A program made the translations under genes and the position numbers. This document shows positions 1 to 64,000 of a stretch of 64,000 bases of DNA, one piece after another. Below the pieces are notes generated by a model. It worked only from the letters and a program-made list of their open reading frames with translations, made no database searches and was not told the origin of the DNA. The stretch is from Ilex aquifolium (taxonomy: Eukaryota; Streptophyta; Magnoliopsida; Aquifoliales; Aquifoliaceae): contig OX637410.1 of NCBI GenBank assembly GCA_951799425.1, forward strand, positions 7,502,001 through 7,566,000, given 5' to 3'. Within the stretch, counting starts at the first letter, position 1. Each line of letters starts with the position of its first letter.

Positions 1-1772
1 CTAAATATTGCTAGTCTCTAGTAATACGAAAAAGAAAAATCTACTCCTAATGCCATTTTCGTAGGTCATCCGGTTGCATTTAGCTTATGCAACAAGTCGT
101 TGAACCACTAGGTTTACCCTAGCGGACGAGTGTTGTCTCGTGAGGGTTTCCAGGGAAGCTACCCACAAACTTCAGTCGAACAGATGTGCATCGGAGAGTG
201 CTGACTAAAGTAAATTAGCATCATGGTCGTTGGGACACCAGATTCTCAATTTTGACTTATGTCTCACACGTCCTTATTTCACAGGTATTCATTCTATGCA
301 AAAATTATCATTTGTTACATTGGTATTTGAAATTCTCAATGCAGTAGGAATGATCATTCAAGCAACCGGAATTGTTGTGTAACAAATACTCCCTTTTATC
401 ACCTTCCATGGATAGTTTCGATTTCACAAACCTCACATAGTATACCCTCAGTAAAATTTCACTCTGATTATAGTGACTTGTTTCTCACAGATCATGTGAT
501 CAGAAGATGGCCAATCGAAAAATCACATGCACAATTTAGGAAAGGAGTGAAATTTTTAAGAAGCAACTACTTATGTTTGGCATAACCTCATGAAAGAATA
601 TTAACGCAATTAAAAGGAATGCTATTTACCATATCCCAATTGTGATTATCAACACATGCATGTAACAGACTTGAGATCAGTGGCTAACGAAACGACGTCA
701 GGGATTTTCAAAGGCTATCTTCTGTTTACGTATTGTAGCACACCTTTTTCTAACTTCTTGATATTTTGCCGAGAGATGACATTTCTTTCTTTCATTTTTC
801 TCATTTTTCACTTTCTTGGCAAGTTCTTGCCTTTTTGCTTCTTGTTTTGTTTCAATTGTTCCAATCAACTCTTCTTGGATGATAATCTCGAATGCTTCTT
901 TTTCTTTTCCTTTTTCTGTATCATCTTACAAAGAGGATGTAAGAAAATTAGATAGCCAAGGTATGTCAAGTATGTTTTCCTGTGGATTGGTAATCATATA
1001 GGTTTATCAAAGAAAAATTTATACATTGATGGCTCAAACATGGCTAACGAGGGATAAATTTTGTCAAAGAAAGGTCTAAGGCTAAATATTATATCAAAGA
1101 TGGCCTAAGATCATTTCTCAAGCATGTGCACATGTATGTGTCGTATGCGATGGTTCCTTGTGGGATATGTCAATAGATCACTTTTAAGTGCGTCAATCAA
1201 AGCAAGGTTAATGAGATCATTCAAAAATTGAGAGTGAACAAAATTTACTTGAGTAAACATTGATTGTCTCTCAAAAGCATCGTTAGGTTCGAAACTCACC
1301 CTGGTGTTCTTTGTTATCTCCACTGTGTATGTCGGGTTTTCCAGGGGGTATTGGTTATATACCTATTCCATTTTCGAGTCAGATCCTCCTGTACCTTTAA
1401 AATAACAAATATCGATGTACATATGACAATTTAAGTATAAAGAGAATACCAATTTTTTTCAAGAAATGTGGTTTTAAGTCTCGGTTGATAAATGGAGGTG
1501 TCAAACCGATCATGTGCAAATTTACTCTAGCGAGCATTCTTAATATCCACATTTGTTCCATCACCTTTTAATTTTTATGCTAAATCTGCAAATGCATTAA
1601 AATAAATAAAAGTGATAAATGGAACCATTCATTTCAAAATATCATATTTTAATATCAACGGTTCGATTCATTCACAATTGCACAAAAACTTACAACTATC
1701 AAAGAAGAAATTCATAAAAAGAAGTACTTTAAACAAACATAAAAACAAGAACAATAACAGAAATCCTCTCTC
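1..1772 (-). other. 3' untranslated internal region of A1
   Basis: Non-coding on the element strand. It is almost identical to 52706-54515 in A2, apart from small indels (for example about 37 extra bases in A2 near 53385-53420). The T-rich plus-strand open frame at about 656-955 is on the wrong strand for the element and is not believed. No separate gene is seen. Confidence 0.7.
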
Positions 1773-2873
1773 TCACTCTCCTCCTTGTGCACCATCTCCT
1801 CCATGTCCACCATGTCCACCCCTCAAAAGCCTAAGGATCTCATCCTGCTTAGCTTCAATGCTAAGCATGACGTCCAATAAGGAGCGTCGGGTGCTGGTGC
1901 TAGGTCCCGCCTCTGCTGGCTGATCTCCCTCTCTCTCCATCTCTCTCTCCATCTCATCAAGCTCCTCTTGTACCTCATCCACTCCGTGGGCCGGGGGCTC
2001 TTATTGCCTTGCCGTTGGGCCGTCACTATGACTTTGGCTTCTCCGGAAGGAAGCCTTGTTCAGTAGCCCCATTGGCTTTTGGATTTCCATCTCGGGCTTC
2101 ACCCTTACCCCATGTTCCGTGCACATTTCAGTCACCAAAGTAGCAAAAGGGAGTGCACTCCTCTTTACATCACACCCCTTCTTCATTTCATTCAAGATGA
2201 GAGAGGGGAGGTCGATGCTATGTCCTTTTCCAATGGCATACAAAAGTCGGGCCATGTCGGGTAAAATCTCATTCTTTCTTCCTACGGGAGCGAAGTTAGA
2301 CACCGCAATTAAATTCATCATTTTATATTTGTCGGTGAGCTCCCCTTACCTAAAAAATCTCCTCCCTGCCCATGAAAAGTCAGCTACCCCCGTCAATTCC
2401 TTTCCCACCACATTCATTGCTATGTCCTTCTTTGGGGGGTAGGTAGGGTTTTGCACTCGAGGTATTTCCTCTCTTATTTCAATGATGTATACTTCATCCA
2501 CGTCAATGTGGGTACCCCTAACATATGTCCGGATTGCGCCGTTGATGATCTCAGCGTTGGAGTAAAACTCCCGCACCAAGTCAACAACGGCGTCTCCACC
2601 ATTCCTCAAATACCAGACCCACTCCCTCCTCTCCATTTCTTGCCTTATTCTAATCCCAGCAAAGTCATCAATCACAACATCTCTCTCACAAACAATTGCA
2701 TGCTTATGGTAAAAATTTTCATACCTTTCAGCCTTTAAGGCATTGGGAAACCTGGTCCTGTCATATCTCTTTGTCCTTTGCCTTCCTTCCCTTTCTTCTA
2801 TCACCTCTTCTACAATGTTTGGATCTTGGTTCACTAGTGGAGCACGCCTGGCAGGGAGTTTCATCCTTGGCAT
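1773..2873 (-). pseudogene. env-like ORF (plant transposon protein domain), two in-frame stops
   Basis: A single reading frame of about 367 codons runs from ATG at 2873 to TGA at 1773, broken by in-frame TAA at 2348-2346 and near 1995. Both look like CAA-to-TAA changes, because the frame continues with sensible protein on each side. The N-terminal half (FPNALKAERYENFYHKH, then an Arg/Glu-rich stretch) resembles the putative plant transposon protein domain found downstream of pol in some Athila-type elements. The C-terminal part is acidic and helical (DEVQEELDEMEREMERE) and ends in Gly-Gly-His repeats. I see no signal peptide or membrane segment, so 'env-like' refers only to position. The start is the first ATG about 218 bases downstream of a TATA box at 3098-3091. 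A C-terminal remnant of the same ORF is in A2 (54687-54516). Function unknown. Confidence 0.65.
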
Positions 2874-3090
2874 GGCGTTCGAACGTGGGTTTTGGTTTGA
2901 GAGGGTGCTGAAAAGTGCTGGAAACTTAGGGTTCTTGGTCTGGGATTGATGATTTTGATGTGGAGAGGAGTTACGGAGGGTCGAATTTGGGTATTCTTGG
3001 AGAATGAGGGCGAGTTGAGGTCTGTGGAGTGAAAATGAGTTCTAAGGTTTTGAAAAATTTGGGGATTTTGGCTGAAAAAGACGAACCAGG

Positions 3091-3098
3091 CTTTTATA
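3091..3098 (-). promoter_or_regulatory. TATA box for the env-like ORF
   Basis: The minus strand reads GGCTATAAAAGCC. It lies 14 bases downstream of the last palindrome of the cassette at 3112-3411 and about 218 bases upstream of the ORF start at 2873. The cassette-then-TATA order matches the LTR promoters of A, D and F, which suggests an independent internal promoter. Confidence 0.5.
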
Positions 3099-3111
3099 GC
3101 CTGAGTTGTAT

Positions 3112-3411
3112 CGTTCGAACGTTGGTGACGTTCGAACGTTGGTAGAAGGATTTTAAACAAACCGTTCGAACGTGGTATGGTGTTCGAACGTGGTGAGCTC
3201 TCAGTACTTTTGAGTTTCTGTCAGAGGCCAAAGTACTGTAAGTTCTCTTCGTTCGAACGTTCTATTGGCGTTCGAACGTTAATCTCGTTCGAACGGTCTA
3301 TTGGCGTTCGAACGGACTGAGCTCCCAGTACTTTTAAGTTCCAGCAGAAGCTTCATCAGAGGCTGAGTACTGTAAGCAGTCAACGTTCGAACGTTACCTG
3401 GCGTTCGAACG
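3112..3411. repeat. CGTTCGAACG palindrome cassette, five pairs
   Basis: Ten copies of CGTTCGAACG (one is TGTTCGAACG) at 3112, 3129, 3163, 3181, 3250, 3269, 3286, 3305, 3384 and 3402. They form five pairs with 7 to 9 bases between members. Linkers contain repeated GAGCTCCCAGTACTTTT and TTCCAG words. The cassette lies directly upstream (element strand) of the TATA box at 3098-3091. Confidence 0.9.
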
Positions 3412-3680
3412 TTGAACCAAAATTAAAGTTTTTCTCTACTACTCTATATACAATCAAAGAAAACAAAACACACAAATTTAAATCAAGAAAAACTAAGGCG
3501 TCTCAGGATGAACCCCTACCCACGCTTCAGGTTGGTATTTTGGGGCATTCCTTACTCGGCCCATATTTTCATTTCAGTCAAAAGAATTTATACAAAAAGA
3601 TTTTTACACTTTTTACAACAAATTCGGACCTTTGACATTCACTCCCCCAACAAAAGTACAAATTTTCTACAGAAAATTAT
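3412..3680 (-). other. Spacer between Cys-rich ORF and palindrome cassette
   Basis: AT-rich and without a credible ORF. It separates the end of the small Cys-rich ORF from the palindrome cassette. Nothing else is recognised. Confidence 0.5.
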
Positions 3681-4091
3681 CTAATCCGAGTCTCCCTCTG
3701 TGTCTGTGTAAAATGGACAACCAGTAACTCTCCCAACTTCCTCTCTCACAAATCGGTTAAGCACAGTACCGGAATAGCATGGCGTATCAGAGTAATCCTT
3801 ACTCAGCCCATTCACTATCCAGTCTAATCGATCAAGTGCGCGACCGGAAATTGGTTCAGAACACTGGTTGTACCTTTTTTCGTGAAAGAATCTGCCACAC
3901 TGTTTACAGGCACCAAGCCTTTTTGCACGATGACGTTTGGCAAAGCTGCTTCTGCCACAGAGGGGTTTCGCTTGTTTTTCTTTGATTTCAGCCTTCCTTA
4001 CTAATCTTGCTTTTCTCATGATCATAATATGTACATCAGATGGAAAAGTACATAGAACTCCTAGGCTAAACCAAAAAAGATTTACATCCAT
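3681..4091 (-). CDS. Conserved small Cys-rich ORF of Athila-like elements
   Basis: Intact 136-codon ORF, starting MDVNLFWFSLGVL and ending TDTEGDSD. The centre is very basic (Lys/Arg-rich around residues 27-60) and carries CKQCGRFFHEKRYNQC, a C-x2-C-x11-C arrangement with a nearby His that could bind a metal. The tail is acidic. A clearly homologous frame of the same length lies at 60771-61175 in element G, with the same start context, the same RYNQC/QYNQC motif followed by AEP/SEPIS and RALDRL, and the same position between the post-pol hairpin and the palindrome-plus-TATA block. Conservation between a young and a decayed copy suggests a real element protein rather than chance. I do not recognise the family. 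A nucleic-acid-binding role is only a guess from the basic and Cys-rich composition. Confidence 0.6.
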   Translation of the reverse strand: MDVNLFWFSLGVLCTFPSDVHIMIMRKARLVRKAEIKEKQAKPLCGRSSFAKRHRAKRLGACKQCGRFFHEKRYNQCSEPISGRALDRLDWIVNGLSKDYSDTPCYSGTVLNRFVREEVGRVTGCPFYTDTEGDSD

Positions 4092-4304
4092 GATTGCTAA
4101 ATTTTAAGACTCACTATCTGGTTCTTTAACATCTGCCAGTCACAAAGACGATTGAAGCTGATTCATAAGCATAATCATCAATTTATACAATCAATGTTCA
4201 AACATGATTAACAGCGACAATAAAAATTTAAAAATTTACGAAAATTATGAACGAACAAGAACTGATGAACTGATGAACTGATCATACCCCCCAACCTAAA
4301 CTGA
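4092..4304 (-). other. AT-rich leader between post-pol hairpin and Cys-rich ORF
   Basis: No credible coding frame. It ends at the purine run GGTTGGGGGGTATG (minus strand, near 4286-4297), which follows the hairpin and resembles an internal polypurine tract. Confidence 0.4.
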
Positions 4305-4320
4305 ACATTGTCCCCAATGT
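4305..4320 (-). other. Conserved hairpin and purine tract downstream of gag/pol
   Basis: The minus strand reads ACATTG-GGGA-CAATGT, a short stem with a four-base loop, followed about 10 bases later by GGTTGGGGGG. Element G has the equivalent AAACATTG-CGGA-CAATGTTT at 60594-60613 followed by GGGAGGAAGGG. The combination marks the end of the gag-pol unit in both elements. Confidence 0.55.
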
Positions 4321-4465
4321 TTCGAATTTACCGGTTCATGGAGTGTGGAGACGAGGTTGAATGGTAGAGATCTGTTCACCGTTGAAACCTACAAACAAAA
4401 ACACAAAAATTACTCATCTGTGCGCAAATCTGGGTTTCGGGTGTTTCCTGTTGTTGAAGGGTTCC

Positions 4466-5902
4466 CTACATGGAATTGGCCTTGTGGTTGCTTTGGTTGA
4501 GCAGGAAACTTTCCCTTTCGTGTGTGACCATGGATTGAGTCAACTTTTGGATGTGGCTTTTAAGATCCTCAAAAGATTGAGTGGTCTGGGTTTTGAAATC
4601 AGTGAAAGCCTGTGTGGAATTATTGTTATAATTCATTTGGCTTTGCATGAACTGATTCAGTGTGTCCTCAAGGTTCCTCTTTTATGGTGGTTGGTATGGT
4701 TGATATGCAGGAGGTCCTTGAGGTGGTGGGTATGGTCCTTGTTGTTGGTTCATGGGTATTGGTTGTGTGTTCTTCCAATTGAAGTTAGGGTGGTTTCGCC
4801 ACCCTAGATTGTATGTTTCAGAATATGGGTTGGAGTAGGGCTTGTTGAAGTTGGAAACTGTATGTGTTTGTTCCAACAAGACTTCTTTGAATGCTGGGAT
4901 GGTGGGACACTCCCCAGTAGGGTGTCCTGTTAGCGCACAAATTCCACACATTTGCTCGGTGGAAGGGCTAACATCAACTTGATGGACTTTCTTCATCTCT
5001 AAAGCTTCAAGCTTTCGAGATAGTGTGGACATTTTTGCTCTCAAGTCATCATCCTCTCTCAAGACATATTTTCTTCCTTGGGAATTAGATGGTCTGGCTT
5101 CTACAGTGGTAGGGGAGGTTGAGTCCCACATCTGAGAACTGTCAGATATGGTGTCGAAAAAATTGAATGCCTCCTCCGGACTTTTTCCCATGAATTCTCC
5201 TTGGGCCATCATTTCGACAAACTGACGTAGTCTAGAGGGTAAAGAGTCATAGAAAAATCCTACCAAAGTCCAATTTTCAAAAGCATGATGTGGGCAGGAT
5301 TGGAGAAGATCTTTGAATCTCTCCCAACTTTGATAAAAAGTTTCTCCTTCTTTGACCGCAAAATTCATGATTTACCTTTTTAGTGCATTTGTGCGGTGTA
5401 AAGGAAAAAAATTTCTAAAAAATTCATTTTGTAATGCTTGCCAATTGGGTATTGAAAAAGCCTTTAAAGAATTTAACCATTGTTTGGCTCTATCCCTCAA
5501 GGAAAAAGAAAACAGTTTCATTTTGGCCAATTCAGAATTGTCTTGGAATGTTCCACACACTTCCTCAAAATCTTTTATATGCAGATATGGATTTTCTGCA
5601 TCCAATCCATGAAACACGGGTAATAACTGCACTGTCCCCGACTTTACAGTAAAGAGGGGAGCATTTTCAGGAAAAATAAAACAAGAGGGGACACTATTTC
5701 TTGTGGGATTTAAGTAATCCCGTAAAGTTCGGATGTTAGGGACCTCCTCCTCTCTCATAGGGACTTCTCCATTTCTTTCATTATTTGCCATACTACCCTC
5801 ACAAGAGTCTGCTACTGATCTAGGTGAATTAGGTTTAGGCTGATTCACGGACTCACACGATTCTGCCGGTAAATTTTGGAAGTGAGGAGTGCCCTCAGTC
5901 AT
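4466..5902 (-). pseudogene. gag of A1 (capsid plus CCHC knuckle), two in-frame stops
   Basis: One frame of about 479 codons from ATG at 5902 to a stop at 4466, interrupted by TAA at 5374-5372 (probable CAA-to-TAA) and TAA at about 4684-4682. It encodes the Athila-type Gag: a Ser/Asn/Glu-rich N-terminus, a retrotransposon gag core (motifs LLPVFHGLDAENPYLHI, KQWLNSL, FFPLHRT, FYQSWERFKDLL) at roughly residues 90-250, a coiled segment (LSRKLEALEMKK), then one CCHC knuckle CGICALTGHPTGEC. After that comes a Pro/Gln/Tyr-rich tail. Gag would form the cytoplasmic particle. The homologous part of G (55772-56475) shares the same order. No protease follows, so the gag is detached from pol. Without the two stops it would be complete. 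Confidence 0.8.
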
Positions 5903-5995
5903 AAAGAAAATAAAACAAAGTTATTTACAGTAAACCAAAATATACACAATGTTGAAGGTCTTTTTACCTTTCACCTTAAAATACCTTTTAAAGGT

Positions 5996-6013
5996 TCCCC
6001 GGCAACGGCGCCA
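5996..6013 (-). other. Primer-binding site (tRNA-Asp type) of A1
   Basis: The minus strand reads TGGCGCCGTTGCCGGGGA, the 18-base site typical of Athila elements and complementary to the 3' end of tRNA-Asp. It lies six bases inside the LTR end at 6020. Confidence 0.9.
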
Positions 6014-7318
6014 AAAACTTGATGCTTGATCAGAAATGTGTACACCCAAGTGCAGGCGGTCAAGCTGTAGTAATAATCCGGTTTGAGTCCGGAGTCGAAT
6101 CCACAGGGAACTTTTGTTGATATTTCTGAGGTGAGCAGTGGTAGAGACCTATTGATTGTAACCTTTGAGATTTGCTGTGAAATATGAGTTTTTCTGGACA
6201 GAATATAAGATTCTTTCCAGAAATATTTTCTTAACAAAATAGGTGCTAATAAAAAAAAGTCACTCTTTAGTGCAAGGATCTGGACATGTAGCTAGTTATC
6301 CGGTTTGTCTTAATTGTGCTTGATAACTCAATTAACTCCCGTGTCAACAGCAAGTTAATCGGAAGATAAAGATGGATTGTGAGAATTAAGAACATGATTC
6401 CGATGTCTTTCTAGAAGTTTACAAGAATTGTCTGTGCCGAGACTTAACCCGTCTACAAACAAACAAGTGTTTCTACAAGACATCCAATCATGATATTAGT
6501 ATTCCATTCTTTAAATGAAGTACAATAAGGGGGAAGATTGAGGGGTAGTCATGAGCATCTAGCCGGGGTACATGCCTTGAACTGATGAGTCTTTCTATGC
6601 AAGAGTCATCCGTGTCATAGAAAGAACCCACAATAATACAAAGTACCCTAGCTTTACTAGATGCAATCAATCATCCAATAACAAGAAGAAATAAGCGTTA
6701 AGCATAGAAACATTGCACAAATATGATTCTCGGATAACTTATACATGCCCTTCTCCTCTTACTAAAGAGTGAATGAGAAACTACTCACTCTTCATGGCTT
6801 GGGTAAAGCTAGAAAAGTGAGTGATGCTCATCCCTCCAAGTAGAGAACTTATAAGATAAAGTAACAACAAATGCGTAGCCAATCTTTAACAAAGAATGGG
6901 TGAATCACATTCCACCCTTCACGGCTTTGGTAAAGCTCTAGAAAAGTGGAAGAGTTTCACTCTTCTAAGAAAGAAAGAAGCGCAAGCAATGGAAGTGAAA
7001 TGTATGAACAATAAAAGAAGAAGAAAGCTAGTCACATTTGGAGGGTGGCTTCCTCAACCAAGAATTGGAGGGTTGCTTCCTCAACTAAAAGGTGAGCTAT
7101 CTCTCTTCTATGCATGAAAAATGAAAGCATAAACATAAGCATAAACATAAAACTACTGTTATAACAAGCAAGAGATGTTGGACTAAAGCCAAACTAATCT
7201 CTAAAATAAAGACTTCATACAAGGGAAATGAGCTAAATCTACAATGAGAGTGGGAGTCTAAGCCTCCATCAACTTTCCTACTTCCTACTTGGCTCCCCTA
7301 ACTCTCCAACAAGGGGAG

Positions 7319-7326
7319 TATTTATA
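7319..7326 (-). promoter_or_regulatory. TATA box of A1 LTR
   Basis: The minus strand reads CCTATAAATACTCC, about 635 bases into the LTR and about 107 bases downstream of the nearest palindrome. A poly-G/C run of 19 bases lies just downstream of it, inside the likely transcribed region. Confidence 0.6.
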
Positions 7327-7432
7327 GGCAAGAGGAGGAGACAAGGGGGGGGGGGGGGGGGGGTGAAGGAATAGTGTTTGCCGCCCAAGTCCAAGTGAAC
7401 AGTCAACAACTCTGCTGCCTGTCTGTGAATAA

Positions 7433-7777
7433 CGTTCGAACGTGAGTTGGCGTTCGAACGTTCTTTCTGTTTTTGCACTAAGGGCGTTCGAACGTTTACT
7501 GCCGTTCGAACGTTTCTTCTGTTTTTGCACTGAGGGCGTTCGAACGCCAGATTTGTTTTGACCCTATCACTCGAGTAGTCTGGTGGTCTTTTGTGAGGTT
7601 CAGTTCCAACTCTTTGCAGTAGTCTGGTCTTCCATCAACTCAAGTGTACGTTCGAACGTGAGTTGGCGTTCAAACGTGACACTCAAGTGCTTCAAAGCTC
7701 CAGTCTTCTTTCCTAACTGCAACACGCCTTCTCTTCAGCAGTTGAGTCTGCTACAGTGCAATGTGGACGTTCGAACG
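7433..7777. repeat. CGTTCGAACG palindrome cassette in A1 LTR
   Basis: Perfect copies at 7433, 7451, 7485, 7503, 7537, 7649 and 7768, with a degenerate copy (CGTTCAAACG) at 7667. Pairs are separated by 8 bases. The last site is single here but paired in A2 (52483 and 52501), so A1 has lost one 18-base unit. Confidence 0.9.
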
Positions 7778-7961
7778 TTCTGGCTGTGCTCCAAGCTTTT
7801 CCAATTTTGGCCCTAATGTGCTGGTGTTGCATCCAAGTGTGGTACTTTTTGTTCTTGGGTCCTTGTTCAATTTAGGGCCTGAAATGACATCACTTAAACT
7901 CCATTAAAGTACAATTAGTCTTAAAATGTCATAATAACATGTCAATTTTAAGTACTAATCA

Positions 7962-9560
7962 ATACCCAATAGCTCCATGTAACCCTCCACCAATGTGTCG
8001 ATCCGGTTGATCTCATGTCCCTCTTCATCATCCCCCGGTTGTTTAGACAAGTTGAAAACATTGAGGTCCATAGTCATGTTCCCAAATGCAAGCTTCATAA
8101 GACTGTTCCTACAATTAATCACAACATTAGAAGTAGCAAGAAAAGGTCTACCAAGTATGACAGGGATTTGAGAACTAAGATTTCCAACCGGGTGAGTGTC
8201 AAGCACAATAAAATCAATAGGAAAGTAAAATTTATCGACTTGTTCTAAAACATCCTCAACTACTCCCCTCGGTGTTCTGACACTACGATCCACCAACTGA
8301 AGAGTGATCGGAGTTGGCTTCAACTCTTCAAGCTGCAGTTGTTGATACACCAAGTACGGTAGAAGGTTGACACTCGCCCCCAAATGAAGAAGAGCTTGCT
8401 CCACCCAGAAATTCTCGATCGTGATAGCAATGGTAGGGCATCCGGGATCCTTGAACTTTGGTGGGGTGTTAGTCCTCAAAATTGAGCTCACTTGCGCGGT
8501 GAGGAAGGTCTTCTTGTGCATATTTAGTCTCCTCTTCGCGGTACACAAGTCCTTCAAGATCTTGGCACAAGATGGGATTTGCTTTATAGCATCAATGAGT
8601 GGAATGTTGATTTTTACCTGCTTGAACATCTCAATTATATCAGAATAATTAGCCACCTTGACGGGTGGCTTCAACCGATTAGGAAAAGGGGCAGGAATGG
8701 GGGATGCATGAACACTTTCATCAACCACTTTCATTTTCTCACTCACCTCACCCCCCCTCCCTCGATGTCACCCTTAGTCTCTTGCTCTATTGGCAATGTG
8801 GTTTTGGGTGAGACTTTTGGCACACTGGTCTTATCAATTTGTTTGGCTCTTCCAAGGGTGGTGACCGCTTTGAGTTGCTCGCAACTCTCACTATTGGGCT
8901 CGGACGACTCAATGACATGTTGGCCTCTAGGGTTTTCTTGGGGTTGAGCGGGGAATTTTCCCTTCTCTTGTTGTGATGCCCCCATTAAATTGGTCAACTT
9001 AGTGAGTTGAGTCCGAATGTCATTAAAAGTTGTGACATTTTGATTGTTGATGGCGGTTTGGCTTTGGATGAAATTATAAAGCACATCATCCGAATTTCTC
9101 CTATGGGTAGGTTGGTATGTGGGAGGGTTAGATGGTGCTTGTTGAGAAAAAATTTGTGGAGGTGGACTTGGTGAATACCCTTACGGATTGGACCGGGGGT
9201 ATTGAGAGCTAGACACTTGCCCTTGACCTTGGTATTGACTTCGCTTAGGAGGCATATGAGGTGTATATGCATTAGACCCATAAGGAGTGGGATTCTCATT
9301 TCTCCAACTAATGTTCGGGTGATTGCTCCAACCTGGATTGTATGTGTTCGAGTGCGGGGAAAATGATTGCCTTGTTTGATTAAAAGCATTTACTTGCTCG
9401 TGGTACACTTCCTTAACTGCCAGAATGTTAGGGCAGTCCGATATGGAATGCTCCACACTCTCACAAATTGAGCAAAACTCCTTGGCCTTTGAGACATCGG
9501 ACACCTCGTGTCTCCTATTGACTTCTAAATTCTCCACCTACCATGACAACCTGGTGATTT
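7962..9560 (-). pseudogene. gag C-terminus and aspartic protease region of B
   Basis: From 9560 to 9181 the frame encodes the gag C-terminus with the knuckle CSICESVEHSISDC and an Asn/Pro/Tyr-rich tail. It is continued in frame to 8743 after a TAA near 9180 (probable CAA change). A frameshift in the G-rich stretch near 8745-8757 moves the reading to the frame 8746-7962. That frame encodes the Athila retropepsin segment: FKQVKINIPLIDAIKQ, then LLHLGASVNLLPY, then VILGRPFLATSNVVI. The catalytic position, Asp in the DLGA motif kept by element G, is His here, which should inactivate the protease. An in-frame TAG also occurs close to 9540. The sequence stops where the A1 LTR begins. Confidence 0.75.
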
Positions 9561-9948
9561 TGTAAAACCCGGGAAATTTGAACTTTTTCCAAAAAGGGCA
9601 AAATAGTAATTTGCCACTATAATGCGTATTTAAAATACTCATGTTCTAGACCTCGGATGAGTAAACAGAGTTCGCCATTGGATTCGTATCGCGGAAACGA
9701 GTCACCTTGTCAAATTTCGTCGAATTCCGAGATAGTCAGATTTTTGCACGTCGTTCGAGGCGACTGCGTGGCGAATAACCTCACGAACGTCCCCATGAAT
9801 AAATTTTACAAAATTTTCGTAAAATTGAATTAAAGATCAAATAAAATTATTTTGAACTTAAACCGGGATCAAGTAAATCGTTTCGGGACTAAATCGGACC
9901 CGATTAAGCGAGGGACACGTGGCGCGACGTGGGCAGAGTATTTAAAAC

Positions 9949-9956
9949 TATAAATA
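9949..9956 (+). promoter_or_regulatory. TATA box of C 5' LTR
   Basis: AAACTATAAATAGGGG, followed by a pyrimidine-rich start region and a GAGAGAGAG leader. The same arrangement occurs in the 3' LTR (about 17059) and in E (33773 and 41405). Confidence 0.65.
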
Positions 9957-11257
9957 GGGGTAAATATCTAGAAAATCAGATTTTTCTTTCCCTTGTGTTC
10001 TTGTTTGGCCGGCCAAGAGAGAGAGGAGAAAAAAGAGAGAAAATAGAATTTTCTTCAAGCTTTCTCCGTCGATTCCCGGAGTTCCGTCGCTCGGATTCCG
10101 TCGAGCCAAGAGCTAAAGTCGATCCTCTCGACGAGGGCTACACAACCACCCCAAGAACGAGGGATTTCACCGAAGATCCAAAGAAGGAGATTTGGGGGGA
10201 AATCTAGTCTTGGGCTAGGAAAGAGTTCTTGAAGCTTCCTTCGGGTGATTACGCTTCAAGAGGTAGGGTTCTCCCTACTTTGGTGTAATCTTTCCTTAGA
10301 TGTTAGTAGTCTAATGTTTTGATATGCTATGCCTAGGATAGACCTTCATATATAGGTTTATGGTCATAGAAATGGAAAAGTGAGCATAGAGATGGTTTAA
10401 ATCTAATTTCTAGCTTAACTTTGGTGTAAGAAGTTACATGTGAATTATTATGTAACTTGGGAAAATTTGAGGCATGATTATGAGATTTATAAATTGTGCC
10501 TAGAAGGTGTTTGATTAAATGCCTTGTAGCTAAGCCCATGATTGCATGATAAATTGGGTCGGGATGAGGAAGAAGAGGCATGACGACCTCTCGGGTGAAA
10601 GACCCGGTGATTTGGGGGGTGCACTCCATTGGTATAAGAGCCCATAAAGTGTACGGGTGTGGAAGACCATTGGTATGAGTCCATGAAAAAGTCCGATCCC
10701 AAGAAAGACCCTAGCTTTGAAAATGTCATTTGATGAAACATAAATGATGAAATGAAACATTTTGGCATTGCATCGTGTTGTAGGAGTCGGTGAGGACTCG
10801 GGTTGAAATGCATGAGGGAGTGACATCTCATTTCATGACATGGTAGTATTGCATTCCAACTTAGGATGCATGTCCTTGTGAGAAATGATTGTTTGCAAAT
10901 GAATGTTTCATGAGCATGAGCATCTAGGGGGAGAGTAGCCCTTGTAGGGTTTACTTTACTGGGCGTTGGCTCACCCTATACGGGAAACATTTCAGGTGTG
11001 GGGTTTGCACCGGCGGATGGCTCACTTGGAGAGCATCAAGCATGAAGGGGGGCGGCTTGTGGCCTTAGTTCGAGTTTTTGTAAAACTTTTGTATAAATTC
11101 CATTTTGATGTGTAAATTATGGAATTAATTGTAATGGAACTTGTATAAGTTGTGTATTATATGGAAATCCTTGTTATACATGTATTTGATGAATTGGGAA
11201 GGGTTTTGAATGGCTTGGAAATGAAAAATAGGTAAAAAAGGGCAATTATGGGCCAGG

Positions 11258-11313
11258 CGTACCGGTACGCGTACCGGTACGGTTAGGTCCAGAAGGCGTA
11301 GCGTACCGGTACG
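11258..11313. repeat. CGTACCGGTACG palindrome cassette in C 5' LTR
   Basis: Three perfect 12-base palindromes at 11258, 11270 and 11302; the first two abut. The linker contains GGTCCAGAAGGCGTAG. The equivalent cassette in the 3' LTR has six sites. Confidence 0.92.
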
Positions 11314-11606
11314 CTCTCCAAAATTCAGAATTTTCTTTATTTTATTATTCTTTTGCCAAGTCTTTGGGCTATGTTTTCCTCCCTTCTAATGTTACAAATG
11401 GATAATAAGGGGATACCAATAGTGGTATATTGGATCTCGGATAGGTCAACCAACCGAAATAAATTTGAACTTGTATTTTTTTTTTATCCCGGTAAAGGGA
11501 ATGTGATGCCGCGGTATCGGGTTAAGCGACATCCACGGGTATTTCCACGGGTTGACGGGTTGTCAACGGTTAATACAGGACCCCCGGAAAATGGGGCGTC
11601 ACAGCT

Positions 11607-11618
11607 TGGTATCAGAGC
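11607..11618 (+). other. Primer-binding site (initiator tRNA-Met type) of C
   Basis: TGGTATCAGAGC, three bases after the LTR end at 11603. It is the standard site for many plant gypsy and copia elements. Confidence 0.9.
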
Positions 11619-11957
11619 CTAGGTATACGAATTACTTAGGGCTTGATGGGCATTGGGTCTAGACCATTGCATGCATTGTGCATTTCATCTTATGTGTTTA
11701 AATGCTACATGTTATGTGCTATGTGCTATGTGGATAATATGCATTGTAGAATGTATATGGAAATGAACACACTAGGGTTAGGAAACATAACCTTGGGAGT
11801 GGGAAAACAAATGAACGGGAGGGTTCATGGTATAAATGTCTACTAAGGAGAGGAATATGCTCCCCTAGTGAGACGATTCGGAAACTCTTTATGTTTGAGT
11901 GTTGATTCCTATTTTTGGGATGCCTTGTAAAACTATATTGCTATTTGACTTATGTAG
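11619..11957 (+). other. Leader of C between primer-binding site and gag
   Basis: Untranslated leader with no credible ORF. It resembles 36003-36339 in E, including GAACACACTAGG/ACACATTAGG and GGTTCATGGTATAAATGTCTAC blocks conserved between the two elements. Confidence 0.5.
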
Positions 11958-14900
11958 ATGGCATATAGAGGGCGTGGACGCCGAGGCGGTAGGTGGAATA
12001 ACCAACCACCTCCGGCCTTTGATCACCAAGCCTTTGCAGAGGCTATTGGTGAGGCGGCGGCGACTATTGCACAGGCTAGTGCTACAGCCGCTACCATTGC
12101 ACAGACGGGTGCAAATATGGGACAAGGAGGCTCGAGTAACCTCCAAAAGTTCAAAGCCCATCATCCTCCGGTTTTTCTGGGAGGGGCGGATCCAATGGTA
12201 GCCGATCGTTGGATTCGGCAAGTGGAGAAGATCTTGAGGGCTATGGAGATCACTTCCGATGCCACCAAGATAACTCTGGCAACTTTTCAGCTGGAGGGAG
12301 AGTCCCAACTATGGTGGGATTGGGTGAAGGACTCCAGAAATTTGGAGGCCATGACTTGGGCAGAGTTCCGAGAGCTTTTTATGGGAAAGTATTTTCCGGC
12401 AACTGCTCGACATGCAAAGGCCCGTGAGTTCTTAGACTTGAGACAGGGAACGATGACGGTGATGGAATATGTGGCTAAGTTCACTGAATTAGCCCGTTTC
12501 GCCGACGATTATGTGGCCACTGACATGGCCAAAGTACGTAAGTTTGAGGATGGCTTGAAGTTGTCCATTCGAGGCAAGATTGTGGGACTTCTCCTGCAAG
12601 ACCTCGATTCGATGGTCAAGACTGCAATGGCTATCGAGAGAGAGGTGGAGGATGCGCGTAACATCCGGGAAGCGGGTGTTAAGGACAAAAAGAAGGAGGG
12701 TCAATCCTTTTCTTCTGGTGCGGGAAAGAAGCAAAGAACTTCAGTTCCGCAAGGATCTCAAGGGCAGAGCCGCGGCTATCAAGGCCAAGGCCAGGGTAGA
12801 TTCTCCCACGACGGGGGAAACTTCAGGACCGCCTTCCAGACGGGCCAGAAGACTTGTTATTTTTGCCACCAGCCGGGTCACATAAAGAAGGAGTGTCCTC
12901 AACGGCAGGGATCCCAGAGCTATGGGACATCCCAATCCCAGTCTTCTGTGGGACAGCCGCAGACACAGTTTGTTCCTCCTTACCCCACCATGGGTCAAAG
13001 GAGCCAGTACCAGTCACAGGGTGCTGCACAAGGCCCTACCACTTCACGTGCGGGAACACCGCAAGCAGGCCAGATGGGCCAAGGTATGGGTCAGGGGCGA
13101 GGCCAGGGCTTACAGGCCAGGACTTCAGGGACCCAGGGGCGTGTCTACGCCATTATGCCACAGACTGAGCCGGCAGATCAGTCGGTGATACAGGGTACAT
13201 TTCTACTCTCTCGGTTATGGGCAAGAGTACTGTTTGATTCTGGTGCATCTCATTCTTTTATTTCTGCATCTTGTGTGAAAGATTTGGGTTTAGAGGTTGA
13301 GACCTTAGAAGAACCATTGCATGTGAGTTCTCCCCTGGGAGCTAGGGTGAGAGTTGATCAGATATGTCGGGGTTGTGAGCTGGAAATCTCAGGGATTCTA
13401 CTCACCGTGGACCTTCGGGTCATGGACATGTCGGAGTTCGATGTAATCCTGGGAATGGATTGGTTGGCGGCACACCGAGTCATCATTGATTGTGACCGGA
13501 AGCGGGTTACTGCTTACACGCCGGATGGGGTTTGTTTCATGTTTCAGGGGGATAAGCACGATGCTTTTCCTCAAGCCGTGTACGATTCTAGATGGCACGG
13601 ACAGTTGATGGGTTGGCTAGCAAGTCTTACCCTGGAGGACGAGGCGAGACAGGAGTTTGGTCTACCTCGGGTTGTGTGTGATTATGAGGATGTTTTTCCG
13701 GATGAACTACCGGGATTACCTCCACATAGGGATGTAGATTTCACTATAGAGTTGCATCCTGGTACATCGCCCATTTCTATGACTCCACATAAGATGGCGT
13801 CTGCTGAATTGCAAGAACTCAAGGTCCAATTGCAGGAATTGTTGGACCGGGGTTTCATTAGACCGAGTACCTCACCTTGGGGCGCTCCGGTGTTATTTGC
13901 AAAGAAGAAGGACAAAACCCTTCGACTATGTATAGACTACCGGCAGTTGAATAGGGTTACTATCAAGAATAGGTACCCTTTGCCGAGGATTGATGACTTG
14001 TTTGATCAGCTGAGAGGGGCGCGAGTCTACTCCAAGATAGATCTCCGCACCAGTTACCGTCAGTTGAGAGTTAGGGAGACAGATATCCCTAAGACGGCGT
14101 TTCGGACGCGATATGGGCATTTCGAGTTCACAGTGATGCCATTCGGATTGACGAACGCTCCAGCGGCATTCATGGATCTCATGCATAAGGTGTTTCAACC
14201 CTACCTTGATCAATTTGTTGTAGTCTTTGTTGACGACATCTTGATCTACTCCAAGTCTGAGGAGGAGCATGAGGGTCACTTGAGGTTCGTTCTTCAGATC
14301 TTGAGAGACCACCAATTGTATGCCAAGTTCAGCAAGTGTGAATTTTGGCTTACTGAGGTGAAATTTTTGGGACATGTGGTGTCGGCTTCGGGTGTATCCG
14401 TAGACCCGGAGAAGGTTGAGTCAGTCATGAATTGGGAGAGGCCGAAGTCAGTCTTCGAGATACGTAGCTTCTTGGGATTGGCGGGGTATTACAGGAGGTT
14501 CATTGAGGACTTCTCCCGACTAGCTTCACCTATGACTAGGTTGACCCGGAAAGAGGTTAGGTTTGAGTGGAATGATTCTTGCGAGAAGGCATTCCCAAAG
14601 TTGAAGAGGAGGCTTACTTCAGCTCCTATACTGATAGTCCCAGAAAGGGGACAGAGGTACACAGTGTATTGTGATGCCTCTAAGGACGGACTTGGATGCG
14701 TCTTGACGCAGTCCGGGAGAGTGGTAGCTTATGGTTCTCGGCAGTTAAAGAACCACGAGCAGAGTTACCCTACATATGACATGGAGTTGGCAGCCATTGT
14801 CTTTGCCTTGAAGGCTTGGCGCCACTACTTATACGGTGAGCAGTTTGAGGTGTTTTCAGACCATAAAAGTCTGAAGTACATCTTTACATAGTGGGACCTC

Positions 14901-16580
14901 AATATGAGGCAACGTAGGTGGATGGAGTTTTTGGAGGACTATAAATTCACCTTGCATTACCATCCCGGTAAGGCAAATGTGGTAGCTGACGCACTCAGTC
15001 GGAAGTCACGGGGAGTCTTGGCTAGTGTGGCTTCCCGAGAGTGGCAGATGCTCGAGACTGTGGGACAGTTCGGGCTATGTTATATGGGTCAGGATCAGGG
15101 TACTTTGGGGAGTTTGGTGGCTACACCTTCCCTACTAAGCAGGGTTGTTGAGTTCCAGAGTCAGGACACGGAGCTATTGTCCATCCGGGACCGTGTACAG
15201 GCTGGTACAGGTGACGAGGGCTGGACCATTCACTCGGATGGTAGTCTTCGGTATCGAGGAAGGGTTGTGGTTCCTCAGTTGGCGGATCTGAGAGAGGAGA
15301 TCCTTAGGGAGTTTCATTGCTCTCGTTTCGCGGTTCATCCAGGGGGCACGAAGATGTATCATGATCTTCGTCGCCAGTATTATTGGAATGGGATGAAGCG
15401 ACAGGTTGGCGAATTTGTTAGTAGATGTCTCACGTGTCAGCAAGTAAAGGCTGAACACCAGAGACCAGCAGGGTTACTCCAGCCATTAGAGGTAGCTGAG
15501 TGGAAGTGGGAACATATCACGATGGATTTTGTGACTCACTTGCCACGGACATCGAGGGGACATGACGCGGTATGGGTGGTTGTGGACCGGCTTACGAAGT
15601 CGGCACACTTTTTGGCTGTGCGGATGACCTTCACACTGGAGGAATTCTGCAGGTTATATATACGGGAGATTGTCCGGTTGCATGGGGTACCCGTGTCTAT
15701 AGTATCGGATCGGGATCCCAGGTTTACGACTCATTTTTGGGAGAGTTTCCAACGAGCCATGGGGACACAGCTGATGATGAGCACTGCTTTTCATCCCCAG
15801 ACGGATGGTCAGTCTGAGAGGACCATCCAGACCTTAGAGGACATGCTGCGGGCATGTGTCCTGGATCTCAAGGGTAGCTGGGAAGATCACTTACCCTTGG
15901 TGGAGTTCGCCTATAACAATAGTTATCAGGCGAGCATACAGATGGCACCCTATGAGGCACTATATGGGAGGCCATGTCGATCTCCAGTTTGTTGGACAGA
16001 GGTTGGGGAGAGACCTGCTACGGGTCCGGATTTGGTTAGAGACACCTCAGAGAAGGTGGGCTTGATACGGAAGCGTCTTCTCACAGCTCAGAGTCGACAG
16101 AAGAGTTATGCTGATAGACGACGACGACCTCTAGAATTTGAGGTGGGAGATCATGTCTTCTTGAAGGTTATGCCTAAAAGAGGAGTGGTCCGGTTTGGTA
16201 AGCGGGGAAAACTGTCGCCGAGATACATCGGGCCCTTTGAGGTACTTGAGAGGGTGGGTACAGTTGCTTACCGGTTGGCGTTACCGCCAGATTTATCGAG
16301 CGTTCACGCGGTGTTCCATGTCTCTATGCTCCGGAAATGCACCCCAGATCCGACTCATGTGGTGGATTGGGGCGAGCTTGTTGTTGATGCGGATGGGACC
16401 TTCGAGGAGGGACCGGTGCGTATCATGGATAGCCGGGATCAGGTTTTGCGAGGCAAGACCGTGAGGCTAGTGAAGGTGCTGTGGCAGCACCGGGGAGTGG
16501 AAGAGGCGACATGGGAGCGCGAGGACACCGTACGTGCCAATTATCCTTTCCTGTTTGAGGATAGAGGTACGTTTTTATAG
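11958..16580 (+). pseudogene. gag-pol polyprotein of C, one in-frame stop
   Basis: A single frame of about 1540 codons, open except for TAG at 14889-14891; the aligned codon in E is CAG. Order of domains: an Arg/Gly-rich start ([11 protein letters not shown]), retrotransposon gag core (about residues 55-230), a CCHC knuckle [14 protein letters not shown] near residue 300, protease DSGASHSF near 427, RT with FVDD near 757-760, RNase H starting [10 protein letters not shown] near 906. After the stop come an HHCC integrase zinc finger (HPGGTKMYHDL..CLTCQQ), the catalytic D-D-E segments (MDFVTHL, SDRDPRF, QSERTIQTLE), and a C-terminal tail VHAVFHVSMLRK..VLWQHRGVEEATWERE, which is the chromodomain-like end. 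The RT motif usually reading GYHQ is SYRQ here, so activity is doubtful even without the stop. Its sister E shares about nine residues in ten by eye. Confidence 0.92.
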
Positions 16581-16659
16581 TCATTTACTATTACATGACT
16601 GTAGCATGTGCATGAGACTGCATGTATGCGTGTGTGAATTTCGGGGACGAAATTCTTTT

Positions 16660-16672
16660 AAGGGGGGAAGAA
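16660..16672 (+). other. Polypurine tract of C
   Basis: AAGGGGGGAAGAA directly before the 3' LTR, following the conserved TTCGGGGACGAAATTCTTTT block that is also present in E and, inverted, in D. Confidence 0.85.
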
Positions 16673-18724
16673 TGTAAAACCCGGGAAATTTGAACTTTTT
16701 CCAAAAAGGGCAAAATAGTAATTTGCCACTATAATGCGTATTTAAAATACTCATGTTCTAGACCTCGGATGAGTAAACGGAGTTCGCCGTTGGATTCGTA
16801 TCGCGGAAACGAGTCACCTTGTCAAATTTCGTCGAATTCCGAGATAGTCGGATTTTTGCACGTCGTTCGAGGCGACTGCGTGGCGAATAACCTCACGAAC
16901 GTCCCCATGAATAAATTTTACAAAATTTCCGTAAAATTGAATTAAAGATCAAATAAAATTATTTTGAACTTAAACCGAGATCAAGTAAATCGTTTCGGGA
17001 CTAAATCGGACCCGATTAAGCGAGGGACACGTGGCGCGACGTGGGCCGAGTATTTAAAACTATAAATAGTGGTAAATATCTAGAAAATCAGATTTTTCTT
17101 TCCCTTGTGTTCTTGTTTAGCCGGCCAAGAGAGAGAGCAGAGAAAAGAGAGAAAATAGAATTTTCTTCAAGCTTTCTCCGTCGATTCCCGGAGTTCCGTT
17201 GCTCGGATTCCGTCGAGCCAAGAGCTAAAGTCGATCCTCTCGACGAGGGCTACGCAACCACCCCAAGAATGAGGGATTTCACCGAAGATCCAAAGAAGGA
17301 GATTTGGGGGGAAATCTAGTCTTGGGCTAGGAAAGAGTTCTTGAAGCTTCCTTCGGGTGATTACGCTTCAAGAGGTAGGGTTCTCCCTACTTTGGTGTAA
17401 TCTTTCCTTAGATGTTAGTAGTCTAAAGTTTTGATATGCTATGCCTAGGATAGACCTTCATATATAGGTTTATGGTCATAGAAATGGAAAAGTGAGCATA
17501 GAGATGGTTTAAATCTAATTTCTAGCTTAACTTTGGTGTAAGAAGTTACATGTGAATTATTATGTAACTTGGGGAAATTTGAGGCATGATTATGAGATTT
17601 ATAAATTGTGCCTAGAAGGTGTTTGATTAAATGTCTTGTTTGAATGGAAGTAGTTGTTTTAATTGAATTGAAATAACATGCTTAAGTTTAACTTGTGGAA
17701 TCATATGCATATGATATGATTTGTAATTAAATGTGCTTGTTGATATATGCATATGTTGATATAGTAACATTGAAATGAATATGGTAATTATATGCTTAGG
17801 ATATAAATTTACCATGTATGTGTTGAAATTGTGCATGGGTTGTTCTTGACATATTGAATATCATGTGGTATGCAATGGGCCATAGCATTGCATGTGCACG
17901 GAAGCATCTCATTACATGGGTGTGTGCATAGTTGATGTCAACGCCACACTTGGTGATTGACGAAATGGCTTGGGAAAAGTTGGGTCGAAGACCTAGCTAA
18001 GCCCATGATTGCATGATAAATTGGGTCGGGATGAGGAAGAAGAGGCATGACGACCTCTCGGGTGAAAGACCCGGTGATTTGGGGGGTGCACTCCATTGGT
18101 ATAAGAGCCCATAAAGTGTACGGGTGTGGAAGACCATTGGTATGAGTCCATGAAAAAGTCCGATCCCAAGAAAGACCCTAGCTTTGAAAATGTCATTTGA
18201 TGAAACATAAATGATGAAATGAAACACTTTGGCATTGCATCGTGTTGTAGGAGTTGGTGAGGACTCGGGTTGAAATGCATGAGGGAGTGACATCTCATTT
18301 CATGGCATGGTAGTATTGCATTCCAACTTAGGATGCATGTCCTTGTGAGAAATGATTGTTTGCAAATGAATGTTTCATGAGCATGAGCATCTAGGGGGAG
18401 AGTAGCCCTTGTAGGGTTTACTTTACTGGGCGTTGGCTCACCCTATACGGGAAATATTTCAGGTGTGGGGTTTGCACCGGCGGATGGCTCACTTGGAGAG
18501 CATCAAGCATGAAGGGGGGCGGCTTGTGGCCTTAGTTCGAGTTTTTGTAAAACTTTTGTATAAATTCCATTTTGATGTGTAAATTATGGAATTAATTGTA
18601 ATGGAACTTGTATAAGTTGTGTATTATATGGAAATCCTTGTTAGACATGTATTTGATGAATTGGGAAGGGTTTTGAATGGCTTGGAAATGAAAAATAGGT
18701 AAAAAATGGCAATTCTGGGCCAGG

Positions 18725-18836
18725 CGTACCGGTACGCGTACCGGTACGGTTAGGTCCAGAAGGCGTAGCGTACCGGTACGCGTACCGGTACGGTAAGGTC
18801 CAGAAGGCGTAGCGTACCGGTACGCGTACCGATACG
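18725..18836. repeat. Expanded CGTACCGGTACG cassette in C 3' LTR
   Basis: Abutting pairs at 18725/18737, 18769/18781 and 18813/18825 (the last has one change, CGTACCGATACG). The repeating unit is 44 bases, including the linker GGTTAGGTCCAGAAGGCGTAG. The 5' LTR of the same element has only one pair plus one site. Confidence 0.92.
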
Positions 18837-20572
18837 CTCTCCAAAATTCAGAATTTTCTTTATTTTATTATTCTTTTGTCAAGTCTTTGGGCTATGTTTT
18901 CCTCCCTTCTAATGTTACAAATGGATAATAAGGGGATACCAATGGTGGTATATTGGATCTCGGATAGGTCAACTGTAACGCCCCAAATACCACCCTGAAC
19001 GACATTACATACTAAGACCATATACATCATGAGAGCACTAATATCATCCATAAATAAATTACACTTCATTCATCATCCATAAAATATTTACATCATTATC
19101 CAAAAGAATATGTCATCTTTGGCCTTTACATTTCAAAAATTAATCCAAGTTGCACAGCGGAATAAACAAAAGGAACTAGACTACACAATGTTCCAAAAGA
19201 ATGTCCTAGTCTAGTACAAAAGGAAAGAGGTCGCTCTAAGCGTCCACCTCGGGATCCACACTCCCGTCTAGCGGAGTCTCCCAAGTAGCGGGCTCCTCGA
19301 CCCCTACGTCCTCCTCTTGTAGGAAATCTGAAAAATGTTAGCAGCAGGGGATGAGCACGAAGCTCTGTAGCAAAATCTTCCCAAACTCAAACAAGGTTTA
19401 GAAAAGCATATAAAACGGTTGGTCTCATTTTCACAAATAGCATATATAACATTTGAAGTAAAACCAGGACATTTGAATAGATCTCAAGTTTAAGGAACAA
19501 TAGTAATTGAATGAATAAGTGAAACCAGTATACAGTTAACAAACTATATCCAAATATAACCCATTCTACCATAAACCGTTTCCAACAAGTTCTCTCGGAA
19601 TCCCATACTTCCGGAAACTCTTGTCGAAACCATTTCCGGTACAATGCACGATAACCCACAATGTATATCCGACACTACCCACGTTACTATTCCGTCATCA
19701 TTAGTGCTAGGAAATGTTCGTACCCACACGGCGTACAAAGACGTCTACCCACACTATGTGGTAGGAAAAGTTCATACCCGCGTGGCATACAAAGCCGTCT
19801 ACCCACTACATGACACCCGGTCAATAGTAAACCATGTTAGCATCGTACAACTACGCAAGAGATACTATACCGACAAACACCTCACCTTCCCAGCAATTAC
19901 ACAATTCCCCCAATTTACACGCCATATCCAAGAAAAATCCCCAATTCTCATAAGTTGTGGTACAAGAGTAATACAATAAAATGTACAAGAGATCATCATA
20001 AATAGCATTTTGTTGTTCACTATGAAACACTAACGTTTTGAAATCGAGAACATAGGAGGAATCAAAAGAAAAACCCCTTTCTCTTGAAACCTAGGGTTTT
20101 AAGATGAGAAAAAGGATTTAATGGTTATTCCACCATATATTTGTTTAAAACTTGATAATCATTGCAAGGATGTCAAGAATCAAGTAAATACTAGCAAGTA
20201 TATACGGTTTTGAAACAAAAGAGTACATATAATTTAACCCTAACATCAATGTAAGAGAATAGGAAGAAATCCCCTACCTCAACCAAGTATCTCTAGCAAC
20301 CCAAGCTTTAATGACTCCCCTTTTCCCTTTTTTTTCTTGTTCCCTTGCTACTTTCTCTTTCGGTTCTAAGAGGTTTGAGTGAAAGTGAAGTGAAATTATA
20401 GTAGAGGGAATGGGTGGAGAAGTGGGTTCTTGAAAAACTAGGGTTTGATTTTGTTCAAGGTGTAAATCTCTCTTGATTTTATGTTTTTCTCTTCCTCTCT
20501 TCCTCTCTAATGGTTTCTAGGGTTTCAATTGGTGTAATGAGGCTTAGAGAGGTGTAAGGATGTATTTATAGT

Positions 20573-20580
20573 CAAAGAAA
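20573..20580 (-). promoter_or_regulatory. TATA box of D left LTR
   Basis: The minus strand reads GACTATAAATACATCC, 42 bases downstream of the nearest palindrome. F has the aligned TATAAATACATAAGG at 30696 and the right LTR has the same box at 25751-25744. Confidence 0.65.
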
Positions 20581-20622
20581 TGGAGAAAGAACCGAAGCCG
20601 GGTCGGGCTAGGCTTTGCCGGG

Positions 20623-20678
20623 CGTACCGGTACGCGTACCGGTACGGTTGAGCTACTGGAGTTCGGCGTACCGGTACG
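20623..20678. repeat. CGTACCGGTACG cassette in D left LTR
   Basis: Sites at 20623, 20635 (abutting) and 20667. The linker holds CTACTGGA, the reverse of TCCAGTAG, which also occurs in the E and B cassettes. Confidence 0.92.
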
Positions 20679-21190
20679 GTTCGACTGCCAGATTTTTGCT
20701 CTAACTTCCAGTGCAGTTTTGACCCATTTAGAGGTCGAATTGGAAAATGTTCATGAGATACACTTTTGTAGCCCTAGATGTCTACTATCTACTGTAAAAA
20801 TTTCAGACCAATTGGACTTAAGGATAAAAAGTTATGGCTGAAATACTAAGCAGTGTCCAAAATCTTAAATTCCCAAATTTTCTCTACAATGTGTTTTAAC
20901 TCCAAAATACTTCCTAACTTCGAATACACCTCATATTACCTCTCCCAAGGTTTCTCGACCTTCCGGACTCAATGGAAACCTTATTTTGACCTAAAAACCT
21001 TTAGAAACTTGTCTATTCATCCTTTCCAAGTTTAAACATCTTCGACACGTAACTTCCCAATCAAATTGTCTCCATAGCATTTATTCCTACGGTTTATTCT
21101 TATGTCACTACATATATCTACATCTTTACTAATATTATTTACTATATATATATCTCTATAAATATATAAAAGAAAATTCAGGGTGTTACA

Positions 21191-21207
21191 ATCCACCCCC
21201 CTTAAAG
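21191..21207 (-). other. Polypurine tract of D
   Basis: The minus strand reads CTTTAAGGGGGGTGGAT directly before the 3' LTR, preceded by a GAGGACGAAACTTT block equivalent to that of C and E. Confidence 0.8.
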
Positions 21208-21231
21208 AAAGTTTCGTCCTCGAAACTTACC

Positions 21232-21780
21232 TCAAGTAGCGAACAAATATGGATACTTCTCCCGCATTTCTTGCTCCGGTTCCCATGTAGCTTCTTCCAC
21301 CCCATGATGTCGCCACAAAACCTTCACGAGTCGGATGACTTTGTTGCGGAGTACCTTTTCCTTGGCATCAAGAATCTCCACCGGTTGTTCTTCATATGTT
21401 GCTCCATCTTGAATTTCAATATCCTCCAAATCCACGACTGGAGTTGCATCCGATTGACACTTTCTCAACATCGACACGTGGAACACGTCATGTACCCCAG
21501 ACAACTGAGCTGGCAACCGCAACTGATACGCCGCTTTGCCCACAACTTTGATCACTTCAAAGGGCCCGGTATATCTTGGCGCTAACTTTCCCTTCTTGCC
21601 GAATCTAAATACTCCTTTCTTGGGCGACACTTTGAGAAACATGTAATCTCCCACTTTTAATTCCAAGGATCTTCTTATGTGGTCCGCATAGCTCTTCTGT
21701 CTACTTTGCGCCGTGCGTAGCCTCTCCCGGATGAGTTGAATCTTCTCTGTAGTTTCCCCATTGTAGTCCTTACTCCGTTA
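21232..21780 (-). pseudogene. Integrase C-terminus and chromodomain-like tail of D
   Basis: The minus frame (open from 21666, with in-frame homology back to about 21780) matches the end of the C and E polyproteins: QLIRERL..SRQKSYAD, then KVGDYMFLKVSPKKGVFRFGKKGKL, RYTGPFEVI, VHDVFHVSMLRKC and VLWRHHGVEEATWEPE. This is the integrase C-terminal SH3-like region followed by the chromodomain-type tail that directs chromovirus integration to chromatin. Everything upstream (integrase core, RNase H, RT) is missing. The break at about 21780 abuts unrelated repeat-rich DNA, so this is a remnant without its catalytic part. Confidence 0.8.
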
Positions 21781-23093
21781 GTTCGCTGCGCACTCTGATA
21801 TAAATTACAATCCACCAAAGGTTACAGTTGAAACCTAACCAGACTTGTCCTCCCATCTTATCTTCCAAATCCATATACAAATTACGTAATAATTTAAGAA
21901 AAATTAACATAATATCATCGAAAATACCATTTTAGTGGTCACTACCAATCACTAGAGTTTTGAATTCATGAGCGAATACATAATCAAGCTTTGGAATCAA
22001 GAATAAATGGCTATCAAGCTTGGAAATCCAGAACAAAAGAACAAGCAAGGTTTGAAATTAATAACACACGAATCTCAAGTTTTTGGAATCCCAAAATAAA
22101 GGAACAATGAAGTCTCGAATTCCATAACAAACTCATATCAAGCTTTGGAATCAAAATAAGAAACAATCAAAGCTTGGAATCAAGAACAAAGTAACAATCG
22201 AGTCTTGGAGTCACTAACCGATGCATATCAAGCTTCGTAACCAAGAACTAAAGAGTATCAAGTTTTGAACTCAAGGACAAGGAGAAATCAAGTATTGAAA
22301 TCAATAGTAAACGAACGTCAAGTTTTGGAAACAAGAACAAAGGAACACTCAAGTGTTAAGATCCATAACGAACAAATGTTAAGCTTTGGAATCAAAGAAC
22401 AAATGAGTATCAACGTTTGAATGCAATAACAATGGAATAATAAGTTTTGGTCTCAAGAACAATGGAATAGCAAGGTTTAAAATCAAGGACAATGGAGAGA
22501 TCAAGAGAAAATACATCCCCCCCTTAAAAAAAAACTAGAATTTCAAAGGCATACGAAGAGATTTGGTGGTTACCCAAGCATAACATAGTTTAGAACAAGA
22601 TAATATTTAAGATTGGGAATCAAGAGCAAAAGGAGTAGCAAATATTGAAATCAAGAGCAATTAAACATCAAGTCTTGAAATCAAGAACCAATGAATATCA
22701 AGTATTGAATGGTAAGAATAAATGAATCACAAGGTTTAGAATCAATAACAATGAGTATCAAATTTAGATATCAAGAACAAATGGATCATCAAGCTTGGGA
22801 AATTAAAAACAAAGGAACAACCAAGTCTTGAAACCCATACCACGAATATCAAGTTTTGACTCGAAAGAATGGAATAGTTGGATAGTGAAATCAATTACAA
22901 ACGTCTATCAAGGTTTGACATTAAGAACACTTGAAGAAATCAAGAGAACACACAATTCCCTTGAAAACTAGGGTTTTGAAGAGAAGATTTAGGGTTCACC
23001 CAACCATAATATATTTTAGCACAAGGTAATATTAACAAGAATGTCAAGACATGATGATTTCCTAGTAATTAAACATACATTTAAAATCAAAGA
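21781..23093. repeat. LTR-derived segment with degenerate ~31-bp minisatellite
   Basis: From about 21950 to 23000 units such as TCAAGTTTTGGAATCAAGAAC repeat about every 30 bases with much variation. They lie in two blocks (about 21960-22520 and 22610-22940). Each block ends in the same kind of sequence (AGAGATCAAGAGAAA..ACTAG..GGTTACCCAAGCATAA), giving a higher-order duplication. The start (ATCATCGAAAATACCATTTTAGTGGTCACTA..) and block ends resemble D LTR sequence at about 19992-20160. The segment therefore appears to be a piece of a related LTR in which a seed like TTGAAATCGAGAACATAGGAGGAATC has expanded. Confidence 0.65.
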
Positions 23094-23990
23094 TTACTTA
23101 TAAATAAATCCTGCTGGTCTCCCCTTGTTGTCCCGTAGGCAAATTAACATATTTTGTAAGTTTGACTTCCTTGAAACCCAATCCCAATTCCACAGCGTAT
23201 GCAGTACGTACAAAAGAATGAGTCGCATAGGAATCCAATACATTCGGGCCCAAGAATCATAGAAAAGAACGATACCTTCCACGATGGCGTTGGAGGCATT
23301 TTCCTCCGGTTGAGTCATAGCAAAAACCCTTCCTTGATTGGCGCCGCCGGGGGCATGAGCTTGTAACGGTCTCTGTGGTGGTAATGGCTGTCGTAGCGGT
23401 GGCCTATTTGCATTCACTCGCCCCGTTGCTTGGTTGGTCTTGGTGGAAAGCAATGGACAATTATCTTTGAAGTGCCCAACACCTCCACAGGCAAAGCATC
23501 GGCGTGCATCCGTGCCTACTCTCTCTGGTACGCTTCCCGCTCCTTGAGCTATCTGAGGTCTCTGCTGTGTTGGCCTTTGTAGAGGCGGCTTGTTTGTTGG
23601 TACTTGCTCGGTTGCTTGCTTGGTCCTTGGGGGAAACGAGGGGCATCTATGTTTGAAGTGCCCATACTCTCCGCATGCAAAGCATTGGCGCGGGTCAGTG
23701 CTTGTTCTACTCTGAGTCACTTCATCTTCTCGAACTATCTGAGGTCTTTGTCTAATCACGTCCACGTCCACGTACACGTCCACGTTCAAGTTCACGTCCA
23801 CCGACACGTACACGTCCACGTCCTTGTTCTCGTCCACGGACACGTACTTGTATTCTCGAATTCAGAGTGTAACCAGCTTCTCTCCGATGGAAGACCTCAA
23901 ATCTTGTTCAAAGCGTTTTGCCCTCCTTGCCTCAATGACCACAAACTTGATTGTGTAGCGAGACAACTCATCGAATTCGAACAAATAATT
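23094..23990 (-). pseudogene. gag C-terminus with two CCHC knuckles and protease start of D
   Basis: The region 23990-23850 encodes the last part of a gag core (ELSRYTIKFVV..ARRAKRFEQDLR) in one frame. An array of CGTCCACGT-like repeats follows (about 23758-23860). Then two knuckles occur, CFACGEYGHFKHRC and CFACGGVGHFKDNC, in Pro/Gln-rich surroundings, and GRVFAMTQPEE marks the gag-protease boundary. After IVLFYDSWAR the frame shifts; the protease start (LDSYATHSF) can be read in another frame and lacks the Gly of DSG. Sequence ends within the protease. C and E have one knuckle here, so two is a family difference or a duplication. Not functional. Confidence 0.72.
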
Positions 23991-24138
23991 AACCCTTAAC
24001 CTAAATATAAAATGAATCTAACCTATCTGATAAACACCTAGCTTCAAACCAATACAAGCCTACGGTTCCTTCAACCTAGTCCTACCTTTCCAGTGGTAAT
24101 CCATAACCTACAGCTCCCATGTAAGACCTAAAGCCTAG
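23991..24138 (-). other. Leader of D with residual gag sequence removed
   Basis: Short non-coding stretch between the primer-binding site and the gag remnant. The N-terminal gag core that should be here is missing. Confidence 0.4.
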
Positions 24139-24150
24139 GCTCTGATACCA
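24139..24150 (-). other. Primer-binding site of D
   Basis: The minus strand reads TGGTATCAGAGC, four bases inside the LTR boundary at 24155. It fixes the right LTR as the 5' one. Confidence 0.9.
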
Positions 24151-24154
24151 AATC

Positions 24155-26383
24155 TGTAACGCCCCAAATACCACCCTGGACGACATTACATACTAAAACC
24201 ATATACATCATGAGAGCACTAATATCATCCATAAATAAATTACACTTCATTCATCATCCATAAAATATTTACATCATTATCCAAAAGAATATGTCATCTT
24301 TGGCCTTTACATTTCAAAAATTAATCCAAGTTGCACAGCGGAATAAACAAAAGGAACTAGACTACACAATGTTCTAAAAGAATGTCCTAGTCTAGTACAA
24401 AAGGAAAGAGGTCGCTCTAAGCGTCCACCTCGGGATCCACACTCCCGTCTAGCGGAGTCTCCCAAGTAGCGGGCTCCTCGACCCCTACGTCCTCCTCTTG
24501 TAGGAAATCTGAAAAATGTTAGCAGCAGGGGATGAGCACGAAGCTCTGTAGCAAAATCTTCCCAAACTCAAACAAGGTTTAGAAAAGCATATAAAACGGT
24601 TGGTCTCATTTTCACAAATAGCATATATAACATTTGAAGTAAAACCAGGACATTTGAATAGATCTCAAGTTTAAGGAACAATAGTAATTGAATGAATAAG
24701 TGAAACCAGTATACAGTTAACAAACTATATCCAAATATAACCCATTCTACCATAAACCATTTCCAACAAGTTCTCTCGGAATCCCATACTTCCGGAAACT
24801 CTTGTCGAAACCATTTCCGGTACAATGCACGATAACCCACAATGTATATCCGACACTACCCACGTTACTATTCCGTCATCATTAGTGCTAGGAAATGTTC
24901 GTACCCACACGGCGTACAAAGACGTCTACCCACACTATGTGGTAGGAAAAGTTCATACCCGCGTGGCATACAAAGCCGTCTACCCACTACATGACACCCG
25001 GTCAATAGTAAACCATGTTAGCATCGTACAACTACGCAAGAGATACTATACCGACAAACACCTCACCTTCCCAACAATTACACAATTCCCCCAATTTACA
25101 CGCCATATCCAAGAAAAATCCCCAATTCTCATAAGTTGTGGTACAAGAGTAATACAATAAAATGTACAAGAGATCATCATAAATAGCATTTTGTTGTTCA
25201 CTATGAAACACTAACGTTTTGAAATCGAGAACATAGGAGGAATCAAAAGAAAAACCCCTTTCTCTTGAAACCTAGGGTTTTAAGATGAGAAAAAGGATTT
25301 AATGGTTATTCCACCATATATTTGTTTAAAACTTGATAATCATTGCAAGGATGTCAAGAATCAAGTAAATACTAGCAAGTATATACGGTTTTGAAACAAA
25401 AGAGTACATATAATTTAACCCTAACATCAATGTAAGAGAATAGGAAGAAATCCCCTACCTCAACCAAGTATCTCTAGCAACCCAAGCTTTAATGACTCCC
25501 CTTTTCCCTTTTTTTTCTTGTTCCCTTGCTACTTTCTCTTTCGGTTCTAAGAGGTTTGAGTGAAAGTGAAGTGAAATTATAGTAGAGGGAATGGGTGGAG
25601 AAGTGGGTTCTTGAAAAACTAGGGTTTGATTTTGTTCAAGGTGTAAATCTCTCTTGATTTTATGTTTTTCTCTTCCTCTCTTCCTCTCTAATGGTTTCTA
25701 GGGTTTCAATTGGTGTAATGAGGCTTAGAGAGGTGTAAGGATGTATTTATAGTCAAAGAAATGGAGAAAGAACCGAAGCCGGGTCGGGCTAGGCTTTGCC
25801 GGGCGTACCGGTACGCGTACCGGTACGGTTGAGCTACTGGAGTTCGGCGTACCGGTACGCGTACCGGTACGGTTCGACTGCCAGATTTTTGCTCCAAATT
25901 CCAGTGCAGTTTTGACCCATTTAGAGGTCGAATTGGAAAATTTTCATGAGATACACTTTTGTAGCCCTAGATGTCTACTATCTACTGTAAAAATTTCAGA
26001 CCAATTGGACTTAAGGATAAAAAGTTATGGCCGAAATACTATGCAGTGTCCAAAATCTTAAATTCCCAAATTTTCTCTACAATGTGTTTTAACTCCAAAA
26101 TACTTCCTAACTTCGAATACACCTCATATTACCTCTCCCAAGGTTTCTCGACCTTCCGGACTCAATGGAAACCTTATTTTGACCTAAAAACCTTTAGAAA
26201 CTTGTCTATTCATCCTTTCCAAGTTTAAACATCTTCGACACGTAACTTCCCAATCAAATTGTCTCCATAGCATTTATTCCTACGGTTTATTCTTATGTCA
26301 CTACATATATCTACATCTTTACTAATATTATTTACTATATATATATCTCTATAAATATATAAAAGAAAATTCAGGGTGTTACA
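24155..26383 (-). repeat. 5' LTR of D (right copy)
   Basis: A 2229-base LTR nearly identical to 18974-21190. Its cassette has four palindromes against three in the left copy, which explains the 12-base length difference. TATA at 25751-25744 (minus). Confidence 0.9.
25804..25871. repeat. CGTACCGGTACG cassette in D right LTR
   Basis: Two abutting pairs, 25804/25816 and 25848/25860, separated by a 20-base linker containing CTACTGGA. It is one unit longer than in the sister LTR. Confidence 0.92.
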
Positions 26384-26545
26384 TCAACCAACCGAAATAA
26401 ATTGGACTTGTATTTTTTTTTTATCCCGGTAAAGGGAATGTGGTGCCGCGGTATCGGGTTAAGCGACATCCACGGGTATTTCCGCGAGTTGACGGGTTGT
26501 CAACGGTTAATACAGGACCCCCGGAAAATGGGGCGTCACAGATTT

Positions 26546-27497
26546 TAGAGAGCAACTCTTGTCGGTCTCTCAAATCATACATCCCTCCCCCTTGTGCTTG
26601 AATACTACCCGGAGAAAACCTCGGTACATTAGTGGGATCTGTGATATCCCAAGATTGGGCATTTTGCACCAATGTACTAAAGTAGTCTATGGCCTCATCG
26701 GGGTCCTTGTTTAAGAACTCGCCATTACACATCATGTCGATGAATTTTCTATGGCTCGGTTTAATTCCTTTGTAGAAGAAACTTACCAAGTGCCACGATT
26801 CAAAACCATGAAGTGGTATGGATTGGAGCAATTCCTTGTAGCGATCCCAACAGTGATAGAATTGCTCATTGGGCTTTTTCGAAAAGTTTTGAATTTTCTT
26901 TTTTAGAGTGGTGGTTCTATGCACCGGGAAAAATTTATTCAAAAACATAGAAAGTATTTGAGCCCAAGCGGTTATGGATCGAGGCCGCAAGGAATTCAAC
27001 CATGTTTTTGCTTTGTCCTTAAGTGAAAAGGGAAACAATTTCAAGCGGGTTATGTCTTCCATAGCATAGTTGGTGATGAAGGTTGCAACTATATCCTCAA
27101 AGTTCTTAATGTGTAAATAAGGATTTTCCTTTTCAATTCCGTGGAACGTAGGAAGTAGTTGCAACATTCCCGGCTTAACTAGGAAGGCATGAGTTTGGAC
27201 CAGCAAGAGAATGCATGAGGGAGTGGTGCTACGTGTGGGTTGGAGAAAATCCCGCATTGACCTCGCCGGAGGATCAATGGGGATATTGTTCCCTTCATTC
27301 CTAGGGGGAAAATGCGTTGTAGGATTTCGAATTCTAGGTTGTTGCACTCCTCCTCCCCTTGGGACATTAGCATTTGCACCTAACTCCTCAAAGTTGTCAT
27401 CGACATCCTTGGGTAGGTCATGGTCAATATTCATGTTGGGGTCCAAGGGTTGTCTAACCAATCTATTATGGTCGTCCCATCCCCACATACAAAACAA
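26546..27497 (-). pseudogene. gag N-terminal and core part of B
   Basis: The minus frame from ATG at 27497 encodes an Asp/Asn/Pro-rich N-terminus and the retrotransposon gag core, with motifs LLPTFHGIEKENPYLHI, KTWLNSLRPRSI, FFPVHRTTTLKKK, FYHCWDRYKELL and FIDMMCNGEFL. These align with the A1 gag. The frame ends at the C insertion (YDLRDRQELLSKI) and resumes at 9560 on the other side. In-frame residues beyond 26546 come from the C LTR. The two fragments together would be a whole gag, apart from a stop near 9540. Confidence 0.8.
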
Positions 27498-27622
27498 TAT
27501 CTATAAATGAAAAACAAATACACAAAAGTATATACAAGGAGCGATGTACCTCAGCCCGTCATGAGAATTCACAGGACTTACCTCCGTCGTCCGAAAACCA
27601 ACTTCTTGATTCAACGTTTTGC
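27498..27622 (-). other. Leader of B
   Basis: Short untranslated segment between the primer-binding site and the gag start. Nothing further is seen. Confidence 0.4.
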
Positions 27623-27640
27623 CTTCCACGGCAACGGCGC
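27623..27640 (-). other. Degenerate primer-binding site of B
   Basis: The minus strand reads GCGCCGTTGCCGTGGA, the Athila site with a substitution and a small deletion at its start. It lies six bases from the LTR end at 27647. Confidence 0.75.
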
Positions 27641-27646
27641 AAAAAA

Positions 27647-29344
27647 TGCTTGACTTTTTCTATCGTTCCTAATCTCCAAAACATGAACCCTCAATGTGTA
27701 TATGGCTTATTTGTGTGGGTGAGTGTCACTCTCGCTCGGGTTCAATGCAATAGATGGGAAAACGGATGTGTGGAATTAAATGTGTGTGTGCGTGTAAACA
27801 AAAGTACTCCCTAAGCGCAGGGAGACTTTCGATTGTTGTGTTTTACTTGGAAATCGTATTGCAAGGTCGTCTCCTTAGGGAAGGATGTGAATCATGTTGA
27901 AGTTGATTGTGGTGAACAAAAGAAAAGTGTAAAAATCTTTGATGTTTGAGTTTGGTGATTTGTGTTTGTGATAGAAAATGAAATGGAACAAGTGTTGGCT
28001 AATCCGAAGAGATCATTCCAATGAGAATGTCAAATCAACTCGAGACCATCCTCCAATGGTGTCTAGATGTTCGATTGATTCGTGGGAAGCGAGGGACTAA
28101 TATGGAGGTGAGGATCCAAGCATACCCCGTGACAAGTCTACGGGATATCAAAGACTCACAACCACGTCCGCACTCAACCCAGTCAAACCGAATCAACGTA
28201 CACTACGAGGAGGAATGAAAATAATTGAAATAGCATACCCAAGAGGAGTTCTCCCTTGGATTAGCCAACTATAAGCTTAGCTAATCATATTTAAAGCAAT
28301 AACATAAATGTAATTGAGAGACATTGTAAACAAATGAAGATTGGAATTTAGTTTAATGCAAGAAAACTTAAACTAAGACTAGAAACATTCAATACCCATT
28401 TTAAAACTTGAAATAAAGAAAACCACCTGCAACAATGGTGAAAACCAAAATGGAGAACTAAACTTGCAATGTGCTCGTAATAAATGACATTAAAGACATT
28501 AAATGAAACTTACACAAGTCTTATAGAGGATTACAAGTGAAATGGATGAAGAGAATGTAAAAATCTAAGCTTTCTCTCTCTAACTATGCCTTCTACCTAG
28601 AACTTCTCCCTCTATAATGCAATACAGTTGTATAATACATAATGAATGAATACATTTTTGTCCATGGAGAGCTCTTTTGGTGTGTGACAGGCCTTACATC
28701 AAAAAGGGGTTTATTGGATGCATTGGGCAGGCTAGGACAGGTCTAGCTTGCATCTCCCAGCTCTTCCTTTTCTCTCTCCTCCTCATAAATGCCCAAGCCT
28801 TCGAAGTCAAAGCATGGGTGATGGGAGGCCCGTAGATGTGTAAGGGATGTCAGGGGACAAGTGGGAGAAGTGTAGGTGGGACCCCCAAATGGCAGAGCTT
28901 GAGTTGCAAGCTGTCTGGGCAATCTGGGCAAAACCTTCCGGAAGGTCGACAGAAACCTTCCGGAAGGTTTGTGCAGGGACAGTTAAAATGGAAAACCAGT
29001 AACCAAAACCTTCCGGAAGGTTCATTCCAGTAGACAAAACTTTTCGGAAGGTTTTGGCAGTGAAAAGGCAGATCAAGGCAAAACCTTCCAGAAAGTTTTC
29101 ACCCAAACTACATTTTTCTTGGTTTCTTCACCCTCCAAGCCTTCCTTTAAGCTATCCCCTCATCTTCATTGACTTCTAAAAATTCAATGGGTTCTTAACT
29201 TGAATCATTTATATCCATTTACCAACATTTACACAAAACTCCAATAAAGAGAAGATAAAGCGCATTTCTCCCCAAAGTCACAACAAAAGCAAGTATAAAA
29301 GGGCATATTAACATAAAAAAATATGCAATATTTTGTGCTAATCA
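27647..29344 (-). repeat. 5' LTR of B
   Basis: About 1698 bases, TGCTTGACTT to GTGCTAATCA on the plus strand. The part 28268-29344 is homologous to B2 (54688-55771). Read on the minus strand it is homologous to LTR I (43696 on), including TGATTAGCAC at the start, a GGGGTCCCACC block and TTTGACTTCGAAGGCTTGGGC. It carries the CCTTCCGGAAGG cassette. Confidence 0.8.
28934..29098. repeat. CCTTCCGGAAGG palindrome cassette in B LTR
   Basis: Perfect 12-base palindromes at 28934, 28956 and 29009, with decayed copies at about 29039 and 29084. The linker includes TCCAGTAG at 29026-29033. It lies about 246-410 bases from the LTR's 5' end. Confidence 0.9.
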
Positions 29345-30134
29345 AATACCAAGGGCTAGCAGCTTGAGATGGGAGCTCCATTTTATCGTTCAATTCCCCA
29401 ATTTCTTCACCAAGCACTCTCTCTCTTTCCTATGGTTTAGAATTAATCTTCTTCTTCTTTAAAGCTTTATCTATTGTTTTACATTTGAATCTTTCCTTAA
29501 TTTCAAGTATTTCATTACTGCAATGCAATTAAATTCAATGAACGATTTACATTGCTGCTATTCAATTCAAGGTACTTACTTTTCTTGCAATTTCAATTCT
29601 TGCAATTTTCAATTCTAGTTTTTCTGTGCTTTCAATTATGATTATGCTTTCTTTAATTGCTTTCATTTTCAATTCCGTAATGAGTGAGTAATTTTACACT
29701 GGTTTGATTGGATGGTGGAGTCTCACATGTGAATTGGGAATTTTGACTCAAATTAGGGGTTTTCAATGATTTAGTTATTTGGGTTAATTGAATTGTTAAT
29801 GTTGAAAACACTATCGATAGGTATATCTTCTTGCTTACCCGTATACAACTAAGACTTGACACTGGTAATTCTTGGAATTACTATGTTTGAGTACAATCTT
29901 AAATAATTTATAGGATTTGAGTCCAAATACTCTACCAATTAACCGGTTTTTTCTTTAATTGTTAATTCGTAGTTAATACTTTCTCCAAATCAACTCTCAA
30001 ATTTTAAGGTTTTATTTTCTTTTTCTTATAACCCTTTGAGCCAACCATTTTCCCTAAGGGGACGACCTTGGTAATTGATCGAATTACAAATACAATACCC
30101 CTTCATACGCTTGGGAATTTCTTATTAATTTAAT
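29345..30134. other. Degraded, possibly LTR-derived flank
   Basis: No credible ORF. Near 30050-30100 a GGGGACGACCTTGG block resembles the distal part of LTR I (GAAACGACCTTGGAATACC), so this may be the end of an old plus-strand Athila-type LTR into which B inserted. Otherwise T-rich and unassigned. Confidence 0.35.
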
Positions 30135-30512
30135 TTTAAACCCCCACATTCTTATCTTTATATAGCAACGTAATTATTTTTGAAATGTTAATATATGTAA
30201 TGATGTATGCATGAACTAGGTAGAGTATAAAAGTAGAAATAAAAATTTTAGTGGAGGTAATAGGTTATGTTGTAGAAAGTTGGAAGTATTTCGGAGTGAA
30301 ATCGCATTTTAGAGATAGTTTGGGTAAGATGGATTTTGGACACTGTCTAGTATTTGGATCATAAATTTTTATCCTAATTTCCGTTTGATCTGAAATTTTG
30401 ACAGTAGATAGTAGACTTCTAGGGCTACAAAAGTCTATTTCACAAAAATTTTCCAAATCAATCTCGAAATAGGATAAAACTTCTCTGGAAGTTTCAGCAA
30501 AAACAGGAATTC

Positions 30513-30642
30513 CGTTCGAACGTGAATCGACGTTCGAACGTGAATAAACGTTCGAACGTAAGTGAATTCCAGTACTCTTGTCTGATGGAAAAACAAAAGT
30601 ACTGGGAGCAACGACCGTTCGAACGCCAATGACGTTCGAATG
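30513..30642. repeat. CGTTCGAACG palindrome cassette in F
   Basis: Sites at 30513, 30531, 30549, 30616 and 30633 (last one CGTTCGAATG), spaced 17-18 bases within groups. The homologous place in D holds CGTACCGGTACG. A linker contains TTCCAGTACTC, matching words in the A1 internal cassette. Confidence 0.9.
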
Positions 30643-30695
30643 TGAGTTACGAATCTGGGTTTCAGAAATCGCGCACATGAGACCATTTCTCACCC

Positions 30696-30703
30696 TATAA
30701 ATA
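30696..30703 (+). promoter_or_regulatory. TATA box of F
   Basis: CCCTATAAATACATAAGG, 54 bases downstream of the palindrome cassette, aligned with the D TATA. Confidence 0.6.
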
Positions 30704-32468
30704 CATAAGGACGCCTCTCTTTGCATCATTTCAACATTTCTAACCCTAGGAAGACTTAGAGAGGAGGAAAGAAGGGGAAAACACAAGATCAAGGGAGGAT
30801 TTACACCTTGAAGAGGATCAAAATTTAAAGTGTTTCAAGAACACTAAGGAAGAAGAATGTAGAGGTTTTCTTCCATTCTTGTTCATTGATATTATGGTAT
30901 ATATATATATATATATATGTTTTGCCTCTAAATGTTATATATATGATATAAAATCACCCTCTCTTATTCTTTTTTTGCAAGGATTACATGTTTTTGAACA
31001 AAGATAGGGTTGAATACCCATGAAATCTCTTTTCTTGCTTGAAAACCCTAGTTTTTGGAGAGTGGTGGATTTTCTTCTTAAATTCTTTCTTTATTATTGA
31101 TTTCGAAACTATAGTGCTTTGTGTTGGGTAATAAAATGATGTTGTTGTGATCTCTTGTATTTTTCTTAATTGGTTATTGAAATTGTCACATGATAAATTT
31201 GGAGATTTTTGAGATATGCTTGTAAATTGAGAAATTGAGTTTTGTATTGTATCTCTTATGAGTGTGGGATGACCATGGGTGGCCTTTGACGAGATATCAT
31301 AGAGTGGGTAGACGTGTTGCTTGCTCCGTGTGGGTTTGCATTTTTCCTACCACTCGTAGTGGGGTTAGTGCTTTGGTAAGACTAAACCACTATTCGCTCA
31401 CGGGTGCCGTGTCAGAGGGTTAGTATACTAATGCCTGGGTTGGATACGTCACTGCCATTGGTATGACATATGCCCTTCCTAAAGGATGGATATCTTTGAG
31501 AATATTTGTGTGTGTGTGGGGGGGCTAGATATTACTCAATGTGTTGATTCATGGGGTTCGCCTCGCATCATGTTTGAGATACATATACATTTTGTTGTGA
31601 AATATTTGAGTTATGGATTACTGTTATTGTTGTGGAAATGGTTTCCTACAAGGACTTGTGGAAGTATGAGATTCTACAAGGTCTTGTGGGAAAATGGTTT
31701 ATATTTTGGAAATGGTTATTTATTGTAGCTGGGTTTTTACTGCTCATTTAATTTAATGTTGCTTCTTAAACTTGAGATCTGTTTTAAAATGTCCCTGTTT
31801 TACTTCAAAAATTAGATATGTTAATTGTAAAATGAGACCGACCATTTCATATGCTTTTATAAACCTTGTTCGGGTTTGGAAGGATTTTCCTATAGAGCTT
31901 CGTGCTCACCCCCCTACCTACCAACATTTTAGATTAGACACTTGAGGAGGAGCTTGGAGTCGAGGAGCAAGTACATTGGGAGACTCCGATCGACGGGAGT
32001 GTGGATCCCGAGGGGGACGTTAGAGCATTACCTTCTTTTGTTCTAGATTGAGACTTTTTAAAACCCAATATTTTTGTTATTCCGCTGCACATAATTAGTC
32101 TTATTCTTTTGGGGATGGAAGTGCCGTAGTTGGGCACATTATTTTGGATGACATTGTATTTATGGTAAATGGTGTATTAAATTCTTTTAATTATGAAGTT
32201 ATGTAGTCGCTCTCATGATTGTGAATGGTTTTAGATAGTAATGTCGTCCAAAGTGGATATGGACTGTTTTAATGTAGAAGAAAAATTGCATGTGGTTATA
32301 TGAGTATGGATAAATGGACCCGGTGTGGTCAATGTTTACTTATAAATGGACCCGGGGTGGTCAATGTAGTATAATTGCATAGATTGTGTTTTGGGTAGAA
32401 CTCCCCGTACAAAGGAGACTCTGCCCAAATTTCGTTAAATTAAGGACCCCCAGTTTTTGGGCGTTACA

Positions 32469-33385
32469 TTAATACCCCATGTATATGCTCAAAATTAGGT
32501 CAAGCTTAGGGGACAAGAAAACTAAAATTCTCGAACGACCGCTTGCGCAATGGGAGAGCAGTGAGAGGACAGTTGTCATTGTAATAGAAATCGAATCAAA
32601 CCACTCTGGTAGAATAGTGACCACTCAAGCAGTCTTGAGTTTAGCAAGCTTAGAATCAAGACATTGTTTTCTCCCTATGGATTCATGCAACTCACAATCT
32701 AAAATAAACCTTGATGAATCTAAGTAACTCACAAAAAGGTTGTTCCTAGACACTAAAAAACTTGAGTCTGGGAAAAATTGTGAGTGACAAGAGAGGCTTA
32801 GGCTACACGGGTAATTTCCACACCTTCATCTTCTAAACTTATGTTTATCAATCCAAAGGTCTCTTCTACCACAAAACTAAAATATTTCCATCCGCATATG
32901 TCAAAATGAAAATGAGATTCACTACAAAACTGTAATTTGAAGACACTTGAGTCTCAACCTTTTGTTCCCAATAAGTTTCTAGCTTGTTCCACTTATGGTA
33001 GACATGGTCACACTTGCGCTTAATGTACTTACCTTAGGGATAATCTTGATAGAAAGCTGGTTGACCTAGCCCATCAATCCAAATATTTGAGTAGCGAAGT
33101 TCAGTACCTTACTCGGCTTATAGGATTGGACTAAGGTTCTAAGGTTCCACCTAGGAAAAGGTTTGGTGAACCTAAGTTGAGTAATCCTCTTGAGTATAGG
33201 AAGCAATTCAAAATGAGCAAAAGGAGTGGAAATAACATAAATAACCCCTTAACTCACCCCTCATGTAAAGTGGCCAATGTGCATTGATTCCCATCAATTT
33301 GCATGAGGAAACATGACTTGATAGATGCACCCAATATACATCACATAAGGAGACCCATAGGTGCATGTTCCATCACTTGAGTGAG
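32469..33385 (+). other. Degraded coding-like remnant, unassigned
   Basis: Plus-strand translation gives short stretches that look like decayed retroelement protein, for example a Cys/His pattern CSTYGRHGHTC near 32990-33020, but stops and shifts are frequent and I cannot identify the family. It flanks E on the left; the right flank of E (43632-43695) is its continuation. Confidence 0.3.
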
Positions 33386-33772
33386 TGTGAAACCCGGGAA
33401 AATTTGAATTTTTTTTTTTAAGGGCAAAATAGTCATTTGCCACTACTGTGCGTATTTAAAATACATATGTTCTAGACATCGGATGAGGAAACGGAGTGCG
33501 TCGTTGGATTCGCAACGCGAATTCTAGTGACCACCAGAAATTTCGTTGAGTTCCGAGAGAGTCGGATTTTACACGTAGATCGAGACGACTGCGTGGCGAT
33601 TGACCTTTTAAAGGTCCCCAAAAATGAGAAATATTAAAATTCCTTATAATTGGATTAATGTGCCAATAAAATTTATTTGGACTTAATCCGGGACTTAATG
33701 AGTCGTTTCGGGACGAAAAACGGACCCGAAGGTAATAAACGAGTGGTGCGATGTAGACCACACATTTAAAAC

Positions 33773-33780
33773 TATAAATA
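33773..33780 (+). promoter_or_regulatory. TATA box of E 5' LTR
   Basis: AAACTATAAATAGGGC, aligned with the C TATA at 9949. A GA-rich leader follows about 60 bases later. Confidence 0.6.
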
Positions 33781-35556
33781 GGGCTAAAATATCTGAAAAA
33801 TCAGATTTTCTAAGCCACTTGAGCCTTGTTCAGCCGTTCAAAGAGAGAGAGAAAGAGTGGAGAGAGAAAAGGGTTTTTCTTAAGCCCTTCTCCGGCGATT
33901 TCTCCGACAACCATCGCTCGGATTTCGTCGAGCTAGAAGGGAGAAGTGATCTACGCGACAAGGGCTACGCGTGGGCACCAAAAACAAGGAATTTCACCGA
34001 AGATCCAAAGAGGCGATCTTGAGAGATTCAAAGTTTTGGAGTGGTTTTGGTGTTTTTAGGGGTTTTCTACACTCCTAAGAGGTAGGGGTTGTTCCTACGT
34101 TGGATTATTCTACCTTAGGTGTAGCTAGTTTAAGGGTATCTATATATATGCATGTGTATATATGTTTGTGGTTATGAAAATGGAAAGGTGAGCATGAAGT
34201 GAGCTTAGTCTTGTTGCTAGCTAAACTTTGATATGTGTAAGTTATATGTGATGCATTATATAACTTGGTGATATTGAAGACATGTTTTGTGTGTTGGAAG
34301 TTGTTGTTTTGCTTAAAATGAGATAATATGCTTAATGCCTACAAGGTGTTTGATAATATGCCTTGGTTGGTTGTTTAGATGATTTGTTTGGGGTCATTGG
34401 AATAACATGTTGAAATGTGTTAATGATGTATTGACATATGCTCATTGATATGTTGTTTATGACGGTTTATGGAATTTATATGCTTATGATTTAAATTCCA
34501 TGGAATGTGAAGATATGTGTTGATTACTCATGTTACATATTATGCATGACCATTGGCATTACATTCATGAGCTATATGCATGGGTGTGGAAAATATTGCT
34601 CATATGGTAGTCATTGCATTTGAGCATGGTCATGACATCACATTCATTGGGCTTATGTCATGGGTGTGAGTGTGAGTGTGTATGGTTAGTCAAACACCAC
34701 TCTTGGTTATTGACAAAGGAACTCGGAAGAAAGGGATTGAAGACCCTTTTGGGCCGTATGGTTGCATGAAAGAAAATTGGGTTGGGGTAGCAAGCAGAGG
34801 CATGACGACCTCTCGGGTGCAAGGCCCGGTGATTGGGATACGCACTCCCTTGGCTCGGCCCATAAAGTGTGTGGGTGTATCCGGAACCCTCGGTGTAAGT
34901 CCGTGACTTCCGTGTGGGTTGGAGACCCTTGGTGTAAGCCCATGAACATCCACCCCCTTATAAGACCCTAAAATGGAGGATGTCATTTGATGTGAACATA
35001 AATGGCGGAAAGGAAACACATTGGCTTTCCATTGTGTGGTAGGAGTCGGTGAGGACTCGGAATGAGTTGCATTAGTGAGTTTCCATCTCATTTCATGGCA
35101 TGGCATTGTTGCATTCCATCATAGAATGCATAAGTATGAAAAAAGGCTTGGTTATATGGTTATGTGATGATTTCATGAGCATGTGCATCTAGGGGGAGAG
35201 TGGCCTTTGTAGGATTTTCTCTACTGGGCGTTGTGCTCACCCTTTACGGGAACAATTTCAGGTATTGGGTTTGCACCGGGGGATGGCTCCCATGGAGAGC
35301 ACCAAGGGTGAAGGAGGCCTATATGTGGCCTTACCTCAAGATTTTGTAAACCTTTTGTTTTAAAATGGTTTATGACATGTAAATATTGTAAAACATTATA
35401 TTTTGAATTATGAATGTATGAAGTTGTATGTAATATGACTTGGATGGACTATGTATAATGTGGGAGTTTTCATTATACATGTTTGGTATGAGTTTGGAAG
35501 AGTTTAAAAAGGGTTGGAAATGAAAAACTAAGGAAGTGGGCAAAACCTGCCTTCAG

Positions 35557-35713
35557 CTACCGGTAGCCGACCGGTAGTTGATTTCCAGTAGTAAACAGCT
35601 ACCGGTAGCCGACCGGTAGTTGAGTTCCAGTAGGAAACAGCTAGCATTAGCCAACCGGTAGTTGATCTCCAGAATGTTTCGACTACCGGTAGCCGATAAA
35701 CAGCTACCAGTAG
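35557..35713. repeat. CTACCGGTAG cassette in E 5' LTR
   Basis: Units of CTACCGGTAGCCGACCGGTAG separated by linkers TTGATTTCCAGTAGTAAACAG. Several copies have decayed relative to the 3' LTR (for example CTAGCATTAG and CTACCAGTAG). TCCAGTAG occurs at 35584 and 35626. Confidence 0.9.
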
Positions 35714-35990
35714 CCATTCCAAAAATCTGAAATTTTTAAATGTTTTGCCAAATCTTTGGGCTTTGAATTTCCTTCCTTTAAATGATCAAAGTGGACCCTA
35801 ATGGGGTACAAACAACGGTGTATGGGACTTTAATTGAATCAAATGAATGTTAAACCGAATTTTCATTATGGGTTATAATCCCGGCTTAAAGATATTCTTG
35901 ATGTGGTGTCGGGTTGAGCGATATCCACGGATGTTTTCCGTAGGTTGATGGGTTATCAACGGGACCCCCGGATTTTGGGGTGTCACCGCT

Positions 35991-36002
35991 TGGTATCAGA
36001 GC
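35991..36002 (+). other. Primer-binding site of E
   Basis: TGGTATCAGAGC, three bases after the LTR end. Confidence 0.9.
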
Positions 36003-36339
36003 ATAGGTTTACGATAAACCTAGGGCTTGATGGGCATGGGTTTAGACCATTACATTCCATGTGCATACATGTTAATTGCTTGTTTGCTATATGTTATGTG
36101 TTACATGACATGTGAATTATATACATGGTAGAATGTATATGTAAAGGAACACATTAGGTTAGAAAACATAACCTTGGGTTCGGAATAAGGGATGGACGGA
36201 GTGGTTCATGGTATAAATGTCTACTAGTGGGTGGCATAAGCATTGCTAGTGAGACAATGAGAAGAATTCTCAAAGTTTCAAATCTTGATCCCTATTTAGG
36301 GATACTTTGTGAGACTTGTTTGCTATCTGACAAATGTAG
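36003..36339 (+). other. Leader of E
   Basis: Untranslated; similar to the leader of C. No ORF. Confidence 0.5.
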
Positions 36340-39300
36340 ATGGCTAGTCGAGGAAGGGGACGCCGAGGCGGTGGGAGAACAAATCAACCCCCACCGGCCT
36401 TCGATCAACAGGCCTTTAATGAGACTATGGGCATGATGGCAGCTACGGTTGCACACCGAGGAGGTATGAGTAACCTCCAACAGTTCAAGGCACATAAACC
36501 TCCAGTTTTTAAGGGAGGGGCGGATCCTATGGTGGCTGACCATTGGTTCCGGCAAGTTACGAAGATCTTGAAGGCAATGGAAATCACTTCCGACGCCAGT
36601 AAGATAACACTAGCTGCATTCCAGCTAGAAGGAGAATCCCAAGTGTGGTGGGATTGGGTCTCGGGCTCGAAAAACCTTGAGACTATGACATGGGAAGAGT
36701 TCAAGGAGCTCTTCATGGGCAAGTATTTCCCACCGGCCATGCGACATGTAAAGGCCCGGGAGTTTCTGGAATTGAAACAAGGAACAATGACGGTGATGGA
36801 ATACGTGGCGAAGTTCACGGAACTAGCACGTTTCGCCGATGATTACGTAGCCACAGCTGTGGCTAAGGTAAGAAGGTTTGAGGAAGGCTTGAAGCTTTCC
36901 ATTCGGGGGAAAATTATAGGTCTTCTCCTACAAGATCTGGATTTAATGATCACGACGGCTATGGCTATTGAACGAGAGGTGGATGACGCGAGGAATATTC
37001 GCGAGGGTGGTACTAAGGACAAGAAGAAGGAGGGACCATCCTCTTCTTCTAGTGCGGGGAAGAGGCAGAGGACTTCTACTCCGCAGGGACAGCAAGGGCA
37101 GAGCCGCGGCTATCAAGGCCAAGGCCAGGGTCGATTCTCCCAAGGCGGAAGAAATTTCAGGACTACTTACCAGGCAGGTCAGAAGACTTGCTATCATTGT
37201 CACCAACCGGGTCATATGAGGAAGGATTGTCCTCAGAGGCAGGGATCCCAGAGTTATGGGGCATCCCAGTCCCAGTCTTCAGTGGGGCACACACAGACAC
37301 CTTATGTTCCTCCTTACCCCACCACGGGCCAGGGAGGCCAGTACCAGTTCCAGGGTGCTGCACAGACCCCTACTATATCACGTGCGAGTGCCACGCAATC
37401 AGGCCAGATGGGCCAGAGTTTGGGTCGAGGCCGAGGACAGGGCTCACAAGCCGGTACTTCGGGAACCCAGGGGCGTGTCTACGCCATGATACCTCAGACC
37501 GAGCCAGCAGACCAATCGGTGATACAGGGTACATTTCTACTCTCTCGCTTATGGGCTAGGGTATTATTTGATTCTGGTGCATCACATTCATTTATTGTTG
37601 CATCTTGTGTGAAAGACTTGGGCTTAGAGGTTGAGACCTTGGAGGAGCCATTGCATGTGAGTTCTCCCCTAGGTGCTAGGGTGAGGGTTGGTCAGATATG
37701 TCGGGACTGTGAGTTAGAGATCTCTGGGATTCTACTCACCGTTGACCTTAGGGTCATGGACATGTCGGAGTTCGATGTCATCCTAGGAATGGATTGGTTG
37801 ACGGCACACCGTGTTGTTATTGACTGTGATCGGAAGAGGGTCACTGCTTATACGCTTGAGGGTGTTTGTTTCAAGTTCCAGGGGGACAAGCATGGTGCTT
37901 TACCCCAATGGGTGTATGACTCCCGATGGCACGGGCAGTTGATGGGTTGGCTAGCAAGCCTTACCCTAGAGAACGAGGGGAGGCAGGAGTTGGGTCTACC
38001 TCGAGTTGTTTGTGAATACAAGGATGTTTTTCCGGATGAACTACCGGGATTACCTCCACATAGGGATGTAGACTTTAACATTGAGTTACATCCTGGCACA
38101 TCGCCCATTTCTATGACTCCACATAGGATGGCGCCTGCTGAGTTGCAAGAACTCAAGGTCCAATTGCAGGAATTGTTGGACAGGGGGTTCATTAGACCGA
38201 GTACCTCACCATGGGGCGCTCCGGTATTGTTTGCCAAGAAAAAGGACAAGACCCTTCGGCTATGCATTGACTACCGGCAGTTAAATAGGGTCACTATCAA
38301 GAATAGGTACCCTTTGCCGAGGATTGATGACTTGTTTGATCAACTGAGAGGGGCGCGGGTCTACTCCAAAATAGATCTACGTACCGGTTACCATCAGTTG
38401 AGGGTTAGGGAGGCAGATATCCCTAAGACGGCGTTCAGAACGCGGTATGGGCATTACGAGTTTACTGTCATGCCTTTCGGATTGACGAACGCCCCAGCGG
38501 CATTTATGGATCTCATGCATAGGGTGTTCCAACCCTACCTTGATCAGTTCGTCGTGGTTTTTGTTGATGACATTTTGATCTACTCCAAGTCTGAGGAGGA
38601 GCATGAGGGTCACTTGAGGGTCGTTCTTCAGATCTTGAGAGACCATCAGTTGTATGCCAAGTTCAGCAAGTGTGAATTTTGGCTTACTGAGGTGAAATTT
38701 TTGGGACATGTAGTGTCGGCTTCGGGTGTATCCGTAGACCCGGAGAAGGTCGAGGCGGTGATGAATTGGGAGCGGCCGAAGTCAGTCTTCGAGATACACA
38801 GTTTCTTGGGATTGGCTAGATATTATCGGCGGTTTATCGAGGACTTCTCTAGGTTAGCTGCACCTATGACGAAGTTGACTCGGAAAGAGGTTAAGTTCGA
38901 GTGGAATGATTCTTGCGAGAAGGCATTCCAGGAATTGAAAAGGAGGCTTACTTCAGCTCCTATTTTGATAGTCCCAGAAAGGGGACAGAGGTACACAATC
39001 TATTGTGATGCCTCTAAGGACGGGCTCGGATGTGTGTTGATGCAGTCCGGGAGGGTCGTGGCTTATGGTTCTTGACAGTTAAAGAACCACGAGCAGAATT
39101 ACCCTACACACGACATGGAGTTGGCGGCCATTGTCTTTGCCTTGAAGGCTTGGCGCCACTACCTGTATGTTGAGCAATTTGAAGTGTTTTCGGACCACAA
39201 GAGTCTGAAGTACATCTTTACACAGCGGGACCTCAACATGAGGCAACGCAGGTGGATGGAGTTTCTGGAAGATTACGACTTCACGTTGCATTACCATCCT

Positions 39301-40965
39301 GGGAAGGCAAATGTGGTGGCTGACGCACTTAGCCGGAAGTCGAGGGGAGTCTTGGCTAGTATGGCTTCCCGGGAGTGGGGAATGCTCGAGACTGTGGGAC
39401 AGTTCGGGCTGCATTACATGGGGCAGGCTCAGGGTACCTTGGGAAGTTTAGTGGCTACGCCTTCCCTACTGAGCAGAGTGATTGAGTTTCAGGGGCAAGA
39501 CCCAGAGATAGAGTCCATTAAGGATCGGGTGCGGTCGGGCACAGGTGACGAGGGCTGGGCCATTCATTCGGATGGTAGTCTTCGGTATAGGGGAAGGATT
39601 ATGGTTCCCCAATCTCCGGATCTAAGGGAGGAGATTCTTAGGGAATTTCATTGTTCCCATTTTGCAGTTCATCCAGGGGGCACGAAGATGTATCATGATC
39701 TTCGTCGTCAGTATTATTGGAGTGGGATGAAGAGACAAGTTGGTGAATTTGTTGGTAGATGTCTCACATGTCAGCAAGTGAAGGCTGAACACCAGAGACC
39801 AGCGAGATTACTCCAGCCTTTGGAGGTAGCTGAGTGGAAGTGGGAGCATGTCACAATGGATTTTGTGACTCACTTGCCACGGACATCGCGGGGACATGAT
39901 GCGGTGTGGGTGATAGTGGACCGGCTTACGAAGTCGGCACATTTTTTGGCTGTGCGGATGACCTTCACACTGGAGGAATTCTGTAGGTTATATATACGGG
40001 AGATTGTCCGATTGCATGGGGTGCCCGTATCTATAGTATCGGATCGGGATCCCAGATTCACATCTCATTTTTGGGAGAGTTTCCAGCGAGCTGTGGGGAC
40101 TCAATTGATGATGAGCACTGCTTTTCATCCCCAGACGGATGGTCAGTCAGAGAGGACTATCCAGACACTAGAGGACATGCTGCGGGCATGTGTCCTAGAT
40201 CTCAAGGGAAGCTGGGAAGATCACTTACCCTTGGTAGAGTTTGCCTATAACAATAGTTATCAGGCGAGCATACAGATGGCACCCTATGAGGCATTATATG
40301 GGAGGCCTTGTAGATCTCCGGTTTGTTGGACGGAGGTTGGAGAGAGACCCTCTACGGGTCCAGAGTTGATTAGAGACACCTCAGAGAAGGTGAACTTGAT
40401 ACGGAAGCTTTTTCTCACGGCTCAGAGCCGGCAGAAGAGCTACGCCGATAAACGGCGGCGACCCCTGGAGTTTGAGGTGGGTGATCATGTCTTCTTGAAG
40501 GTGATGCCTACAAGAGGAGTGGTCAGGCTCGGCAAGCGAGGAAAGCTGTCACCGAGGTATATCGGGCCCTTTGAGATACTTGAGAGGGTGGGTACAATCG
40601 CTTACCGATTGGCGTTACCGCCTGATTTAGTGGGTGTTCACGCGGTATTCCATGTCTCTATGCTCCGGAAGTACACCACAGATCCTACTCATGTGGTGGA
40701 TTGGGGCGAGCTTGTGGTTGATACTGATGGTACCTTCGAGGAGGGACCGGTGCGTATCATGGATAGCCGGGAACAGGTTTTGCGAGGCAAGACCGTGAGG
40801 CTAGTGAAGGTGCTTTGGCAGCACCGGGGAGTAGAGGAGGCAACATGGGAGCGTGAGGACACCATACATGCCAATTACCTTTTCATGTTTGAGGATAGAG
40901 GTACATTTACATGCTTACAGCTTGGTATTGAGTGTACATTACTTGCTGCATGTGCATGCTATTAA
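36340..40965 (+). pseudogene. gag-pol polyprotein of E, one in-frame stop
   Basis: A frame of about 1541 codons, open except for TGA at 39073-39075 inside RNase H; C has CGG there, so the likely ancestor is CGA. Start [11 protein letters not shown]; gag core; CCHC knuckle [14 protein letters not shown]; protease [10 protein letters not shown] with [10 protein letters not shown] and [10 protein letters not shown]; RNase [11 protein letters not shown]; integrase zinc finger HPGGTKMYHDL..CLTCQQ, catalytic MDFVTHL, SDRDPRF, QSERTIQTLE; C-terminal chromodomain-like tail VLWQHRGVEEATWERE. The C-terminus runs about 16 residues beyond that of C because the stop shifted. One RT-connection residue differs from the norm (LARYYRRF for LAGYYRRF). 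Apart from the nonsense codon this is a complete polyprotein, needed for reverse transcription and integration of the family. Confidence 0.93.
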
Positions 40966-41005
40966 ATGTATATGTGTATGTGAATTTCGGGGACGAAATT
41001 CTTTT

Positions 41006-41018
41006 AAGGGGGGGAGAA
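41006..41018 (+). other. Polypurine tract of E
   Basis: AAGGGGGGGAGAA immediately before the 3' LTR, after TTCGGGGACGAAATTCTTTT. Confidence 0.85.
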
Positions 41019-43631
41019 TGTGAAACCCGGGAAAATTTGAATTTTTTTTTTAAGGGCGAAATAGTCATTTGCCACTACTGTGCGTATTTAAAATACATAT
41101 GTTCTAGACCTCGGATGAGGAAACGGAGTGCGTCGTTGGATTCGCAACGCGAATTCTAGTGACCACCAGAAATTTCGTTGAGTTCCGAGAGAGTCGGATT
41201 TTGCACGTAGATCGAGACGACTGCGTGGCGATTGACCTTTTAAAGGTCCCCAAAAACGAGAAATATTAAAATTCCTTATAATTGGATTAATGTGCCAATA
41301 AAATTTATTTGGACTTAATCCGGGACTTAATGAGTCGTTTCGGGACGAAAAACGGACCCGAAGGTAATAAACGAGTGGTGCGATGTAGACCACACATTTA
41401 AAACTATAAATAGGGCTAAAATATCTGAAAAATCAGATTTTCTAAGCCACTTGAGCCTTGTTCAGCCGTTCAAAGAGAGAGAGAAAGAGTGGAGAGAGAA
41501 AAGGGTTTTTCTTAAGCCCTTCTCCGGCGATTTCTCCGACAACCGTCGCTCGGATTTCGTCGAGCTAGAAGGGAGAAGTGATCTACGCGACAAGGGCTAC
41601 GCGTGGGCACTAAAAACAAGGAATTTCACCGAAGATCCAAAGAGGCGATCTTGAGAGATTCAAAGTTTTGGAGTGGTTTTGGTGTTTTTAGGGGTTTTCT
41701 ACACTCCTAAGAGGTAGGGGTTGTTCCTACGTTGGATTATTCTACCTTAGGTGTAGCTAGTTTAAGGGTATCTATATATATGCATGTGTATATATGTATA
41801 TATATATGTTTGTGGTTATGAAAATGGAAAGGTGAGCATGAAGTGAGCTTAGTCTTGTTGCTAGCTAAACTTTGATATGTGTAAGTTATATGTGATGCAT
41901 TATATAACTTGGTGATATTGAAGACATGTTTTGTGTGTTGGAAGTTGTTGTTTTGCTTAAAATGAGATAATATGCTTAATGCCTACAAGGTGTTTGATAA
42001 TATGCCTTGGTTGGTTGTTTAGATGATTTGTTTGGGGTCATTGGAATAACATGTTGAAATGTGTTAATGATATATTGACATATGCTCATTGATATGTTGT
42101 TTATGACGGTTTATGGAATTTATATGCTTATGATTTAAATTCCATGGAATGTGAAGATATGTGTTGATTACTCATGTTACATATTGTGCATGACCATTGG
42201 CCTTACATTCATGAGCTATATGCATGGGTGTGGAAAATATTGCTCATATGGTAGTCATTGCATTTGAGCATGGTCATGACATCACATTCATTGGGCTTAT
42301 GTCATGGGTGTGAGTGTGAGTGTGTATGGTTAGTCAAACACCACTCTTGGTTATTGACAAAGGAACTCGGAAGAAAGGGATTGAAGACCCTTTTGGGCCG
42401 TATGGTTGCATGAAAGAAAATTGGGTTGGGGTAGCAAGAAGAGGCATGACGACCTCTCGGGTGCAAGGCCCGGTGATTGGGATACGCACTCCCTTGGCTC
42501 GGCCCATAAAGTGTGTGGGTGTATCCGGAACCCTCGGTGTAAGTCCGTGACTTCCGTGTGGGTTGGAGACCCTTGGTGTAAGCCCATGAACATCCACCCC
42601 CTTACAAGACCCTAAAATGGAGGATGTCATTTGATGTGAACATAAATGGCGGAAGGGAAACACATTGGCTTTCCATTGTGTGGTAGGAGTCGGTGAGGAC
42701 TCGGAATGAGTTGCATTAGTGAGTTTCCATCTCATTTCATGGCATGGCATTGTTGCATTCCATCATAGAATGCATAAGTATGAAAAAAGGCTTGGTTATA
42801 TGGTTATGTGATGATTTCATGAGCATGTGCATCTAGGGGGAGAGTGGCCTTTGTAGGATTTTCTCTACTGGGCGTTGTGCTCACCCTTTACGGGAACAAT
42901 TTCAGGTATTGGGTTTGCACCGGGGGATGGCTCCCATGGAGAGCACCAAGGGTGAAGGGGGCCTATGTGTGGCCTTACCTCAAGATTTTGTAAACCTTTT
43001 GTTTTAAAATGGTTTATGACATGTAAATATTGTAAAACATTATATTTTGAATTATGAATGTATGAAGTTGTATGTAATATGACTTGGATGGACTATGTAT
43101 AATGTGGGAGTTTTCATTATACATGTTTGGTATGAGTTTGGAAGAGTTTAAAAAGGGTTGGAAATGAAAAACTAAGGAAGTGGGCAAAACCTGCCTTCAG
43201 CTACCGGTAGCCGACCGGTAGTTGATTTCCAGTAGTAAACAGCTACCGGTAGCCGACCGGTAGTTGAGTTCCAGTAGTAAACAGCTACCGGTAGCCGACC
43301 GGTAGTTGATCTCCAGAATGTTTCGGCTACCGGTAGCCGATAAACAGCTACCGGTAGCCATTCCAAAAATCTGAAATTTTTAAATTTTTTGCCAAATCTT
43401 TGGGCTTTGAATTTCCTTCCTTTAAATGATCAAAGTGGACTCTAATGGGGTACAAACCACGGTGTATGGGACTTTAATTGAATCAAATGAATGTTAAACC
43501 GAATTTTCATTATGGGTTATAATCCCGGCTTAAAGATATTCTTGATGTGGTGTCGGGTTGAGCGATATCCACGGATGTTTTCCGCAGGTTGATGGGTTAT
43601 CAATGGGACCCCCGGATTTTGGGGTGTCACA
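41019..43631 (+). repeat. 3' LTR of E
   Basis: About 2613 bases, very close to the 5' LTR. It has a slightly longer TATATG repeat near 41775-41810 and a less decayed palindrome cassette. Confidence 0.93.
43201..43357. repeat. CTACCGGTAG cassette in E 3' LTR
   Basis: Five CTACCGGTAG sites (43201, 43242, 43286, 43327, 43348), three of them followed 11 bases later by GACCGGTAG. Linkers carry TCCAGTAG. All full sites are intact here. Confidence 0.92.
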
Positions 43632-43695
43632 GTGAGTGTGCAATTATAGATTTGATCCCAATAGCATTTATGACATATTATTCATTAGGGTTAAA

Positions 43696-45480
43696 TGATT
43701 CGCACCAAACTTTGTATATTTTGTTGTGCAAATCATCTCGGTTTAATTGATTTTTGGAGATTATATTGATGTGAGTTGCGTTAATTGAGCACTTATTGGT
43801 AATTTGTGATTTTTGCAGTTAAACAATGCAAATGTCGACTTTTTCAAGCACTCTAAAACAAAGCTTTGATGAATGGAGATAAGGGCTAGCCTTGATTTTG
43901 GATTAAAAGAAGAAGGAAGCAAGAAGGAATCAAAATCAGACAGCTACCGCATGGCTACCGGTAGCCGATTGCTTCTGGAGTTACAGCTACCGCATGACTA
44001 TCGGTAGCCGATTGCTTCTGGAGTTACAGCTACCGCATGGCTACCGGTAGCCGATTGCTTCTAGAGTTACAGCTACCGCATGACTACCCGTAGCCGATTG
44101 CTTCTGGAGTTACAGCTACCGCATGACTACCGGTAGCCGATTGCTTCTGGAGTTACAGCTACCGCATGACTACCGGTATCCGATTGCCTCTGGAGTTGCT
44201 GCTACCGCCGAGCTACCGGTAGTCGAGGTTGTTTCATCCCAATTTCTGCTGGATTGTTCCTGTTGCTTCAAGGGCCCCACCATCTAGTCTCCCTCACTCC
44301 TCTGACTCGTCCAACATACAGAACATCCCTCCATGTCTTTCCTCTTGGACTTTGAAGCCATGGCATTAATTGAAGAAAGAGAAAATGGGGGCTGCTGGGT
44401 GTGCAGACCTGCTCTGCACACCTCTGTCATACCTTGTCTGCTACACTCCTAGGGAGACGGTGATCAGATGGGAGACTCCCTCCTCTCCAGGACGTGTGGT
44501 GGGGGGAAAAGGGAGGCATTATGTATTACATTGGAGAGTTTTTAGAGAGAGAAGCTATGGGCGAGGAAGACAATGAATAGTAGTTTTAGAGAGAGAAAGT
44601 TGTGATTTTTGCATTTCTTTTGCTGCATTGTCTTGTAATCAATGGTAGGAACCTTTATATCTTGAATGAATGCCATTAATGTCATTTTCCCTTATGTCAT
44701 TGCTAGTTTAATGCTCCCATTTATGTTCTACCATTAATGCTTCAAAAGTTATTCATGTTCATAGCTATAAAATAGATTTTCATGCCATTCACTTCTAGTC
44801 TATGATTTCTTGTGCTTAGGTACTTCAAAACTCCATATCCTTACAATGCATTATCTTTACATTGTCATTTCTAGTTTTAGTATGAGTAGCTAAACACTTG
44901 TTGTTGGCAAGACCAAGGGAATCCCCATTTGGGTATACCATTTCAACTCTTTCTACACCCTCCCTTTAGAGTCCCATGGTTCGGTTTGACCGGATTGAAG
45001 GTGGATGAATTGGTGAATCTTTGATAATCCGTAGGCCTAGTCACGGTTAATGCTTAAGCATTCACCAACATCATCCTCGGCTTTCCGTGAATCAACCGTT
45101 CATTCTTGCTCAATCGGAGGAGTGATTTGAGTTGAGATAGTATACCCATTGGAGGGACCTCTTGGAATTGCCAACACTTGTTTTCTCGTTCTAATTTCAC
45201 CAAAACACACTTCACCAAACAATTTCCAACAACAAGAATTTTACACTTTCTTTACCCAAATCACTTTCAAATTGGTTTACTTCCTTCCCCGTGGAAACGA
45301 CCTTGGAATACCACCAAGTAAAAGACGACCCATGAAAGTCTCCTTGCGATTGGGGAGCATTTTTGTGCATTCAACTATCACATTCCCACTGACTTATATC
45401 CTTCCCTATTGCCCTTTCTTTTCACACTATCCCAAGGGAGCATGACCTCCCTTCCCGGCTGAATAAACATAACACATACA
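43696..45480 (+). repeat. Athila-like LTR I, right end uncertain
   Basis: Starts TGATTCGCACC. By position and sequence it is the plus-strand counterpart of LTR B (minus strand): TGATTCGCAC/TGATTAGCAC start, palindrome cassette about 246 bases in, then GGGCCCCACC, TTGGACTTTGAAGCCATGGCATT and, near the end, GAAACGACCTTGGAATACC and GTCTCCTTGCG blocks. The right limit is put near 45480 (ACACATACA) but I see no primer-binding site. The small ORFs inside it are not believed. Confidence 0.6.
43941..44229. repeat. 43-bp tandem array of CTACCGGTAG palindromes
   Basis: Seven copies of a 43-base unit beginning at 43941, 43984, 44027, 44070, 44113, 44156 and 44199. Each unit has CTACCGCATG, then CTACCGGTAG eleven bases later, then CCGATTGCTTCTGGAGTTA. 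Several units have one change in the palindrome. The last unit is divergent. Confidence 0.93.
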
Positions 45481-46578
45481 TTTTGGGGGATAGTGGTTAA
45501 AGGGTTAGGAATAGGCTTGTTTTCAATCAATCATTAAATTATTAGTAGCTTAAGATTTTCTTATTGCTGTAATTTTTCCTTGTTTTAATGCATTAGAGCA
45601 TGCATTTATTTTTATCTTTCAAACATTTGAAAAAACAACAAAAAGATTTTCGTTTGTTAATTTTTTTTTTTCGTTAATCATAGTAATCACACTTTGATAC
45701 AGATTTTTGCATATTCATCATCAAACCAAAGTTGAGTTCATTACTACTAGTTATATTAGGGGATATAGCATATAGTACTTGTAAGTCTTAGGGGATGATC
45801 TATAAACTAAGTCTTTCACCTACACTTCTTGGATGGTGTTAATATCTATAAAATCCATGAAATTCAGTGAACGACTAGTCAATCACCTCTATTAATCTAT
45901 AATCTTGTTGGCTTTTGATTCTAATTATTCTACATGTTGATGATAGATGAATGCATAGCTCAAACGTTAATAAAATATCATATGCCTTTAAAATATAACC
46001 AAAGGTTCAAATGGGTGAAAAGAATAAAAAATTTGAAAAATTACAAAAGGTGAGGCATAAAAAATGGGTAAAATCAATAACATTTTGTTGATATTCAATT
46101 ATGTAAAAAGCTCAAAGAGCTACATTATAAATGTCAACAACTAAAATTTAAAGTATGAAATCCACACTCATGCTCATTGTGGCCATAAAAATGAGTAGAA
46201 TGGATGAAACAAACAATCGACCAAAAAGAAAAAGAATAAGAAAAAAAAAATTAAAATAGAACACTCACTAACCTGTTATGCATTCACTTAGACGATGCAT
46301 TAGGAATTCATGTAGAGCTACATTAAATTCTTAATCTAGGCGGATTCCTAATTTAGTTGGAGTTTTGTTTCACACAACACATGGGTTGATCAAAAAGAGA
46401 AAAAATTGAACACATGTGACTAATCAAGGAAACCATAATTTGTTTAGGAATTTCTCTAATGATGCATAAGTACAAAGTTTTATATTCGTTAATATGTCCT
46501 AAGAGTAATGCAAGAGATTATTAAATGAAGAAGCACTTGGTATTTGAAGAATTGGGTGGGATTTTCATAATTAATGAT
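45481..46578. other. AT-rich non-coding stretch, perhaps post-pol interior
   Basis: No credible ORF. TTTTGGGGGATAGTGG at about 45481 resembles the purine tract that follows pol in Athila/Tat-type elements. The A-rich tract 46000-46260 and the rest are unassigned. Confidence 0.35.
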
Positions 46579-46729
46579 TGATTAGTCACATTTTATGCCC
46601 TTTTGGATGCATGTTGTTATTTTTCTATTAAATAGCATAATTTATGGAATGTGAACATGCATAGAGGCATGCGTGGGAGTTGAGTATAAAGTGGATAAGA
46701 AGACCATAAGAATAGAAAGAGATCAATCC

Positions 46730-46989
46730 ATTGTTTGAGGGATTGATTTGGATTGTTTGTGAAGATCGAAAGGAAAAAAAAAAGAGGGATCAATCCGTGC
46801 GTGTTAGAAATCGATCCAAATATTGTTCACAAGGAAGAGAGGTGCTAGAGAATTGAAGAGGATCGAACCATGGCAAAATCGATCCCTATAAGTATGGGAT
46901 CGATCAGATTGATGAAGAAATCAACAAAACCTTTAAAGGATCGATCCTTTGTGTGTAGGGATTGATCCTTATAGCATTTATTTGGATGA
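46730..46989. repeat. GGATCGATCC-type palindrome cassette in L
   Basis: Best site AAAGGATCGATCCTTT (46935-46950), a perfect 16-base palindrome. Decayed sites include GGGATCAATCC, AATCGATCC (two), GGGATCGATC and GGGATTGATCC. Differences from the consensus are mostly C-to-T or G-to-A, as expected of methylated CpG in an old copy. It lies about 80-340 bases upstream of a TATA run. Confidence 0.75.
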
Positions 46990-47067
46990 TTAAAGCTATA
47001 GGAATTGATCCGGGGAAGATTTCAACCTAGTATTCGAATCCTTTATGTTGACTTTTACCATTACCCT

Positions 47068-47080
47068 ACTATATATATAT
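47068..47080 (+). promoter_or_regulatory. TATA run of L
   Basis: CTACTATATATATATCC, downstream of the GGATCGATCC cassette in the order seen in the other LTRs. Confidence 0.45.
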
Positions 47081-47718
47081 CCGCTCATTGTTAAGAGAGG
47101 GAATTCTTATGAGCAGCTTCTTAACCTATTTTCTAATTTTTCTTTTTTCACAATCTTTGAGCGTGATCTAACCTGATTTATGTCATACACCCAAGTATAA
47201 GTTGTCAAATTACAATATTTTTCTATTAAGTTCGAGGTCAAACCCACAAGGAGCTAACTGTCGGTATTCTAAATAGAAAATGGTAAAATTGTTGTGTGTG
47301 TAGTGTGCAATGAAACATATTGTGGTGTGAGCTTAGAATTATCAAATAAACACTTAACTGAAACTTTGAATAACAATGATAAAAAGGTACTCTTCAATGC
47401 GGGGATCCAACATGTATTACACTGTTCATTTATGAAAATTCCACCTTACAACAACTAACTCCCATTTTACTGGAAAGTTAACCGGTAAATTTGATATATA
47501 ACTGAGCCATATCAGAACAATTGATTAGGTTAGCTGAAAGGTCTATATACCATGCAACAATCAAATAAGTAAACCCAAAGGTGAACTATTCAAAAGGTTT
47601 AATCTGGCTATTCGATCGACATGTTGATGATTTAATGATGACGGAGTTCTGGTTTATGCATTGATCAAAAACATTAACTATGACGAGATTTATCCCCGTC
47701 TGTAACCAATCTCCCAAC

Positions 47719-48050
47719 TATTACATAAAGCCCAACTACGTACATCACTGTATCATTCATGAAGTGCATAATAATTATAGATAGTATGACATATAGCATT
47801 AAGCTCTGCTCAGTGTTCATAACCATGAGCATATTATAATAGTAACCATACATCAATTAAGGGAGGTATAAACATTAACGAATCTAACTGTTACATAAAG
47901 CCCAACTACGTACATCACTGTATCATTCATGAAGTGCATAATAATTACAGATAGTACGACATATAGCATTAAGCTTTGCTCAGTGTTCATAACCATGAGC
48001 ATATTATAATAGTAACCATACATCAATTAAGGGAGGTATAAACATTAACG
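47719..48050. repeat. 170-bp tandem duplication inside J
   Basis: The block beginning TTACATAAAGCCCAACTACG at 47721 is repeated from 47891, and the end GGTATAAACATTAACG recurs exactly 170 bases apart (47880 and 48050). The copies differ by only a few bases, so the duplication is much younger than the LTR. Confidence 0.93.
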
Positions 48051-48597
48051 ACTAAGTAAAATATCGGCATTTCCATAACTTAAACAACATCACACATGCA
48101 TTCACCCTTCATCGAAGATTATAAATGGACTAGTCACGCCTAACTGCTATAGACGAGCAAAAGGAGTGATAAATCCCAATATAACCGAAAACAAAATAAA
48201 CAAACATCATTCTCTGAGGAATAGCTTAAACATTGCCACTATTATTACTATCTAGGGCAAAAAAGTGGGAGATGTTTAACCCTCCAAGTAGAAAAGATAA
48301 ACATAAATGTAGAAGTAGATAAAATTCTTGTTGAGAAGTGATTATGGAAGGACTTCGCTCATTTTCTGACTGAAACACTCACTAAAGTCTCCCTTTCTCT
48401 CTTTCTTTCCTCCTTTTCTCTCCTCTCTTGCGTTGGACTAAGCTCTCTTGGCATCCTCTGAAAAATGAGGAGAAGAGCACTATTTCTAGGCACCGTTAGG
48501 AGGGAGTAAGGCGACAGACACCCTGGACAGCCAATCAGGGTGATTTGTTGCTCACATGGACCAGTGGGAGAAGAGAGAGACTTGAGGCAGTTTGAGC

Positions 48598-48633
48598 ACC
48601 ATCCGGACGCCACCACCACCATCCGGATGGTGG
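48598..48633. repeat. CCATCCGGATGG palindrome pair in J
   Basis: CCACCATCCGGATGGTGG at 48616-48633 is a perfect 18-base palindrome; CCATCCGGACG lies 20 bases upstream (centre to centre). The place corresponds to the CGTTCGAACG cassette of the A LTR. Confidence 0.85.
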
Positions 48634-49482
48634 CATTTCTATGGATTTTTGCTTTGGAAGCCTCCTTATTGACTTTTGATTTATACTTTCCTCCCCTTCC
48701 TCATTTAGCCTTTGCACTTTGGTCCTCTTAGATTTCCATATTTATGCTTGAAACCCTGCAAAATGTACAAACTACGTATTAACCCTCATACTTTATAATT
48801 TGATTACTTTTAACATAATTTACACACACAGTTAACCTTAAACCCTAGTTCATTTACACACTTTTTAGGGTTAATCAGAGCACCCTGATCATGAATTATA
48901 AGTTTTCTTTTTGTAATATTTACTTAGGGCTGAAGGATTTGTAAGTATTTATTCGGATTTTTTTGTTAATGAAATTTATATTTTGATTTCAATGTTTAAT
49001 CTTTCGTTTACCCAATTGATTGAATGTGTTTATAAAGTTTTATACTTTGTAAAATTGTTTGATTGTTTATCAACAAGATTGAGTTTTTTTATAGGCAATA
49101 CTTATGATTCCTACAAGTATTTAAACTAGATCTTTAGAGTTTATTTTTAATAAATCAAATAAACTGTGTGTTCAATGAAATATTTTTAGATTAACTACAT
49201 TGACCTTGAAAATTAACCGAGTAATCCATTATCCATAAATATAATATCTGGTAAATATTAGCAAATCCAGAACCCAAAACTAAAGGTTCATTTTCCAATA
49301 ATTGTTTTCCTTCAAATTTATTTTATAATTGATTTCCAACAATTAAACCTTTACAATAAAAAGCCTTTCTTCATTCTATTTGAATTTCCCTTGTCCCAGA
49401 AGATTGACCTCAATCTTACTGAATATTGACTTTTTTTTTATTGCCAACACTTGGGTGTATCTTCGGAGTTTAAACAAATTTT

Positions 49483-49500
49483 TGGCGTTATTGTTGAGAA
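49483..49500 (+). other. Decayed primer-binding site of L
   Basis: TGGCGTTATTGTTGAGAA aligns with TGGCGCCGTTGCCGGGGA; the differences are all C-to-T or G-to-A transitions. Confidence 0.6.
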
Positions 49501-49650
49501 AGTAGAGCAAATTTGGAGGAGTTTAGGATGAGTCGATCTTCATCAAACGATTTACTTGGAGACATTCTTTCCAGATAAATTTATTTCATCTTATTGTACT
49601 TGTATTTTATTTAATTGCATTTATTCTAGTTAGTTTTTTATTTTTAAATT
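49501..49650 (+). other. Leader of L
   Basis: Short non-coding segment interrupted at 49651 by LTR M. Confidence 0.4.
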
Positions 49651-50739
49651 TGTGACGTCCCTAAAACCGGGGGTCCTTTGTCAACCCGTTGATCACCCAT
49701 CAACTCGCAAAAGTACCCGTGAATGTCACATAACCGACACCATGTCATGACATCCCCTTCATCGAGATCATAAACAACACAGGGTTTGGGCAGAGTCTCC
49801 ATTGTACCGGGCACTACCAAATGCATAGCCTGTATACATTTCAATCACTTGACAATTCCAAGGTCCAATATACATCAATTTGTCCTTAATATTACTCAAT
49901 TATAGCATTTGTCCAAACCCTCAGCAAAGTTAATTTAAATTTTTCAAATTTTTTGGAGGAGATACCGGTAGTACGTGTACGTGCTACCTGCAACTGAGCC
50001 CTCTGCCAACAAGCTACCAATGCAAATTTTTGGAGGAGTTACCGGTAGCTCGTGTACGTGCTACCGATAGCTGAGTCCTCTAGAATTGTGCTACCAGTAG
50101 CTCAAGACTTGCTACCGGTAGATGAGCCCAGTTTTCCTCCAATTCTATCCTTTTTCAATTTCAACTCACCCAATCTCATATAACATTCACCCAAACTCAT
50201 ATAACATCAAATTTTACACAAAATATAGTTCATATCAGTTCATTTTACAATCCTTTATATAACGTTATATATCCAAAACCAATTAAACGGTTGTTTTATA
50301 AAAATGTAATCTAAAGCCATAACTCGGCTTTCTTCATCAACGAAGGCCCAAGTGAGAGCCATCCACCGGTGCTTGTCCCGCACCTAAAATGTTGTCCCCA
50401 TAAAGGGTGAGACATGCTCAATAGGGTATCTCCTAAATAAGCTACTCCCCAACCTAGATGCATATGAAATACTAACATGCAATTCAACAATCAAACAAGC
50501 ATTCATCCAAGAACATACAACTTCAAGAATGAATGTCATAATGGCATGCCATGTTATGAGGTGAGACTCACACATGCAATGCAACCAAAGTCTTCACTGG
50601 CTCCCATAACGCATGCAATACCATGCATATGAATCCGAGCATTCCAATCCCCCACCATGGATGTTACACATCCAATGACCATTTATAAACCCCGGGACTT
50701 TCTTGGGGTGGGTATTTATGGACTTTCACCAATGGGCAC
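49651..50739 (-). repeat. Truncated Tekay-like LTR M
   Basis: Starts TGTGACGTCCC and matches, on the minus strand, the 3' portion of the C/E/H-type LTR (CATCAACTCGC, GGGTGAGACATG, GAGCCATCCACCGG blocks). The A2 LTR cuts it at 50740. It contains CTACCGGTAG-type sites at the E-like position. Confidence 0.7.
49963..50121. repeat. CTACCGGTAG-type cassette in M
   Basis: TACCGGTA at 49963, TTACCGGTAG near 50040 and CTACCGGTAG at 50112, with decayed copies (CTACCGATAG, CTACCAGTAG) and a shared ACGTGTACGTGCTACC linker. It lies 312-470 bases from the LTR's 3' end, as in C and E. Confidence 0.75.
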
Positions 50740-52694
50740 TGATGCTTGATCCGAAATGTGTACACCCAAGTGCAGGCGGTCAAGCTATAGTAATAATCCG
50801 GTTTGAGTCCGGAGTCGAATCCACAGGGAACTTTTGTTGATATTTCTGAGGTGAGCAGTGGTAGAGACCTATTGATTGTAACCTTTGAGATTTGCTGTGA
50901 GATATGAGTTTTTCTGGACAGAATATAAGATTCTTTCCAGGAAGATTTTCTTAACAAAATAGGTGTTAATAAAAAAAAGTCACTCTTTAGTGCAAGGATC
51001 TGGACATGTAGCTAGTTATCCGATTTGTCATAATTGTGCTTGATAACTCAATTAACTCCCGTGTCAACAGCAAGTTAATTGGAAGATAAAGATAGATTGT
51101 GAGAATTAAGAACATGATTCCGATGTCTTTCTAGAAGTTTACAAGAATTGCCTGTGCCGAGACTTAACCCGTCTACAAACAAGCAAGTGTTTCTGCAAGA
51201 CATCCAATCATGATATTAATATTCCATTCTTTAAATGAAGTACAATAAGGGGGAAGATTGAGGGGTAGTCATGAGGATCTAGCCGGGGTACTTGCCTTGA
51301 ACTGATGAATCTTTCTATGCAAGAGTCATCCGTGTCATAGAAAGAACCCACAATTATACAAAGTACCCTAGCTTTGCTAGATGCAATCAATCATCCAATA
51401 ACAAGAAGAAATAAGCGTTAAGCATAGAAACATTGCACAAATATGATTCTCGGATAACTTATACATGCCATTCTCCTCTTACTAAAGAGTGAATGAGAAA
51501 CTACTCACTCTTCATGGCTTGGGTAAAGCTAGAAAAGTGAGTGATGCTCATCCCTCCAAGTAGAGAACTTATAAGATAAAGTAACAACAAATGCGTAGCC
51601 AATCTTTAACAAAGAATGGGTGAATCACATTCCACCCTTCACGGCTTTGGTAAAGCTCTAGAAAAGTGGAAGAGTTTCACTCTTCTAAGAAAGAAAGAAG
51701 CGCAAGCAATGGAAGTGAAATGTATGAACAATAAAAGTAGAAGAAAGCTAGTCACATTTGGAGGGTGGCTTCCTCAACCAAGAATTGGAGGGTTGCTTCC
51801 TCAACTAAAAGGTGAGCTATCTCTCTTCTATGCATGAAAAATGAAAGCATAAACATAAGCATAAACATAAAACTACTGTTATAACAAGCAAGAGATGTTG
51901 GACTAAAGCCAAACTAATCTCTAAAATAAAGACTTCATACAAGGGAAATGAGCTAAATCTACAATGAGAGTGGGAGTCTAAGCCTCCATCAACTTTCCTA
52001 CTTCCTACTTGGCTCCCCTAACTCTCCAACAAGGGGAGTATTTATAGGCAAGAGGAGGAGACAAGGGGGGGGGGGGGGTGAAGGAATAGTGTTTGCCGCC
52101 CAAGTCCAAGTGAACAGTCAACAACACTGCTGCCAGTGTGTGAATAACGTTCGAACGTGAGTTGGCGTTCGAACGTTCTTTCTGTTTTTGCACTAACGGC
52201 GTTCGAACGTTTACTACCGTTCGAACGTTTCTTCTATTTTTGCACTGAGGGCGTTCGAACGCCAGATTTGCTTTGACCCTATCACTCGAGTAGTCTGGTG
52301 GTCTTCTGTGAGGTTCAGTTCCAACTCTTTGCAGTGGTCTGGTCTTCCATCAACTCAAGTGTACGTTCGAACGTGAGTTGGCATTCGAACGTGACACTCA
52401 AGTGCTTCAGAGCTCCAGACTTCTTTCCTAACTGCAACACGCCTTTTCTTCATCAGTTGAGTCTGCTACAGTGCAATGTGGACGTTCGAACGTGATTTGG
52501 CGTTCGAACGTTCTGGCTGTGCTCCAAGCTTTTCCAATTTTGGCCCTAATGTGCTGGTGTTGCATCCAAGTGTGGTACTTGTTGTTCTTGGGTCCTTGTT
52601 CAATTTAGGGCCTGAAATGACATCACTTAAACTCCATTAAAGTACAATTAGTCTTAAAATGTCATAATAACATGTCAATTTTAAGTACTAATCA
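50740..52694 (-). repeat. 3' LTR of A2
   Basis: A 1955-base LTR nearly identical to that of A1. TATA at 52046-52039 (minus). G run of 14 bases (52065-52078) against 19 in A1. It inserted into LTR M on its left. Confidence 0.9.
52148..52510. repeat. CGTTCGAACG cassette in A2 LTR
   Basis: The same layout as A1 with an extra terminal pair, 52483 and 52501, eight bases apart, where A1 has one site. Confidence 0.9.
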
Positions 52695-52706
52695 CACTCC
52701 CCAACC
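52695..52706 (-). other. Polypurine tract of A2
   Basis: The minus strand reads GGTTGGGGAGTG immediately before the 3' LTR. Confidence 0.75.
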
Positions 52707-54515
52707 TAAATATTGCTAGTCTCTAGTAATACGAAAAAGAAAAATCTACACCTAATGCCATTTTCGTAGGTCATCCGGTTGCATTTAGCTTATGCAACAA
52801 GCCGTTGAACCACTAGGTTTACCCTAGCGGACGAGTGTTGTCTCGTGAGGGTTTCCAGGGAAGCTACCCACAAACTTCAGTCGAACAGATGTGCACAGGA
52901 GAGTGCTGACTAAAGTAAATTAGCATCATGGTCGTTGGGACACCAGATTCTCAATTTTGACTATGTCTCACACGTCCTTATTTCACAGGTATTCATTCTA
53001 TGCAAAAATTATCATTTGTTACATTGGTATTTGAAATTCTCAATGCAGTAGGAATGATCATTCAAGCAACCGGAATTGTTGTGTAACAAATACTCCCTTT
53101 TATCACCTTCCATGGATAGTTTCGATTTCACAAACCTCACATAGTATACCCTCAGCAAAAGTTCACTCTGATTATAGTGACTTGTTTCTCACAGATCATG
53201 TGATCAGAAGATGACCAATCGAAAAATCACATGCACAATTTAGGAAAGGAGTGAAATTTTTAAGAAGCAACTACTTATGTTTGGCATAACCTCATGAAAG
53301 AATATTAACGCAATTAAAAGGAATGCTATTTACCATATCCCAATTGTGATTATCAACACATGCATGTAACAGACTTGAGATCAAATAGGGCTTTTCATAG
53401 GTTGTAGCGTGGCCAGAGGTCAGTGGCTAACGAAACGACGTCAGGGATTTTCAAAGGCTATCTTTTGTTTACGTATTGTAGCACACCTTTTTCTAACTTC
53501 TTGATATTTTGCCGAGAGATGACATTTCTTTCTTTCATTTTTCTCATTTTTCACTTTCTTGGCAAGTTCTTGCCTTTTTGCTTCTTATTTTGTTTCAATT
53601 GTTCCAATCAACTCTTCTTGGATGATAATCTCAAATGCTTCTTTTTCTTTTCCTTTTTCTGTATCATCTTACAAAGAGGATGTAAGAAAATTAGATAGCC
53701 AAGGTATGTCAAGTATGTTTTCCTGTGGATTGGTAATCATATAGGTTTATCAAAGAAAAATTTATACATTGATGGCTCAAACATGGCTAACGAGGGATAA
53801 ATTTTGTCAAAGAAAGGTCTAAGGTTCAATATTATATCAAAGATGGCCTAAGATCATTTCTCAAGCATGTGCACATGTATGTGTCGTATGCGATGGTTCC
53901 TTGTGGGATATGTCAATAGATCACTTTTAAGTGCGTCAATCAAAGCAAGGTTAATGAGATCATTCAAAAATTGAGAGTGAACAGAATTTACTTGAGTAAA
54001 CATTGATTGTCTCTCAAAAGCATCGTTAGGTTCGAAACTCACCCTGGTGTTCTTTGTTATCTCCACTGTATATGTCGGGTTTTCCAGGGGGTATTGGTTA
54101 TATACCAATTCCATTTTCGAGTCAGATCCTCCTGTACCTTTAAAATAACAAATATCGATGTACATATGACAATTTAAGTATAGAGAGAATACCAATTTTT
54201 TTCAAGAAATGTGGTTTTAAGTCTCGGTTGATAAATGGAGGTGTCAAACCGATCATGTGCAAATTTACTCTAGCGAGCATTCTTAATATCCACATTTGTT
54301 CCATCACCTTTTAATTTTTATGCTAAATCTACAAATGCATTAAAACAAATAAAAGTGATAAATGGAACCATTCATTTCAAAATATCATCTTTTAATATCA
54401 ACGGTTCGATTCATTCACAATTGCACAAAAACTTACAACTATCAAAGAAGAAATTCATAAAAAGAAGCACTTTAAACAAACATAAAAACAAGAACAAGAA
54501 CAGAAATCCTCTCTC
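52707..54515 (-). other. 3' untranslated interior of A2
   Basis: Copy of A1 12-1772. It contains an insertion relative to A1 near 53385-53420 (AAATAGGGCTTTTCATAGG...). No ORF is believed here. Confidence 0.7.
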
Positions 54516-54687
54516 TCACTCTCCTCCTTGTGCACCATCTCCTCCATGTCCACCATGTCCACCCCTCAAAAGCCTAAGGATCTCATCCTGCTTAGCTTCA
54601 ATGCTAAGCATGACGTCCAATAAGGAGCGTCGGGTGCTGGTGCTGGTGCTAGGTCCCGCCTCTGCTGGCTGATCTCCCTCTCTCTCC
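54516..54687 (-). pseudogene. C-terminal fragment of the env-like ORF in A2
   Basis: About 57 codons matching the end of the A1 ORF at 1773-1938: EGDQPAEAGPSTST, SLLDVMLSIEAKQDEILRLL and the GGHGGHGG tail. It carries two extra Ser/Thr codons from a GGTGCT repeat. The N-terminal part is lost at the B2 junction. Confidence 0.8.
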
Positions 54688-55771
54688 AACTTAAAGCTTA
54701 GCTACTCATATTTAATGCAAGAACATAAATGAAATGAAGAGACATTGCAAAGAAATGAAGAGTGGAACTTAAATTAATGCAAGAAAACATAAACTACAGA
54801 AAAGTGCATTTAATACCCATTTGAAGAACTTGAAATGAAAACTTAAATTCAACAATGGTAGAATCTAAGATACTCAACTAAACTTGCAATGTACTTGAAG
54901 TAAATGACATTAAAGACAATAAATGAAGCTTACAAGAGTCTTGAGAAAATTACAAGTGAAATGGATGGAAGAAAATATAAAAATCTAAGCTTTCTCTATC
55001 TAACTATGTCTTCTACCTAGAGCTTCTCTCTCTACCATGCAATACAATCTGTATAATCTGTGAATGAATCATCCAAAAACGTCGATGGAGCTCCCTCTAG
55101 GTGTGAGATAGGCTTCCCATCCATAGGAGGTTGATTGGATGGCACTGGGCAGGCTAGGACAGGCCTAGCCTGCATCTCCCTGCATTGCCTCTTTTCTCTC
55201 CTCCTCATTAATGCCATTGTATCCCAAGTCCAAGCAAGGGGTTTTAAGGGATGTCAGGGGACAAGGGGGAGAAATGTAGGTGGGACCCCCAAATGGCAGA
55301 GCTTGAGTTATAGGCTGTTTGGGCACTCTGGGCAAAACCTTCCGGAGGGTCGATGCAAACCTTCCGGAATGTTTGTGCAGGGATAGTTGGATCAGCAAAC
55401 CAGTAGGCAAAACCTTCCAGAAGGTTCATTCCAGTAGACAAAACCTTTCGAAAGGTTTTGGCGGTGAATAGGCAGACCAAGTGTAAACCTTCCAGAAGGT
55501 TTTTAGCCAAACCTTCCGGAAGGTTTTCATCCAAACAACATTTTATTTGGTTTCTTCACCCTCTAATCCTTCCTTTAAGCTATCCCTTCATCTTCATTGA
55601 ATTCAACCACTTCAATGGGGGCCTAACTCAAACCATTTACATCATTTTACCTGCATTTACACATAACTCCATTAAAGATAAGATTAAATGCATTTCTCCC
55701 CTAATTCACAACAAAAGCAAGTATAAAAGGGCATAACAACATAAAATATATGCAATGTTTTGTGCTAATCA
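54688..55771 (-). repeat. Truncated B-family LTR B2
   Basis: Homologous to B LTR 28268-29344 and ending in the same GTGCTAATCA (55771). About 620 bases corresponding to B 27647-28267 are absent, and A2 sequence is joined instead. Small ORFs in it are shadows. Confidence 0.85.
55338..55523. repeat. CCTTCCGGAAGG cassette in B2
   Basis: One perfect site (55512-55523) and about six decayed ones (CCTTCCGGAGGG, CCTTCCGGAATG, CCTTCCAGAAGG, CCTTTCGAAAGG). TCCAGTAG at 55430-55437 is shared with B. Confidence 0.85.
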
Positions 55772-57699
55772 CTGTACGACAGTTTGTTGAAATGATGGCC
55801 CAAGGAGAATTTATGAGTAAAAACCCTGAAGAGGCATTTCAATTTTTTGATACTATTTCTGAGAGTTCCCAGGTTTAGGACTCGACTTCTTTAAATATTG
55901 TTGAAACTAAGTCATCTACATCCGATAGAGGAAAATATGTATTAAAAGAAAATGATGATTTAAGAGCTAAAATGGCTAATCTATCTCGAAAACTAGAAGC
56001 CTTAGAAATGAAAAAAATTAAGCAAGTGTCTGTTATTTCTTCTACCGACCAAATATGTGAAATTTGTGCGTTGTTAGGACATCCTGCAGAAGAATGTCCA
56101 ACTATACCTGCATGGAAAGAAGTTTTGATTGAACAATCTAATGTTATTCCAACTTATACTAAACCTTATACAAACCCATATTCTGATGCTTATTACCCAG
56201 GATGGAGAAATCATCCAAATTTTAGTTGAAAAAATACACAACCTACAAATCAAGCACATGGTCCACCACAGCCACAGACTCAACAACAATATCAACCTTA
56301 TCAACCTCCACATAGAAGGACTCTAGAAGATACTATGAATCAATTTATTCAGAGTAAAATGAGTTTCAATACTCAAACAACTCAAGCATTTAATGAGTTT
56401 GAAGATCACACTTCACAAAGTATTGAAGACATCAAGAGTCATCTAGCTAAGTTGACACAATCATTGAGTACGTCATAGAAAGGAAAATTTTCATCTCAGC
56501 CTAAACCTCCAGAAAATCAAAGTCAAGCTAATACTGTGTCCTTTGAACCTTCTCCAAGTCAAGTACAAGCAATCATAACATTGAGAAGTGGTAAGGTGAT
56601 TGACAAAACCATTAAACCCAAGATTCCTAAAAAAATACGTAAGTCAATTCCTGTAAATGAACCACTTGAACCTGAACCTTCAGCAGAAAAACAACCAGAA
56701 ATACAAAATGAAAAAGATTATCCATGTCCTATTCCTTTACCTTTTCCTCAGAGAGTCAAGAAGCCCTCATTTGTAAAAGATCAATATGAAATTCTTGAGC
56801 TGTTTAAACAGGTAAAGATTAACATCCCTTTGTTGGATGCAATTAAACAAGTTTCAGCTTATACTAAGTTTTTGAAAGATCTTTGCACAGTAAAAAAAAA
56901 AAATTATGTAACCAAGAAAGCATTTCTAACTGAACAAGTTATTGCTATAATACAACTTAACACTCTTCTTAAATACAAAGATCTAGGTAGTCCTACAGTC
57001 TCATGCATCATTGAAAATTTTGGAATTGAACAAGCTCTGCTAGATCTTGGAGCCAATGTTAATTTAATGTCATATTCGATATATACACAATTAGGGTTAG
57101 CTGAGTCGAAACCTACAAATGTTACACTACAACTAGCAGACCGATCTATAAAAACTCCACGAGGAATTGTGGAGGATGTTCTTGTCCAAGTTGATCAATT
57201 CTATTTTTCAGTAGATTTTATTGTTATAGATACACAACCAATTTTTCATGCATCTACATACATACTTGTTATTTTGGGTCGACAATTCCTAACTATATCA
57301 AATGCATTGATAAACTATAGGAATGGAGTCATGAAACTTTCATTTGGAAACATGACCTTAGAACTAAATGTTTTTAACATTGCAAAATAACCTAGAGAAG
57401 AAGAAGAAGTTCATGAAGTAAATTTTATTAAGTTGCTAACTCAAAGTTTATTTGAAAATGCTTATATGAAAAAAGAGTCATATATATTAGAGTCTATACC
57501 TAATAATGAGTTTGAAGATATGTCAGCATGGAATCCAAAATGTGAAAAATTGTTGCCTAAATCTGGAAAATCTAACGTCAAGGTTTTTAAGCTAGAATTA
57601 AAACCTCTCCCAAATAATTTAAAATATGTCTTTTTAGAGGAAGATGAAATCTATCTAGTGAAAATATCCTCAAAATTATCTGCAATTCAAGAAAAATAA
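55772..57699 (+). pseudogene. gag C-terminus and aspartic protease of G
   Basis: One frame with several in-frame stops (near 55878, 56227, 56476, 57388 and 57697), explicable as Trp or Gln codons hit by single transitions. It starts inside the gag core (QFVEMMAQGEF), passes LSRKLEALEMKK and the knuckle CEICALLGHPAEEC, then a Gln/Pro/Tyr tail and LRSGKVIDK. The protease region has FKQVKINIPLLDAIKQ, the active-site ALLDLGANVNLMSY (catalytic Asp kept, unlike B) and VILGRQFLTISNALI. Very A/T-rich codons compared with C and E fit long-term deamination. The N-terminal gag is missing. Confidence 0.8.
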
Positions 57700-59304
57700 T
57701 TGACAAAAGTTTTGAAAGATCACCAAAGTGTTATTGGATGGACAATAGTAAATATAGAAGGTATAAGTCCACTTCTATGTACTCATTGTATATATTTATA
57801 AGAAAATGCTAAACTATCTAATCAAATGCAAAGAAGATTGAATCCACACTTAAAAGAGGTAGTTCGTGCTGAAGTACTTAAACTATTAGATGCTAATATT
57901 ATTTATCCTATATCTGATAGTAAATGGGTTAGTCATACACAAGTAGTCCCTAAAAATTCTGGTGTTACTGTAATAAAAAATCAAGAGAATGAATTAGTTC
58001 ATATGCGTACAGTCACAGGTTGGCGTGTATGTATTGACTATCGAAAGCTAAATTACCTCACCATATAAAAGATCATTTTCCATTGCCTTTTCTAGATCAA
58101 GTTTTAGAAAGAATAGCCGGTCATGCATATTATTATTTTTTGGATGGATATTCTGGTTATAATCAGATTGAAATTACAATAGATGATCAAGAAAAAATCA
58201 CATTTACATGTCTTTTTGGAACTTTTGCTTATAAAATGATGCCTTTTGAATTATGTAATGCTCCAGCTACCTTTTAGCGTTGCATGCTAAGTATATTTAG
58301 TGATATGGTAGAACGGTATCTAGAAGTTTTTATGGACGATTTCTCGGTATATGGTGATTCATTTCATTTATGTTTAGAAAATCTTGAAAAAGTTCTTATT
58401 CGATGTGAAGAAACAAACCTTGTTTTAAATTGAGAAAAATGTAATTTCATGGTTGCACAAGGTATTGTTTTAGGTCATGTAGTTTCTGAAAAAGTAATTG
58501 AAGTTGATAAATCTAAAATTGATTTAATAGCCAATCTTCCTTCACCGAAAACTGTAAAATATGTTTGATCTTTTCTAAGTCATGCAGGATTTTATAGAAG
58601 ATTTATTAAAAATTTCAGTTCAATATCTTGACCTGTATGTAATCTTTTGTGTCAGGATAAATTATTTGAATAGAATGATGCATGTAATTAGCAGTTGATA
58701 AATTGAAAAACATGCTTATTTATGCACCTATTATGTAACCTTCTGACTAGTCTTTACCTTTTGAATTAATGTGTGATGCAAATGATTATGCAGTAGGAGC
58801 TGTATTAGGTCAAAGAAAAGATAAAAAACCTTATGTAATTTACTAAGCAAGCAAAACTTTAAATGATGTACAAATGAATATTCTACTACAGAGAAAGAAT
58901 TACTTGCTGTTGTGTTTGCATTAGATAAATTTCGTTCATATCTGGTGGGATCGTCAATTGTTGTATTTACTGATCATGCATCTTTAAATTACTTATTTAC
59001 TAAGAAAGATGCTAAGCCACGTCTCCTACATTGGATTTTGTTACTTCAAGAATTTGATCTTATCATTAAGGATAAGAAAGGAGTTGAAAATATGGTGGCA
59101 GATCACTTTTCGAGTCTAAATTATGATATAAAAGAAGAACCAATTCCGATTAGAGAAACTTTTCTAGATGAACAACTTTTTGCAATAACAGAAATACCAT
59201 GGTATGCAGATATAGCCAATTATTTAGCTACTGGTACTATTCATTCTAATTATACATGGACTGATAGAAACAAGTTTCTAAGCGAGGTACGTAATTTTTT
59301 CTAG
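57700..59304 (+). pseudogene. RT and RNase H of G
   Basis: RT begins around QRRLNPHLKEVVRAEVLKLLDA and continues through GWRVCIDYRKLNYLT. A frameshift at about 58060 follows, then FLDQVLERIAGHAYYYFLDGYSGYNQI, the catalytic EVFMDDFSVYG near 58327-58355, and GFYRRFIKNFS. Many TGA/TAG/TAA codons interrupt it. RNase H is recognisable from about 58770 (ELMCDANDYAVGAVLGQR, across frame changes) and as an open stretch 58912-59304 ([28 protein letters not shown]). The order is that of Ty3/gypsy pol. Not functional. Confidence 0.82.
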
Positions 59305-60470
59305 GAAGATCCTTATTTATTTAAATACTGTAAAGATCAGATAATAAGACGTTGTGTACCTAATCATGAAATAGGTCAGATAATTCAGTTTTGTCACTCT
59401 GAAGCTTGCAGATGTCATTTTGCTTCAAAGAAAACCACTACTAAAATTTTGCAGTGTGGATTTATTGGCCAACTCTTTTTAAAGACGTACATATCTTTTG
59501 TTTAAATTGTGGTAGATGTCAAAGAATTAGAAATATTTCAAAAATAAATATGATGCCTTTAAACCCTATTTTAATTGTTGAAATTTTCGATTGTTGGGGA
59601 ATCGATTTTATGGGACCATTTTCCCCATCTTTTGGATATCTGTACATTTTGGTTACACTTGATTATGTCTCCAAATGGGTAGAGACAATTCCATGTAGAA
59701 ATAATGATCACATAACAGTGGTCATGTTTTTAAAAGAAAATATTTTGTCCAGATTTGGAATTCCTCGAACCATTATCAGTGATGGTGGATCACATTTTTG
59801 TAATAAAGTTTTTGAAAATCTTATGAAAAAATACTCGATTTCTCATAAAATATCCACTATGTATCATCCACAGACAAGCGGACAAGCTAAATTAGCTAAT
59901 AGGGAAATAAAATACATTTTAGAAAAAAACAGTGAATCCAGATCGTAAGGATTGATCTTTGACATTAACTGATGCGCTTTGGCTTATCGTACTGCATATA
60001 AAACTATTTTAGGAATGTCTCCTTATCGGTTAGTTTTTGGTAAACCATGTCACTTGCTTGTAGAATTAGAACATCGAGCATATTGGGCAATCAAAATTAT
60101 GAATTTTGATGTGGATAAAGCTAGAGTATCTCGTAAACTTCAAATTAATGAAATGGAAGAATTAAGAAATGAAGCTTATAAAAATGCAAAGATTGCCAAG
60201 TCTAGAACGAAAATTTTTCATGATAAAAATATTATGCGAAAGTCTTTTGAACCTTCTCATAAAGTTATGTTATATAATTCAAAACTTTGTCTATTTACTG
60301 GAAAGTTAAGATCTAGATGGACAGGTCCTTATATTGTCAAGCAAGTTTTTGATTATGGGGCAATTTAAATTGAGAAACCACTAACCGAAAATATTTTCAA
60401 AGTAAATGGACAAAGGCTTAAACCCTATTATGGTGGATTCACTGAAGATGTAACTTCTATACAACTGTAA
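59305..60470 (+). pseudogene. Integrase of G
   Basis: Zinc-finger residues (HSEACRCHFA, CLNCGRC) come first. The core follows at 59454-59948: WGIDFMGPF, IISDGGSHF and HPQTSGQAKLANREIK give the D-D-E triad. The C-terminal part 59979-60368 ([29 protein letters not shown]) has the usual Athila ending. Stops and at least two frameshifts separate the parts. A TYPH-like Val/Glu in SGQVE is Ala-Lys here. Ends near the stop before the post-pol region; no chromodomain is present, as expected for Athila. Confidence 0.82.
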
Positions 60471-60593
60471 GAGCCAGTCTATCTTGTTATTTGATTATAA
60501 ATAGTAGTACTAATTGTTTGTTGTTTATTTTACAGATTAGGTTTTAAATTATCAGTTATATTACCTTCCACACTTCGTTAGCATTTCTATATT

Positions 60594-60613
60594 AAACATT
60601 GCGGACAATGTTT
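60594..60613 (+). other. Post-pol hairpin of G
   Basis: AAACATTG-CGGA-CAATGTTT, an eight-base stem with a four-base loop, followed by GGGAGGAAGGG. Equivalent to the A1 hairpin at 4305-4320. Confidence 0.6.
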
Positions 60614-60770
60614 AATTTAAATTGGGAGGAAGGGAATTATTAAAATTCGTGTAATTTGTTTTGTATATTTTGTTTTTGTAAAATTGTTCGTCTTTCTGAC
60701 TGGCATACGTTAAAGAACCAGATAGTGAGTCAATTTTGAGTCATTTTTAAAATTTTTTAATAATTGTACA

Positions 60771-61175
60771 ATGGACGAGAAACTATTTTGGTTAAGTTTA
60801 ATTTTACTGCGCCATTTTCCAAAAGACATACATTCGTTGATCATGGCAAAAGCTAGATTTGTTAGAAATTTAGAAATACTTGAAAGTCAAGCAAAACCTT
60901 TGTGCGGAAAAAGTTCATTGGCTAAATGCCGATGAGCAAATCGTCTCGGTGGTTGTGTAAGATGTGATCGTTTAATGCATTTGAGACAATATAATCAATG
61001 TGCGGAACCAATTTCAGTACGAGCGTTAGATCGTCTCCAGTGGATTAGGTATGGGCAGAGTAAGGAATATCCGGAGACGCCATCATATTCTACTCATATG
61101 TTGTCAAGATATGTGGGAAGTGAAATTAACCGTGTCACTGGTGTTGTTGATTTGCAAGATTCTGATTCTAATTAG
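60771..61175 (+). pseudogene. Cys-rich post-pol ORF of G, one in-frame stop
   Basis: A frame of 135 codons starting MDEKLFWLSL with a TGA at 60933-60935, probably from CGA. It aligns with the A1 ORF (4091-3681) along its whole length: LFW.SL start, AKPLCG.SS.AK basic stretch, C..C......QYNQC..PIS.RALDRL, then SKEYP.TPSYS and an acidic end. No insertion or deletion of more than a few codons separates the two. Function unknown. Confidence 0.6.
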
Positions 61176-61426
61176 TTCAAATGATGAATAATTTTGAGAA
61201 TGGTGCATAAAATGTAAATAGCTATAGATTAATTAAGAAAATGAGTAAATAATAAAAAATAAATAATAATTAATAAAACCAATTTTTTGAAAAAAAAGAG
61301 TGGATAGCAAGTTATGTAGAATGTTTAAAGTTGTAATTAATCTTGTAACTACAGGATTTCAAACTAAAGAAGGGAGAACGTCAGCAGTCAGCAGCCTGCA
61401 GTGCAATGCAAATTCCAGTGTACCAG
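61176..61426 (+). other. A/T-rich spacer after the Cys-rich ORF
   Basis: No credible ORF. It corresponds in position to A1 3680-3412. Confidence 0.4.
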
Positions 61427-61460
61427 CACCGTCCGGACGGTGGTACTGGCATCCGGACGG
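61427..61460. repeat. CCGTCCGGACGG palindromes of G
   Basis: CACCGTCCGGACGGTG (61427-61442) is a perfect 16-base palindrome; ATCCGGACGG at 61451-61460 is a second, partial site 20 bases away centre to centre. TTCCAGTG lies just upstream. A1 has the CGTTCGAACG cassette at this place. Confidence 0.85.
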
Positions 61461-61463
61461 TAG

Positions 61464-61475
61464 TATATATAAATA
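61464..61475 (+). promoter_or_regulatory. Internal TATA box of G
   Basis: TATATATAAATACCC, four bases after the second palindrome and downstream of the Cys-rich ORF, the same arrangement as the A1 internal TATA. The ORF it would serve is lost where H inserted. Confidence 0.5.
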
Positions 61476-61703
61476 CCCATCAGCCTCCATAACCGATCAG
61501 TTCCAGTTCCCTCGCAAGCCAGAATACGAAAACAACCGCTGTTCTTTAAGGATTTCTTCTAAAATGTGCTATATTTAACCGTATTTCTTCAAATTTTCTC
61601 TGATCATTCACTTACCCATATCATTTTCAAGGTTTCTACCAATTGAAAGCAAGTATTTAGAGAGAAATCAGTGAAAAGATTAATCCAAGGCAAAGAACGA
61701 GAG
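61476..61703 (+). other. Presumed 5' untranslated region of the lost env-like ORF in G
   Basis: Pyrimidine-rich leader-like sequence ending at the H insertion. No env-like coding sequence is recognisable before 61704. Confidence 0.35.
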
Positions 61704-63039
61704 TGTGACACCCCAAAATTCAGGGGGTCCGTTGATTACCCATCAACCCGCGGAATACCTGTAAATACCGAGTAACATGATATCACACTGTTATGCCCCA
61801 TTTACCGGGGTCCACAACTTAATGAAATTCGGGCAAAGTCTCCTTTGTACATGGAGCTCTACCCAAAATCCAACCTGTGCAATATAACTTCACATGACCC
61901 ATCCGAGGCCCAATATAAAACAATGAACGCACTGGGTCCATTTATAAGTAAACATTGGCCACACCAGGTCCAACTATCCATACCATTATCAAAACATGCA
62001 ATGTTGTATCAAAAATAGTCCATAACAGTTCGATTACAATTCTTTTACATATACATGCCCAAAAACATAGTTTGTTCCAAAAGTTTTACAAAAGGGGTTA
62101 CAAAGCCACAAATCGGCTTTCTTCACTCTTGCGGCCCCGTATGAGAGCCATCCACCGGAGTGAATCCCGCACCTGAAATGTTTTCCCGTATAGGGTGAGC
62201 CACGCCCAGTAGAGTATTTCCTACAGAGGCTACTCCCCACCTATGTGCATATGTAATGTTTACATGCAAACGATAACACTCTATATCCATTTCAACAAGA
62301 ACGTGCAATTCCATGTTGAAAAATCATAATGTCATGCCATGAAATGAGATGAGACTCACTCATGCAACTTCAACCCGAGTCCTCACCGACTCCCACAACA
62401 CAATGCAATGCACTTGTGAAATGAACCGTCATTTGATGAAAAATCCATCCAATGATCGTTTGGAATAAAAGTTGTTTCATTATAAAACCAATCATTGATG
62501 GGTGTTACTCATTGAATGAGTATTTTATAAATTAAAATCTTGTGTCTTGTTGGGCAACGAATTTTGGATTTTATACCGCCGGTTCCGTATACCATACTAC
62601 ACTTTTTTCGGAATTTCACCACAGGGGAGTGTATAACCAAATCGTTGGGTCTTGCACCCGAGGGGGGGATCTACCCCTTCTTGCTATACCCGACACAAGT
62701 TTTCCATGCAACATGCGGCTCAATGGGATCTTCGATCCGACTTTACCGATTCCACATATCAATCACCAAGAATAGTGTTTGATTAACCATGTATTCACAC
62801 ACCCACACTCATGACTCATGCCCATGAATGTGATGCCAATTCCATGTCCATATTGCAATGCATGCCAAATGAACAATTTCTACATATCCAAGTATACCAT
62901 GGCAATTTATATCATATGCATATGATTTCATTTAACCACATCATTCAAGCATATTATAGTATAACCACATGCAATTAACACACTTAATCACAAAGGCACA
63001 ATATAACACAAAACAACCCATGTAATAGCCCACACAACG

Positions 63040-63300
63040 GCCCTTATATAAGCCACAAAATAGCTCCTATAAAAGCCACCAAAACAGCCCCTATATAGGC
63101 CATAAAACCAACCCCTATATAGGCCATAAAACAGTCCAAAAATAGCCCCTTATTAGTGCACAAAAAAGTCCACATTTGGGCACAAAAACAGTCCACATTT
63201 GGGCACAAAAACAGTCCACATTTGGACACAAAACAGTCCACATTTGGACACAAAAATAGTCCACATTTGGGCACAAAAAACAGTCCATTTACAGTCCATT
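63040..63300. repeat. Two adjacent minisatellites in H
   Basis: About 63040-63134: units like CCCCTATATAGGCCATAAAA, about 27 bases each, four copies. About 63155-63290: units like CAGTCCACATTTGGGCACAAAA, about 22-24 bases each, five copies alternating TTTGGGC and TTTGGAC. A longer duplication follows (ACAGTCCATTT..CAGTCCATTTGGACAACC at about 63280 and 63350). Confidence 0.85.
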
Positions 63301-63772
63301 TGGACAACCATTGGACAGCCCACATACAAGACACATTCACCCACTAAAAACAGTCCATTTTCAGTCCATTTGGACAACCCTTGGAAAGCCCACATGCAAG
63401 CACATAACCACCCCTTAAAACAGCCCAAAAGGATAGGAATAAACCAAAGTAGGAAGAACCCTACCTCTTGTAGCGTGGAGGAAGTGATAAAACTTCCAAA
63501 ATTACCAACCAAAGCCCAAGAACTTGATTTCTTCAAAATATCCCCTTGGAATCTTTGATGAAATCCCTCGTTCTTGGTACGTAGACGTAGCCCTCATCAA
63601 GGAGATCGACTTTGATTCTTGGTTCGAAGAATTCCGACCGACGGAACTCCGTAGATCTGAGAAACAAGTTTGGATTTCTCTATTTTTTTTCTCTCCTCCT
63701 CCCCACGTTTTTCAGCCAACAAACCCACTGGTTTCAGCTGAAGAATCTATGAAAAAATTAGATATTTGTCGA

Positions 63773-63780
63773 TATTTATA
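63773..63780 (-). promoter_or_regulatory. TATA box of H
   Basis: The minus strand reads GGCTATAAATATCGAC, aligned with the C and E TATA boxes. Confidence 0.55.
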
Positions 63781-64000
63781 GCCTTAGATTGTGCGGTCCA
63801 CATCGCACCGCTCGTTTACTACTTTCGGGTCCATTTTTCGCCTCGAAACGATTCATTACATCCCGGTTTAAGTTCAAATTAATTTTATTTGAATTTTAAT
63901 CCAATTATAAGGAAATTATATAAAATATATTTTATGGGGACCTTTAAAATGTCATTCGCCACGCAGTCGCCTCGAACGACGTGCAAAAATTCGACTATCT

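Follow-up and report, generated by a model that had tools for sequence, protein, structure and literature searches.

The 64-kb window analysed here, the whole 64,000-nucleotide stretch from Ilex aquifolium, carries clusters of short palindromes with CG at the dyad axis in the LTRs of unrelated retrotransposon families, which raises the questions of what these arrays do and whether families exchange them.

Palindrome excess and the arrays that carry it

Dinucleotide shuffling within 1-kb blocks, repeated 60 times and leaving out pure TA runs, provides the expectation: the window holds 70 CG-centred perfect palindromes of at least 10 bp against 7.5 ± 2.8 in the shuffles (maximum 18), with 46 of at least 12 bp against 1.9 (maximum 6) and 23 of at least 14 bp against 0.4 (maximum 3). 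Enrichment over shuffled sequence, a check proposed by the initial annotation, is seen at all three lengths. In the same shuffles of the 64-kb window, neither AT-centred (26 observed, 26.6 expected) nor TA-centred palindromes (20 observed, 22.2 expected) are in excess, and GC-centred palindromes are also over-represented (24 against 10.6), with 7 of the 24 lying at the junction of CGTACCGGTACG doublets. Cassette motifs account for 65 of the 70 CG-centred palindromes, and the excess is one of copies, not kinds, with only 13 distinct 10-mer cores, multiplied in C, D, E, and I by tandem duplication units of 42–44 bp.

Arrays are present in 10 of the 11 LTR families recognised in the window and in two internal promoters, with 3–11 perfect or near copies in 15 of the 17 arrays examined and two each in J and G. 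The 17 cassettes pooled have a CpG observed/expected ratio of 1.16, against 0.61 elsewhere, giving them CpG island character. All seven palindromes named in the initial annotation were found, with CG at every dyad, however the separateness of two of them is doubtful: CCATCCGGATGG (J) lies two CpG transitions from CCGTCCGGACGG (G), so that a clear division between the J and G motifs is rejected, and the seven types may be six. The CGTTCGAACG and GGATCGATCC palindromes lack the CGG-CCG core signature, the others containing overlapping CCGG. The features of Athila-like A, A2, and F are as follows.

3112–3411, reverse strand: A internal array, nine perfect CGTTCGAACG sites, centre gaps 17–19, 34, 69, and 79
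2876–2885: extra perfect CGTTCGAACG site of A, in the presumed 5′ UTR
3093–3098, reverse strand: TATA box (GGCTATAAAAGCC) 13 bp past the A internal array, presumed internal promoter
2004–2873, reverse strand: frame downstream of the A internal promoter, pieces of which match PF20167; in-frame stop at 2346–2348
7432–7778, reverse strand: A LTR array (LTR about 6020–7961), seven perfect CGTTCGAACG sites and CGTTTGAACG; TATAAAT 105 bp downstream (about 7326)
52147–52510, reverse strand: A2 LTR array (LTR about 50740–52694), eight perfect sites and one decayed; TATAAAT 100 bp downstream
30504–30682, forward strand: F cassette, four CGTTCGAACG and one CpG-decayed copy, between D-homologous flanks, its spacers homologous to those of the A internal array; last perfect site followed at 70 bp by TATAAAT

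We assign C, E, and M to the Del (Tekay) lineage. The C element has protease, RT, and RNase H before integrase, the Ty3/gypsy order; the first frame of E is as in C, and its second is 92% identical to the C integrase frame. In D, the C-terminus of integrase is recognised, together with a weak match to a chromodomain (E 5.8e-4, below the cut-off); I, J, M, and F gave no pol match.

11229–11350, forward strand: C 5′ LTR cassette, CGTACCGGTACG doublet, palindromes at 11258–11315
18725–18831, forward strand: C 3′ LTR array, 44-bp unit in more copies than in the C 5′ LTR
25765–25885, reverse strand: D 5′ LTR cassette, CGTACCGGTACG doublets, flanks homologous to F; TATAAAT 51 bp downstream
20623–20678, reverse strand: D 3′ LTR array, one site fewer than the D 5′ LTR; TATAAAT 51 bp downstream
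35528–35742, forward strand: E 5′ LTR cassette, GCTACCGGTAGC in 42-bp units with TCCAG(T/A)A
43200–43358, forward strand: E 3′ LTR array, five perfect sites
49955–50130, reverse strand: M LTR array, CTACCGGTAG mostly decayed, one of five perfect

The remaining arrays include two whose identity we revise. B is rejected as an independent element, being the 5′ part of the X LTR, and L is rejected as an internal region, its array resembling and probably being the U3 of the LTR of K, an element in which RT precedes integrase, later interrupted by the solo LTR J (flanks GAGCG/GAGCA).

43935–44235, forward strand: I LTR array (LTR from about 43697), CTACCGGTAG in 43-bp units, TCCAGAA reversed
28920–29110, reverse strand: X LTR array, B of the initial annotation (LTR about 27643–29344), CCTTCCGGAAGG
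55325–55540, reverse strand: B2 array, truncated relative of the X LTR, CCTTCCGGAAGG with decayed copies
48616–48633, reverse strand: palindrome of solo LTR J (LTR about 47164–48877), CCACCATCCGGATGGTGG
46690–47000, forward strand: L array, GGATCGATCC and decayed copies; TATATAT 119 bp past 46950
61427–61442, forward strand: G palindrome, CACCGTCCGGACGGTG, presumed internal promoter of K; TATATAT 21 bp downstream

Placement, phasing, and decay of the arrays

The cassettes sit in LTR or promoter regions, and, as had been proposed, array location follows lineage, with one class about 180–590 bp from the LTR 5′ end (A, X/B, D, I, and J) and another about 290–460 bp from the 3′ end (C, E, and M). 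The LTR positions given earlier hold for these families, the start of the F LTR not being delimited. Six arrays (A LTR, A internal, D, F, L, and G) have a TATA box 13–119 bp downstream; a search of 400 bp found none for C, E, M, I, J, and X.

In the CCGG-core families, a grouping chosen once the gaps had been seen, centre distances fall near whole helical turns (14 distinct values, R 0.71, permutation p 0.0001), with a best-fitting period of 10.5–11 bp and 31–32 bp as the spacing element of the array grammar. The CGTTCGAACG arrays show no 10.5-bp phasing (R 0.44, p 0.06), and the L array is phased weakly (R 0.44 for all gaps, 0.22 for distinct gaps). A second regularity emerges once the palindromes are masked, with TCCAGT found in 6 of 12 families (uncorrected P 1.1e-7, 763 6-mers tested) and TCCAGTA in 4 of 12 (P 3.5e-7, 984 7-mers tested). 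In C, D, E, I, and X, five of the 12 families, TCCAG(T/A)A stops exactly 13 bases ahead of a dyad, a motif and offset identified post hoc; in a scan of all 5-mers and distances outside palindromes this pairing ranked top, with none of 200 shuffles reaching five families. An exact 6-mer spacing scan that counted palindromes showed no excess (observed maximum 3 families, null maximum 3–4), which counts against a strong reading of the offset; moreover, the offset in C, D, E, and I may have been inherited with an exchanged cassette, and these families are then perhaps not independent. F carries TCCAG(T/A)A at a different offset, and the exact motif was not found in A LTR, A internal, M, J, G, or L.

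Mismatches in decayed sites are predominantly C-to-T or G-to-A (30 of 45), and all four of those in the four CGTTCGAACG arrays are CpG transitions. Between X and B2, transversions number 1 of 70 inside palindromes, compared with 86 of 894 elsewhere in the LTR (Fisher p 0.016). It is highly improbable that the arrays are functionless short tandem repeats, each with a chance palindrome, copied by recombination in neutral turnover. Such turnover would suit the differing numbers of perfect sites in sister LTRs (C 3 and 5, D 4 and 3, E 3 and 5), which mark the arrays as unstable, but it sits poorly with the shortage of palindrome transversions, the promoter position, the phasing, the fixed offset, and the recurrence of CG-centred dyads in unrelated LTRs. 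The module is nevertheless dispensable, since the end of LTR N of the C/E/M group, at 61700–62200, lacks palindromes of 12 bp, also when a single mismatched pair is tolerated, and CG palindromes are absent from three Del-like LTR ends outside the window (L026–L028).

Self-complementary neighbours could instead pair in genomic RNA, in the 3′ U3, with the hairpins either selected or targeted by the host, through packaging or small-RNA silencing. Folding z scores are at or below −4.7 in 9 of the 10 array pieces folded (A internal twice, A LTR, F, D, E 5′, E 3′, I, X, and G, the last at −2.1; C, M, J, L, and B2 were outside this set), and LTR palindromes of maize Sireviruses are described as small-RNA mapping hotspots (PMC5311732). 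A repeated self-complementary site, however, yields hairpins automatically, whilst pairing makes no demand for palindromy of the single site, for CG at the dyad, for helical spacing, or for TCCAG(T/A)A at a fixed offset, and the A internal array lies upstream of its TATA box. We consider an RNA-level role unlikely.

Searches of viral_contigs for paired CGTTCGAACG or CTACCGGTAG returned 6 and 18 stretches respectively, each of the 24 holding at most four motif copies; these are probably chance matches in viral contigs. Rfam gave no match at gathering scores, and ARAGORN none.

Cassette exchange between families

Motif type does not depend on LTR relationship, as the initial annotation had held: the LTR pairs D/F and C/E are homologous around the slot with different palindromes within it, and the same is loosely true of X/I, where homology outside the slot is looser. 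It had also noted a motif common to Athila-like A and chromovirus-like F, and the A internal and F spacers match even with palindromes masked (score 61; control maximum 39; none of 1500 windows reaching 61). BLAST of the masked cassettes against the window recovers this match only at E 0.001–0.002, with no further cross-family cassette match at E 0.05, and the other masked cross-family spacer comparisons give weak scores, with z of 6.9 and 5.3 for E/I in reverse, 5.3 for C3/E, and at most 4.5 otherwise. The sequences thus support cassette exchange between families, and the proposal of exchangeable modules stands for one clear spacer-level case, A internal/F, other family pairs being weak in masked comparison.

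On balance, we think it probable that the arrays are composite enhancers for dimeric factors, changed by cassette uptake. The cassettes would act as upstream activating modules of retrotransposon promoters, and we infer that their dyad sites are bound by putative dimeric sequence-specific DNA-binding proteins, probably of a host family covering several specificities. In several families, dyads on one face of the helix would be joined by a partner protein reading TCCAG(T/A)A. The suggestion of enhancer modules for dimeric factors is consistent with the TATA proximity of six arrays, the CCGG-core phasing, and the fixed offset, the factor itself being putative. Modules may also change to escape silencing, another suggestion of the initial annotation. 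The arrays would drive the LTR promoter, joined in Athila-like A by the internal promoter of the downstream reading frame. A family would switch its dyad type by acquiring an entire cassette from an unrelated element, with template switching or repair, aided by the repeats themselves, as the probable route.

Alternatively, the arrays may be targets of an anti-silencing or activator protein encoded by the elements, similar to the VANC proteins of VANDALs, which are not LTR retrotransposons. The candidate is a zinc-finger frame resembling the carlavirus nucleic-acid-binding protein (NABP), found in both Athila-like A and K.

3684–4091, reverse strand: NABP-like frame of A, small and intact, PF05515, E 8e-9
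60771–61172: NABP-like relative in K

Both frames end about 260–270 bp upstream of the internal-promoter palindromes, with 74 of 134 residues identical and a dN/dS of about 0.17 (dS near saturation). VANC targets are likewise tandem repeats that differ between related elements, according to passages of PMC5735166. Against this, the Tekay-like elements C and E, each with both LTRs and arrays, have no frame of 110 or more amino acids between the LTRs outside gag-pol, and the single-sequence AlphaFold model of the NABP-like frame has a pLDDT of 42, a useless fold, leaving a binding role putative. Matches to solved structures were weak (ribosomal zinc-ribbon proteins and HU, E at least 0.022), and no relative of the NABP frame or of the E RT piece was found in viral_contigs. 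We regard an element-encoded factor as improbable.

Comparison with known systems and significance

The claim that no system of this kind has been described does not hold, with palindromic clusters in Sirevirus LTRs published by Bousios et al. 2010 (PMC2829016). As described in passages of that paper, Sirevirus RM boxes are multiple repeats of a palindromic motif that begin 200–400 bp into the LTR, in its upper half, upstream of the TATA box and bordering CpG islands; the motif varies among elements, and a CGG-CCG core, often with intervening bases, is present in all but one of 13. Several palindrome copies per LTR and CpG island character are common to both systems. The same passages place a second RM cluster upstream of the envelope gene; here, a second CGTTCGAACG cluster of A lies upstream of the PF20167 frame (Transposase_32, “putative plant transposon protein”), which may or may not be env-like. 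Sireviruses are Ty1/copia elements, whereas those here are Ty3/gypsy (Athila-like, Tekay/Del-like, and another chromovirus-like group). In contrast to the RM boxes as described there, the dyads in the window are gapless and CG-centred, one cassette is common to unrelated lineages at spacer level, and TCCAG(T/A)A holds a fixed offset. This offset and the CCGG-core phasing are new here.

Maize Sirevirus palindromes are likewise located in LTR regulatory regions (Bousios et al. 2016, Genome Res), and passages citing that work describe them as highly variable, fast-evolving small-RNA hotspots within one genus. LTRs of Del (Tekay), the lineage to which we assign C/E/M, have a variable CpG-rich segment, with these plastic CpG islands suggested to aid escape from host control (Cruz et al. 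2014, PMC4029996); the term “palindrome” is absent from its text. VANC targets in VANDAL, as presented in parts of PMC5735166 and PMC10398659, comprise a short motif in tandem repeats differing among relatives, much as the arrays differ between related elements here (D/F, C/E, X/I), however the VANC binding protein is known and element-encoded, and “palindrome” does not occur in PMC5735166. In the Tnt1 U3, passages of PMC1838419 describe regulatory sequence diverging while the remainder is conserved, a modular evolution comparable to that of the arrays; it concerns one superfamily and, unlike here, a cross-lineage cassette is not shown in those passages.

The array dyads, including CGTTCGAACG, TACCGGTA, and TTCCGGAA, offer bait and motifs for finding host factors that activate the elements, and dyad type, 31–32 bp spacing, and TCCAG(T/A)A 13 bases from the dyad form a search pattern for any plant genome. 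More tentatively, unrelated Ty3/gypsy lineages of one plant genome could possibly have a portable promoter code in common, in which the dyad would select the member of a host dimeric-factor family, TCCAG(T/A)A would be the invariant partner in helical register, and a cross-lineage cassette swap would amount to a change of niche. Should the arrays prove to be functional binding sites, they would show promoter parts being traded between distinct lineages of plant retrotransposons, so that activity and tissue niche could pass between families independently of their proteins.

Nested retrotransposons and recurrent CG-centred palindromes

Plant LTR retrotransposons lie nested within one another across the window, as mapped by self-comparison, reading-frame and Pfam scans, primer-binding sites (PBS), and direct reading of the sequence.

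Retrotransposons of the window, by position
About 6020-7961, minus: A LTR, with an Asp-type PBS at 5999-6013, then gag-like frames, then the internal cassette (A internal)
50740-54688: A2, a copy of A
About 27643-29344, minus: X LTR; coding parts are gag at 26424-27500, resuming at 9561-9247, and protease at 8767-7958
9561-26541: C, inserted in X
18973-26389: D, inside C
About 30240-32050: F
33386-43631: E, flanked by GTGAG
From about 43697: I LTR
About 47164-48877: J, a solo LTR inside the apparent K LTR
About 49650-50730: M
From gag at 55774, plus: K, continuing with protease, RT, integrase, a frame resembling the carlavirus nucleic-acid-binding protein (NABP-like), and palindrome G
From 61706, minus: N

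The labels Athila-like, Tekay/Del-like, and chromovirus-like are partly presumed; they otherwise rest on similarity of PBS, gag, and protease and on a weak match to a chromodomain. Read from the sequence, the LTRs of A, X, I, and J all start with TGATT. A carries gag-like frames with no pol match within the window. Several insertions separate the K LTR from the gag-to-G part, so that we only infer the two to be one element. Relative to the PBS of A, most differences in the one beside the presumed K LTR end (49480-49500) are C-to-T or G-to-A, the pattern expected from methylated-cytosine decay. The J solo LTR contains a tandem duplication of about 166 bp (47716-48051), with copies 97.6% identical.

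CG-centred perfect palindromes (dyads) are present in 10 of the 11 recognised LTR families (A, X, I, J, K with its likely U3 L, C, E, M, D, and F), with N the exception. The LTRs carrying them are otherwise unalike and, as tandem duplication inflates copy counts, this recurrence is stronger evidence than copy number. Array copy number is unequal between the sister LTRs of C (11258-11315 versus 18725-18831), D (20623-20678 versus 25804-25871), and E (35556-35692 versus 43200-43358), pointing to expansion or contraction after insertion. LTR ends of 1230, 820, and 1451 bp from the Del-like outside loci L026, L027, and L028 (RT 74-75% identical) hold no CG-centred 10-bp palindrome, a check covering these three of eight loci, the other five being uninformative there; these three are apparent plant contamination of bacterial assemblies. 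Passages of Cruz et al. (PMC4029996) likewise identify no CpG island among eudicot Del elements. Loci L025-L030, filed under bacterial genome assemblies, encode a plant-like Ty3/gypsy RT 70-79% identical to that of E, and their contigs are probably plant DNA contamination.

Cassette exchange between lineages

In D and F, alignments of 79% and 76% flank a differing cassette of 121 bp (D) or 179 bp (F), and in C and E alignments of 75-78% and 68% flank one of 122 bp or 215 bp. X and I are weakly similar at the LTR start (32 bp, E 0.03) and 68% alike in the 3′ half, so that the edges of their slot are only loosely set. When palindromes are masked, the cassette of F matches that of A internal with a score of 61, compared with a maximum of 39 among 1500 equally masked real windows; a slightly wider mask gives 57 (z 13.7 against 100 shuffles), and plain BLAST an E of 0.001-0.002. 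A LTR spacers show no comparable similarity (27 to F, 26 to A internal). One cassette is thus common to the chromovirus-like LTR of F and the internal promoter of Athila-like A. The proposal in the initial annotation that cassettes are exchangeable between unrelated families is supported for A internal and F. In the remaining common palindrome types (C/D, E/I), spacer homology beyond the grammar is weak or absent.

Spacing grammar and constraint

A comparison of k-mers between masked cassettes and the rest of the window brought up TCCAGT/TCCAGTA, with the end of TCCAG(T/A)A lying 13 bases ahead of a dyad in C, D, E, X, and, in reverse orientation, I. Of the 32 occurrences on the two strands of the window, 13 end at precisely this distance ahead of a perfect dyad; the remaining distances between 5 and 39 combined give six hits, some of them from the same motif copies. 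These counts include sister LTRs and tandem units. When every 5-mer and distance outside palindromes was scanned, this pair came out best (5 of 12 families, reached in 0 of 200 shuffles); a 6-mer scan with palindromes allowed gave no excess. The exact motif is absent from A LTR, A internal, M, J, G, and L; a related T(A/C)CAGTA, beginning 14 bases after a dyad, occurs in A internal and F. In families with CCGG cores, dyads are spaced at close to whole multiples of 10.5 bp (permutation p 0.0001, 14 distinct values), a family split made after the gaps were seen. Such spacing is weak in L, and the CGTTCGAACG arrays, at 17-19 and 34 bp, fall off these multiples.

Between X and its truncated relative B2, transversions affect 1 of 70 palindrome positions versus 86 of 894 in the rest of the LTR (Fisher p 0.016). 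All four palindrome mismatches among A LTR, A2 LTR, A internal, and F are CpG transitions. A and A2 carry different transitions at one homologous site, so that the source copy was probably perfect. The 17 arrays together have 45 mismatches, of which 30 are C-to-T or G-to-A (16 in a CpG context) and 15 are of other kinds. Cassettes are rich in CpG, with observed/expected at 1.16 versus 0.61 elsewhere.

Promoter placement and possible function

Measured on the element strand from the last perfect palindrome, a TATA box lies at 105 and 100 bp in the A LTR arrays, 13 bp in A internal, 51 and 51 bp in D, 70 bp in F, and 119 bp in L, and 21 bp from G; canonical TATA is absent within the 400 bp searched in C, E, M, I, J, and X. 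After the A internal array come its TATA, about 200 bp of presumed 5′ UTR, and a PF20167-matching frame with one in-frame stop. This ‘putative plant transposon protein’ frame (2004-2873, minus) has its own TATA box inside retrotransposon A. Upstream of the array is an intact NABP-like frame (3684-4091, minus; PF05515, E 8e-9), whose K relative (60771-61172, plus; one stop) is identical at 74 of 134 residues, with a dN/dS of about 0.17 at a dS near saturation; both host elements are Athila-like. The K internal promoter carries CCGTCCGGACGG and the presumed K LTR GGATCGATCC, so that the two promoters, LTR and internal, have a common motif in A and apparently different ones in K.

The earlier view that no system of this kind has been described gives way to the repeated-motif (RM) boxes of Sireviruses, which, as described in PMC2829016, have the same architecture of LTR palindromes upstream of TATA, with CpG islands, and a second palindrome cluster upstream of the envelope gene. 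Judged by titles in the non-subscription literature searched, no Ty3/gypsy or Athila equivalent is described; matches listed for the exact palindrome motifs include no title on retrotransposon LTRs, and ‘palindrom’ occurrences in PMC11302176, PMC11963269, and PMC10794571 are unrelated.

By folding, the arrays do form RNA hairpins, with 9 of 10 pieces at z ≤ -4.7, but this is an automatic outcome of repeating self-complementary sites. An element-encoded factor acting on the arrays could account for every case only if provided in trans, as C and E have arrays yet no accessory reading frames of 110 or more amino acids. Given their placement, phasing, fixed offset, and constraint, we favour the arrays as putative protein-bound DNA dyads within a promoter complex.
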